Shown piece after piece: positions 1 to 64,000 of a DNA stretch of 64,000 nucleotides (positions are counted from its first letter, which is position 1; each line of letters starts with the position of its first letter). The notes beneath the pieces are model-generated. The model was given only the letters and a program-made list of their open reading frames with translations. It was not told the DNA's origin and did no database searches. The position numbers and the translations under genes were made by a program. The stretch is from Pyrrhoderma lamaoense (lineage: Eukaryota; Basidiomycota; Agaricomycetes; Hymenochaetales; Hymenochaetaceae), in contig NBAZ01000036.1 of the NCBI GenBank assembly GCA_002794735.1, positions 1-64,000 of the forward strand, read 5' to 3'.

Positions 1-1499
1 TTTTGCAATATCTTTTTGAAGTCTGTGCGCTTAAAGCTCGGAATATGAGATTGCTGAGTGAAGTTCCGGAAAGAATGGCAAGTAGCCTTTACTGTGTTCC
101 ATCTTGTTTTGTCTTAGTACGAATAGCCATCTAGGTCTCTGATATTAAGTAACTTGTGCTTTGACGAGTGTCTTCGTCTCTTTGAAAAGGTGTATAGATA
201 AATGACATTATGACTGACCCCCTCCATACACGCAGGGGAAGGTAAAAATTGGGACTAAATTGGAGTGTAGAGTGATGTGGGTATGAAGCAAGGGTGAAGC
301 AAGCCTGCATGTAACGGCTGAAGGTCATTGAAAATATAAATGGGAAAGTTGCATAGCGATGGCGTTAAGTGAATCTCGGCGGATGATTACTAGTTGAATG
401 CAGAAAAGTAAGAGTCACTCAGTACTAAAGCACATAAGATATAACTGAGGCCTCATAATTATAATCAAGCATGCACTATAAAGCTTGATGCGCAATACTC
501 TATGGATACATGAATACAAGGAGTTATTGCACCCAGAAACCATAGGCATGGATGTGTAGATCATGAAGCGGTTTAAATCAGGATACATATGAATGTCCTT
601 TTTATAGTGAGAACATCTTGTGAAGCGAAAGCAGAAATAAAGAAGAGGATTGAGCAACAAAAATGTGTGGAGAATGAGAGTCATGTGTCATTAGACTGAT
701 GAAATTGGGACTTAACGGGGGAAAGGTTGGTTACTCATGCGTTCCTCGGACATATAATGCTAAAAAAAGAGAAGAGCGTAAGATGGAACTTTAGAGTACA
801 GAGATAAGGTACAACAAGATATTATGTGTACATTAATGGGAGAAAAAAGATGCATGTTGGTAGAATAGAGATGACAAGTGTTTCGAGCAAGAGTAGAAGA
901 GGGTGAGTCTTGATGAGAAAAACAATGTATAGATCTATTTGTTGCGCTGAGAAGTGCACTGTACCAAATATTGACAATAGTTTGAAAGGAATAAGAACAG
1001 GGGTCCAAGCGATGAAGTGGAGTAAAATTCGAAATGAGACCAAGTTTTTGGGACTCACATGTGGAATTAAGCAAGGCTTATCCAGCTTTCTTTTAAAGCC
1101 ATCTATAGCTAGGCTGTCTCCAGGGTGGTATGCTTCATTTTCCCATTGTCTAGTAGCCGTAGTTTTGAGGCCATGGAGACTACCATGCAAGAATAAATAG
1201 GATGAACATAGTGGCAGCAGCAAATACAGAACGAGAATAGAGAAGAACCTGCCGAGTTGTGCCATTTCCCTAATTAGTCAGCATACTAATATCACAACAT
1301 TCAGATAACCTGCCCCCTAGCAGGTATATCAAAGGCTCTCAAAGTCGGCAAATGGCCTTAGCCTTTCCCAAAAATACTTAGCTAGAGGCTGGAAACGTGG
1401 TTACCTGGGTTGTCTCACAGGTGCACATTGTGCCGGTACATCGATCTTTGCACTTAGTAATTTTTACTTTCCTGCAGTCGCTGTTACGGGATTGGAGGT
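1..1499. repeat. Upstream repeat module, copy S1 (about 700-1262, minus)
   Basis: I see no confident gene here. On the minus strand, about 1262 to 700 resembles blocks at 20180-20640 and 20900-21260 and, inverted, at 27440-27700 and 28200-28450. The shared part reads into a GTGAG(T/C)-type donor near 1060 and then a conserved stretch with CTCCACTTCATCGC. A 147-codon minus ORF (1265-822) starts with a hydrophobic, signal-peptide-like segment. Only its first 60 or so codons lie before the donor-like site, so the rest is probably not translated. It may be a decayed small secreted-protein gene or a non-coding leader. I infer that it belonged to a family gene lying beyond the left edge. Confidence 0.4.
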
Positions 1500-2444
1500 T
1501 TGAAGATTCGCGGATCATCGGCTAGGTCGGAGATCAAACACAAACTGAATATAGGAAGCTGCAAATCCTGCCTATTACGAACAATAGCAAACTCAGCCAT
1601 GTCACACAGGGAAGTCCTCTCTCAAGATGAAGAAAGACCTGCGGTGTTTGAACGACTACATGCGCAGCCAGCAGAGCCATTGCTGGATCAAGTCCGTGGT
1701 TGGATAGAATCACGACAAAGGTCAGAGACTAGGACCTTACCAAATCCTACAGGAGACGTAGGTGTTCGTATAGCAGTACATGAAGCAGAACGAACTAGCG
1801 AATCTCAAGTACACAGTCAGGTGGAACGAGTCCCTTGGTACCAGACCAGGGTAGGGTGTATTAATTGCAAGAAGACTTATTCGTTACAATCGGACCTCTA
1901 CAGGATCACTTGGACAACTCTCTTCGAGATGGGAGTGGATGCTACCGAGTTTACAGTACAAGTACAGAAGTACTGGACAGACGATTCTAATCGAGAATTC
2001 CCTCATTGGGAACAAGATGTTTGGACCTTTCACTACGTTACAATCTTGGAGATAAAAAGGAAGGAAAAGGTCTGGGGTCAAGTCAGGATTGTTGTCTTAA
2101 CGAATATGGAGCATACTGGACACCAGCACGAGGAACAGTGCAGCAGTAGTGTGGTTTACTATCAAGTGGTACCACGGGATCCCCCAGAATGGGGAATACT
2201 CTTACTCCGTCAGCTACCAAGGAAAGTCTACGATCATCTCAAGTTAATTGATGTGCCTGGATACATACGATGGGGGTATCATCAATACTTCGAGGCAGAA
2301 CAGCGTGTGGCCTGTTGGGTCGGTACGGATCATACAGGGTCTTTGTGGAGCGAACGCACAACACGCTTTAGCCACAATTGGGGCTATCTAGGGTTCAGGG
2401 CAGTGGATCCTAACTCAGGGACAGGAGATTGGGAATCTCTCTAG
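1500..2444 (+). CDS. Hypothetical protein, single-exon ORF (314 codons)
   Basis: This is the longest uninterrupted ORF outside the PD-(D/E)XK and gag genes. I do not recognise the protein. An internal methionine at codon 34 is an equally good start. The N-terminal third is polar and charged. The C-terminal two thirds are rich in Trp, Tyr, His and Val, with a C-x-x-C pair near residue 120 and repeated short tryptophan-containing strands, suggesting a beta-rich globular domain. No signal peptide or membrane helix is evident. It has no introns and looks more GC-rich than the surrounding array, so it differs in character from its neighbours. It is followed directly by an octamer tandem repeat. 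It could be a remnant of a mobile element or a lineage-specific gene. Confidence 0.5.
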   Translation: MKIRGSSARSEIKHKLNIGSCKSCLLRTIANSAMSHREVLSQDEERPAVFERLHAQPAEPLLDQVRGWIESRQRSETRTLPNPTGDVGVRIAVHEAERTSESQVHSQVERVPWYQTRVGCINCKKTYSLQSDLYRITWTTLFEMGVDATEFTVQVQKYWTDDSNREFPHWEQDVWTFHYVTILEIKRKEKVWGQVRIVVLTNMEHTGHQHEEQCSSSVVYYQVVPRDPPEWGILLLRQLPRKVYDHLKLIDVPGYIRWGYHQYFEAEQRVACWVGTDHTGSLWSERTTRFSHNWGYLGFRAVDPNSGTGDWESL

Positions 2445-2448
2445 ATCA

Positions 2449-2482
2449 GATCTAAGGGTCTCAGGGTCTCAGGGTCTCAGGG
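2449..2482 (+). repeat. Short tandem repeat of an 8-nt unit (GGGTCTCA)
   Basis: About three to four head-to-tail units follow the stop codon of the preceding ORF by a few bases. Related GGGTCTTCAGGGACTTGTGG and GGACAAGTGGAGCAGGGACG strings follow at about 2500-2575. The unit is telomere-like in composition but is not TTAGGG. Confidence 0.7.
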
Positions 2483-4070
2483 AGTAATGCGATCGTACGG
2501 ACAAGTGGAGCAGGGACGATAAGGGTTTAGACATGTGTGGGATACACAGGGTCTTCAGGGACTTGTGGAGCAAGTGCCTTTAAGGTTATGGTTAGGATAA
2601 AGGAATACCCATGGTATAATGGGTGTTGATGAAGGCTATAAAAGCAGGACTTTTGGACATCGTAGAGTAGATTGTTCAGACTCACTTATAGCCGTAAAAC
2701 GGTAACAAGTTACAAACTACACTTGAAGTACAATACCTGCGCTCAGTCAAGATTGTCGTTAGCTGGCAAAGGTGTTGCTTTAAGGGTATCTGTATTGTGA
2801 TAGGACATCTAGCTTTCTCTAACATCGTTACTTGTTCTCTATCGCTGTACAGTGAGGAGACTACTTCTATACTCTCCAAGAAGGACCACGTTATCGTACT
2901 ACGAGTTATTGCATCGGCATCGTTTAGGTTGAATCAATACCTTGGTCGACACCTCGCGTGATTACCTCTTTGTCACAATCTACTTGTAGTGTCCTCGGCA
3001 CTTGGCACGACGACTTCGAGACCCCCTACCTTGAAGAAGCACCAACTGCTCGTTAGCTTTAACCGGACTAGGTGTCTATTTAGTCTGATCAACTATTCAG
3101 CACACTGCTAGCCCACCACTTTTGGCGAAAGGATTAGAGTTGCTTTATCTGGGTTATCGAACCTCTATTACTAAGGGTTGCAAATCACGCTGATCTCTTA
3201 GTTTTAAGGAAACCGTAACAGTCGCATTTAACGCCAATCGCCAAACAGATCTCCCATATATCCCTATTAATGCTCTTCAGCCATCCAGTGCAGCCTATGT
3301 GATCACCTTCGTCTTTTCTTCACACTAATCTAAATTCTAAATTAGTCTACTCGTTTACTTAACCCTGTGTGCATGGGTGGAAGTCAGCCATGGTAACCCT
3401 CCATATTGTATTGTATATGAACTGATTTAGCTCGACATCGTATGCACTCACTCAAATGATGATAACACTAATCAGAGAAAAAGGCAACTGATACTACAAA
3501 CTAAAAAAGCTGAACGTATCAAGTCAACACAATTTAGACTGTGCTTATAACTTCCTCATTTCCTTGTTTTACTTCCTGATATCTACTCTTCTACTCTCAC
3601 AAGGGACGTTCCTTACTTTTGTTCGGCCTTTGCATGATACTTTCTCTCCCATTGGTGTACGTGTATTAATTCAAGTTATTAAATCTTTCGCTATTTTACC
3701 TCTGAGAAAGATTTTCGTTACTCCTCTCTTTCTTCCGGCACTATTATACCTGTCTAAACGTATAGTACTGTGTGATTTGCTGCCGTTAATAGTTGTCCCA
3801 TCTAATTGTTCATTAAAAACACCTCTATAGACATATTTGTAATTGCTACTTGTATTCTATATATTAGCTCATCGCATCCCTCCGATGTTATATACTTGTA
3901 TTCCAGTCTTAGTAAGCGGTTGCTCCAAGTAGCTCGTATAACAATTAAGCAATCAACTAGGATATTTGATATCGGAGGTATTTATGGCACCCGAATAGTC
4001 TAAGGATTAGAGAGAAGCATCTGGTTATATGAGTAAGTTAGTGGAGCACGGCAGTCTGTGATGATGACTA
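2483..4070. other. Gene-poor interval
   Basis: No supported gene. It has short AT-rich ORFs with no conserved motif. CT-rich stretches at 3560-3760 resemble the pyrimidine-rich leaders seen upstream of family genes (compare 28680-28860 and 51130-51440). Confidence 0.4.
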
Positions 4071-5764
4071 TCAAATACCATAAGAAGAGTCAACGAATCC
4101 AGCAAACTGGGGAATACTGATGTTCTCGGCTGGGTTCATATGGTCCAAATCGAGTTTGTACACCATTCCATTAGATCGGGATCTCGCAGCCTCCAACAGG
4201 CTTAGAGACATACGACTTCCAACGAGACATAAGAAAGCCGTATTCCCGAGTAGACTGAAGACAACTTGTTCGATTCCAGCCTCACCAAGATTTATCCGAG
4301 TATATACGATATTAATAGCAGAGCATATTATAATGCTTATCAAGACAGAGGAGCATGTTATGAGATACTCAATACAAGAGTGAGTAAAGCAAAGATACTT
4401 ACAGTATGTAGTAGCGGATTTGATCTTTAAGCATTACTTTTATGATGTTAGATGCTTCCAACCCTGTCACTCTCCTATCTTCAATGGCCTTGTAAATAGT
4501 CAGAAGTATAAGTAAGAGTCCGAATGCTGCTGTCCAGATCCTGCCAGATGATGTTAGTGGTTTAACACTTTACGACCGGTGGACCCTCACCAATCAATGA
4601 GCTGACAGAGATTTGCACGCTTAACCCAAAAATCATCTAGAATACCACACACTGTTATATCCTCAGGAAGAGCATATGCTTTGCTTTGACAGTCAGCTCT
4701 GCTTCACAAAGATTTATCTTAAGGTACATAGACGTACAGCGCTCAGACAAGTTAATCAGAGTAGCGAATATTAACTTCGCTATCAACTCGAAAGAGATAA
4801 GCGAGTATAAAAACATAGATAGTAGTTTGTCTGCAAGAATTAAAATTAGTTACATGAAATGATTAGGATGTACTTACTCCTATTCCAAAGTACAAGAACT
4901 CGGAGCATGAGAAGGTCTGTGTCATCGAAAATGATAGTACGGTGTCACCAAAATGTAAATAATTCTATCGATAACACTTACAGTCGATCATAACGCCAAT
5001 GAGAGTATCTAGCTCATATCAGCTTTAACGTAGATTGAGACTAACATTAATACAGCCATACCTCCAATATCTCCCCCCCAGTTAGCGAGTTGACCTATCA
5101 AATCAGATTTCATCACTAAATAGAGAAAATGTGCCCACATCTAAAGAGCATAGTCCGGTATAGTTAGATGGATATCGTGTTGAATGATAGATTGATAAGT
5201 GCATACAGTGCTGCTGTTTCATGAAGGGATGTAGCTTCAATGATTCCCGAATATCATAAGTCAAAATCTTATACTATGGTCGGTATTCATGGCTACCAGT
5301 ACTAACCAAGATATTTTGAGATGGCACCGAGTATACCAATATAACGATTCTAACAATAGCATATGTAAAGTACTTACACATGGAAAAATAGTGGTATATT
5401 CAGGAATGTACTCACAGCAAAAAACAAAATAGTTGCCAAAATGTGCTTCGGTCTCTAGTTGATCTTGAGTAAAGTACTTTAAGTTGACAGGATAAAGAAA
5501 ACTCACCTTATTCCAAAAAAATTCAATCTTCTAGGTTTGAGAAAAAGTGTTGTTCCGAGCTAATAGGTAACCCTGTGACACACCTCTTCGTCCATAGTGA
5601 TTACTATTTTTCATCCCATTAGTACTAGTATCTTTGTGAATAGGGGAAAGCCCAAACATACACGTATCAAAGATCAGCATTGTACATACAGCAATCTGAA
5701 TATATCCAGCAGTCATGTCGGATCGCACAAGCTCTTTTAACTCCGAAGAAGTAATATTAGCCAT
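4071..5764 (-). CDS. DUF6533-type membrane protein, copy 1 (divergent, 14 exons)
   Basis: This is the most divergent full copy. Exon 1 (from 5764) encodes MANITSSELK and a helix ending in an IFDT motif. The 20-nt exon 2 lies near 5584-5603 and encodes ITMDEE. Exon 3 is lengthened to 24 nt and exon 4 shortened to 39 nt, so the summed frame is unchanged. Exon 5 (43 nt) encodes NRYIGILG. Exon 6 (28 nt), the AT micro-exon 7 (5139-5140) and the 33-nt exon 8 follow the family plan. The exon 12 acceptor lies just after AACAG near 4664. The last exon (4343-4071) contains FLCLVGSRMSLSLLEAA, with SLSLLE replacing the usual FLNLKE. I found no stop when the exons are joined, so this is probably functional but diverged. 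It is a membrane protein of unknown role. Confidence 0.7.
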
Positions 5765-7225
5765 TATGTGTCTAGGATATATGAAGGTAAGAATGGGATG
5801 CTGAGTGCGGATTAGAATAGTGAGTGTAAGACTTGGATACAGGTTACCTATATAGACTGCTACTACCGATGTTGCCGATGTTATATCATGCCCATCATTT
5901 GATGTCAAAGCTATGCTCACCAACATGATACGACAACAAACAAGATGCTACTGTGCACATACCACATGGTATAGATACAACGGATCATACGGCTACCGAT
6001 AGATGTTAATGAAGTCTTTCGTTATATTGATGGAGTTGTACGTTGTATTCGGCTCTTGATATTGATTATACCGTTGATTGCACCATTGAGAATAAAACAC
6101 ATAGAAAACGTATAACGTTCTTTGACAGGGAAGCTGACAAGACGTAATTAGTTAGGCACAGTTAGATAACTTGTCCCGGTGAGTCTAGGATCCCACAGAC
6201 TGCAGACCATGTACTGACGGTATTGGATATATAGTATATCTCAAAGGTTCCAATGTCCAGTAACATCGCTTTTCAGTGAACCGGGGGATCAGACGACAAT
6301 GATGCGACTGGGAGTATCCACTTTACATATCTTGCTCATTGACATGTAGTATCTTTCCATTCTCTGTGCATGATCTCCGAGAATCGTGGGGATAGACTAT
6401 CTACGAAGTAGGAGTTGCAGCTCAATTAAGCACTATCCAGCCGTTGCTGTCGCTATGTCCATGCTATCCACTCACCTTGTCAGTCTCATCACCAATCTCA
6501 AGGTTACAATTACTAAAGACCGAGTATTTGAAACCTGGCATTCTAGCAGTAGCTTAAATCATGATGGAGAATGCACGTGGAGGGAGCTGAGTAGGCTTTG
6601 TTATACTTCAAACGTGAGCTACAAACCCGGCCTTGCCCGGTTTGTACTTGCCTTCTTCCCTTCAGCCAGGTTCACATTATTTTCACGCCCTCAATCACCT
6701 TATTATGTAGGTCTGTCATACACTTTTCTTCGACTTAACATACTTCATGTAAGCACAGGTCATAGTCTTTACGGGTCCTCACAGAAACCTGTACCACACA
6801 CGCACATCAATTATGTCCATTTACAAATACAAATCATATCACAAGATACCGATACACCACATCTCGGCTGAGATGATGGAAGTATTATCTTTACAGGTTA
6901 AAAGAACTCACGATTGATCAGTTTGTTACATCGTCAGATAATAAACAAGGGAAACTGCAACTCAACGATACTGATAAGTGGTCTCGTACGGCTATTAGTA
7001 GATTCGGATCATTCAGTATTATCCGGCGACATTTCGTACAGCACTCCCATTATTAGTATTCGGCATGATAGATTCTGCCACCGTGATCTTTTTATAGATT
7101 ATCGTCCCACCAGTGCCATCACAAACATGAATTATTATCTTTATAAGCAAGCTACGATATACACTTGAAGCGCACACTTGTTTCAACCTACTTCCTAGCT
7201 CTATCCAATCTAACCTCTGCAAAAG
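5765..7225. other. Duplicated 5' flank, upstream module S7 (plus)
   Basis: About 6380-6905 carries the upstream module in plus orientation. An ORF begins at 6386, then the conserved GTGAGCTACAAACC donor-like string lies near 6613. Near 6850-6905 is the block with the gatgatggaagt core, also found inverted at 13280-13330 and 19735-19790. It leads into the exon 1 fragment of copy 2, so it is an orphaned 5' flank whose gene is gone. Confidence 0.45.
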
Positions 7226-7321
7226 ATGTCTGTTCTTGTGGATGAGACCCACGTATCAAGTCAGTTGCGAGAAAACTATATTGGGCAATGCATACAAGTG
7301 GCTATCTACTTAGTTGGTCCT
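7226..7321 (+). pseudogene. DUF6533-type copy 2, exon 1 fragment only
   Basis: An ATG at 7226 opens a typical exon 1 start (MSVLVDE, then a QLRENYIGQCIQVAIY stretch). The family match stops at the point where the SLLVYD motif and donor should follow. No exons 2-14 occur before copy 3 begins. It is a truncated copy with its 5' flank still attached. Confidence 0.7.
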
Positions 7322-7884
7322 AAAGCAGAAATAAGAGATATATCTCAAAACCGATGATCTAGGTGCAGAAAAGAGTTGATATTATACCTTCTCTTTATAT
7401 ATATATTGTTTTGAGTTGCTGTAACTTGCACTGCTTCAGTATTATATCATTTCATTGCGTTTTTCTTGATACTGATTTACTCGCATATCGGATAAGCATA
7501 GCACCTCGACTAAACACAGCCTATCCTACGTAATGGAAGTACCATCTTAATTCCAGATCAAAGAGATCAATGTTGATCAGTACATCAAATCACCGGATTA
7601 ATTTTGAGCATCACTGCAACTCACCAGTAATGATGATATAATGATGAACTTCAATTACTACTATGGAATCACTCAATCGGAACCGATAGGTTCTGGTAAA
7701 GTTGTTGCCAGTTTGATAGTCGGGGAAGGTACGTTCTGGTTCGCTATCATATCGGGTCCATAATTCCGCTATTGCTATCTCGTGCGGCAGTCACAATCTA
7801 TATAAACATCTACAATAGATTCTTGTTGCAATTGCAAACACTTCAGCCCACTGTCCCATCTTATACACTTCATTTTAATATAGA

Positions 7885-9524
7885 ATGCCCTTTGTTGACT
7901 ATTCAACCGAGGTCGCAGATCTATTGCAAGAGAACTTCGTTGGACAATGTCTACAAGCATCTGTCTTCTCACTTCTCGTATATGACACAAGTACGTTTCC
8001 TTATCATCTAGGAACGATGTAAGTCTAATATCAGTACTATTGATCAGTGATAACTATAGATAAAGAGGTAAATATACTCTTAACCAGAGAGCTTACGGCA
8101 AGTCTGATCCTAGTCTTCGTAGATCAAATATTTCTGGGTTATTTCATTCTCTTGCAACTTTTTCTTCTAGCTTACGATACGGTAGACAAAAAAATGGTAT
8201 AAGCTAACGCATATACTTTTTTTCCTTGTCAGTGTATAACCCTTATAGAGATACAAGGTATCTGATTATGATCTTTAGAACCGTTATGCTGGTATTTTTG
8301 GAGCATTTGAAAACTTGTGCTGTGCGTTTCAACACAACATGTTCATGATGTTGGTTTTTAATTTTTGGTTTTAATTCTCCTTAGTCTATTTCTCAGATGC
8401 GACAACAAATCTGTATGTAACACTTGTCAGTTTTCAAAGCATAGCTAATAATCGAAAACTCAGATGTAAATATCAGAATCTTCTCCTTTACAGAACGAAC
8501 TCAATAAATGTCAAATAAAAGGCTCTTTTTCACGATGGGCCCAGCTCACATCAGGTAGCACCAATACTATATATTACACTAGCTAGTACATAATAACTAT
8601 AAAAACTTCACAAACAGAAGCTTTCGTTGGGGTTGCGATTGACTGTACGGATTTCCCTACATCTAAATCTGAGTTTAACTAACAAAGAGACTAGACATCC
8701 TTGTGCTCCGAGTACTTGCTCTTTGGGATAATAGTGAGTGATCTGGACACTGACTGTATCTCTCTGACTCTCCTAGATAAATTATTATCGGCTTTTCTGT
8801 ATTTGGTTGTTCTCTGCGAGTCAATTGCCAAATTTGCTCTCATTGGTATAATATGTGCAGCACAAAAAAGTATGTTTTTGAATGCTCTTGTGATTTTAAA
8901 TCTGATATAGTAAAGACCAAGTGTTTGTTCTCACAGAGGAAATAATAACGTGTTTTGTGAAGGACGATAAAATTGAGCAAGCAGCTTACTACCAATTCAT
9001 CGACTGGTGAGATTGTCTCATTCACACCTCCACAACTATACGTTCATTCTCTTATAACAGGGTGATAACAGCAACCATTGGGTTCATAATTTTATCTCTA
9101 GCCCTTCTCAAAGTACTTGAACACTGGAGTCTACTAGGTCTTGAAGGGTCTAGTCTCGTGAATGTGATGATCAAGGATCAGATCATCTACTATCTTATGT
9201 ATGCACTTTTACTCCTGAAGGTACACGCTGAATCTGAACGAAGCTTGATGAAGGGTTATATTCTGTAGCGCAATAAATATCGTTGAGTCAAAGTTCAACT
9301 ATCTTGGAATACCGTCTATAAAGAAGGCTGCCACATTTGCTCTTCTCGGGAATCCCGGTTTCCTATGTCTCCTTGGGAGTCGTATGTTCCTAAATCTGAA
9401 AGAGACTGGTGATGCGAAAGTGAACGAAGGAACAGGAATTCAGATAAATATTAGCTCATCTAGTAGTATCAGTGACCCTCAATTCGCCGCTCCAGTTAGC
9501 TCTTCCTCGAACTCGGAAGTGTGA
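7885..9524 (+). CDS. DUF6533-type membrane protein, copy 3 (14 exons, 304 aa)
   Basis: Exons by my reading: 7885-7990, 8048-8067, 8123-8137, 8186-8227, 8279-8321, 8397-8412, 8464-8465, 8522-8554, 8618-8644, 8695-8733, 8777-8869, 8937-9006, 9061-9198, 9254-9524. Joined length is 915 nt with no internal stop. The DUF6533 core reads TIDKE-IKYFW-TKKWYKLTHILFFL-NRYAG across exons 2-5. Exon 6 is 12 nt shorter than usual (16 nt), a whole number of codons. Exon 13 carries IKDQIIYYLM; exon 14 carries CSAINI and FLCLLGSRMFLNLKE. Most copies share the hydrophilic Ser/Asn-rich tail ending near QFAAP. A solo LTR lies 62 bp downstream, and the gene itself looks intact. Confidence 0.85.
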
Positions 9525-9586
9525 CACTGTGAGGTGTCGTATCGCATGCATCATTCTTTAGGATATAGTCAATGATCTGACACTAC

Positions 9587-10341
9587 TGTAGGACCAGCTA
9601 AGTGTTTGGCCGGTCGTAGTGCATTTATAATGCACTTTCTAACTCGCCGAGAAGTCCATTGCTACTACTCGGCCGCGCGCCTCGTTCATTTCTCTTACTA
9701 TTTAGCTTCACTTTCTACTCTTACTCGAGGGTAGGGTTCGTTTATACGACCCCCTCGTTTCTGATAGCTTAAACCCTTCGTCCAGTGGCATATAGCCACC
9801 TGGACTCCATGCTTTCCTTATTATCTAACCTTTATCTCGCGTTTTGCTATATAAGCCTCCAGACTTGAGGCCGTAGTGAATCACTCAATTCCCAATCAAT
9901 TCCTAGCTACTCCTCTCGGTCGCTATCTTTCTACACCCCCCCCCGAGTAGCTCTCTACTAGTCTCCTGTACTCTTTATCTACTTCTCTGCTGCTTTATTA
10001 GGCTGCCCGGGCGCGCTTGTAACGCTCTGACCGTACCGCAAGCCGTCCGGGCGGACTGAAATACTTACACTTTTACCTCAAAATACAGCCTCGGTCGGGC
10101 TCTGTTCTATGCGTTTCTACTACTTTTACTGGTCTGTGAAGTCTCAGCTTGCCTCGAGGTCTCTATCAGTCTCTACGGTCCGACCGAGATCTCGGCCGGA
10201 CGGCCGAGGTCGAGTATCTCGCTATTTAGCCCCCAAATCTTAGCCTGAGCATCGTGTCTGGTGTAGGCAGACTCTAAACCCCACGTCCTCGCCACTAAAT
10301 ACAACACCAAGGTCAAAATCTGACCAAAAGTTTAGTTTTCA
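9587..10341 (+). mobile_element. Solo LTR of the gag-only retroelement family
   Basis: The 755-bp unit starts TGTAGGACCAGC and ends TTTTCA. It is nearly identical to the two LTRs of the element at 37358-41357, but in the opposite orientation. It is bordered by a perfect 4-bp target duplication, CTAC (9583-9586 and 10342-10345). It contains a CCCCCCC run near 9940. No internal element sequence remains, so it is a recombination product. Confidence 0.93.
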
Positions 10342-11396
10342 CTACCAATAGCACTAAGACTGTACTCCCTACTAGTTACATTATACAAAATTGGCAATGG
10401 AAATGATAGAGAATAAGTAGTTATCACGACCGGTGGGTGTGGGTGAGCTTCAGGCTCACATACACTATCTCCAAGTGAATGAACGATTATCATGCTTTCC
10501 GATTGTAATGTACATGTACACGTACAACCGTATCTGTTAGTCGCTAGTAATAAGTGCAACTTTATAATTTATGGTAGTTTTTGTGAAAAGTAATACACTT
10601 ACACACAATATCTTGCTTTGAACTCATATTATTGTCTTATCCGCTGTCCGTGATTACCCGATCAAAGGACCCTACTGAAGCACTCCGTTGCTTTTTTTGT
10701 AACTCATTGCTCATCGAGCCCGTATACACACCCATATCAACCCAATCTCAATATTCAACTTTTTGCCCTACCTCATTGTGATTGTAGATATCTAATACTA
10801 GTTTATGGCTTCTGCCCTCAGTTCTCACGTGCTATTTCCAATCTAGCTAGCCGTGGCAGGTCCCACCATACTCATCGTATCCATTGCTATTGATGATATT
10901 TTTTCTCGTCGCATCTATCTTTCACAAGGCAAAGAAGATAAGAAGTTCTAAGCGGAAAGGGGATGTTGAATAGAAGGAGGGTTGGAATGTGGAAATGAAT
11001 GAAGGATTGAGTATGGTGAGCAATGATAATCCCTTTTGACAATAAGCTTTCCGTTGTTGGGACCGAAAGCTTTGAAGAAGAGAAAGACACCGTTGCAGTC
11101 AGTTACAACTTGGTAGGAAGGATGAAGCAAAATTCTCGTACAAAAAGGTGGTAAAGAAAGCGTAGCTACCTTTATTCGAAAAGAGTTTCCTTGTGGTAAC
11201 TTTGTTCATAACTGCCTTTAAGGCGCCAAGTACTACCACAGACTGGAACTCCTCGCACGCACAGGACTCTTAGATCTGAAGTTGTTTGGGTTCGGGGCCC
11301 TCCTTCTTCTTTCTCAACTGGCAAAGGCACGCGCCTTCGTTGCACTATGAGTACTATGTCAGGTCTTCCCTTTCGGTGTAGCAAGTCAACATAACG
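10342..11396. other. Gene-poor interval
   Basis: No conserved coding signal. Short ORFs on both strands at 10332-10559, 10887-11130 and 11172-11492 lack family similarity. The minus ORF at 11492-11172 overlaps the start of the plus-strand broken ORF; the two cannot be told apart by inspection. Confidence 0.3.
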
Positions 11397-12046
11397 CGAC
11401 CGAGGCTTCAATAATGGGTGTCGAGCTCCCAAGATAAAACGTTCAGAATCTTTCTCTTCACCGAACATGAATGGACTGGGCCACACACTCAAGCACGCAC
11501 CTTCTTATAAAAGCGTTTCTGTCCGTTCTAACGGCTCCCGCATGAGCATTGACGACCAAAAAGAGGATATGTTATCCACCTCCCACTCGTCACAAATTGA
11601 CATCCACCCATCTAGTGATGACGAAGATAAGACGCGCTCCGGAACCTCAAGAAACAGAAGGTATCTCATAGTGAAGAAAATAAACAAAAACTGTGAAAGC
11701 CTACTCCTCCGCGACACTGAAAGTAAAAGGAGCAAAAACTACCTCAAAGGTGTAAGTCGGGCCAGAAACGTTCAACCCAAGAAACTGGTTATCTCGGAAC
11801 TCGAGGCTACACTTCCTCACCCCCATCCAGAACCTGCTCCCCTCATCTCGTAATGGGCTATTTACTTCAGTCCTGATTACGCATTTTTACTGGATGTCGA
11901 TAATAATTCGAAGTTCTCCTCTCCTATCACCTCGGTAAAGCCCGTTAAACGACTTCGTCAGGTGAAGACAACAAACTTCCCACCAGTTGGTCGCAGATGC
12001 ATCTTCTTCGGACATCTCTCTACCCCTATTGAATTTGATCATGAGT
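11397..12046 (+). pseudogene. Broken ORF of unknown function, ending at an LTR relic
   Basis: An open frame runs from after a TAA near 11395 through an ATG at 11467 to a TAA at 11851-11853. It then stays open in the same frame for another 64 codons to a TGA at 12044-12046, four bases before the LTR relic begins. Translated residues are basic and serine-rich (RNRRYLIVKK, RSKNYLKG), with an acidic patch SSDDEDK. I do not recognise it. One in-frame stop and an abrupt end at a mobile-element border suggest a gene broken by a nonsense change and a rearrangement. It could instead be an exon with the stop lying in an unseen intron. Confidence 0.4.
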
Positions 12047-12049
12047 GAG

Positions 12050-12387
12050 TGTAGGACCAACTAAGTGGATAGCCGGTCGTAGTGCTTTTCTTATGCACGT
12101 TGTAACTCTCCCGGAGAGTCCATTATCACTATTTTCCCTTACTCTCGACCGCGTTACCAGCCCATTTCTCTTACTATCTGGCTTTAACCCTTATTTTTAC
12201 TTGAGGTCTCTATCTTTCTCTAGTTTCGGCCGGGTTTTTGGCATTTTTCCCTACGGCGAGTTTCTCGCTTTTTAGACCCCGAAATCGAGCCAAAGCATCG
12301 TGTCTAATGTAGACAGGCTCTAAACCCCAAGTCCTCGCCACTAAATACGAATAAAGGGTCCAATTCTGACCTAAACTTAAGTTTTCA
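12050..12387 (+). mobile_element. Shortened LTR relic (338 bp)
   Basis: Both LTR ends are present (TGTAGGACCAAC to GTTTTCA), but the middle 400 bp or so of the 758-bp LTR is missing and the rest is diverged. No 4-bp target duplication is seen (TGAG on the left, GCAG on the right). It lies exactly between the broken ORF on the left and truncated DUF6533 copy 4 on the right, as expected if ectopic recombination or a deletion joined two sites. Confidence 0.85.
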
Positions 12388-12968
12388 GCAGAAAATAGGG
12401 TATTCGTGTTTACATCCGAGCCTATTATCATTAGATGTTTTGGGATAAGTTATATCTATATGTACAGTCTTGTTGCAGCTTCTAGAGACCGATCTGCATA
12501 ATGTTATGAATTGAAATCAATCAAGTTTTATTCTGAACCTCGCAGAATGATACAACTACAGCTCCAAGTAATCCAGCGTAGCGGTTCTAAAGACTGATGT
12601 CAGATACTGGAATTACTCATAAAATATAAGCACTGACAAGCCAGAAAATACGTTTGTTTGTTTGTACCATCTTTTCTCCTATGGTACGTGAGTCAAGAGC
12701 GGTTGGAATACAATCACCCAGAAATATTCAATCTATGAGAAATAAGCTTAGATTTGCTATGCGATCTCCGGTTATGGATCAACTCACTTCTTTGTCTATG
12801 GTTATTACTGAAAGATATTTAAACTATTTAAACTATTTCTGGTGCTCACAATATTACAAAGGGGAATACCTGCGCCATATACGAGAAGTGAGCAGACGAT
12901 TACTTGTATGTACTGTCAATGAAGCCTTCTTGCAAGACATCTGATACATCGAATCTAAAATCAGACAT
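12388..12968 (-). pseudogene. DUF6533-type copy 4, 3'-truncated and frameshifted
   Basis: Exons 1-6 are recognisable on the minus strand: exon 1 from ATG at 12968, exon 2 near 12790, exon 3 near 12720, exon 4 near 12640-12675, exon 5 near 12570-12590, exon 6 near 12470. Exon 1 has a one-base deletion before ACATACAAG, which puts a TAA in frame. Exons 7-14 are missing; the copy stops at the LTR relic. About 1 kb of its 5' flank is paralogous to that of copy 7. Confidence 0.85.
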
Positions 12969-13970
12969 CTCTGTAGAGAATGAAGTGAGTATGAGAAGGA
13001 GATAAGCCGCAGTAGATGAAGATTCAATTAGGGTATGTAATTGTTGCTATACATAAACAAAAACTGCTATATATGATATTATCGGTGGAGCAATGATCTA
13101 GTGATGACTAGTGAGCTCTGTTTACCTTGTACATGTACTTTACTTTTACAGTGCCCGTTGTTTGAAAGGCAACCAGATCGGAGTGGCTGATCTCGTGTTA
13201 CTGGACATCATACATGTACATAACCATCATATACTTACTGACGATTGTAGTAATCCCAGGCTTTATTCCGGTAAACAGCTTTAGCCTGTAATATTATGAG
13301 TACTTCCATCATCTCAGATGTGATATGATGGGTATCAGCATCTTGTGTGACATGGTTTGTCTTTGTGCTTGTACGTGATTGAAGTATGGACCGAAAGCAG
13401 AGGCAGAGGTAATATTGTTCCACACTGCGTTTATCTATCAGTTTTCAGAGATATGTGGAGGATGTGGAGATGGATAGATATAAGAGATGGGTTTCGTGAA
13501 AGTCATTGATGCAAAAGGGAGCAAATGATGGGATGGATATACACAGCAGAGAGTGAATGGTAGATTGAGCTTGCGGGAGCCGTTGGAGCTTAATGTGACA
13601 GAACATAAGGTCAGTTTAGGCAATATGATTACGTTCAATCTGAGATGATATTTATAACAACGTATGTAGAGAAAGTTGATGGTTAAGCTTGAGTCCTTAA
13701 TCAGCAAGAACTCGTTCGCCTTGGATACGGACTTGGTGAGTTGTAGTAGTCGGAGTGAACATTTTACGTTTTCGGGGTATCAGAATGTCAGAATGAGGGA
13801 ATCTAAAATCTGTAAGTTTATTGGTAGTCGCAGTGTATAGGTGAAGTTATCATGCACTGTGTCCAAAGTTGTATTCAAGTATTGACAGTTATTTGAAAGG
13901 GACCAGAAGAGGAGAGCATTGCGATGAAGTGGAGTCAAAATCAGAAAAAAACAGACACGTCCTTCCGAGT
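12969..13970 (-). repeat. Duplicated 5' flank of copy 4 (matches flank of copy 7)
   Basis: Three blocks match the 5' flank of copy 7 in the same order and orientation: 13068-13190 with 19537-19650 (shared ttgtttgaaaggcaacc), 13280-13460 with 19733-19900 (shared catcttgtgtgacatggttt), and 13719-13846 with 19953-20075 (shared gtttattggtagtcgcag). Near 13860-13970 an upstream-module segment (S9, minus) is present. Confidence 0.75.
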
Positions 13971-13977
13971 TTTGTAG

Positions 13978-14190
13978 ATAAACTATTATCTATTGTTCTT
14001 TATTCAATTATTCTTTGCTAAGTGGCTGCTCAGCTTGCGTTCAGTGATATGATGTGTGCGGCAGAACACAGTATCTTTTCATCTGTTCATCTAGTTAGCA
14101 GCCTGACCCAGTAAAGCTCAAACATCTGTTCTTGCGAGGGAAGTAGCAGTAAGTGTTTCAGGAACTGATTAACTTAACTGCAGAAGCTCC
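13978..14190 (+). pseudogene. DUF6533-type copy 5, orphan exons 11-12
   Basis: Exon 11 (13978-14070) keeps the family length of 93 nt and both splice sites, but the usual Cys-Glu codon pair has become Cys-stop (TGC TAA). A weak exon 12 follows at about 14147-14190. There are no flanking exons. On the left it abuts an upstream module of the opposite orientation, so this is a rearrangement remnant. Confidence 0.7.
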
Positions 14191-14795
14191 ATTCATCATT
14201 TCGTTGTGATTCTACTGATATAGGACTCGTTTATTTCTCTGGATTCAGTATGTTGCGATCTAATATGGCTCATGTGCATATAGAAGCTGTGATATTATAT
14301 TTGGTCGTTTTGATGTCCAATTTTATACTTCGTACCTATGAATCACATGTAAGAACAATCTACCTCTCTCAAGTAGTCATGAAACGTCTTCCTTCTGATT
14401 TACATTGAACTGAAACTCGGTTGCCCAAAGTATGAATTCTGCTATAAAGCCGAATACTATCGGAATTCATGCACCTAACCAAACTGTGTATAATCACACT
14501 ATCAATCAGTGCAATAGATCCTTAGTAGTGACAAAGTTTGATAAGGTCTATTATCAGTAGTGATGAGTTGGTTCTATACTGTACATCACAATAATCTATC
14601 ATGGGCGCCATTTCTAAAACACAGCTTGAAAAGGATTGGAAAACATGTGATATACCAGGAATTTATAGCAAGATCTCTTTAAGACCGTTCAAAGAAATTA
14701 TGGTATATATACTGTAGCCATAGTATACATCTGCTTAGTATCCACGCTCTTTAATCAACTTTTATCCATTTTACTCACACTGTTCCTTACAAAGG
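14191..14795 (+). other. 5' flank of copy 6
   Basis: AT-rich DNA with TATA-like strings near 14700, a pyrimidine-rich stretch at 14755-14785 and the common ACTCACAC...ATGTCT start context. No separate gene seen. Confidence 0.4.
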
Positions 14796-16399
14796 ATGTC
14801 TGTTGGCGAGTCTGTAGCTGTGGTGTCGAGTTTCTTGCAAGAGATTTTCATTCAGCAATGCATAGATGTATCTATTTGCTCTCTTCTCATCTATGACTCG
14901 AGTACGTTTCCCTATCGTCCGTCTTTGAGTCACATCTGATATATACCAGTGATATCTATGGATAAAGAAGTGAGCTCATTTAAAAATAGAGTTCACGTAG
15001 TGATATTTATTCTAGTTCTTATAGATTAAGTACTTCTGGGTTAATACCATCGCTCTACGGAGTTTTCCCAAACTTAATATTATCACAGACGAAGAATTGG
15101 TATAAACTGGCGCATATACTTTTCTTCATTGTCAGTAAACAGATTTACTTGTTGAACTCAGTGTCAGACAATAATCTCTAGAATCGCTACGCTGGAGTAT
15201 TCAAAGTCACCGCTTCTTTATTCAGTGAGGCCCAACTTTATTAGACTGAGTTTTTTTTGTTATAACATTATCACAGATCAAAGTCTAAAAGCGTCGACAA
15301 ACCTGTATGTCTATTAAATAACTAACTCATATCATCTAATAAACAAAGTTTCAAGATGTAAGAACTATTATTGTCTCTTCGTAGCAACAACAAGCTTACG
15401 TACTTCAACATAAAGGCCAATTCTCGCTGTGGGCAGAACTCATATCAGGTAGACAATTTTATTATATATTCTGATTGGCTTCACTTGGCTGATACTAGGT
15501 AGATGATTTAATTGGTGTTATAATCGACTGTATGAAAACTTCGAGTCAATTCGGACTAAGCTCATAGAGATTATAGGCATTCTTGTACTACGAGTACTTG
15601 CCCTCTGGGATAGAAGTGAGTAGAATATACTATAACAGAATCTTACTCTGACCCTCGTAGATATTCTATTGGCGTTCACTCTCTACTCACTTATTCTGTG
15701 TGAGGTTGTTGCGAAATTTGTTTTTGGTAGTATAGCAGGTGCAACACAACAATGTACGTCCCCATATATTCTTCAAAGCATTGAGATTGACCTAGTAAAG
15801 CCCAGGAATATGTTCTCACAAATGAGATTATAATTTGTGCTTCATATAACAATCAGCTTGCGCGTTCAGTAAAGTTTGATTTGATTGATTGGTGAGATTT
15901 GTCATTTCACTTACTAGTATGTTTACGAATAGCTTTGATATAACAGGATCATAACTGCGACTGTTGCATCTATTCTACTATCTTTGGCCCTTTTAAAAGC
16001 AATCAAGCATTGGAAATCATCGGGTCTAGGGAAGTCCGGGCTTGTCAACATAATGATAAAGGATCAGATCACTTATTACTTTGCGTATGTTACTATACCT
16101 TAATTTCTTTCGAAAAGTACATACTGAAACATAGCGGTGTTTGGTAAAGGGTCCTTTTCTGTAGTTCGATAAACATCATCGGTTCAAGAATAAACTTTCT
16201 CGGAGTGCCATCTATAGTGAGGATTGCTATTTTCGATGTTCTAGGGAGCCCTGTCTTTTTATGCCTCCTTGGAAGACGCATGTTCCTTAATCTGAAAGCA
16301 GCTGGTAGTCTAGATGTCACCGAAGGAACGGGCATTCCGTGTAATAATTCTTCGGCTAGGACTCTCAGTGATCCGCGGTTCTCTTGTCCCACTGACTAA
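14796..16399 (+). CDS. DUF6533-type membrane protein, copy 6 (14 exons, about 285 aa)
   Basis: Exons: 14796-14901, 14950-14969, 15025-15039, 15089-15130, 15182-15224, 15277-15304, 15356-15357, then the 33-, 27-, 39- and 93-nt exons between about 15417 and 15754, exon 13 at 15947-16084 and exon 14 at 16150-16399. The acceptor normally used for exon 12 has changed from GATAG to GATTA. A downstream acceptor (CGCGTTCAG) gives a 22-nt exon 12 and keeps the frame, so the protein would lack about 14 residues of the loop before the F-D-L-I-D-W motif. The rest is open to the TAA at 16397-16399. It may be a working gene with a shortened loop or an early pseudogene. Confidence 0.7.
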
Positions 16400-17835
16400 T
16401 TCTTCTTTGCGTCGTATTTAATAGTCTGAATCAAACTATTAACATGTCTTTCGGGTATGTAATTCCAGAAGAAAGTAACGCGCGCTAGCTGCACAGATTG
16501 TCCCTTGCGATGGTAGAAGAAGATGAATTCTAACAAGAAAAAAAAGGTTGGGTAGGCATGAGCGAGGATTGGTGAGGATTGGGTTATTACTGGTTTAATG
16601 ATAAGTTCAAGAGGTTAAGAAGAGGAAATCAAGCATAGACATGAATCAAACTATTAAACAGGACCAAGAACTCGCATACAATTTATAAAATCTCATGCTT
16701 TTTTACACAAGCATTTTCCGACTATAAATAATAAATTCCTGGTTGATGGCATTCAAGTATTCATATTACGATAACCGTAGTTTTGAGCATAACACTAGGA
16801 CTTGAATGTGAGTAAGTAAGATAAACATCGTGATAACAACGAGTGAGTAGCATAGAATAAGGAGCTTGAGAACAACTGGATTGGCCGCTTACAGTATCGA
16901 CAGCACACTGATTCCCACGCTTATCAGAGGATAATACAGGATATCTTCGGAAGCATACAACTGGCTGCACTCTTCATTACTACATTCTTGTGTACAGATT
17001 ATATCTCATATCTCCTGAAGCAGTATCTTCCTCTCTACTAGATCCATTGATATCGATAAAGAAAAGCTCGTCAATATGGGTTAACGTTTCTCGGCTCTTC
17101 AGTCATCCACTCAATTCCACACACCTGCTCTTCTTCTTTTTAGTTTCCCCTTTCCTTCGAGTCCACTATTTTCTCAACCTCATAGATGCTAGAGTTGAAG
17201 TAAATTAGCTGATAGTGCTTTTTACACGTGGCATGATAAGAGAGATGACTACATGCTCAGGACAAATTCAGGACAAATGACCTATGGGATCTGAGAGGCA
17301 GATGTTAGAGCTTCGACTCAGGTTATGTAAGATTGTGTTCAGTATTCAATGTCGCCAGTCTCTGTGAGTATAACCAAAGAGCTTAATACTAGAGATCACT
17401 TTGACACGGGCTCAGTGAACTGCAATAGAGAAATTAGAAAAGGTTTTAACATGATTCATATTTTTATATCGATACACACAGTTACTACAAGCTAATGGAT
17501 TGAGGTGACTACAGATTTAAATAAGGTGTCGACATGTATTCAGATTAAAATGTCGCTTGTGAGCTACTATTGTAAGATCTCAATTGAAGTTTGATTAACA
17601 CGGAAGTACGTTGTATTCGAAACTTATAAAAAATATTCATCCGAATTAAGACTAAGCTTAAGAGTCTGTTTCTTAGACTCCTACAGACGGTCATAATAAT
17701 AGAAATAATCTCCATCATAGCCTCTGTCAGTACTATAGCTCCATTGTACAGGATCACCAATAAAGCGCTTCCTTTGAACTTTTAGACAAAGTCAGTTTGT
17801 CGAGTATAACTATAAGCATTAAACCCACGATACCT
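16400..17835. other. Interval between convergent copies 6 and 7
   Basis: No supported gene. Short ORFs at 16761-16970, 16990-17208 and 17545-17760 show no conserved motif. It is the shared 3' region of two convergent family genes. Confidence 0.3.
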
Positions 17836-19444
17836 TCATACACCCGAGCTTGAAGAACTAGCAGGAGCAGCGAACTGAGGATCACTGACAGTACCATCTG
17901 GACCATCTCTACTTGGAATACTCGTTCCATCATTTACTTCCAACCTACCGGCCTCCTTCAGGTTTAGGAACATGCGACTCCCAAGGAGACATAGGAATCC
18001 AGGGTTCCCAATAAGATTAAGGGTAGCTGCTTTCAGTTGTGACTGTGCTTCAACGACATTAATCCTTGATTCAGCAATGTTTATTGCACTACAGAATATA
18101 ACCCTTCACCGAGTTTTGTCATGTTACAATACATACTCTCAGAAGGTGTTGAACTGCTTACATTAAGTAGTATATTATCTGATCCTTGATCACTATGCTT
18201 ATAATTCCAGATCTCTTGAAACCAGATAACCTCCAATGCGCAACTGCCTTAAAAAGGGCCAGAGACAAAAGAATGGATCCAATAATTGCTGTCGTTACCC
18301 TGTTATATAAGGTTATACGCATACATAACAAAAAAAGGAGCGTTTTAATATTACCAGTCAATGAACTGAAGGCTCTCTTCAAGCCCAGCACGAGCATCTG
18401 CCGTTCCGCACAGTACAATTCCGCTTATGAGCTCCATTGCTTGACCTTTGATGGATTAGCTATATAAGACCGAAGAGTGTGCATAAACGTACTTTGCTCT
18501 GCCACACCCAAGGAACCAAGGAGTGCAAATTTTGCAGCCGCCTCACAGATAATAATTGAGTAAAGAGTATAAGATAGTACTTTGTCTACGAGAGTCAGAG
18601 AGATTTAGTTTGAGTAGAATACATTTACTTTTATCCCAAAGTGCAAGTACTCGGAGTACAAGGATGTCTATATTCTCGGTTAGCTCTTCCCAGACTAGAT
18701 CATGAGATGGCCGCACAGTCAATTGACATTGCAATGAAACCATCTGTTTAATATCAGACATAAACTATCAGTCAATATCTGCTAGATACTGATCGTACCT
18801 GATGCGAGCTCAGCCCACTGCGAAAATAGGCCTTAGAGATGATTACATGAGTATATCGTGTAGGAGAGGGGATACTGGTAATTACATCTGAGAGTTGGAT
18901 CATTAGTGATTCTTGAGATAAACCATGCAAGTACTTACAGCCTTGTTGTCGCTTCCTGAGACTGGTCTGCAGTATGTTAAAAGAAAGAATGAGCTTGTTG
19001 TTTTGAGACTCACAGAATAATGTAGCTACAGCTCCAAATATACCAACGTAACGATTCTAGAGTTTGAAATCAGATGCTATGATTACGCATATAATCTAAT
19101 CTCGTACAATGAAGAAAAGTGCATGCGTTAGTATATACCATTTCTTTGTCTAAAGTGTTGTTAGCTAACGGAGCGGAACTGCAAAAAGAGGGAATGACCC
19201 AGAAATATTTGATCTTTTAGATACTTAGTTAGATCATGTATGCAATGCTCAGTACTGGAACAGCTCACTTCTTTATCTATAGTTATCACTGATAGATATT
19301 AGGGTTGTCTCTGGTAGAAATATTATAATGAAAAAAAAAGATACCTGCGTCATATACGAGAAGGGAGCAGACAACTATTTGTATGCATTGTTCAATGAAA
19401 TTTTCTTGCAAGATATCAGAGACTTCAAGTATAATATCAGACAT
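17836..19444 (-). CDS. DUF6533-type membrane protein, copy 7 (14 exons)
   Basis: Exon 1 (19444-19345) encodes MSDIILEVSD and ends in SLLVYDA. The core continues through exons 2-5, with NRYVGIFGAVA in exon 5. Exon 6 (28 nt), AT micro-exon (18886-18887) and 33-nt exon 8 (LFSQWAELAS) follow. In exon 12 the first AG leads out of frame, while the next (ACGGCAG near 18390) gives a 43-nt in-frame exon. Exon 13 (about 18308-18170) carries the membrane segment and IKDQIIYYLM. The last exon (18103-17836) ends with QFAAPASSSSSGV before TGA. It is divergent to copy 6's neighbourhood and convergent with it. It appears intact. Confidence 0.82.
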
Positions 19445-22081
19445 CTTTGCATAGAATGTAGTGAGTATAATAAGGAAGCAGATTGTAGTAAGTGATGATA
19501 TATCGGGGGCACGTAGTAGTCAGCTTATATAGACAAATACCGCTATTTATGATGTTATTGATGGAGCCTAATGATGACTAGTGAACACTGCTTACCAAGT
19601 ACAAGTACTATCAAGGTGGGCGTTGTTTGAAAGGCAACCGGATAATCATCTTATCTTCATTCCTGATCGCAGTGAACTCCGGTTGTATTTGATGATTTGA
19701 TGCTCAGACTAGCAGTGTGATATCTCAGCCTGTAATATCAAAAGTACTTCCATCATCCCAGATGTGATGGGTACCAGCATCTTGTGTGACATGGTTTGTC
19801 TTTGTACGTGTACGTGATTGAAGTATGGACATATAGCGGAATTAGAGGAAATCTTAGTTCAATCTGCATTTATCTATCAGTTTGCAGAGATATGCGAAGA
19901 TGGTTAGATGTATGTAGAGGAAGTCAAACTTTAAATTTGAGACCTTTATCACCTTGGATACGGACTTGGTGACTTGAAGTGGATGGAATGAACATTCTAT
20001 GTTGACGGGGCATTAGAATGTTAGAGTGAAGGGAATCTAAAATTTGAAAGTTTATTGGTAGTCGCAGTGTATGGGTGAAGAAAGGTTAAAGTGACAAAGG
20101 GGACGAGATGATTGGAGGATTAAAACAATTTCTTTGACTTGATTAGTAGTAAAACAAGTCGCTCGCATGTCTCACGCTTAGTGTCAAAAGATTGTCATTA
20201 TAGAGATATATAATTAAAGGTGTAGTACAATAAGATATTACAAGCTCGTAATCAATTCTTCTTATCGTACTTTCACACCAGGAAGAAGATTAAACAAGCG
20301 TAGATTGTACGGAAAGGGAAGGAGCGTAAGAGTACAAGAGGGTGAGTCTTAGTGCGAGTTACAGAGTAGAGTGATATGAGTAGGGTGTAGATTTTACAGC
20401 TCATGGAATCAAAGTAGGCATTGTGCCAAAGATTGACTTAATAATGATTTAAAGGGGATGTGTCGAAGAAGAACGAAATTCAAAACAGGACTAAACTTGA
20501 AACTCACATGCGAAACCAATCAAAGCTTCACTCTTCTATTCTGCTAAACTGTGTCCAAGATAATCGTTATGGGCTTCGAGTACTCAATTTTCAGTAATTG
20601 TGGTTTTGAGGAGACGGCATTATTCGCGCGTTGTAAAGATGTAATGAAAGGTACCAAGAACGCGGTTCCGAGTAAGGCTCCCCAGAAGGGTTTTTACACT
20701 TGTCGGATAAGCGAACAGCAAAGGCCGTAGTATGGATGTGTAGATTATGAAACGAGTCATAATCAAAGTACACATTTATGCATATTTCTAGCTAGTTGAG
20801 CACAGCTTGTGAAGTAGCAGTAGAATAAGAAGAGAATTGGGTGATAAATGGTGAGGTGAACAAGGCGGAAAATGAAATCCAGTTGCCAAAACTGGGGGTA
20901 AGTTCTAGTAAGAAGAAAAGAGTGACGGTAACGTGAACAAGATCTATAGTGAGAAGTGAGTTGAATACCGGCTTGAAAGCGCGTTCAAGAGTGTACAAGG
21001 AGGTGCACAAGCGTTAAAATAGAGCAAAATTGAGAACAAGTCCAGGTTTGGAGCTCACAAGCGATCTCAACAAAAGTTTATCCAGCTCTCTTCACGGGTG
21101 TTTTCTGTACATAGCCCAGCTGTCTCCGGGATGGTGGGCTTCAAGTGTACAGTTTCCAGTAGTAGTGTTAGACTACCATGTATGAATTAACAGGACTGTG
21201 AGGTTAAACAGTCGTGTGCTCAGTGCAAGACTAAAAGAAGCCTGAGAAACACCTTCCTTAGTCAGATATATACAGAACTTACTTCCTTCTTTGCTATCGC
21301 TTCATAGTTGAGTGCATGGGTGTCTCCTTCTTCACCAAGTTTCTTTCTGTCAAAGATGGCAAGCTCACTGTCAAAAGGGTTCTTCGTTACTCAGCACACT
21401 CAATTCTTCGTTCATTTCCAAGTACCTGCCTCTTCTCTTTCGTTCCCTTTCCTCCTAGAGTACTCATTTCTCCTGCATAAATAAAGATCGAACTGAAGAT
21501 ATAACCGTTAGGGATGGATAAACGTACGGAAACTGAGAAGCAGCTCTGTAAGCATCTAGTGCTGCAAGTCTTAACAAGGAAAGTCCAAGCAATTGAAACT
21601 CGTGTCACTACAACACGGACTAGGAGAGCTATCGTAAATTAAGTGGAGAAGTATTCCAGTATGTTGCATTATTCTATATATATAAGTTGAACAATATGTA
21701 GGCTGACGTATTTAATCAATTATAGACTTTGAATAAGACAAAGGCGGGAAACTGGGTCAAGATACTGCAATCAAAGTATCGATGTATACTTAAACTTTCA
21801 GAAGCCAAGATATTCTAGTATAAGCAATGTTTTTTCAATGCGGTAGTTCGTGTACATTGTATTCGAAAGTCATTACAATGATCAACTCGTACGAAAAGCT
21901 AAATTCAGTATTGTGTCTTCTAAACTGTCGTCGTTCGTCACCATACTGACTTAGTCTCCAAAATAGCTAGCACTAACATCAAATCCCTACTGATTAGGGT
22001 GGATAGTGAAGCATATTCTTCAAATCAGTAGATAAAATCAGTTTTTCGAGTATAAACTTGAGAATGATAGATATGCTACCT
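19445..22081 (-). repeat. Long 5' flank of copy 7 with two upstream modules (S2, S3)
   Basis: About 19537-20075 is paralogous to the flank of copy 4. Two minus-strand upstream modules follow: S2 at about 20180-20640 and S3 at about 20900-21260. Each has the CTCACA(A/T)G complement of the GTGAG donor-like site (near 20510 and 21055). They sit in tandem, so this flank has two rounds of duplication. No coding gene is supported; short ORFs at 20591-20773, 20792-21010 and 21387-21608 do not keep frame between module copies. From about 21640 to 22080 I see only AT-rich sequence. Confidence 0.55.
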
Positions 22082-23686
22082 TTACACACTCGAAGTTGAG
22101 GAAGAACTAGCAGGAGCAGCGAACCTAGGATCGCTGATATTACTAGCTGGGTTATTGTCACTCGGAATGCTTGTTCCTTCGTCCACTTCTGCATTTCCAG
22201 CCTCCTTTAGATTCAGAAACATGCGACTCCCAATAAGGCACAGGAAACCAGGGTTCCCGAGAAGGGCAAGCTTCTCAACAGAGGGCGTTTCAAGGAAGTT
22301 GATCTTTGACCCGTAAATGTTTACTGCACTACAGAAAATAACCCTTCATCGTGTTTTGCTATGTCCGAAGTCTAGTTTTAGATGGAACTAGAGTACATAC
22401 ACTATGTAGTAGATAATTTGATCCTTGATCATTATATTCACGAGGCTAGATCCTTTATAACCGGATAGTTTCCAATGCTCGATTGCTTTAAAAAGTGCCA
22501 GAGATGAAAGAATGAAACCAGCGACTGCTCTTATCACCCTGTTAAACTGTGTCATACACTCTCCTGCGATTGATAAGGAAAAAGAATCTCACCAGTCAAG
22601 GAATTGGAAGTAAGCCGCACGTTCAACACGATCTTCGCTCACGCTACAGTATACGATTCCTTGCGTGAGGGCGAATATTTGACCTTTATCGCGTTAGTCT
22701 TGATATCTCGGAGAGTATACAAGAGCATACCACGCTCCACCATAATAAGCATGCTACTGATTGCAAAACTCCCAGCCACTTCACAGAAAATGAGTGAATA
22801 GAGGATGGTCGATAGAATTTTGTCTGTCGGGTGTCAGAGAGACCTATAAGTAAAGTATATCCTACTTACTTTTACTCCAAAGTGCAAGTACGCGGAGCAC
22901 AAGAACATCTGAGTTACTTATAAGACAAGAATAGACTGAACTAGAGTAAACTCTCACAATCAATTGTAACACCAACGAAGGCAACTTTTCTCCATTAGTC
23001 TTCTTATCGATCATCATCTGTAAGATAAATATGTTACCTGTTATGATCTCGGCCCATCGTGTTAGTTTGCCTAAGAAATAAGTACTTGAGCACATCTGGA
23101 GAAAGGATTGTAATAGCATTTACATCTGCAATTTTGATTATTCGATGCTTTGAGATAAACTATACATATACATACAGTCTAGTCGTCGTTTCCAGAGATT
23201 GGACTGTACAGGTGTGTCATAAAAAAGGGTCATATTTTTGTCTTGAAACTCACGGTATAATGGTAATGCAGCTCCAAGTATACCGACATAACGGTTCTAA
23301 GTAATAAGATCAGAAACTAGAATTGCTCAGAGAACGTATGCACCGACAACAAAGAAAAGTATATTCGTTAGTTTATAGCTTTTTTTCGTCTATAATCTTG
23401 TTAACAAGAGGCTAGATTTGCAAGAAAGTGGACTAACCCAGAAGTACCTGATCTGCGATTAGAAGAATTGGATCTGTTATATGCCTTCTGATAGTAGTAG
23501 ATAGACTCACTTCCTTATCCATCGTTATCACTATAAGATATTAGAATTCGCTCTATTATGTATGATGAGAAAAACAATGCTTGTGTCGTATACGAGAAGA
23601 GAGCAAACAGCTGCTTGAGTACATTGCTCTACGAAAGTGATTCGCAAGACGTCTTCAACCCCGCTTGAAAAGTAATGAAATGGCAT
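22082..23686 (-). CDS. DUF6533-type membrane protein, copy 8 (14 exons)
   Basis: Exon 1 starts at 23686 (MPFHYFSSG) and ends SLLVYDT. Exon 2 encodes ITMDKE; exon 5 (43 nt) encodes NRYVGILGAAL; exon 6 is 28 nt; the AT micro-exon is at 23124-23125; exon 8 encodes KLTRWAEIIT. The exon 12 acceptor is CGCAAG, and the exon is in frame (VERAAYFQFLDW). The last exon (22343-22082) ends RFAAPASSSSTSSV and TAA. No stop was found in the joined frame, so this is an intact copy in tandem with copy 9. Confidence 0.82.
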
Positions 23687-24607
23687 TTTCTTGTATTGAA
23701 GAGACTGGATGGGAGAAAGGATTACATGCGCATCAAGGATAACTCGTGCTTAGTTTAAATAGACCGTAACTGACGTCCGCGACACTATGCTCTGATACGA
23801 ACTGTGAAACAGTTTTGCCTTTCCTGAGAATCGAAGCTGCGAGTGCTTTATGGATGGCTATCGAAGACGAATGAATGAGTTCAAGGCACTGATTACATTA
23901 AAACACTATCACATCATTACAGAAAGATCGCAGTGAAACCTGACCTCGGACTGGTATTGTGAGTACTGTCTGATGGCTGGATTAAAATTGCCTCTTACGT
24001 GACTGATTATACAAAGATATAATAGTCTCTGACTCCCATAGTTTTATGAGTTGTAAGATATAACTCAGTGTTCGAGCCATAGAATAGCGGATGACTGGAG
24101 GATATTAGTTTCTGAGCATGGAAGATGCTACAGCTTATAATAGTAGGAGCCGCATTGTGCTCAATGTGCTATGTACTCTCCATTAGGTGTCGATGACGTT
24201 TGTGTAGCTATAAGGGTGTCGTTTCCGTAAAAGGGGTGTAGAGCCCTGACATTAGTAGGAAGGGCTCTAGGAGTGGGTCCAGTTTGTTGGCCCTCGAACC
24301 ATCAGAAGTGGGAGAAGATATCGGGTTCAAATAGAAACATTTCATGTGAACTGAGATGTTGACGAGACAAGGGATTAAGGAACAAAGCAAAAATTTTGAT
24401 CGCGTTCAATTCCCAAAACGAATGGTTCCGTAATGAAGTCACTAACAATACTGACTTTCAATGATCTAGTAGTATTACGCGTATGCATTATTAACGAAGC
24501 CATGATAAGCATTGATTTTAAAAACTGAGTACAGCCTGCCATCTCCTCTACTTCTGCTGTTAGCCATGATAGCATTGTCTTTATGGTCAACGTCAGCTTC
24601 AAAACAA
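23687..24607 (-). other. 5' flank of copy 8 / 3' region of copy 9
   Basis: No supported gene. It holds AT-rich sequence and short ORFs at 24208-24390 and 24375-24602 with no family motif. Confidence 0.3.
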
Positions 24608-26426
24608 TTAAAGATAAGATCCCTGGCGGAATGCATTCTCTGAATCTGCAGAATAAGTCAGCTCATCAAGTATGACTCTGAAAGTAGACTCGATACCTTC
24701 AGCACTCAATGTAGAGCTAGTAGCAGCCTGAAAGCCACTGACAGCAATAGTTCTCCCAATGTTTGTTAAGACATGTGTCTCTTCGTTTTGTACTTTATCA
24801 CCGGCCTCTTTCAAATTTAGGAACATGCGGCTTCCAAGGAGAGATAGAAAGCCAACGTTACCCACAAAAGCGAGAATGATCGCCTTCTCAACAGAGCTTG
24901 GTCTGATGTCCTTGATACTTGATCTGTACATACTTATTGTGCTACAGAACATGAGTCTTCACAAAGCTTTGGTCAGTTTCATTGTACATACTAAACTCGA
25001 GAAAGGGACTTGGATCATACATAAGATAGTAGATGACCTGATCTTTGATCATTGTGTGAATAAGTCCGGACCCCTTAAGTCCGGTTATTCTCCAACTCCT
25101 AGCCAATTTGTATAGAGCAAGAGATAAAACGATGAAACCGACACTTGCTTTCATAGCCCTGTCAAGGAAGATTATGAGTATACGTACTAAAGAGTGGCAT
25201 ATTAATCAGAAGGACACTTTACTCAGCAAAGTATCTTTATTCAGACATAATTGTGGAAGCTTTCGCTTTTTTATGTCATCTTATATGCTACTTAAACTAC
25301 TTAAGGCGTCTTCCCCCGATATGAAAGAGTCTCACCAGTAGATAAATAGATAGTGAGACGCACGCTCAATCTGTCCATCATCTGCAGCACATATTACTAT
25401 CTCTGTTGTGAGAGCGGCCGTTCGACCTTTACTGAGTTAGCTTCACTATTTCGAAGAGTATAAGGGGACTTACTTTTCACCATGGTATTAATAACGATAT
25501 CAAATGCGAACTCTGCGACCATCTCACAGAAAATGAGTGAGTAGAGAGCAACAGATAGTAGTTTATCTACAATAGTTAGAGAAAGTTAATGGCAGAATGT
25601 ACTCTACTTACTTTTTTCCCAAAGTGCAAGCACTCGAAGTACGAGGACGTCTGTATTCCGTATCAAAAGAGTTCGAGCTGAACTTATATGTCCCTCACAA
25701 TCAATTGAAACACCAATTAGAGTGGCTAATAGACATCAACTATATGCTTCATAAATAATAAGATTGTAGTACTTAATATGAATATTTCCCAAAGTGAGAA
25801 TCGGCCTTCGAATAACATGTAATACATAAGTTCGTTATGCAGAGATTGAAGACATATTACTAATATTTACACCTGATTATATTATTGCAAGCTTGTTCGA
25901 AGCAAAATGATATATATACATACTGTTCCGTTCTTGCTTTTAAGGGGTTGACTGTAGGAAGTTATATAAAAAAATCTTGTCCATGTATTGATACGCACAT
26001 ATAAATGTCCCAATAGCATCATATATACCGGCATAACGGTTCTAATCTTCAATATTAGTCATTACGGCATACTTTTAAAACTGAGCACTGACGATAAAGA
26101 ACAATATATGTGTTAGCTTATACCACCTTTTTGTCTGTAGCATTGTTAGATAGTGCTTGGAACTACAAGAGATCAAAATCACCCAGAAGTACTTGATCTA
26201 TGAAAGAAAAAATCAGTGTTTTTATATGTCCTCTGTTTATAAAATAGCTCACTTCTTTTTCCAATGTTATTACTGTCACATAGTTAGTTTCTTTTTGGCG
26301 TTAATGTTTAAGAGGCTTACATGCATCATACAATATAAGTGAGCTGACGGCTACTTGTATGCATTGTGTAATGAAAGTTATGTGCAAAACTTCTGATACC
26401 AGGTCCACATATTCTGTATAAGACAT
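24608..26426 (-). CDS. DUF6533-type membrane protein, copy 9 (GT micro-exon, altered C-terminus)
   Basis: Exon 1 starts at 26426 (MSYTEYVDLV). Exon 4 (42 nt) encodes TKRWYKLTHILFFI. Micro-exon 7 is GT instead of AT (25871-25872). With it, exon 6 (ending CA) joins exon 8 (GCCGATTC...) as Gln-Cys, keeping the invariant cysteine. Exon 12 uses the AGATAG acceptor and is in frame (QIERASHYLF), but the usual Asp of the I-D-W motif is Tyr. The intron before exon 13 is enlarged to about 170 nt. The last exon keeps FLSLLGSRMFLNLKEAG but then diverges to a unique charged tail ending ENAFRQGSYL. It is open throughout, but variant. Confidence 0.78.
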
Positions 26427-27229
26427 TTCTTGTAAAAGCTAGAGCGCGTGTAGTAGGGGGAAGAGAGCCAAAGTAAGTGTATGTGCTTTTATATGTTTTG
26501 TGGTTAGTCTATAGAAACTATGGCAGTTCTTTGTGATGTTAGCTATGGAAACATGACGTGATGAGAATTAGTGTCATAAAGTGAGTTCTGATGTGTACTA
26601 AGAAATCGGTAATAGAAGCTAGTTTTTAGGTTGATTGGAACAAAGTACTGATAGCAATACATCATCTTATCAGAGCGAAATTAATTCTCGACTTATAATG
26701 ATATTTTATTGTAGTATTAGAAAAGGAAGTCAGCTTTGATTTAGCTTAGTTACCGACATACCGTATCTGTCTTTCATTCTATGGCCAAAGAATATCATCA
26801 GTGATAAAATAGAAATGCGACATATACTCAATCAGAAGTAGCTTGACGGCTATTAATGTGTGATATCTGGTGCATGCATGTAATTGGCCGAGGTTTGACA
26901 TGCTGTGACTGCAGCTATGTTATTTGCATCATATCGAGACGAATTATATTCGGCACTTAGGAGTATAGACACTGGACGCTTTTGGAGTATTGGACTGTTA
27001 GCCTGGGAGAACACTTCACTTCTCGTGTCCACCTTGACTCATTAATCAAAAATGAGTCGAAATACAGGAAAAATTAAGCCTTCGAAGCTCGAAATAGTAT
27101 CCAGAGAACTCTGAGAACTGAGAAGAATGTACCTAACTCAATCAATGTAATGATTAGTTAACCTAGTTTCCCATGATGCTTGGCTTCACATATTGTTTAT
27201 ATGATATTATTGATGTAACCGAGGTGAGG
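26427..27229. other. 5' flank of copy 9
   Basis: No gene supported. A stretch near 26500-26600 (tatggcagttctttgtgatg, ctatggaaacatgacg) is a diverged match to the proximal flank shared by copies 4 and 7. Confidence 0.35.
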
Positions 27230-27416
27230 ACATGCAGCGTTACCATATTGAGCGTGAAGCTTACTTTGAGTTCATTGATTGGTGAGATTCTGATATAAGT
27301 TCATCAGCAGTATATACTTGAACGCATAAGACAGGGTTATGACGGCAGCTACAGGGCTTATTCTTTTGTCCCTGGCGTTTTTCAAAGTAATTGAACATTG
27401 GAGATTGCCGGGTTCT
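27230..27416 (+). pseudogene. DUF6533-type copy 10, exons 12-13 fragment
   Basis: Exon 12 (about 27230-27291, encoding HIEREAYFEFIDW with its GGTGAG donor) and the first part of exon 13 (27335 to about 27416, encoding VMTAATGLILLSLAF) are present. The match stops abruptly after GGGTTCTG, where an upstream module in the same orientation begins. Neither the 5' exons nor exon 14 is present. Confidence 0.8.
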
Positions 27417-29545
27417 GTCGAAAAGATCTTAGTGTATCTGAGTTAGGCAGGCGCTTCTCAGGCTTCTGGGTTCCTCGTCATGTAACTACATGTAAGTCTA
27501 GCCTCTTATTTCTGTATATGTCTATCTTATTGCTAACCTCAAAACCACGTTCACTGAAAGGAGAGATTTCGAGGTATATCATCTCAGAAATATATCAGTT
27601 ATGCATGAAAAACGCTTAAGAAAAACGCTGGATAAGCTTTGGTTAACATCAAGTGTGAGCTCCAAACTTAGTCTTATCTCGGACTGGACTTTGCTCCACT
27701 TCATCACTTGCCATCCTCAAGTCGTTTTTCGACCCAGCTCTTTCATTGACATCCATATTTCCCTTTCACTTTCACTTTAACTCTAAACTCTACACTATTC
27801 CCATTTTCAGTCTGACTCCTACGTTGGAACACTGAGGACACTCTTTCCTCCTCTGTACTTTCTTTGGGTTAGTAACTCCTCCGGGGGTCAACGAACTTTA
27901 CGTTTGTATTGTCTAATCTCTCTCTTCCTCCCGCCATTCTTTCACTCATACTACGCTTAAGACACTTGTGAAGAACCAGCTTCAACATCCCACTTACTTC
28001 TCTGTTTTGTCTCCCAAGTCTTTTTCTTCGTTTAGATGATTCTTTACAAGCAATTCCCAGCTGTCTCATCCACTTCATCGCCTTGTTATTATCCCACCTG
28101 ATAACAGAATGACTCGCCCTTGTGCAATTAAACATGCAAACAGCGACATGGCACGGCTCATATAATCGGAAGCCTCGGCGCTATCACATGCGAGTTGATG
28201 TTGATAGCTAGATGCGTTCCACATACCTGTCGACTATATACACTTACATGCACAAACTGCTTCTCACTCTTTGCTTTCACTGTATCTCGTCGCTAACCTT
28301 AAAACTCTATCTCTGAAGCTGAAGTTTAGGAACTTGGAACACGCCCAATCGAGGTCAGTTCAGCTACAGATGGAGAATACTTGCGAGGAAAGTGGCTTCG
28401 ACCTTGGTTAATACCACTTGTGAGCTGCAAACCTAGCTCTCGTAATGAATCTTACTTCGCACCATAATATTCATTGCATACATTCCCTCTTCTCAATTTC
28501 TTGAACCTATTTTCGAGCCAATCGTCGATTGTGCTCGTTTGTCTGTATATGTAACTCACTTATGACCCGATCTTTCGCCATTGTTTTCGAAGTTTCTTTG
28601 TAATTGTAGATATAGTGAATTCATTATAATATTCATTAGATTGAAGAATGCATACTGAAAGAGACCAATTAACACCCATTGCTGGTCAAGTATCTGTTGT
28701 TTTCACATATTATTTCTTCAGTCGTACAATACACACATTGCTTTCATATACTCACTAATCTAAGTTCTAAATTAGATCCATTTTCCCCTGTCCATCCCTT
28801 CTCCACGTTTTCGTACACATCATTCTCTCACATGCACGTCCACTTATTCCCAATCAAACTCGTCGAATCTGTGTTCATGTAATCTGAATCTTGATCACTA
28901 GGGTCTAAATCTCGAGCTTCTAATTCCTCGAGCTTCGTTATTAGAGTAGCTTGTGAGTATTCCTGCTGCTTTTGTCAAAGATCTGCACTTCTTCTCATAG
29001 CTTCAAGTTTCCCCATCAATCCATCACGCCCTTCTTGATGAACAGATTTCCTCACACGCATAGCTCCAATACGTTTGGCATCTCATATCAGCATATCAAC
29101 ACAATTACAAATTGCAAGTCATACTATCCATTTACTTGGATATCGGAGTCTTCTCTCAGCTGTATGTATCGATTGTCATGTTATCTTTGATTTATATGTC
29201 AACTTAGTATTCTATGACTGACAACACTATTCATCAGTGCAACGCACCACTACATCAACAACAATGGTTGACACAAACCAGCAGAAGTATTGATGAAAAA
29301 TTCTATATTTCCATCAACAACCTATGTCAGCTCATTTCGGTCCGGATGCCTAAGTATAACACATATACGTACGCAATTAGTACTCCGAAGAAATATATCT
29401 CACAGCATTGACCACTACCATATCATAGTTCCACCGTTGAAATTACAAACGCTAACTAATGACAATATAAATAGGCCACGATGCACTTACACCCACTTTT
29501 CGACTTGCCTCCACCTATCCTTTCCGCTTCATTCACTCACAAGGG
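27417..29545 (+). repeat. Long 5' flank of copy 11 with two upstream modules (S4, S5)
   Basis: Modules at about 27440-27700 and 28200-28450 share the TCAAGTGTGAGCTCCAAAC / CACTTGTGAGCTGCAAACC donor-like signal followed by a pyrimidine-rich segment. They correspond in inverse orientation to S1-S3. A minus ORF (28135-27869) is the complement of this module and is not convincing. A CT-rich region at 28680-28860 and short plus-strand ORFs up to 29500 precede the ATG of copy 11. I infer untranslated leader and promoter sequence. Confidence 0.5.
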
Positions 29546-31177
29546 ATGTCCTTCGCCTACACTACATCTGAGATATCAGTTTTTCTACGAGAAGCAATCA
29601 TCGAGCAATGTATACAATTAACTATCTGTTCACTTCTTGTATACGATACAAGTACGTTTTGGTTACTATTCCCGCTCGAGATGAATCTAATTTGATATCA
29701 GTGATAACAATAGACAAAGAAGTGAGTTAGTCTCTTCCAGTCGCATAACAAAGTTTGACCATAGTCACATAGATTAAGTACTTCTGGGTGATATACTTCT
29801 CTTTCGATTCTAGCGTCTAGCTGACATCACTGTAGACAAGAAGATGGTATAAACTAACGCACATACTTTTCTTTGTCGTCAGTGCATCGCTTTATTAAGT
29901 AGTAAAAGTAACTGATGTCAACCTACAGAATCGCTACTTTGGTTTATTTGGAACTATCTCGAATCTTTTTTGTGAGTCATAAGCGGAGACAAAGCGTATT
30001 AGCTACTCAACGTGCCCCAGTACAATCTTTAGAATCAACAAATAAGCTGTATTATCATCTATCTTCTACTCGACAGCAGCCATTAATCATTTTTCTAGAT
30101 GTAAATACCAATACTTTGTCTCATCTGCGATGAGCTCACACCCTCATGCCTAAGGCTCCTTCTCATTATGGGCTGAACTGATATCAAGTAATATTAGTTT
30201 CTTACAATGAAAGTATATGACTGATCATGCACAGATGCCTTCATTGGCGTTACAATCGATTGTGCGAATTTCCCATAACTCGTACAGAGTAGAACTAATA
30301 TGGACTATAGACATCCTGGTACTCCGAGTACTCGTTCTTTGGGATAAAAGTGAGTAAATTGTACTTTAGCCGTATTATCTATTCTCTGACTCTCGCAGGC
30401 AGTATTTTGTCAATTTTTCTCTATGCGCTTATTCTATGTGAGGCAATTACGAAGTTCACACTTGGTAGTATGATGGGAACAGCGGAGCATGGTACATTCT
30501 TGTACATTGCTCTATGAATGAGGCTAACCCATTAAAGCCCAAGCAGTTGCTCTCACAAAGGAGATAGTAATATGCGGTACAGATGGGGATCATGTAGAGC
30601 ATGAAGTTTACTTTCAGTTCATTGACTGGTATGATTCTGTCACTTACTCGTTTGTACAACGTTTCGCATATAACTTTGGATGGCAGGGTCGTTACAACTA
30701 CTATCGGATTCATTCTCTTATCTTTGGCTCTTTTCAAGACTTTCGAGCACTGGAGGTTACTAGGTCGCAAAGGGTCCAGTCTTTTAAACATGATGATCAA
30801 AGATCAAATTATATATTATCTTATGTATGTCCTTTTGCAGCTCTGAGTTTACTCAACAAAACACGAACTGAATCTGTTGAAGGCTTTTATTTTGTAGCGC
30901 AATAAACATTGCTGAATCAAGAATCAACTATCTTGGATCTTACTCTATAGAGAAGGCGGCCGTCCTAAATCTTCTCGGAAGCCCTGGCTTTTTATGTCTC
31001 CTTGGAAATCGCATGTTTTTAAATCTTAAAGAGGCGGGAGATGTGGAAGTTGACATAGGAACTGATAACGTGGATAGAAATATCCAAGTTAATACTACCA
31101 AAGACCTTCAATTCGCTGCTCCGGCCAGCTCTTCTTTGAGTATATATAGCTTCATGACTGATTTCGTTATGTACTGA
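29546..31177 (+). CDS. DUF6533-type membrane protein, copy 11 (14 exons, 313 aa)
   Basis: Exons: 29546-29651, 29702-29721, 29773-29787, 29836-29877, 29929-29971, 30021-30048, 30099-30100, 30155-30187, 30235-30261, 30311-30349, 30399-30491, 30568-30628, 30687-30824, 30883-31177. Joined length is 942 nt with no internal stop. If the AT micro-exon is skipped, exon 8 is read in a frame with a TGA after seven codons. The core reads TIDKE-IKYFW-TRRWYKLTHILFFV-NRYFG. Exon 14 has FLCLLGNRMFLNLKEAG (SR changed to NR) and ends ...FMTDFVMY. Confidence 0.87.
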
Positions 31178-32135
31178 ATAAACTAACTTTATATACAGAT
31201 TCTAAGGGCTCGCGTTCTGCTAGCGATTTTTCGTAATGGAGCTTTGATGCTGGTAGTAGCTGTGCTAGTGAACAGGGCTTCGAAACGACTATCAACGGGG
31301 GTAGAAGAGCTTCGATTTTGAACTCACTTTCTAAAAATATACGCATATGTATCACACCCAGACTCATTGTATGACTTTATCAATCAGAATCTAGGCAGAA
31401 GAAAGTTTAATATATTTGATGGCTATTTGAAACATAGAAACATTGCCCACGTTGCTAACGCAGGTATATCTTATCTATATAACTAACTACTGTATATACA
31501 GTATTTTCGAGTTTCCTCTTTTAAATTATTGATCATCACAATGGTTCCCTCATATACAACATTATCTACCTACTCGACGCCGATTTCTCATCTAAAGCTT
31601 TCTTCTATCTTGGTTAATTAACCTTATGTATTTCTTTGTTACCGGGAGATACTTACCGAGCTCTTGATTATCCTCAACTATTTTATATTCTCTTTTTCTC
31701 TCGATTTCCGCTATTAGACCTTGCAAAAGCTCCTTATAAAAATGGAATAGTATGTGAAACTCTACTGTTACTCGCTTGTCTTCAGAGACTTTATAGAAGT
31801 TGAACCTGGATTTACAACCAACCATCGCGAAGAATACTTGGATCAAACTTGATTGCTGCTAGAATTGATCATATTAATATACATGACAGCTTTGTAATGC
31901 GAATGTGATAAGAAGTCCAAGTCTATTCAGTCAGATTAAGGTGCTATTCTCACAAGGCACGCAATATGATAGTGCTCAGAGTACGTGATATGTGTTGTGC
32001 TCATTTTCATCAGATCATTTTTTCGTCGTTGATACCACAACGGATGTAGTATATATACAGATGGACCGATTGCGATACACATATAATACACCTGTATAAG
32101 CCAATATCCATATCCCATCACATCACTCACAAACA
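31178..32135 (+). other. 5' flank of copy 12
   Basis: No supported gene. Minus ORFs at 31367-31167 and 31846-31592 have no recognised motif. TATA-like and pyrimidine-rich sequence lies near 32045-32130. Confidence 0.3.
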
Positions 32136-33760
32136 ATGTCTGTTATAGCCGACGTATCGAACCTGTTAAAAGAGGTTTTCATCCAAAGATCCATACAAGT
32201 AGCAGTCTGCTCTCTTCTTGTGTATGACATATGTGCGTTTCTTCGTATCCATACTTGAGAAAAGTCTAATATGCAAGTCAGTGATAACCCTAGAGAAAGA
32301 AGTGAGTCTATCAACTACTGAACTAATAAGCAAATCTAACTCTCGTTTCCTCAGATTAAGTACTTCTGGGTCAGCTTCTTCTCTTTCAATTATACTCTCT
32401 TCTTGACAATACTCTAGACGAAGAGATGGTATAGCTTGACACACATCCTCTTCTTCATTGCAAGTATATATCTTTGTATAGCAGGCCTTGGTGGCTGATA
32501 CTGACAACAAGAACCGTTATGTTGGCACATTTGGAGCTATTGCATCCGTAATTCGTGAGTTTCAACCGAAGTTATAACGATATCTTTATTGACCATGTTA
32601 CATACAGCCCAATCTTCAGAGGCTACTGCAAGACTGTGAGTATATCATTACTTCATCTAGAATCAGCTGATAGTTTCCGCTCATCAGATGTATAAATTAG
32701 TTATCTTCCTTCTACACGACGTGGATTGGTACTTACATCTGTATATAAGGTTCTTTTTCACCCTGGATTGATCTCGTTTCAAGTATCAAATCAAGTTCAT
32801 ATATCTTGCAGAATATTTCAAAGCTGATGTTTGATAGATGTATTCATTGACGTTACAATGGACTGTATGTCCTTATCATATTTGTGCTTTTTCCTGACTA
32901 AAATATTCTAGATATCCTTATGCTCCGTGTGCTTGCACTTTGGCATAAAGGTGATAAGATTGAGCTCTGGTTGGTTATTTACCTGACTTCTTGTAGATAG
33001 GCTATTATCAATTATTCTCACTTTGATTATCTTCTGCGAAGCTGTCGCAAAATCTGCACTTGGTAGTATGGTTATCGTATTTCAACAATGTATGTTTCCC
33101 ACATGCGTTAGATTACTGTAGCTAACCAAACTAAGCCCACCCATATTCCCCCGCAAGAAGACTAACGATATGTGTTTCAGAGCTTCATCAGTTAGAGCAT
33201 GCGGTTTACTTTCAGTTTATTGACTGGTGAGCCTGAACTTAACCATATCTACTATATGCACATATATACTTCTGAATTACAGGGTTATGACAGCGGTTGT
33301 TGGACTCATGCTTCTATTACTGGCTCTTTTCAAATCGGTTCAGCATTGGAGGTTATCAGGTATAAAGGGGTCTGGGATCCTAAACATCATGATCAAAGAT
33401 CAGATTATCTACTACTTCATGTATGTAAGTCAGAGTCTCTGTAGATCATTGATTAACGAGAACAATACTAGGATCATGTTCTGTAGCGCAATAAACATAG
33501 CACACTCAAAAATTGACATCACTCGTGCATCTTCTGTGGAAGAGACCTCCCTATTCAATCTCCTTGGCAATCCTGGATTCCTATGCCTACTTGGAAGTCG
33601 GATGTTCCTCAACCTGAAAGAAGCTGCCGAAGGAGGAGTTGACATAGGGACGGGTGCTTCAGACCATGTTAACGTGACCAATACTATCAGTAACCCCAAG
33701 TTTGCCACTCCAACTAGCTCATTACATACGAGAATTTCCCATCGTTCATACTTCAGTTGA
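32136..33760 (+). CDS. DUF6533-type membrane protein, copy 12 (exon 12 acceptor damaged)
   Basis: Exons: 32136-32232, 32282-32301, 32355-32369, 32418-32459 (followed by a GC donor, gcaagt), 32512-32554, 32608-32635, 32688-32689, 32750-32782, 32838-32864, 32912-32950, 32997-33089, then exon 13 at 33283-33420 and exon 14 at 33472-33760. Exon 12 sequence (QLEHAVYFQFIDW) ends at its donor near 33228. I cannot find an AG that joins exon 11 to it in frame: one candidate (TTTCAG) would create TAG at the junction and others shift frame. It is either a recent pseudogene or uses an unusual acceptor. The C-terminal exon is open. Confidence 0.7.
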
Positions 33761-33837
33761 AAAGTAGGCTTCTCACTGATAGACTTAGGTCATTTCCAAG
33801 CTTACCAGTCTCTCACTGATGCTATGATTGATGCCCA

Positions 33838-33980
33838 GATTTGAGAAGCGTTACCATTGCTAACCTTGATGACAATGATGAAGAAGATCCTGATGTCATG
33901 GTTACCGATGGTGTTGGGAAAGAAGTACTAATAGGGAGTCGCTATATCAGTAGTAGAGACTGCATAGATACTACATAATT
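33838..33980 (+). other. Possible acidic C-terminal exon downstream of copy 12
   Basis: An open stretch of about 45 codons begins after TTTGAG, encodes LRSVTIANLDDNDEEDPD and ends at TAA near 33976. It lies 80 bp beyond the stop of copy 12 and reads like an acidic cytosolic tail. It could be an alternative last exon; this is inference from composition only. Confidence 0.3.
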
Positions 33981-34603
33981 TAGAGCTGGTTGAAAAATAT
34001 ACAGTCATCCTCATACTTTGTAAAGGTGCATTGCTGGAGACGCGGGGATATTTTTTCTAGAATTCTCACTATTGCCGTACATCGCATAGTCACTGCTAAA
34101 TTCATCTATGTATATCAGCTTCGCCTTAGAAACGCTAAAGATGATTAGATATAAGGAAGGCTCATAAGAGTAAGGATAAGCCTACTGATTCTAATTTATC
34201 ACGTCCGAGCATCAAGCCTAGTCTTCATCTGAGCTTTTGTCCACTCTATTACTCGCTTTCCTTCACTAATGCCCCTTCCATATTTATTGTACTTGGCCAT
34301 TGTCATTTGGAAGGAGGAAAGCTTCGGATGATTGTGCTTGAAAATTGTAATTATAACTTTCATATGTCAAGGTGGAAAAATGTGCTTTGGAGAGCAAAAA
34401 ATCTATTAAAACACATAGGTACATACAAATTAGATTATGTACATATACAACTTACATGGAATACAGTACATTGGCTAGGTCATGATTGTAGCAAACACAA
34501 CAAACAGGATACGTGTAGAATAAAGTATAGGGGCTGTAAAATGTGTCTAGACGTATTCAAGGTAAACTTTGTGTATATAAATCATAACACTCACGACTTC
34601 AAA
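33981..34603. other. Gene-poor interval
   Basis: A 100-codon plus ORF (34307-34609) is present but has no motif and overlaps the opposite-strand tail ORF. I do not support a gene. Confidence 0.25.
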
Positions 34604-36110
34604 GATTAAGATTTAGTGTTTGAATCACCAGTCTGCTCTCTAACAGGGCTCTTAGCGGCTAGGTTTGATACTCTTTTCGCCATAGATCTTGTTATTCGCC
34701 GGTTCTTATTAACCTCCAGACCTTTTCCTGCACAATCCTCTTTGACCGTCAAACAGCATTCTGGCCTAAAACACAAGTCCTAATATTTAGAGTTTTTCAG
34801 CTTGTATCTTATTTCAGGCCTTAGTGTTATCCCCTCCGTCTCCTCTCCTGGCTCGCTGTTGGAGTCTTGCTTCAAGGAGGAGAGCGCTGAACTACTTGAT
34901 TCTACCTCACTTGACCCTTGAAAACTAAACTTTTGGTCGGATTTTGACCTTGGTGTAGTATTTAGTGGCGAGGACGTGGGGTTTAGAGTCTGCCTACACC
35001 AGACACGATGCTCAGGCTAAGATTTGGGGGCTAAATAGCGAGATACTCGACCTCGGCCGTCCGGCCGAGATCTCGGTCGGACCGTAGAGACAGATAGAGA
35101 CCTCGAGGCGAGCTGAGACTTCACAGACGAGTAAAAGTAGTAGAAACGTATAGAACAGAGCCCCGACCGAGGCTGTAGTTTGAGGTAAAAGTATATGTAT
35201 TTCAGTCCGCCCGGACGACTTGCAGTACAGTCAGAGCATTACAAGCGCGCCCGGGCAGCCTAATAAAGCAGTAGAGAAGTAGATAAAGAGTACAGGAGAC
35301 TATAGAGAGCTACTCGGGGGGGGGGGGTGAATAGACTGGGAGTCGACTGGGGATTAACTGGTAATTGATTGGGGATTGAATCATTACTACGGCCTCAAGT
35401 CTGGAGGCTTATATAGCAAAACGCGAGATAAAGGTTAGATAATAAGGAAAGCATGGTGTCCAGGTGGCTATATGCCACTGGACGAAGGGTTTAAACTATC
35501 AGAAACGAGGGGTCGTATAAACGAACCCTACCCTCGAGTAAGAGTAGAAAGTGAAGCTAAATAGTAAGAGAAATGAATGAGGCGCGCGGCCGAGTAGTAG
35601 CAATGGACTTCTCGGGCGAGTTAGAAAGTGCATTATAAATGCACTACGACCGGCCAAACACTTAGCTGGTCCTACACCCTTGTACGAGTTTCTCAAGTAT
35701 GAAATTCCATGTTCCTGCCATTCCCGAAAGTTGAGCTTTGTAAGAAAAGTATTGTATTTTATATCCAGGTTAAAAAATGACTTACCTAGCGTGACATAGG
35801 CCAAACGGTGTCAACAGAGCTAGCACCAGTTCTGGAAGAAACGGTGAGCTCTGTATCACTAGTACGCTTGCGCTCGCTCCCAGAATAGTGCAATGACTCT
35901 GAGTCATTGAAATTGTATTAAGGCGGTGAACCTCACATCACTGATGATGGTCTTCTGCACATTTGCACAGCTTGGTGGTCTCGACGTTTCATCAAGTTAC
36001 AGCCACTTCCCTCAGAGTAAAGAAGATACTATCGGGAAGACATAGAAGATCTGTATTCCCACTTATACATGTTGTACCGCTTTCTTTGCTCTTTGAATGG
36101 CAATAATAGC
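34604..36110 (-). pseudogene. DUF6533-type copy 13, decayed, with an extended tail split by a solo LTR
   Basis: On the minus strand about 36110-35985 resembles the last conserved exon (CTATGTCTTCCC...TTTACTCTGAGGGAAG matching CTATGTCTCCTTGG...CTAAATCTGAAAGAG) but is not open. Downstream a serine-rich open stretch (about 35905-35800) ends at a CTAG/GTAAGT donor. A following exon-like stretch is cut by the solo LTR at 34919-35676. Removing the LTR and one TSD copy joins ...ILEKLVQG to SSEVESSSSA in one open frame of over 60 codons. A further basic stretch (NRRITRSMAK) ends near 34604. Whether these tail exons belong to copy 13 or to a separate gene is uncertain. Upstream exons 1-13 are too decayed to place. 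Confidence 0.45.
34919..35676 (-). mobile_element. Solo LTR in a coding-like stretch
   Basis: A 758-bp LTR in minus orientation, with perfect 4-bp target duplication CCCT (34915-34918 and 35677-35680). It matches the LTRs of the element at 37358-41357 over its whole length, including the G run. It contains no internal sequence. Confidence 0.93.
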
Positions 36111-37187
36111 GGAGAAGGATGGAGAAGACTGCTATTCCCGAACATACACATACCGACATGAATAAATCTTGGTGAACCCATGACAGGGATCACGTCCTAG
36201 TGTATTTCTCCTCAGATAAGCACGAATAAGCAAGATTAAGTTGCAGGAAATGAGCATGATGAGAAACATACAGTAGATAAGAGATTATTTTACAGGAATT
36301 CTTGAAAGATAGAACCAGTTGCTTTTGAAAGTCAGACTATACGGGCACCGATATTACCGGGAAGAGACCTTAACGTTACTGCGCTAGTGGGCACAAGCAA
36401 TCAAGTATATGAACTGATATTACACGAGCCCCGAACAGATCCTTACATGATTAAAGAAGCCAGAAGTTTTCACTGTGAACGTTTCTATCCAATCCCTTGA
36501 TATCCAGGCGAAAAGATGCGAGCTTGATGAGATTCCTAGTAGCCATCAAATCGTCGGTTTCATAGTATACTTATCAAGCAGAAATGCTATCCAGAAGAGA
36601 TACATTTTGAGGAGTTGCTCATTCTCGCGTGCATGACGCGACATACGACTGGTTTTAACTTCAGAAGTTAGTGTTCTTCATCCAAGAGGTAGGCGCTTCT
36701 AAACAGTTACGAGGTATTTCGGAGGAAGACTATTGAAACAGACATCAATGTAAGCACAAGAAATTGACCCCGTCTTGCTTAGCTGTCGCAGGTAGTTGTC
36801 AACAACAAAAAGTGGAAAGCGTGATTGCCAGGCCACCCCTAAACACATTTCATATATACCTTACCAATACAAAAATGAAAACGAATATTCAACACCCTTA
36901 CATCTTGTAAATTTTACTTGTCGTATTTCTATAGAAACATAAATTTCACTATTAGACTCATCTAATCTATCGTCCGGAAACACATAGCCAACGTAGTCGC
37001 CATTGCATCACATGTGACAAATATCTGCCCCTTGTCGTCTACTTCTCAACTACATTTTCTCGGCTTAAGGGGTAAAGCTTCCTTCCCAGATCAAATTTTA
37101 GCCCCAGGTCATAATAATGGTGCGAAAACATGATTATATGGACGTCACCGAGTCTATCAAGGAGTTAGATTATAAGACGTTATCATG
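36111..37187. other. Decayed family sequence
   Basis: I see no intact gene. Weak matches to the complement of exon 13 (near 36255-36300) suggest the remains of copy 13's 5' part. Confidence 0.3.
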
Positions 37188-37357
37188 TTATTTATAAATA
37201 CCAAATATGAAGTTATCAGGAGCAGCGAACTGAAGACCACTAATGGTGTTGATGGTGCGATCATTGTTTGTGTAATGTGTCAGCCCATTGATCTCCAGGT
37301 CAGCGGCTTCCTTTAGGTTCAAGAACATACGACTCCCAAGGAGACAAAGGAAGCCAA

Positions 37358-38115
37358 TGAAAACTAAACTTTTGGTCAGATTTTGACCTTGGTGTTGTAT
37401 TTAGTGGCGAGGACGTGGGGTTTAGAGTCTGCCTACACCAGACACGATGCTCAGGCTAAGATTTGGGGGCTAAATAGCGAGATACTCGACCTCGGCCGTC
37501 CGGCCGAGATCTCGGTCGGACTGTAGAGACTGATAGAGACCTCGAGGCAAGCTGAGACTTCACAGACCAGTAAAAGTAGTAGAAACGTATAGAACAGAGC
37601 CCGACCGAGGCTGTATTTTGAGGTAAAAGTGTATGTATTTTCAGTCCGCCGGACGACTTGCAGTACGGTCAGAGCGTTACAAGCGCGCCCGGGCAGCCTA
37701 ATAAAGCAGCAGAGAAGTAGATAAAGAGTACAGGAGACTAGTAGAGAGCTACTCGGGGGGGGGGGTGTAGAAAGATTGCGACCGAGAGGAGTAGCCAGGA
37801 ATTGATTGGGGATTGAGTGATTAACTACGACCTCAAGTCTGGAGGCTTATATAGCAAAACGCGAGATAAAGGTTAGATAATAAGGAAAGCATGGAGTCCA
37901 GGTGGCTATATGCCACTGGACGAAGGGTTTAAGCTATCAGAAACGAGGGGGTCATATAAACGAACCCTACCCTCGAGTGAGAGTAGAAAGTGAAGCTAAA
38001 TAGTAAGAGAAATGAAGGAGGCGCGCGGCCGAGTAGTAGAAATGGACTTCTCGGGCGAGTTAGAAAGTGCATTATAAATGCACTACGACCGGCCAAACAC
38101 TTAGCTGGTCCTACA
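37358..38115 (-). repeat. Downstream (3') LTR of the 4.0-kb element
   Basis: Element-sense 3' LTR. It has a CGG/CCG-rich segment with inverted TCGGCCGTCCGGCCGA and a G run near 37756. Confidence 0.92.
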
Positions 38116-38409
38116 TCCCCCGGGAACTTTAGCACAAGTGTCCCCACTTGTCCTATAATCAGGGGGTGTCATAGGAAAAGGGGAATGCGAAGGGGATAAT
38201 AAGAAATAAGAGAATAAAGCATATAAGATGGGGGGGGCATATGGCATAGAGCATAAGAAGAGATGGGCCAAAAGGAGTCAAAAGTCCTTAAAAGCGGCCA
38301 GAATAAAGGTGCATAAGTCAAGATAGAAGTAAGAACTAATGAGATATGAAGTTAAATAAGTAAAAGGGGGTATTTTTGCGAAGGGGGAAAAGGGGGAAGG
38401 TCCAATAGG

Positions 38410-39431
38410 TCAGTCTGGGGGCCTAGTATGATTTGGCAGCCACTGTAGAGGACCTAGTGGCGGAGTCCGGTGATTTGGAGCACCCAGGCGGCTAGAGTAG
38501 TGGGCCAGGGGTCCAATGAAGTTAACAGACTGCTCAGGAGGCAGCCTGGGGTCGACCAGAGGTGTAGAGAGATGGAGAGATGAGGGGGTAGGTTTGGGAG
38601 AGGTACCAGGAGAAGGAGGCCAATTCTGTGAGATTGGCTGATCCGGGGGCCTTTGTACTTCGTCCAAGAGTAGTTCAGACTTGTCCAAGGGTGTCCCAGC
38701 TTCGACCGAGCCGTCCAAGGCCTTTGAAAGAGGTGTAGAGGTGGAGGGAGGACATGATGCCATCTGATGGGCATGTGGCATGTCAAGGGTGCTTATGAGC
38801 GCCTCAGAGTCCTCTTCTAGCATCTGTTGGCTAGGGGTGCTCGTGTAGGGGCTTGTGGAAGCACTAGTGCCGGCTGGAAGGGCACAGAAGGTGGTTGGGG
38901 GGCTAGGTGAGCCAGGAGAGGGGTATGAGGCCTTGGAGGTGGTGAGAGACATGGGGTCTTCTTGGACGCATTTTCTGAGGGTTTTCTTGAGAGAAGAGTT
39001 GCCTGGGCCCTGAGACAAGTCAGTAGAATGACTGTCTGCATAGTAGCAGGGGTACCAAGCCCGGCCGAAGCGATCTAAGGCAGGGGGAAGAGCTGAGGAA
39101 AGAGAGGTATGAGCTGGGGTGGCCCATGAGACCTTCTTTGAGATAGCTTCCCCAGAACTACCTGGAGGCGGCTGAGACTGCGGCAGATGGGCGAATAAGG
39201 TCTGAAGAGGAGGGGGAATAGGTTTGGGGGTTCCAGGTGGGCTTCCTGGCGAGCTGCTCTGTTGGCAAGCAGTACTTGCAGCCTTTTCCTGGCCTGATAG
39301 AGAGCCTCCTCTTCTACTCGCAATTCCTCGTCCAAATCTTCATCTGAATCGCTCAAACCACTTTCAGATGAAACTGTGGAATCAGGGGAGGCTACTGGAA
39401 AAGGTTTGGAGTCCGTCCGATGCATGGCCAT
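38410..39431 (-). pseudogene. Downstream gag-region frames of the element
   Basis: Two open stretches in two other frames follow the gag ORF. The first, 39431-39075, is acidic with a coiled-coil-like SDSDEDLDEELRVEEEALY region. The second, 39018-38410, is a Pro/Ser/Thr-rich 202-codon stretch. They look like the C-terminal half of a gag polyprotein split by frameshifts. I see no C-x2-C-x4-H-x4-C zinc knuckle and no polymerase motif. Confidence 0.55.
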
Positions 39432-40141
39432 CGCACTATGAGGAGTAGAAGTGGGGGAGTAGGCTGAGAAGAGGCATGAGGAGTAGGAGGAGAGACTGAA
39501 GGTAAAAGACGCTTCGGCCGGCTCGGATGGCCCTGATTCTTGAGCGCCTGGGTAGACTGTATGTCCAGGACATAGCCTGCCGCTTTCTGGACCTCAGGCA
39601 TGCCGTATGGGGCTTCTGGGTCATGATAAGGGTCCTGGAGGTGCAGCTGGTACTCAACCTCTTTCCTAAGAGACTGGGGCAAGCCCTGCATGTAGAGCGA
39701 GCCAGTCTGCATAGGAGAGATTAGATTCTGAGCCAGAAGAGAGGTACTTAACTGTAGGAAGTCCCTATTGTACCCAGCAAGCTCCATGGGGGTTCTGAAG
39801 TCAGAAGAAGCTGAGGCTTTGAGGAGGGCTTCCAGCGCGCCAAAGGAGTGTCTGGAGCTCTTATCTAGCTCAGGGTAAAGGTCCAGGATGGCCATGCGAA
39901 GCTCCTGTGGTGTAGAAGAGGGGTCCTGCCACTGGGGGAGGCATTCCCATAGCTCCTTGACATCATAATCCACATACCTTCCAAGCAGCCTTTTGAGTTG
40001 GCTAAGGTCTTTGGGGTATGCCAGAGCTGCCAGACTGTAAACCTCATCCAAAAAGCGAAGTAGAGAGGTAAGTTTTGACCCATCAAACCTTGGAGCAGTT
40101 GGGTCAAAAGCAGAAGGGATTGAGACGAAGGGGGAAGCCAT
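39392..40141 (-). CDS. Retroelement gag-like protein (249 codons)
   Basis: Residues 10-95 match the general shape of gag proteins from Agaricomycete Ty3-type retroelements: an N-terminal AP-R-F-D-G motif, a helical segment, then RYVDYDVKELWECLP, and ELRMAILDLYPELD. The remaining part is helical, then Pro/Ser-rich, and reads out of frame at about residue 235, where the next frame opens. It would form the particle core. It is the only convincing protein of the element. Confidence 0.75.
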   Translation of the reverse strand: MASPFVSIPSAFDPTAPRFDGSKLTSLLRFLDEVYSLAALAYPKDLSQLKRLLGRYVDYDVKELWECLPQWQDPSSTPQELRMAILDLYPELDKSSRHSFGALEALLKASASSDFRTPMELAGYNRDFLQLSTSLLAQNLISPMQTGSLYMQGLPQSLRKEVEYQLHLQDPYHDPEAPYGMPEVQKAAGYVLDIQSTQALKNQGHPSRPKRLLPSVSPPTPHASSQPTPPLLLLIVRWPCIGRTPNLFQ

Positions 40142-40599
40142 TGTAGGTGGGCCAAGGGTCTAGGATGAGCAGGAGGCGTCAGGAGGTGTTGTAGAAGGTA
40201 TAGAAGGGGTCAGAAGCGAAAGAACTCTTGTAGAAAGAGTCTGGAGGGAGTAGGGGCTGCCTGGAGGCTTACCACCCGAGTTCTGAGGCAAGAGGATGTC
40301 CTACAGTGCCCAGAAGGCTCTAGGAGGTGCCAGTAACCTCCAGGAGGCGACCAGAAGGTCCTGGCCGATGTACTGAAGAGATCTGAGGAGTTCTGAGGTG
40401 GTGGTTGGTTGTTGGGGGTCTGGTGGAGTCTGTTGCTTGCCTGGCTTCGGCCCAAGGCTTATCCTAGCCTTAGGTGCTTCGGATCTCGGCCCAGGGGCAG
40501 TAGAGTCGGCCCTGAGTGACCCTGAAGGCTTTGGAGCAGGTAGCTTAGCCTAAAAACGCGTGTTGAGACAGAAAGAACCCCCTCGCGGTGAGCTCCAGA

Positions 40600-41357
40600 T
40601 GAAAACTAAGCTTTTGGTCAGATTTTGACCTTGGTGTCGTATTTAGTGGCGAGGACGTGGGGTTTAGAGTCTGCCTACACCAGACACGATGCTCAGGCTA
40701 AGATTTGGGGGCTAAATAGCGAGATACTCGACCTCGGCCGTCCGGCCGAGATCTCGGTCGGACCGTAGAGACTGATAGAGACCTCGAGGCGAGCTGAGAC
40801 TTCACAGACCAGTTAAAGTAGTAGAAACGTATCGAACAGAGCCGACCGAGGCTGTAGTTTGAGGTAAAAGTGTATGTATTTCAGTCCGCCCGGACGGCTT
40901 GCAGTACGGTCAGAGCGTTACGAGCGCGCCCGGGCAGCCTAATAAAGCAGCTGAGAAGGTGATAAAGAGTACAGGAGACTAGTAGAGAGCTACTCGGGGG
41001 GGGGGGGTGTAGAAAGATTGCGACCGAGAGGAGTAGCCAGGAATTGATTGGGGATTGAGTGATTAACTACGACCTCAAGTCTGGAGGCTTATATAGCAAA
41101 ACGCGAGATAAAGGTTAGATAATAAGGAAAGCATGGAGTCCAGGTGGCTATATGCCACTGGACGAAGGGTTTAAGCTATCAGAAACGAGGGGGTCATATA
41201 AACGAACCCTACCCTCGAGTGAGAGTAGAAAGTGAAGCTAAATAGTAAGAGAAATGAAGGAGGCGCGCGGCCGAGTAGTAGAAATGGACTTCTCGGGCGA
41301 GTTAGAAAGTGCATTATAAATGCACTACGACCGGCCAAACACTTAGCTGGTCCTACA
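40600..41357 (-). repeat. Upstream (5') LTR of the 4.0-kb element
   Basis: Element-sense 5' LTR, 758 bp. Its outer end is the TGTAGG terminus at 41357 and its inner end TTTTCA is next to the putative primer-binding site at about 40580-40599. It should contain the element promoter. Confidence 0.92.
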
Positions 41358-42845
41358 CCAACATTCCCAAAATTATTGAGATAACCCCATTTGAACGATG
41401 TACCTTCATCAGAATCAAGGAGTGAAGCGATAATATTCACTACACTGCAAAATATGATCCTTTACTGTATGTGAGCGAAGGAGAATATCTGCTGCGAGAT
41501 TTGAACTCATACATGAAATAGTAGATGATCTGATCTTTGATTATTATACTCAGAAGACTAGACCCTTTCATATCAGAGAATTTCCAATTCCTGAAGGCTT
41601 TGTAAAAAGCCAATAGTATGAGAATCAATCCAACAGCTACCGTCACGATCCTGTAGTCGGGATTCAGGGATAATCATCGAAGATACAAAGATAACTGGGT
41701 GAACTTACCAGTCAATGGTATAGAAAATATTAACAAGCTTAAGTAGATTCTTCGATGAAGAATCGCATACCGTTATCCCTTCAGCTATATAGTATGATCG
41801 AACTAAAGGCGATAAGCCGACATACATAAGAAGAGCGAGACACATACATTTCTCTAGGCTAGTAGCTGTGATAGCAAGTACTATTTTTACAATGGCTTCG
41901 AAGATGATTAGTGAGTAAAGAGTAATGCGTAGTATCTTATCTGTGACAGTCAGTCTGGTTCAGAACTTTCATGCGTTTCCCCTTCTTAACTACTTACTTT
42001 TATGCCAGAGAGCAAGGACCCGAATCAGAAGGATGTCTATTTACTCATTAGTTGAGCAAAATAAACCTTCGTGAGTATCATACAGTCAATTGATATATCA
42101 ATCAAAACATCTGTGAAATTCAAGTTAAGAGGAAGAAGAATATATGTAGCTATCAAAAGTGATACCTCCTATCACAAGCGTCCAGGATGCGTATTTACCT
42201 TGATGTATCTAATTATTGAAACGTCCAGGGAAGAAGAGAGGGATTCAGAGAAAAATTACATCTAAAAACGTTTGATCAGTGCCCTAATATCATGAGAAGC
42301 TTGGTATACATACATTTCTGTTGTTACATCTAAGCTCATTCCTAAGCCGTCCCTGGTGTGAATAAACAAGTGCTATACTACATTAACCACGTAATACTCA
42401 CCACGCAACCTTGTAACAGCGGAAAATATGCCGACATAGCGGTTCTAGATAAATGTACAATGGTAAGACTAATATCAGGAGTAAGATACGCATACGAACA
42501 ATGAAGAATAGTATGTTCGTTAATCTAAACCAATGCCGCGTCTAGATCATATTTTAAGCTATGGGGAAGAAAAAAGCGAGGGAAAGGCTAACCCAAAAAT
42601 ACTTGATCTAAGAAGTTTGGTGTCAGTTCACTTGATCTGAAATTTCTTTTTGATAGACTCGCTTCTTTATCAAAAGTAATCACTATAGTATATGCAGATA
42701 AGGGCAATCAAGACAGAAGGCATATGAATACTGTCATACATGAGTCGAATATGAGAAGTGAGCACACAGCTACTTGAAATGATGTTTCTATATAGGTATC
42801 TTGCATGATAAATACCGCTTGAGACGTCTGAGACGCTACAGACAT

Positions 42846-43986
42846 TGTTGTGAAGGTGCCAAAGGAATGAAGCGGGGGGGGGGATGAGTGGGAATACCGA
42901 GAAAGCCATCTTGAGTATCTAATGCTTGAGTTTTTGATGCTCTTTGGGACTAGAGTCGGTGAGAAAAAGAAGAAGTATGATACGGAAACTTCAAGACCCC
43001 GTTTGGTAATTAAGATATAGAAAACAATGATCAAAACATGATGAAAAGTACTCAGCTCTCCGGCATCAATGGTTAATCACATCATCACAATGACCAACCA
43101 ACAACTCATATTCCCGCGTTTTTGTGCCTAAGTGTAAGTTTTTGGACAAGGTAGGAGCTATACGCCATTTTCAAGAGGCCGTGAAAATAGGGTATGCGAC
43201 ATATACATTGTTTCATAAACACCGCCCAGGAACTTAAAGTCTTTCTCTTTTCCATATCTTTTATTCTGTCATAACAGATAATTGTCTCAATAGGCATGTA
43301 AGACTTATCTTCACAGTACAAAATGGACCAGACTCTCTGCTCAGGGTCTCTGTAATGGATACAAGAGTAAGTGTACCATGACTAGGTCGATATTATATCC
43401 CAAATATGATGCACGAGAGTCGTGTGAATAGCGTAGTAGAAGTTCCGATCAGCTGTGTATCACAGAAACAAGGTAATAGGATTGGTTAAATTACCTCATC
43501 CGTACCTCTTTATTGCTAGTAGCCACACGCGTAAATTTCTTTTTACTGTGTCATTTTAGCTATTTAGCTATACACCATCTATCAGCACATGGTATGGTAA
43601 TATGACTTGAGGTATGACACATATTCTTTCGTAGATTAAATTATTCAACCAACCAAGAAAGAACAGAAACTAGTCACTGATGTTCGGCGCAATGTAACTC
43701 CGTATCAAGGGCAAAGGCTAATACAACCCAGTGGGAGTATCAGCGAGATGCTACTTTGTTGTACTCACTGACTTGAAGCTATTAAATCAAACTTTACTAC
43801 CTTTCAAGCAACGAATAGCTTCTCGGTTTTAAAGAGGTAAACTTTATTGCGATACATTTCATCAGATCAAGATTTTACCGTTGGTTTACAAGAAGCAGTA
43901 ATATCATATATAAACCAACAATGAAGTGTACATTCACCTCACTTACGCTACTACTCCTATTGCATTTTACTCATCCTGCACGAAGA
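42846..43986. other. Intergenic region between divergent copies 14 and 15
   Basis: The 1.1 kb between two divergent start codons must hold both promoters. There is a G run at 42871-42878 and AT-rich sequence, but no convincing ORF. An in-frame upstream ATG at 43921 extends exon 1 of copy 15 by 22 residues of hydrophobic sequence, but the family start at 43987 matches the other copies better. Confidence 0.45.
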
Positions 43987-45749
43987 ATGTCTTATGCTAA
44001 CATTCCGGCTGAAGTTATAGCGTATACGCGAAAAATCTATATTCAGCAATACATACAACTGGCTGTCTGTTCGCTTCTCGTATATGACGCAAGTATGTAT
44101 CATTATTGTTCTACGACTGAGGCGAAATTAATGTAAAATCAGTTATAACTGTAGATAAAGAAGTACGTCTATTTGAGTTAGAGGTTGGGTAGTAGTTCTA
44201 ACCCCGACTCTAAAAGGTTAAATATTACTGGGTCAGCTTTTCCTTTCCTTTCGTGAAAGTCTCTCCTTTGCCTAATAATACCTAATAATATAATAGACGA
44301 AAAGATGGTATAACCTTTCTCATTTACTTTTCTTCGTTGTCAGTATCCATCTTCGGCTGTGATTGTAGTATCCGAGTCTGATATCGGCACATAGAATCGT
44401 TACATCGGCGTATTTGGAGCCATCTGTAGAATATTTCGTGAGTTTAGGTTAAACACGAAATGGCCTCATCAATAACTTTCTATAGTCCAGTCTTTGCAAG
44501 CAACAAATAAACTGTATGGACACAGGTCACTCATTTTATAATCGCTACTAATTGCCTCTTTTTTCAGATGTGAATACTAGAATCATCAATTTTCTGCAAC
44601 AAGCATATGTACTTATAGCCAGGCATCTTCTCACTCTGGACTGGAACCATATCATGTATTATCATTTCCTTATAGATTTTGACTGATGTTATATGGCTAA
44701 CTTTAACTAGACAACTTCGTTTGTATTATACTGGATTGTGTGGGCTTCTCATTGCTAAGTTTTAATATAACTAATATAATACATAGACGTTTTAACGCTC
44801 CGAGTACTTGCACTTTGGCATAGAAGTGAGTAAAATGGGCGCCGTATAACCTACCTTCTGACGACAGTAGACAAGCTGCTATCGTTATCTCTCTACTCAA
44901 TCCTTATCTTCGAGGCGGTTGTGAAGTTTTTACTCAGTAGTATATCAATCGCTGAGCAACGAGGTATTGTTCATACACTTTTCATGATGAAGTGAAGCTG
45001 AAGCGATAAAGTTCAAGCATTTGTCATATCAAGAGGATTAACAGTGTCAGTATGTGGTACGGAAAGTGGTCAAATTGAGCGCGCAGTCTACTTTGAATTC
45101 ATTGATTGGTCAGACTCAGTCAATCATACATTAGCATGCGTTACTCATATAAGTTCATATCAAAGGACTACGACAGCAATTGTTGGCTTCGTTCTTTTGT
45201 CTCTGTCCATTATCAAAGCGATAGATAACTGGAGACTATCAGGATTAAGGGGCTCTAGTCTTGTAAATATATTGATTAAGGATCAGATTATTTATTATAT
45301 CATGTAAGTACATGTACTTTGATTTTCAACAGAAGATTGTACCGAAACTGAATGAAACTTGGCGAAGGGTTATATTTTGTAGCGCAATGAACATTGCCTC
45401 TACAAAACTCAATACCGGATCATTTACCACAGAGAAAAGTGCCATTTTTGATATTATTGGAAACCCTGGTCTCCTATGTCTCATTGGAAGTCGCATGTTC
45501 CTGAACTTGAAGGAGGCAGGAAGTCTGGAGGTTAATGAAGGAACGGATGCTCCCTGTGATGTAGTGACGGCTAGGAGTGTCAGTGATCTCCACTTCGCTG
45601 CTCCAGCCAGCTCCTTTCCAAGTATGAGAATGTATATATTCTCTAGTTTCAGTCAGCAAACTGATTTTATTATCTTAGACTCAGAAACAGAAACTGGTCC
45701 CCAAGTTCTTCACTCAACTACTGAGGATAGAGTGGAAGATTCCAGTTGA
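43987..45749 (+). CDS. DUF6533-type membrane protein, copy 15 (reference copy, 14 exons, 343 aa)
   Basis: Exons: 43987-44092, 44143-44162, 44217-44231, 44297-44338, 44395-44437, 44486-44513, 44568-44569, 44623-44655, 44711-44737, 44787-44825, 44871-44963, 45045-45108, 45166-45303, 45368-45749. Joined length is 1032 nt, open. Exons 2-5 give the DUF6533 core TVDKE-VKYYW-TKRWYNLSHLLFFV-NRYIGVFG. Further hydrophobic segments lie in exon 1, exons 9-10 (VLTLRVLALW), exon 11, exon 13 (IVGFVLLSLSI) and at the start of exon 14, fitting a seven-helix-like membrane protein. Exon 14 has CSAMNIA, LLCLIGSRMFLNLKEAG and a tail about 40 residues longer than usual ending EDRVEDSS. Role unknown. Confidence 0.9.
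44568..44569 (+). other. Two-nucleotide micro-exon (exon 7), reference copy
   Basis: The dinucleotide AT lies between TTTTCAG and GTGAAT. Exon 6 ends CT and exon 8 starts GC, so only CT+AT+GC gives Leu-Cys and then the conserved FS-x-W frame. Equivalent positions in other copies: 5139-5140, 8464-8465, 15356-15357, 18886-18887, 23124-23125, 25871-25872 (GT), 30099-30100, 32688-32689, 42260-42261, 52802-52803, 55297-55298, 57428-57429, 60870-60871. Confidence 0.8.
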
Positions 45750-48163
45750 TGATGAGCTTACAAGCAACATCAATATTGTTTTTGGCGAAGAGGGAACTAC
45801 TAGAAAAGTCTGTGACAGAATTGGAAAAAAGAGAGAAAGAGTGAACTTAGTTATGAGCATAACTACTTATTTATTTTAATCGGTCTAATCTTGATAAACG
45901 ACTTTATTAAATTAGGGTAAGCTGTATATCAGCTTATGAGATTAGTCAAAGCAAGTTAGGATCTATATAAAGCCTTGGAGATATCGTCTCGATTATTTTA
46001 AGTAGATCAACTCGAATGATAATAAGTGCAATTACACATATTCGTGTCCCTACCTACGGGAATTGTACAGTCATATAAATATGCATCTAGATAAAGAGGG
46101 GAATATAGAGAAACAACGAGTGTAAAGTTGCAGGACGTTGATATACAACGCAGAAACTCGGAATCGACTCTTAATTTAGAAGAAACCCAAGAAAGCAGAA
46201 CCATCGTACAACAAAGTTATATCCTTACCTGCACTATCAAGAATATATGTTATTCATGGATACTTTCATAATAATTGGTTTTTAAGATGGGGTATTGAGA
46301 TACGTATCGTATATCATAGTAATAGTATATATAATATATGGTCTAGATCCAATCAATAACAATTGTGGACAGAACTGTGAAGCAAATTGGAGTCCGTAGT
46401 CCTGTTCAGTATGCACGTTCTGCCAGCCTCATGTATTCAACATCTTGGCTTATCCCGGCTGCTAGCCCATTCACGACGAGAAATAGTAATATATTCCCAG
46501 ATACCAGACCTTTAAAGGTCTACATACATCCGCAGACCCATCCTCATCCCTCTTTCTATTCTTCTCCCAATATCACTTTCCTCTCCTTCTCCTCCTCAAG
46601 CTACAGCTCCAACTATGATTTTAACTCACCATCGATCACTCGCATGACAATCATAGTCAATGCATCATACTTACCTAGTAAGTACATGGGGCGGGTGTAC
46701 GATATCCGAGATACCCCATGTGGGACGTGCATCCATGAGGAGAGAGGGTCGGGGCTCTCCTCACCAGCGCAATGGTCTTCGACGCTGGTTAAACATGTCT
46801 GTTAGTCTGGGAGCCCACGGGTAGTTCAGAGAACCTCTATTGAGGGCCCGGGGTAGGGGGAGAGGTGGGCGGGACTCTCTCTCACAGCGCAATGGTGTTC
46901 GACGCTGGTTAAATATATCCAGTATATATCCGGGAGCTGGTTTCTTGGTGGCCAGTAGGCTGGGGTGGGTGGGCTGCCCAGCTTGGTGGAATGCGTTTAC
47001 TGGTCAGTGAGTGAGTATTTTTACATTCTTCATTGAGTTTTCGTATCCGATCTGACTATATGCACGTTTATTACTTCCTGTTTCACTCGATATACTTGTT
47101 ACAACTTACTGCTATATTATATGTTGTTTGTATTCCCCTGTATCATAATAAATTGTGTTTATGAATTGGATAGTACGAACTCCTTGTTCAGCTTAAGAAA
47201 GACTTGTCATTGCACCTGTTGGGGTGACGGATCAGTCCAGACTTCAAACTTCCTAAGTTATTTAAAGACCATTGACTGCTTAACTTGAATGTCTTGTATA
47301 AACCTGTGATAGAAGTATAGTAGTAAACAGAAGAGAGCGGTCGATATAAGGGAGTTGTGGGTATAATGCCTAAGCGCTTTGAGTCTTGTCTCAATAAGGC
47401 AGGTTCTTCTCAGATTTCTAGGTCTTCTTGTAGCGTTGTGCATCCACAGTCAGCACTGTGTCTACCCTCCGTATCTGTTATTGCAATTCATTGGTATAAA
47501 GCAATCATTTTGATTGATTTTTGAAAAGAAGGAAGCACGAGCCTTTGTTATTATATGGTTCCCTTTTCTTTACGGTCCAACCACCCGTGACTTTTCTGTC
47601 AAAGATGAACCTTGGATATATACTCTATATTTTTGGAGGTTCTCTCACTTGATCCTCCTCCTGATCGCTTCAACTTAATCTATCCCACTTCTTTCCGAAG
47701 GTTGACCTGGGTTTGGACCCATATATGGGTGATGCAACAAGTACCGTTCCTTACAGTGAACAACGATTCTCTATGGTTTATATATATGGTTTCGGTAGGA
47801 GTTCTAGAGTTGAGGATGAGGGTAAGGACTATAAGACCGAGACGAGGAGAATGTCAATATGAGAGCTAGTGTGGTGATTGATGTAGATAAGTTATCGCAT
47901 TAATGGACAACAATTTGTCCAGATGATATATTTTACGGAGTTACGAAATAACGAGGACACGTTGTGATTTAGCTCTTACGGTTATTATTCAGGATAGGGA
48001 ACTCATACAAAACCATTCATAATATTCAAAGTAATAAGTATTAATGTATTTGACATAGTCTACTGACAGTTACACTTTACATCAATATACAGCCAATATA
48101 TCTATGCGTTAATTTCTCAAAAATTATCTATTAATCTTAAAAATATACATTCTTCATTCTTCA
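45750..48163. other. Intergenic interval with a repeated hairpin
   Basis: No confident gene. Plus ORFs at 46365-46805 (146 codons) and 47612-47869 (85 codons) lack motifs. A hairpin-forming string (ACCAGCG...CGCTGGT) occurs near 46764 and again 120 bp later. Near 47395-47460 is a partial match to the upstream module start (GGCAGGTTCTTCTCAG). Confidence 0.4.
46763..46912 (+). repeat. Pair of hairpin-forming repeats, 120 bp apart
   Basis: Two copies of CAGCGCAATGGTNTTCGACG followed by CTGGTTAAA, at about 46765-46792 and 46885-46912. CCAGCG and CGCTGG can pair around a 13-nt loop. The flanking CTCTC-rich sequence is also similar. Confidence 0.65.
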
Positions 48164-49273
48164 CTAAGATGGTAGTTCAGTACGATTTGGAGAGTAAACA
48201 AGTGTCTTGTACTTCTCAGCAATGGCCTTTAGGTCATCTTTAAAGTTTGGCGAATCCGTTTCGTATACCGCGCATTTCTTGACTAAAGCTAGCTCCTGGT
48301 TTGTAATGGCATTTCCTGTAGTCATTATCAGCGTCAATGCTGATACATCGAGTTCCATCTTCGTTGTAATGTTCCCAATAACAAGGAAGCCAGTCAGTAC
48401 CTTTATCAGATTCTTAGTGTCAGAGACTTTAGCGGCATAAATAAGATAATTCTTTAGTTGTACTTCCGCCTCTTCCTTCTCTGCTGGGGATATCTGTTTT
48501 TTCTTTATCTCAATTACCGATATAAGAATGTCCTTGTCAGTATCTTCGCATGCTTTGACAACCATGAAATCAGGGATATATCTGATCTGACCTCCTGTTA
48601 CACCAAGAGAAGTTCTTGGTTTCTTCTTCTCAGTGGCCTTTACGATGGCGGTCCTTCCTACTTCAGAAGAGCTTGGCTTATAACGAAGGATACCTTGAGG
48701 TTTGATCATATAATGGTAACGTATATCGAAGCAGCTATACAAGAGTGCATTTATTGGCCCATACAAAGATGCTTCATACGGAGAGATTTGGCTGATATCA
48801 TCTGGGCAACCACACTGATTTGCTAATCTAGCTGAAAGCCAGTCCACAGGTGATCCCTATGCAGATAGTTAATTAATCAAAGTACTGGTACACGCAGGGA
48901 GGCATATATAAACTCACAGATCGCGACGACGGAACTAGGCTTGTAGAACGAGCTTGAGATTTAGCTGATACTGCTGGACTTGCAGAGCGACCCCGATTTG
49001 GGCTTACAGAACGGCTCTGAGATGCACCTACCTGAGCAGCCAATGGTGCACTCTAATGGTGTATAATCAGCTACTTTTCCATATAATCGTCTTTGTATCA
49101 TGGCTTACTGGTTGTGAAGACTGATGGGCGTTGCCTGCTGCAACTGGATTAGAAGTACCCGAAGCTCTGGTCGTGTTAGTACTAGTAGTTTGGTTCGAGG
49201 TGCTTGACGATGCTTTCTGTTTTTGCTTTGGTCTAATTGTTATATTGGGATGGAGAACGAAGTTATCTGACAT
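48164..49273 (-). CDS. PD-(D/E)XK nuclease-like protein (3 exons, 330 aa)
   Basis: Exons: 49273-49109, 49052-48918, 48856-48164, joined in frame by introns of 56 and 61 nt with GTAAGC/TTAG and GTGAGT/ATAG ends. Residues 1-100 are Ser/Thr/Asn-rich and probably disordered, with an SPNRGRSASP-type repeat. The folded part (about 105-330) has an early E in PYEASLYGPI, then YIPDFMV (the PD), ISVIEIKKKQ (the E-x-K) and later QLKNYLIYA, the order and spacing expected of the PD-(D/E)XK nuclease fold. Family members cut or process nucleic acids; its substrate cannot be told. It stands alone among membrane-protein genes and has no tail-to-head partner. It could be a lineage-specific nuclease or derived from a mobile element. 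Confidence 0.7.
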
Positions 49274-52237
49274 CTTGAGAGTTTGTATGCAAGTCTAAAG
49301 TTATTTGTAGCGCAGTAGATTTAGTACTAAGGAAGTGAGTTGTTCTGATATCGATGGTGCTCATTATCCCGGAGTACTTATAGGCTTCTTCCAATGACTA
49401 TAATTAGATACGAAGATGGTACTAAGTATGATGAAACTTCTACTTCTAAGAAAATCCTTGCACCAGGATCTACGGGTCATCTCGTTGGCAATATCAGCCA
49501 CTTTGCGTTCTAAACTTAGAAGACCGGCCCCCATCAACTTTATTTCAGTTGTAATTTGGCGCAAAATTGCAATGTAAACAAAACATATTTTCTTGTTTAG
49601 GATAGTACTGAGATCCGGTAGTTAGGACCATGAGATGTTTTACCTGCCTCCACTTTAAAATAGCTTCTTGTAGTAAGAGAAACAGAAGGCTTCGCAATGT
49701 AAATGTGTCAGGGCTCAATACCCCTCAGTGCGATACTCAAAGTCTACAAACAAAAGTACCATATGGGTAATAAAGGCATCCTATAGCTCTCACACATACG
49801 GACAGGTCACACATAGGCGCCCACATAGTTACCCGCATAAGAATTGTCTATGTGCTAATGTACGTACAGTCAATTAGAGTAGTAACGTGCAAACCATAGA
49901 TATCGGATTATACTGTCAGACAAAATAAGTCACGCGTCGGGCAATGATATATGATAATATACAGGTTAAATACCTGTAGAATGAGATGACTTTTGACACA
50001 TAAATATGAGCTCACGCAAGCAGAGCAAGCACTACAAGAATAAGTTATGGGTCAAAGTGGAGCTGAGGGTTCCTCAAAAGGAGCAATACGAGAAGGAATA
50101 GTTATATAAAAGAAGTAAAGATCTGTACTAGTATGTACTAAGGCGAAAACCAATACGACGAAAATCAGAACCACAATTGAAGCCATAATCATGAACGATA
50201 AGTTATTTTTCATTTAGAAGCGACAAACACCATTTAACCACTAGCTAGCGACATGTTGAAGTTTCTGGGAAATTGAGAAGTATAAGTAAGCCTTCATTTT
50301 TCTCTTTTCTTTCTTAACAATCGCTTGCTCTAATGTGCACCTTACTGATCTATAAGAGAGATATGAGAAGTCGAAAGAAGTACAATCGCAGGCAATGATG
50401 TAATAAGGGTTTGGATATTTGCAAAAAGGGATAAAAGCAGAAAACTTAGTGCAGGTCAATCTAGAATGTGAAGGCGTAAGGGGCAGGGGAAATGAAACAA
50501 AATTTACAAGAAAGGGAAGGTTATGGAGTACAAGTAGTATGTAAAAGCTTCGTATTTGCACATATACTTTCACAACTCAGCTTATCCAACAAATATTCTA
50601 CCAGAGTATCAGTACTTCTGTCCGCCCGTATTTATTCTGCGAGATATCTTAAATCGATACGAAGAATACTGAATCGCTTTGTATCTTTGCTAGTATGGGA
50701 CGACACATGCATTTGGAGAGCCGTGAGAATTTTTGTCTGGCCAATCACGTAGAAATGCACGAACGGCCAGGAGAAAGTTCCGGGCTTCCCATCGTGCATG
50801 CACATATGCTCGCTACTGCCACCACTTTCATGTATCCCGACAGACTACCCTTATCTTCAGAAAAATATGATAAATACAGCATGATGTTTGCTAGTTACGC
50901 GGTTTTAGTCATCAACGAAGAACGCTTGTAGGGAAAGCACAGATCAATATACCTCGTGAGCTCCATACTTGACCTTCTTTTAAAATTTCGTCCACTTTGC
51001 CTTTGAAAGAGCATCCTTGAATAGCTGAGGACTATACCTCTCGCTCTCCCACCCTTGGAGCCTTGTTCGAGCTTAAGGTCTCTATGGAGCTATAACATCT
51101 TGTTCCCGATACTGTCACAAATTCTAAATACACTTGAGATGGCCATTGTGTGATGTATAATCCTATAACGAGCTTACGCTCATCCCATTTATTTCCCCCT
51201 TCTGCGGTCTATATACGTGTGATGACTAAATCATCACTATACTTCATACACCAATACGCTTTTTATACCTATTTTCTTGCTCTTCCTCTTTACATTGTAT
51301 ATGTGAGCATGCCTGCACAGCTATATGTAGCTTCGATCTCTCTTTTTCTATCTGTATTTTGCTCTTCGTCTCAAACAATATATCACTTCAGCCTCTTTTA
51401 TAGTTGCTCTGATATTTCAAAACGCTATTCAAGTAAAACGAATAATCACGCGACTGCGTATGTACTGTAGTTGCAACACGCCTTTCGCTTGCACACAAGA
51501 CTGCACAAAAAACTCCTCTTCTTCTCTAATAAGCTGCATCCGTATCGCCCTCTATACTTTACTTGATATGCATTATCAGATAATCCCCTTGTAATCTCAC
51601 TAATGATCTTCAAATATGCAGTGGAATTTCTATCTACTCTTGGCCTATACTATTCTATATCCCGGATTCGTCCCATCATTCTCCCGCCTTGACCTTCTCC
51701 TCCTAGCTATCTTAGCCGCCCTTCTTTTACACACACACCTCGTGTATGAAAAACCCCAGCTTGCTCATTGGCGCACCTATTTTAAAGCTAAGAAGCATCA
51801 TTCGAGATAGCAGATTGAAGGTTAAAGATATCAAGGTCAATAGAAGATGAATTACAAATAATCCTAACTTTTGAATGATGAACTCGAGGCGTACTGCACA
51901 AATATCTGAAAGAACTGATGCTAGTCCGAGACTCAACTCTGGTCAATGCAATAAGTCTGTATCAAGGCTAAATATGTCGGCGAGAAAAACTTGTAGACTA
52001 GGGGACGTGTGAGCAAATTCAGTTGGATTTAGCTGCCTTTATTTATAACACAACTCTCCACTACTCGGAAAGGCAAAAGTTGATGCGCTTTTTCTGCCTC
52101 AGGTCATGATCTCACCATCACGACCAGCGGTTATATTTCATATAAACGAATACTTTTATTACTAAGTACCCTTCTTGCACTTGTAGTTATTTTATCACCC
52201 TCATCCCCCTTCCCACCCACTTCACATTCCACAAATA
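49274..52237. other. Gene-poor interval with 5' flank of copy 16
   Basis: Minus ORFs at 49564-49364 and 50573-50241 have no recognised motif. An upstream-module-like signal (CTCGTGAGCTCCATACTTG) lies near 50955 in plus orientation, 1.3 kb before copy 16. A 64-codon plus ORF (51616-51810) encodes two hydrophobic segments and a basic end (KAKKHHSR). It could be a small membrane peptide, but nothing supports it beyond the ORF. Confidence 0.35.
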
Positions 52238-53852
52238 ATGCCTTTTATTGACTTTATAACCGAGTTCTCAATCCTGTTACGAGAAGACTTTGTACAACAA
52301 TACATACAAGTGTCTATCTGTTCACTTCTCGTATATGACACAAGTGTGTTTTCATATAATCTTCGTTCGATATAAATCTGACGTCTATCAGTGTTGACCA
52401 TGGATAAAGAAGTGAGTTGTCTCATACCATAAGGTACATAGTATCTCTGATCTAAGGCTTCATAGATCAAGTACTTCTGGGTTAGAACTCTATCCTGCCC
52501 TTCTTTCGCAAGTTTACCTTTCAGCTGACAACTTTCAAGACAAAAGGATGGTATAACCTGACACATATTCTATACTTCATTGTGAGTACACATCTTATAC
52601 TACTTCTCATAGTATCTGATTTCAATGTAGAACCGTTATGTCGGTATATTTGGAGCTATGACATTATTCACCCGTGCGTCCAGACCGGATGATTGTTTCT
52701 TCTTATATATAACTTGATACAGTCCACCTTCCGACAATGACAACAAAATTGTATGTATATGTTTGGCTTATCTGATTTGAGCTTATAATTGCTACTTCCA
52801 GATGTAATTACTACTATCTTCGCCTCCTTAAACGTACTCACGTACTTGTATCTAAGGCTTACTTTCGTACTGGGCCGAGCTCATGTCAGGTATCATCTGA
52901 ATTCTATATATAAGTGAATGAACTGAGATACGATTGTTGATGCCGACAAGATGTTATCGTTGGAGTTACAGTTGATTGTAGGGATTAACAACGATACAGA
53001 TCCAGACCAGTAACTGATAGAGAAGTAGACGTCCTTGTACTACGAGTGCTTGCGCTTTGGCATAAAAGTAGGTGAATGGTATTCAAAATATACCTCTTTC
53101 TGACTCCCGTAGACAAGCAATCATCGATTATCCTTTATTTCATTATTATTTGTGAAGCAGCTGCGAAATTTGCACTCAGTAGTATGATAGCTTTAGTGCA
53201 ACAAGGCATGTTCTTGTACACCTTTTAGGATAGTAAGGCTGATCTTATCTAGTTCAAGCAACTTCTTTTTCAAAAGAAATATCTTTCTGTTCAGTTGGTG
53301 ATAATCGAGTCGGGCATGCACTTTATCTTCAATTCGTTGACTGGTGAGCTACTGTCTTTCATTGGCATGTATACAAGTAACAATGCGGCACAGGATCATA
53401 ACAATATCATTTGGATTTGTCCTTTTGCTTCTGGCCCTTTACAAGACAGTCGAACACTGGAGACTATCTGGTCTGAAAGGATCTGCTCTTGTAAATATCA
53501 TGATCAAAGATCAGATCATCTATTATCTCATGTGCGTATTTTTTCTCCCTTAGAAGGGGTTGTGCCTGATCTAAGCATTATCTTTTGAAGGGTTCTGTTC
53601 TGTAGTGCGATAAACATCGCCGAGTCCAGGATAAAGGTTCTCGTACCATTCTCTTTTGAAGGGTCTCTCCTCAATGTTCTCGGGAGCCCTAGCTTCTTAT
53701 GTATCCTTGGAAGTCATATGTTCCTCAATTTGAAAGAGGCGGGCGACTTGGGAGTCAATGAAGTAGTGGGTATATCTGGTAACAATAACCCAGCTAGTAC
53801 TATCAGCGCCCCCCAGTTTGCGCTTTCAGAAAGCTCTTCTTTGAGCACATAG
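52238..53852 (+). CDS. DUF6533-type membrane protein, copy 16 (14 exons, 298 aa)
   Basis: Exons: 52238-52343, 52392-52411, 52466-52480, 52540-52581, 52631-52673, 52723-52750, 52802-52803, 52857-52889, 52951-52977, 53029-53067, 53113-53205, 53295-53343, 53394-53531, 53591-53852. Joined length is 897 nt, open. Exon 11 is followed by a GC donor (GCATGT). Exon 12 is 15 nt shorter than in copy 15 (VGDNRVGHALYLQFVDW). The conserved last-exon block reads FLCILGSHMFLNLKEAG, with SR changed to SH. First of four head-to-tail complete copies. Confidence 0.88.
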
Positions 53853-54734
53853 AAGCTTTTTGAATAACATCCCTAGAAATATAATCGAAAAAACTTGCTT
53901 TTGTTTAAATACTACAGATACCTTAGTACTATTCGCCCTACTAGTTAACTTTAGGATAGTGTTTTTGTATTAGTGACAGCTGTAGTAAATATTTGCTCGT
54001 CTTGTTGAGGATGAGAGGAGTTTGGGTTTATACTTCTTCGTTGTCACGAAGTAGTACCCATGCAGATTTAAGACGTAATATCTCGATAGATAAATATAGA
54101 CAGACTTCTTATTTCTCTGATCTCAACACTTTCTCCTCAACGCATATCTATTATCAATCCATACTCTCACACACGTTATAATTAGTTTACTTGATACCGT
54201 CATCTTACCTCAAGTCCGTGCTCACCTCGACTCATCTTCTCAGCACGGTCCTTTTATACAAGGGAACGTCTTGCTGTGATATCTGCTTTACTTTCTTATT
54301 TTTCATGCCCAAAGATCTCTGATCATGATAACCGAGGGCGTTTTCAATAGTGCAGAAACAATCATTTTCGCTCATTATCTGTGAAAAAAGACTAGAAGAC
54401 CCTGCACTATGGTGCATAGTTGATTGATGTGATAGAACTTGATAACAAAGCTTATGTCTGATAAATTGAACCAGAAAGCTGATGTGCCTTTATAGTTGCA
54501 TTAGTAACTTGAGTGCATACAGCCGAATATGATCACCTTCGTTCAAGGAACACAATATGATAGTTCCTTAGTCAAGTGTTTGTGTTACTCTAATTCTCAT
54601 CAAAGCTTAGTTTTACTGCTAGCATCACTGATAACAATTAGTAGTTTCCTTAAAAAACCACGGTGATCCCTATTGTAGCACACCTACTGTATTCCAGCAC
54701 CCACCCACTTTCTCAATACTCATCCTCACGGAAA
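53853..54734 (+). other. Spacer between copies 16 and 17
   Basis: No gene supported; short ORFs only. Pyrimidine-rich sequence just before the ATG at 54735 (CACCCACTTTCTCAATACTC) resembles other family leaders. Confidence 0.35.
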
Positions 54735-56361
54735 ATGTCTTTTGTTGACGAGCAACAATCTGTGGTGTTAAGCTTATTGAAAGAGATATTCATCCAAGAA
54801 TGTATACAAGTAGCTGTCTGCTCGCTTCTTGTGTATGACACAAGTGGGTTTCCTTTCACGAGCGCTGCTCAGGCTCAGGCTAACATATTACAGTGATAAC
54901 CATAGATAAAGAAGTGAGTAGTTCCGGAGGTACAAAACACTGAACATATCTATAATTGATTTTATAGATAAAGTATTTTTGGGTGAGTCTCTCTTTTGCG
55001 ACCTGAACTCATAGCTAATAATTAATGCAGACAAAACGATGGTATAGCCTGGCGCATATCCTCTTCTTTGTTGTATGTCACAACTCCAGATCGCATCAGT
55101 AATGCCTGATATCCTTCTTAGAACCGGTACATCGGCATATTTGGAACTATCACGTATTTCTTCTGTATGTGTTGAGTGGGGAAAAATTTTTTCCTTTTCT
55201 CATACAATTTGTTGTAGATGAGTCACTTGTGGCAACAACAAAACTGTATGCTTTCTCGATATCAAATTTTATCTTATCTGAAGCTCACTTTCTTAGATGT
55301 GATTACGTCGCTTCTTTATTCCGAGCTGAACTGAGCTCATGCAAATGCATTTGAAGGTTCCTTTTCTCTCTGGACTAATCTAATCTCAAGTATAACATTG
55401 ATCTATACCCTCCTCATCGAACTGTATGGCTGATACTAAGTAGATATTCTGATTGGCGTGACTATTGACTGTAAGGGTGTTTCGTAGCTCATATATGAGA
55501 CTTTATAGAAAGGAACGTAGATATCCTCACACTTCGGGTACTTGCATTATGGGACAAGAGTGAGTAGAGAATATTTTGATTGTATATCCTCCTCTGAGTC
55601 TCGTAGACAAGCTATTGTCAATAGCTCTTTTTTCGATCATATTTTGTGAAGCAGTTGTAAAACTCGCACTCGGTGGCGTGGTCATTGTTATACAACAAGG
55701 CATGACTCCCTACTTTCTTCAAGATACTGATACTAAGTGTATTTAGTTCAATCGAATACTCTCACAAGAGGTATATCAGTGTGCTTCTCAGAAAGCGCTC
55801 AGATCCAACGAGCAGTCTACTTCCAACTCATTGATTGGTATGGGTTTATATATTAATCATCGGCATGTATACACATATAAGCTCTATCTCGTAGGGTGAT
55901 AACAGCGGCTGTTGGGACCATTCTTTTGCTTCTGGCTCTTGTCAAAGTGATTGAGCATTGGAGATTATCAAGCTTTAAAGGATCTGTCCTTATAAACATA
56001 ATGATCAAGGATCAGATCGTCTATTATCTCCTGTATGCGTTTCTTGGTCTTCCCAGAAACCTTTCATCTAATATTCTAACTTGCATGGTAAAGGCTCTTA
56101 TTTTGCAGCACAATCAACATAGTGCATTCAAAAATCAACTTTCTTGGAACCTCGTCTACAATCAAAACGGCGATACTCACTTTTCTTGGAAATCCTGCAT
56201 TTCTTTGCTTTTTTGGAAGTCGTATGTTCCTAAATTTGAAGGAGACTGCGGATCTGGGCACGGTCGTAAGAACTGATATCCCAAGTAACAATAACCAACT
56301 TAGTATTATCAGCGAGCTGCATTTTGCTGGTCCAGTTGGATCCTCCTTGGACGCAAGATAA
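54735..56361 (+). CDS. DUF6533-type membrane protein, copy 17 (14 exons, 307 aa)
   Basis: Exons: 54735-54843, 54894-54913, 54968-54982, 55031-55072, 55122-55164, 55218-55245, 55297-55298, 55357-55389, 55444-55470, 55521-55559, 55607-55699, 55771-55837, 55895-56032, 56094-56361. Joined length is 924 nt, open. Exon 1 is one codon longer than typical. Exon 11 ends before a GC donor (GCATGA), the second such case in the array. The core is TIDKE-IKYFW-TKRWYSLAHILFFV-NRYIGIFG. The last exon has FLCFFGSRMFLNLKE and ends SSLDAR. Confidence 0.88.
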
Positions 56362-56867
56362 ATAGCAGCTTATATAGATAGTTCATAGCTGATGCTGTGT
56401 CTGAATCTCGTTTCAAAGTAGTCCCTGGATGTGGAGTGACGTATTTACTTAAAATGTGCGTTTGCTCTATAGTTTCCTGGGGGTCTTCCACCGGATCACA
56501 TTTACCATATAATACTACTTTTGCATCTCAGCCCATCTGCTCGAATCCTACTTTAGGAGCATTAAGAAGCCAAAAATGTGATAAATAAATGCTTACAAGT
56601 CATTAGTAGAAACGATGTTGATGGAGGCCCGAGTTAACTCAATCATCTGATGTTGCCTTTTTTCATCAAGGCACACAGATTGACAGCCTTCAGAACGGGT
56701 ATCACAAATTAAGCTAACTCTGGCTAGTCCACGTCTCTATCAGTAGCATCTCATGCAGCTGATGTAGCATATATAAAAAGAACGATAGGACACTTATGCA
56801 CTTACACTTACCCGCAATTAAATTCACATACTCCTCTTTAACACTACATTCTTCATCTTCATAAACA
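56362..56867 (+). other. Spacer and promoter region of copy 18
   Basis: About 500 bp. Short ORFs on both strands without motifs. AT-rich, with a TATATAAAA string near 56770 about 100 bp before the ATG. Confidence 0.4.
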
Positions 56868-58483
56868 ATGACTATTGCAGATGAAGTAGTCGAAATATCA
56901 AGTCTCCTGGAAGAGTATCTCATTGATCAATATGTGCAAGTGGCCGTTTGTTCTCTTCTCGTATATGATACAAGTACGTCTTGCATGCTATCCACTCTCA
57001 AACATTTTCTAATCAAAGAAAGCCAGTTATTACTTTTGATAAAGAAGTATGTCTGCTCAAAGCTGAGGGACATACGTTATGCTAAGTTCTGATTTCACTC
57101 AGATCAAGTATTTCTGGGTCAGTTACATCCCGTGTAAAAACGCCCTTTTGTTAACAACACTTAAGACAAGTAGATGGCATAACTCAGTACAGATACTATT
57201 CTTCCTTGTCAGTATTCTTCTTTTAATACTACTTATCTCAGCTTATAATAGTCTCTAGAACCGCTACTATGGTACTATTGGAGCTATTGTAGGTTTCGTT
57301 CGTGAGTTTAAAGCATGATCATGGTGGTTTTCTCCCTACTAATAGCTTCAGATGAGTCTTTCAAAGTAACAACGAAACTGTATGTATGTCTATCATCCAT
57401 CTCGGTTATCTCCTAACCTATTTTTAGATGTATATATTAGATACCTTCTTCTTTATCGTACACTTGAGTGACTATACTTCAAGGCATCTTCTCGCAATGG
57501 GCTAAGCTTATCTCAGGTGTTATCCTTATTTTATACATCTAAACCGCTTTCTCATAGTTAATATCGATTAGATGATTTGATTGGCCTTACGATTGACTGT
57601 GAGGATTGCCCAAGATCCTAGTCTAAGCTTATTTAAAATGAGCTACAGATATTTTAATGCTCCGAGTGCTTGCTCTTTGGAATAAACGTAAGTAGTACAT
57701 ATATGCTCCCATATCTCTCTGACTCTCGTAGACAAGATACTGTCGATTAGCCTCTACTTGTTTTTTCTCTGTGAAGTGATTATGAAATTCTCGCTCAGCA
57801 GTATGATAGGTATATTGCAGCGAAGTAGGCTCTCTTACATTTATTCTGTGATGGTATGGCTAATCTAGCTCAGCTCATGCAGATGCTCTCACGGAAAATA
57901 GAACAGTATGCGTTTCAGAGTACGATCAAATTGAGCGTGCAACCTTCTTTGATTTCATCGATTGGTGAGAGCTACCACACGCCTTATGTATGTATATATA
58001 AATCTGATCTTATATTATAGGGTTACGACAGCATCTGTTGGGTTCATTCTTCTTTTCTTAGCTCTTTTCAAAACAATAGAGAATTGGAGAATGTCAGGTC
58101 TGAGAGGGTCCGGCCTCATCAATATAATGATTAAGGATCAGATCATCTACTATCTTATGTATGCACTCAGTCCTTTTCCGTAAATTCTTTTATCAAGGTT
58201 AACTGGGACTTTGTAAAGGCTTATATTTTGTAGCTCAATAAACATCTCCAGATCAAAGATCAACTTTCTTGGTCCATTTTCCATAGAGAAGGGGGCCATA
58301 CTTGGTGCTCTTGGGAACCCTGGACTTCTATGTCTCTTCGGAAGCCGAATGTTCCTAAGTCTGAAAGAAGCCGGAGATATAGAAACCACAGAAGGATCGA
58401 GTATGCGGAATAACAATAACCCAGATGGTACTCTTAGCGATCTTCAGTTCACTGGAGCAGCTAGATCTTCTTCAAGCGCATGA
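56868..58483 (+). CDS. DUF6533-type membrane protein, copy 18 (14 exons, 302 aa)
   Basis: Exons: 56868-56973, 57027-57046, 57103-57117, 57166-57207, 57259-57301, 57352-57379, 57428-57429, 57484-57516, 57572-57598, 57649-57687, 57732-57824, 57907-57964, 58021-58158, 58219-58483. Joined length is 909 nt, open. Without the AT micro-exon, exon 8 would hit TAA within eight codons. Exon 8 reads IFSQWAKLIS, exon 12 ERATFFDFIDW, exon 14 LLCLFGSRMFLSLKEAG. All introns are GT..AG and short. Confidence 0.9.
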
Positions 58484-60312
58484 AGAGACACCAATCATAA
58501 GTACATGTACATGTACATAACCTGTATTCAACAAACCAACTTCGTGTTAATATAATACTTATGTAAAAGACACAAAAGCCACGAGTTGAGTGGCGACACA
58601 ATCCTTACTAATGTAGGTATAGTTTTGGCTATATGTTTAGGGGCAGCTCATGCACCCTCAGTAGCTCTTGGTTCGTTGAGCACTAAAAGACATTCCTGTC
58701 GCAGCCATCTCATTCATCATCTACAACTCACCACATGAATTACTTAGAAGTATTTATCTGAGAAACGCTTACTTCAAAAAGCAATTGTCATCGAAAAGTA
58801 GAGAATTGCAACTGAATTGCAACTCAGCGAACGGATGGATGACAAGTCTGGTACAGCATGTGAGCTTCACACCTGGCTTGAATGAATTTTACTCCTCTTT
58901 TCCGTTATTTGCTCTTAAATCATCTTCTAATCCCATGAAGCTATTTCCAACTCGTATTCCATCTTTTTCTGGACTTGCTCTTGCCTCATATCAAATGTAA
59001 ATCCTGCACTTCGCTTATAGACCTGTCTTTTTTCTTGAGGACTTTATCTGAGTTTTGGATCTTCTCAAAGAAAATACCTTTTTGTTAGAACCGTCCTCAT
59101 GAGCCTCACCATCAATGGCTTCATATCCATAGAGGTGCCCTTTGCTATACTCCTATCTCTACACGTCATACCAGTGTAATACCCGTTCCCGATTGAGTTG
59201 AAATTGTTTTCGAACAAGTAATTTCCAGTTGCCTTTCTACCAGTACTCTATCCTTTTTTAGCCGAGAAAACAGCTTTGCTCTCTCTTTAACCACCTAATT
59301 TCATGATTCACCCACTTACTATACCCTTTTGTTGTTCAAGCCGCTTATATATATGACTGCTGCCCTGCATGTCTGGATATAGCGATTTATCATATTAAAC
59401 AGGCTTTACTTCTCATCATTATGGTTATAGCTATCTGCTCATAAACACTCGTCCATATGCATGTAATTCTTCTTACTCGTCAATAAACGTGTTTAATAGG
59501 CAAAAAGCATCAACATGAGAATATTCTGCACTGGATACTGTCAAGACTAAATGAAACACGACAACTCACTGCCTCCCATCCATCCCCAGAACTAGCGATG
59601 TCAGCTTTTGTATTGAGCTTAGCTTTTACTTGAAATTTCACTCTTTTGTTTGCCTGTTTGGATGTATATCAACACTCCTCTCCTCTTGAAACTTTGATCT
59701 GACTTTGACAATCCGGTGATTACATTTTTTGTATACTTTTTAGGGAATGAGTAAGTCCGGAAGGATGTAAATTTGCAATTTTTCCCAAGTCTCGAGTAGA
59801 TCTATGACAGTTGCTGATTGCTTTTCTATTCATAATACAGGTTTCCTTGGTGTGATTTCTGACCTGATGTCGCTACTGGAAGCTCGAAGCAGCTACGACG
59901 CACAGAATTTCCTGAAATCATGTCACTTGTGTCTTGCGGAAACTTGATGGCTATATATATGTGATTTTGTCTGTCGCTTGTTAATTGATTGATCAGCGTC
60001 TATAGCAGCCATTGGCGAATACTCTATCAGCAATCCTAGTACACTCAAGTGAGCTCGGTTGCCTTCATGAACTACTTGTGTTGCTCACAAGTACTCAGTG
60101 TTCAAGCTCCTTCATAATATTTTTTACCACACTTCTTATTTTATTTTACCGACATAACATAGGTTTCAGCTCCTTGCTTCAAACACCCTAGGTATATGGC
60201 CTCAAGTCCATTATAAAAAGCAGCTGTCTCAACTTGTATGAGCTAATTACCACCTACCCCTCCGCTTCGTTCTTCTCTGCTACCCTTAATTATTTGTTTT
60301 GCTTAGCAGAAG
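58484..60312 (+). repeat. Long 5' flank of copy 19 with an upstream module (S6)
   Basis: The module signal (CATGTGAGCTTCACACCTGG) lies near 58858, followed by pyrimidine-rich sequence. A self-complementary GTACATGTACATGTAC string occurs at 58501-58518. No gene is supported; the ORF at 58785-59000 spans the module but its frame is not kept in other modules. Confidence 0.45.
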
Positions 60313-61845
60313 ATGTCTAACACTGATGATACTTATCTGGTATCGGTTCTTTTGAAAGACAATTTTATTAAGCAGTGCATACAAGTAGCCATCTGCACGA
60401 TACTTATATATGATACTAGTACGTTTCTTCATAACATAATCCTAAAACAAAGCCAATGAAAAATAGTGATTACTATAGCCGAAGAGGTGAGTTCATCCGA
60501 GATCAGAAGGGCGTCATATATCTGATTTTAGTGTCTCAGATCAAATACTTCTGGGTTAGTTCGATATTTTGTTCCTGAGTACTTTGACTAATACTCTTCT
60601 AGACATTTAAACGTCATAGTCTCACACATATCCTATTCTTTCTTGTCAGTATACATGTGAACTGATACGTTCAGTTCCTAACATCTACTATCAGAACCGT
60701 TACGTTGGTATACTGGGTGCTATCGCAGCATTATCATGTAGGTTTCAAACGGGACTAAAGATGAATTTATTTGCTCAGATTAGTATATAGCTCTGTCTTT
60801 ACAAGCAACGGCCAGCATGTACGCATGTACACAACCCTTCTCCCTTAATACAGCTAACGAAGTTCTCAGATGTATGAAAGAACTATCTCCCCATATTTCC
60901 TCCAATAGACTTATATTCCTATGCGTAAGGTTCCTTCTCAATCTGGATTGATTACATTTCAGGTAGCGATGCTATCATATAGACTTCAGTTGGAATCACG
61001 TAGCTGATAGTTAATAGGAGCTTTTATTGTGGTTATAATTGACTGTATGAATTTCTCATATCTTTGTTCGGATCTAGCTGAGAGGGAATCTAGATATCCT
61101 TATACTTCGGGTGCTCGCACTATGGAATAACAGTAAGTGATCAAGCTATAATTGAACATATTCTGACTCTCGCAGACAAAACAATATCTGTTTTTTTGCG
61201 ATCTCTTTTTTCTTGTGAGGTCATTGCAAAATTTATTCTCGGAAGTGTGGTGGTTAACGTACAGAAACGTATGTTCTCGTACCAGGTCCACGATAACTTA
61301 TCTCACCATGTTTAGCTCATCCGATTGCACTCACGAAAGAAATAGTAATATGTATTGTAGAGAGCAACAGGTATGTACGTGCAGTTTACTTCCTATTTAT
61401 CGATTGGTAAGAGTTTCCTAGTACGTGTTACACGAGCCGCGCTGATATAATATCATAGGATTGTAATTGCAACTGTAGGATGCATCCTTTTCCTTTTGGC
61501 ACTCTTCAAAACAATTGGACGTTGGAAAATATTGGGTATACAAGGACACAGTCTTGTAAACATTATGATCACAGATCAAATTATCTACTACCTTATGTAT
61601 GTGCACGTACTTCAAGTATTCCACGAGTACTAAATAAATTTAATAAACATCAAAGGGTCATATTCTGTAGTGCAATAAATATTGCCACTTCAAGTATCAA
61701 CTACCTTGGGACATTTTCGATAGCGAAGGAAGCTATTTTTAGTCTTCTTGGAAGCCCTAGTTTCCTATGCCTCCTCGGAAGTCGCATGTTCTTGAACCTG
61801 AAGGAAGCTGCAGAATTGAATGGCGCTATAGACGCAAGTGTTTAA
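60313..61845 (+). CDS. DUF6533-type membrane protein, copy 19 (14 exons, 278 aa, short tail)
   Basis: Exons: 60313-60418, 60467-60486, 60540-60554, 60603-60644, 60695-60737, 60791-60818, 60870-60871, 60930-60962, 61018-61044, 61093-61131, 61176-61268, 61346-61406, 61459-61596, 61656-61845. Joined length is 837 nt, open. Exon 2 reads TIAEE instead of TIDKE, so the usually conserved Asp-Lys pair of the core is Ala-Glu. The IKDQ motif in exon 13 is ITDQ. The tail after FLNLKEAAEL is only about 10 residues, so the usual Asn/Ser-rich QFAAP end is absent. A possibly functional but divergent copy. Confidence 0.85.
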
Positions 61846-62213
61846 AATAACAGTAACTTTGTCGATAGTGTTATCATTTCGACTGGTTAACCTGGAATGC
61901 TTTGTATCGAGTTTGTGAAAATATAATTACTTATGTCATTCTTGGTAATATTGCCCATGCTTTTCTGAGATATTCACGAAAGTATCATCTTCTACTTCTA
62001 ATAGTGCAGAAACCCTTGATCAGATATAAATCGAATTGTCTAAGTTGGCACATTGTTATGGTGAAGACATAGCGAGGTTCGACCACGGAACTGACCATAG
62101 CATTTGCCGCCGATAAAAGACTAAACCACGTGAGATGGGTGGGTCGTGTTGTATGTGGAAGGAGATTTAGGAGAACTTTGCCTTCTGCTTAACCAATGAT
62201 ATAGTGTAGACAG
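61846..62213 (+). other. Spacer between copy 19 and fragment copy 20
   Basis: About 370 bp with no gene or repeat that I can recognise. Confidence 0.3.
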
Positions 62214-62346
62214 ATCTACTATAAATTTATTGACTGGTGAGACTTCTGTCACTCGCTGATGCTCAATATATGGTACCTATGTTTTGATGAACCTACATGT
62301 CTATGATTAGGGTATTACCAACAACTATTGCTTTTATTCTTTACAA

Positions 62347-63755
62347 AGTCATCAAAAGATCTCAGACAGAAAGTAGGAAGAAGGACGCAGAAACTAGCGT
62401 TGGGGAAAAAGGTAATGGGGACAGGGTCGAATAAAAAGAGTTATTGTAAGTAACAAAGAGAGGAGGGTAATAGCAACGGGCTAGTGTTTTCCCAAGATCT
62501 CTCCAAACTCTTTCCATACTAGAGTTTCCTTCTTCTCTGTCTTTCTGTCCTTCTTCCCAATGTGATTGAATAAACATCCATTCCTTACTCCTCGTTCCTC
62601 GTACTAGAAGGACGCTTTGAAAACAAGTAGATTTTAAGAGGCAATAAATAGCAAAGAAAACGACATTGAGCGACAAGAATGAATAGGAGTTTATAGTCCA
62701 ATTGAGAAGGTATACATATATCGCCCACCAAGTGTCAAACTTAGCAGTCAATAAATCCACCAATCACAAAGATCATTCCGACTTTCCAGAGAATTGTATT
62801 TTCAAGTATAAAGTTTCTAGGGTTCACGTAGGGGGGGGGGGTATTAAAGAGCATCAACAAGTAAAGTGCAATGAAAACTCAACTTTAGGTCAGGGTTGGA
62901 CCTTTTAGTCGTATTCAGTGGTGAGGACTTGGGGTTTTGATGCTCTGGCTCAGTTTTGAGGGCTAAAAAGCGAGTAACTCAACTTCGGCCGGGGAGTAGA
63001 GAAAGATAGAGACCTTGCGGTGAGCTGAGACCTCACTAACCAATAAGATGAGTAGTAACGTATATACTAGAGCTCAGACCAAGGCTATAGTTAGATACAA
63101 AAGTGTATGTATTTCAGTCCGCCCGGACGACCTGCACTACTACCAGGGCGTTACAAGCGCGTCCGGGCAGCCTAGTAAGACACAGAGAGGTAAATAAGGA
63201 GTACAGGCGACTATCAGAGAGCTACTTCGGGGGATGGGGGGAATTTGTAAGAAATTGACTGATTCCCTACGACCTCAAGTCTGGAGGCTTATATAGCAAA
63301 ACGCGAGATAAAGGTTAGATAATAAATAAGGAAAGCATGGTGTCCAGGTGGCTATATGCCACTGGCCGAAGGGTCAAAGCCATCAGAATCGAAGGGTCCA
63401 TATAAACGAACCCTATCCTCGTGCAAGAGTAGAAAGTGAAGCTAAATAGTAAGAGAAATGAGCCAGGCGCGCAGCCGAGTAGTAGCAATGGACTTTCTAG
63501 GCGAGTTAGAAAGTGCATTATGAATGCACTACGACTGGCTATCTACTTACTTGGTCCTACATCACCCTCAATTTATCCATTCGAGTTCGAGTTCGAATTC
63601 CACAAAGAATGAGGTCAAGGTTCAAGTTTATTTTATAGTTGCGCCACAAGACTTCGATAGTCGTCAAAAGGTCTCAGATGGGAAGTGGAAAGCAGGATGA
63701 TGAAAGCAGAAATAGGCGTTATGACAAAAGGTAGTGCGGAGAGGACCGAATTAAA
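62347..63755 (+). repeat. Diverged 95-bp direct repeats flanking the LTR-bearing segment
   Basis: About 62347-62440 and 63655-63755 share the order CAAAAG-TCTCAG-AGT-G-AAG...AAA-TAG-CGTT...AAAGGTA-TG-GGA-AGG--CGAAT-AAAA. By eye they are about 70 percent alike. They bracket 1.2 kb that contains the solo LTR. Confidence 0.55.
62872..63561 (-). mobile_element. Older, diverged solo LTR
   Basis: About 690 bp with LTR ends TGAAAACTCAAC and GGTCCTACA in plus-strand reading. It is clearly related to the 758-bp LTRs but has indels and many substitutions. No 4-bp duplication is visible (GCAA on the left, TCAC on the right), so it is old or rearranged. A G run lies 30 bp to its left at 62831-62841. Confidence 0.88.
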
Positions 63756-64000
63756 ACTGAATAAAGATATGATGAAGGGTTATACTTTGTAGCGCAATAA
63801 ACATTGTTAATGCAAGAATCGGCTCCGCTGATTTTTCTCTAAAGAAGGTGGCCGTCCTTAGTATTCTCGGGGACCCTGTATTTTTATGTCTCACTGGAAG
63901 TCACATGCTCCTGAATCTGAAAGAGGCCGGAGATGTTGAAGTAATTGAAGGGACGGGCATACTAGGTGACAAAATCCCAACTGATACTATCAGTTGTCCT

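Follow-up and report, generated by a model that had tools for sequence, protein, structure and literature searches.

A candidate two-nucleotide coding exon in a large DUF6533 gene family of Pyrrhoderma lamaoense

The DUF6533 genes in the 64,000-nucleotide stretch of DNA analysed here (the window) appear to contain an exon of only two nucleotides, exon 7. Judged from the sequence, it is a real coding exon, normally included in the transcripts of a large family of putative seven-helix proteins, a reading to which we give a probability of about 0.95. An earlier note on this DNA had proposed the two-nucleotide exon, and the proposal is supported by the reading frame, the splice signals, the intron lengths, the phase constraint, a cysteine codon and a fused paralogue.

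Fourteen full-length copies (c1 to c14) were mapped in the window, family fragments being excluded from the count. All 14 have AG-AT-GT or AG-GT-GT between the 28-nucleotide exon 6 and the 33-nucleotide exon 8; exon 7 is AT in 13 copies and GT in c6, and its borders are always AG-NN-GT. The earlier note had described this same pattern, with the GT variant in its copy 9, evidently our c6. It had also described exon 6 as ending in CT in most copies (10 of 14) and exon 8 as beginning with GC or GT (14 of 14), and both descriptions are accurate. In c10, its example gene, the whole coding span is located at 43987–45749 on the forward strand (14 exons in the model, 354 amino acids). Exon 6 (28 nt, 44486–44513) is followed by intron 6 (54 nt, 44514–44567, GTATGG...CAG), exon 7 (AT, 44568–44569), intron 7 (53 nt, 44570–44622, GTGAAT...CAG) and exon 8 (33 nt, 44623–44655); the interval 44486–44655, named earlier for checking, runs exactly from the start of exon 6 to the end of exon 8.

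The other forward-strand copies have exon 7 (AT) at 8464–8465 in c2 (within an exon 6 to exon 8 span of 8385–8554), 15356–15357 in c3 (span 15277–15448), 30099–30100 in c7 (30021–30187), 32688–32689 in c8 (32608–32782), 52802–52803 in c11 (52723–52889), 55297–55298 in c12 (55218–55389), 57428–57429 in c13 (57352–57516) and 60870–60871 in c14 (60791–60962). On the reverse strand, exon 7 is AT at 5139–5140 in c1 (span 5062–5234), 18886–18887 in c4 (18799–18966), 23124–23125 in c5 (23038–23203) and 42260–42261 in c9 (42166–42341), and GT at 25871–25872 in c6 (25773–25951). The lengths of exons 5 to 11 are identical across the 14 copies. Introns 6 and 7 have median lengths of 51 and 55 nt in these copies, and the medians of the other introns of the gene are 45–59 nt. 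When exon 7 is included, all 14 copies have a long frame and yield spliced DUF6533 proteins of 282–354 amino acids. The long frame of c1 uses exon 3/4 borders that differ from those of the alignment, and this copy was excluded from the intron 3 and 4 length statistics and from the script that measured cysteine spacing. The last exon of c9 enters a repeat, and the gene model of c14 is provisional at its start codon.

Joining exon 6 directly to exon 8 breaks the frame, as claimed earlier: a stop is reached in all 14 window copies, between codons 2 and 33 from the junction and by codon 8 in eight of them. Adding the two nucleotides restores the long frame in every copy, which bears out the earlier note; the protein motif it gave, Cys-x-x-(F/L)-(S/T)-x-W, has to be corrected to Cys-x-(F/L/Y)-(S/T/A)-x-W, with the tryptophan at +5 from the cysteine in 14 of 14 copies. 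The two bases finish the preceding codon and start the cysteine codon, the T being its first base, as had been noted. The frame also bears on recursive splicing, or a stwintron, in which the whole of about 108 nt would be taken out in two steps and nothing left behind. Two complete introns do adjoin here, the AG of one lying close to the GT of the next, but the resulting exon 6 to exon 8 join would carry the stops just described, and there is no later compensating shift, since the downstream exons are in frame in all 14 copies. The probability of this alternative is next to nil, and the unseen second frame change that had also been suggested finds no place in these genes.

The two-nucleotide exon extends beyond the window. 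Genome-wide, AG-NN-GT is kept at the exon 7 site in 66 of the 67 copies of the window subfamily (group A) examined. Among 62 scored copies exon 7 is AT in 48, GT in 11, TT in two and AC in one, where in three copies with two AG-NN-GT sites the site ending in T was chosen. A cysteine codon results in 61 of the 62, while the AC of L062 would give arginine instead. Removal of four copies at least 95% identical to others over exons 5, 6 and 8 leaves 58 distinct copies, 57 of which have the cysteine; as paralogues share ancestry, all these copy counts are non-independent. The 58- and 62-copy statistics do not cover the fused copy described below or the four copies identified afterwards; they do include L016, whose exon 5 is probably misplaced. 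The flanking AG and GT are invariant (58/58), and the second base of exon 7 is T in 57. With 38 nt or more required on each side, the motif AG[AG]TGT[AG] is found in 54 of the 58 distinct copies, while first-order Markov sequences generated from each copy contain it at a rate of 0.9% per copy; for plain AGNNGT the figures are 58 of 58 and 10.3%. A further 29 candidates for exon 8 were considered, of which the five directly preceded by AG are family copies: four with AG-NN-GT, the fifth being the fused copy. The neighbouring borders are nearly as regular, with GT immediately 3' of the 28-nt exon 6 in 60 of 62 copies (6 nt further on in L047 and L063), AG 5' of exon 6 in 61 (exception L018) and GT 3' of exon 8 in 61 (6 nt on in L059). 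L023, one of the AG-NN-GT copies, has an exon 6 of 27 nt that breaks the frame. L065 was considered as a pseudogene and this was rejected, its exons 5–10 being regular.

Exons 6 and 8 are both under codon-phase constraint, and their frames are reconciled only by a shift of +2. Exon 6 has no stop in its own frame in any of the 58 copies, against 25 and 28 copies with stops in the other two frames, and its pN/pS ratio is 0.64 in its own frame versus 1.03 and 1.22 in the others. Exon 8 is free of stops in all 58 copies when read with exon 7, and contains them in 24 when read without it. The 62 copies were screened for other in-frame GT-AG solutions, allowing introns of at least 38 nt and shifts of up to 44 nt. 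Another extra exon would be possible in 15 copies and a single intron in 17, with no common geometry, and exon 7 is the only in-frame solution of the kinds tested in 33. Single-intron shifts were rejected on these figures. A longer exon with a later donor, for instance of 11 nt, is suggested by the Pyrrhoderma noxium gene model P0001, which has three extra residues after the cysteine, and the 15 copies with some longer in-frame alternative would allow it. No such alternative is common to the copies, however, 47 of the 62 have none at all, and the extra residues would destroy a constant spacing of 24 residues between the cysteine and a downstream arginine, found in all 13 window proteins scored and, by eye, in c1. 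It is extremely improbable that a longer exon takes the place of the two nucleotides.

The lengths of exons 6 and 7 add up to 30 nt (28 + 2), and skipping both therefore keeps the frame. A normal mRNA that passes from exon 5 straight to exon 8, with a single long intron between them, would thus need no two-nucleotide exon, and five of 15 aligned Sanghuangporus and Phellopilus gene models are read that way (P0008, P0011, P0014, P0016 and P0018), as is P0015, outside that alignment. Against this, the codon at the junction would be cysteine in 29, arginine in 20, glycine in five and serine in four of the 58 copies, compared with 57 cysteines and one arginine when exon 7 is used. Exon 6 would also have no use for its stop-free, constrained frame, nor for a length that is constant in nearly all copies, and group B genes, described below, carry the exon 5–6 region as one unbroken exon (by eye). 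The fused paralogue L064, on the minus strand, has a 30-nt exon at that very place. It is without intron 6, so that the 28 and 2 nucleotides are contiguous and run in frame into the same cysteine codon; its exons are 43, 30, 33, 27 and 39 nt long, it reads ..RTCRFALW.. and it keeps the 24-residue spacing. Because exon 6 and the two nucleotides are contiguous there, this one copy argues that the two nucleotides of exon 7 are coding. Skipping of exons 6 and 7 is very unlikely to give the normal mRNA, but is possible as a minor isoform.

For the preferred reading, in which exon 7 is included, introns 6 and 7 would each be recognised separately by intron definition across about 50 nt, since there is hardly room on AG-NN-GT for U1 and U2AF together. 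Their removal would therefore be sequential, a route to the same exon 7-containing product. Intron 6 is somewhat the likelier to leave first, so that the two nucleotides would already be attached to exon 6 when intron 7 is removed. Besides coding, the first base of exon 7 may serve in the donor of intron 7, where it occupies position -2 and would pair with U1; such pairing would explain why A is found there in 19 of the 20 cases in which the site is fourfold degenerate. A point against the two-nucleotide exon is the donor of intron 7, which has G at +5 in only 36% of copies, versus 81–91% for introns 5, 6, 9 and 10, with intron 8 at 43%. A branch-point scan with a loose motif, weak evidence in itself, gave a match in 54 of 58 copies for each of introns 6 and 7.

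Nine of the 11 other DUF6533 loci fall into two groups (L071 and L074 were left unassigned). The second subfamily, group B, has a different two-nucleotide exon, two bases upstream, in all five of its loci. When this exon is left out, a stop is reached at the second codon in three loci and at the tenth in one, and none is present within exon 8 in the last. The third group, group C (four loci), has one intron at the site and is without a two-nucleotide exon. The 24-residue spacing is present in all five group B proteins and in three of four in group C; in L070 methionine replaces the arginine, and L068 was followed less far. The intron sites around the cysteine codon are at -3, -1 and +1, exactly 2 nt apart: the window subfamily uses -1 and +1 and the second subfamily -3 and -1; the sole site is -3 in the third group and +1 in one copy. 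We tentatively suggest, at not quite even odds, that this codon pair is a recurrent birthplace of two-nucleotide exons, where two non-overlapping exons sharing the -1 site have separate origins. Each would have come about when a new intron was inserted 2 nt away from one already present, or else when sites were lost from an ancestor with all three, that is, with two consecutive two-nucleotide exons. Such gains or losses at a spacing of 2 nt would be a hint at how two-nucleotide exons originate. In an unrooted tree of groups A, B and C, made from short sequences and with no outgroup, group A and two Phellopilus models are apart from B and C (0.97), and B adjoins two group C genes (0.78).

The three spliced proteins scanned, of the 14, match the Pfam family DUF6533 (PF20151) with 49.1–57.2 bits, against a gathering cut-off of 24.1, while no Pfam domain was found in two single-exon ORFs of the family. 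The structure model of P0001 has a mean pLDDT of 69 and reaches a count of seven helices when the 78-residue helix 168–245 is taken as two, not otherwise. Among the 50 PDB matches listed for it, E-values are 2.9e-4 to 2.0e-3 and TM-scores 0.41–0.59, and 49 of the 50 are class A receptors, judging by their titles. A sequence search of the PDB with a seven-sequence family profile gave no match. In this model of moderate confidence, Cys85 is the first residue of helix 85–118 and Cys164 is located within strand 161–166; the second conserved cysteine is in the hairpin of a loop, an arrangement that may parallel the one in class A GPCRs. The family proteins look like seven-helix membrane receptors, and the exon 7 cysteine, on helix 3, probably pairs with the cysteine in the loop before helix 5 to form a disulfide like that of GPCRs.

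Exons of one to five nucleotides are already known; what looks new is the scale and the two registers. According to the introduction of PMC12940212, exons of 2–5 nt occur in Arabidopsis, Drosophila and human, the same size class as exon 7. The 1-nt exons of plant APC11 and VPS55, in the accessible passages of PMC4674806 and PMC8831610, are likewise ultra-short, placed between two introns, required for the frame, missed by annotation and contiguous in intronless relatives; they differ in being 1 nt long, in plants and in one or a few genes per genome, and are backed by RNA (for APC11 also by a reporter). The 1-nt exon of Fusarium CYP621A, as described in part of PMC12940212, is also fungal, lies within a conserved motif like exon 7, and was deduced from the frame, an intronless relative and an intron whose length exceeds twice the median; it is found in ascomycete orthologues across species, and RNA reads exist. 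Exon 7, in contrast to these, is a prediction from sequence, and differs from CYP621A in being 2 nt long, basidiomycete, present in more than 60 paralogues of one genome and in two registers. The P450 genes of Phanerochaete chrysosporium are, in the passages available of PMC1184071, a further basidiomycete multigene family rich in tiny exons, with introns of 45–55 bp, but their shortest reported exon is 6 bp. Spliceosomal twin introns resemble the present case in that a single site in a fungal gene holds two introns, adjacent or nested (available parts of PMC12403724 and PMC9024468), but leave no exon between them, whereas the frame argues that the two nucleotides of exon 7 stay in the mRNA. 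Within the literature searched, subscription papers being mostly beyond reach, no two-nucleotide exon was found for basidiomycetes, nor exon 7 itself; in the available passages of basidiomycete papers the shortest exon named is 6 bp, and others mention just a mapping option. Exon 7 thus appears to be among the smallest exons known, and unusually widespread.

An exon this short, at 2 nt, is beyond the reach of exon definition, so the family, whose natural variants of AG-NN-GT number more than 60, is a ready-made panel for studying the spliceosome at touching sites; over half of those scored (33 of 62) have no other in-frame choice of the kinds tested. It could be asked which intron leaves first, which two bases are allowed, and what keeps the first base an A where the protein is indifferent. 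The comparisons also suggest that several public gene models of the DUF6533 family in related fungi are wrong at exon 7, which would conceal a cysteine that probably forms a disulfide in this large family of receptor-like proteins. A protein search with N-terminal halves for a transcript ORF across exon 7 returned five Phellopilus gene models and no transcript. The P. noxium models P0001 and P0012, seen as proteins only, continue as if from AT/GTGAY and GT/GTATG, and a gene predictor might do the same here. P0002 and P0005 are spliced-looking ORFs that start at or after exon 10, outside the exon 7 region.

The window contains 14 full-length DUF6533 paralogues (c1–c14), spread over both strands and each modelled with 14 coding exons, of which exons 5 to 11 measure 43, 28, 2, 33, 27, 39 and 93 nt in all copies. 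As the earlier note described, every copy contains AG-AT-GT between exons 6 and 8 (AG-GT-GT in c6), the central dinucleotide being exon 7. The flanking introns are 48–66 nt (upstream) and 44–65 nt (downstream) long; since median lengths at the other intron positions of these genes range from 45 to 59 nt, the gap between exons 6 and 8 corresponds to two standard introns, not one. Direct joining of exon 6 to exon 8, which the note had found out of frame, leads to a stop at codon 2 to 33 in all 14 copies. Sequence comparison confirms both the observation and its main interpretation, a predicted two-nucleotide exon.

The predicted spliced proteins contain 282–354 residues, and all three that were scanned match the DUF6533 Pfam family (49–57 bits, cut-off 24.1). 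In the assembly examined (30.65 Mb, 72 contigs), exons 13–14 have at least 152 exon-level matches, on contigs C36 (containing the window), C45, C48, C49, C17, C14 and others; this is one receptor-like family with a large tandem expansion in the genome. Near copies of window genes on C49 (92% identical over 392 bases, 100% over one exon pair) reflect either an allelic contig or a recent segmental duplication.

A chain scan of the examined loci yielded 61 copies, to which L055 was added by eye; the genome total may be higher. All 62 have AG-NN-GT at the exon 7 position, with AT in 48, GT in 11, TT in two and AC in one, producing a Cys codon in 61. GT directly follows the 28-nt exon 6 in 60/62 and AG precedes it in 61/62, while exon 8 is preceded by AG in 62/62 and followed by GT in 61/62. 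A second scan gave 29 additional exon 8 candidates. Those with AG immediately in front, five in all, are family copies, four with the AG-NN-GT signal. Exon 7 is AT at L023 (where exon 6 is 27 nt and the frame is broken), in the second copy of L047 and in the plus-strand copy of L064, and TT at L065, where exons 5–10 read through (..TINCQYSVW..).

In a set of 58 copies that share less than 95% identity, the pattern AG[AG]TGT[AG] with 38-nt flanks is found in 54, versus 0.9% expected per copy, and AGNNGT in all 58, versus 10.3% expected (first-order Markov sequences made from each copy); because the copies are related, these counts and those below are non-independent tests. Exon 6 is stop-free in its own frame in 58/58 (pN/pS 0.64), whereas the other two frames contain stops in 25 and 28 copies (1.03 and 1.22). 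Exon 8 in the frame set by exon 7 has no stops (0/58, pN/pS 0.68); without exon 7, stops occur in 24/58 and pN/pS is 0.89. The second base of exon 7 is T in 57/58 and the first a purine in 56/58; among the 20 copies in which Leu is kept whatever that first base is, 19 have A. Exons 6 and 7 total 30 nt, making them an in-frame cassette in the window copies: joint skipping would shorten the protein by 10 residues, and would replace the Cys by another residue in 29/58 copies.

One fused copy (L064, minus strand, contig C19 near 54915) lacks intron 6. Its 43-nt exon 5 is followed by a 30-nt exon (28+2) and a 33-nt exon 8, and its protein reads ..GSRTCRFALWTSNAASWVTVLIIDYILILRV.., with a Cys-to-Arg spacing of 24 residues, as in other copies. 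It is the within-genome equivalent of the intronless relative on which the Fusarium study relied (PMC12940212).

Eleven other DUF6533 loci (L040, L066–L075) were read, of which L071 and L074 were placed in neither of two further subfamilies, groups B and C. Group B (L066, L067, L069, L073, L075) has a two-nucleotide exon in a different register from that of the window subfamily, group A: a phase-0 donor, an intron, AT, AC, CT, GC or GG, a second intron and N-TGY. Among the kinds of solution tested it is the sole in-frame one in four of five (L067 has an 8-nt alternative), and without it three of the five run into a stop at codon two. Group C (L040, L068, L070, L072) has a single intron directly 5' of the codon preceding the Cys codon, these two codons being contiguous. 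Its exon 5 is 43 nt, as in A, and its exons 6 are 26, 29, 41 and 38 nt, the first equalling group A's 28 minus the two bases that would make the B exon. Relative to the Cys codon, intron sites are at -1 and +1 in A, -3 and -1 in B, -3 in C and +1 in the fused copy; A and B therefore have distinct two-nucleotide exons but a common -1 intron site. A tree of the three groups, built with no outgroup, is compatible with both intron gain and intron loss.

At the intron 7 donor, position -2 is A in 81% of copies, +4 is A in 88% and +5 is G in only 36%; G+5 reaches 81–91% at introns 5, 6, 9 and 10 and 43% at intron 8. Mean U1-complement matches are 5.28 with intron 6 present and 5.34 after its removal, and 5.16, 4.79, 5.66, 4.12 and 5.63 for introns 5, 6, 8, 9 and 10. 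The intron 7 donor is therefore normal in strength, helped by the first base of exon 7, and the paired scores indicate no order of removal. Introns 6 and 7 would be removed sequentially, one then the other. For exons too small for exon definition, dependence on intron definition, which short introns use by default, has been proposed from worm and mouse cells (PMC8378409); the family introns of about 50 nt agree with this proposal.

Exons of 1 nt have been demonstrated in plants (PMC4674806, PMC8831610) and in Fusarium (PMC12940212, whose introduction mentions 2–5 nt exons for Arabidopsis, Drosophila and human), so the size is no record, and basidiomycete P450 genes have exons as short as 6 bp (PMC1184071). 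Among the papers listed by our literature searches, none showed a two-nucleotide exon in a basidiomycete, such an exon conserved throughout a gene family with over 60 members, or related subfamilies that use two adjacent registers.

Gene models from Pyrrhoderma noxium (a basidiomycete of the Hymenochaetales), Sanghuangporus and Phellopilus are the closest named relatives detected, so the window species probably belongs to the Hymenochaetales as well. P. noxium P0001 shares about 45–55% identity with its best matches in the genome examined, which makes it probable that the window comes from another species. This model reads ..TKLCDLGLFYDW.., and P. noxium P0012 reads ..NAMCMPPYSS..; as read from the protein sequences alone, these residues would fit reading past the donor (AT-GTGAY and GT-GTATG). 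Among 15 aligned models, five look as though exons 6 and 7 had been skipped. P0020 (Phellopilus) reads ..NETLCLGFFW.. and P0006 ..NETLRLGFYW.., with equal spacing. P0002 and P0005 lie on contigs of 1563 and 979 nt; because their ORFs cross downstream exon joins without introns (from late exon 11 and exon 10, respectively), they are probably transcript contigs of a related species.

An AlphaFold2 model of P0001 (17 alignment rows, three doubtful residues included; mean pLDDT 69, pTM 0.60) contains helices 6–45, 49–82, 85–118, 122–149, 168–245, 251–259 and 262–289 and a hairpin (152–158/161–166); we would count seven helices if the 78-residue helix is taken as two. Among the matches listed by Foldseek, 10 PDB chains have E ≤0.001 (best 2.9e-4), and 49 of the best 50 listed are, by their titles, what we take to be class A receptors. 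The exon-7 Cys is C85, at the start of helix 85–118, and C164 is located in the hairpin. Both are present in all 13 window proteins scored, and the exon-7 Cys would likely form a helix-3 to loop disulfide.

A repeat is located at window positions 9594–9648, 35615–35669, 38054–38108 and 41296–41350 (one plus, three minus), and the last exon of c9 (41171–41459) extends into one of these repeats. Those near 38.1 and 41.3 kb bracket two minus-strand ORFs (38410–39018 and 39392–40141), which lie in a region of elevated GC (0.48), and are placed, in our reading, as LTRs would be. Presumably both ORFs resemble retrotransposon gag-type sequence; a Pfam scan of 39392–40141 gave no match. A 227-residue minus-strand ORF (48164–48847) has a weak PDDEXK_9 match (E 0.075, below cut-off). 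Single exon-like family fragments lie between full copies near 12915 and at 27339–27413, 37299–37355 and 63776–63934. GC-AG introns recur in the family, in five window copies (c5 intron 1, c8 intron 4, c9 intron 2, and intron 11 in both c11 and c12).
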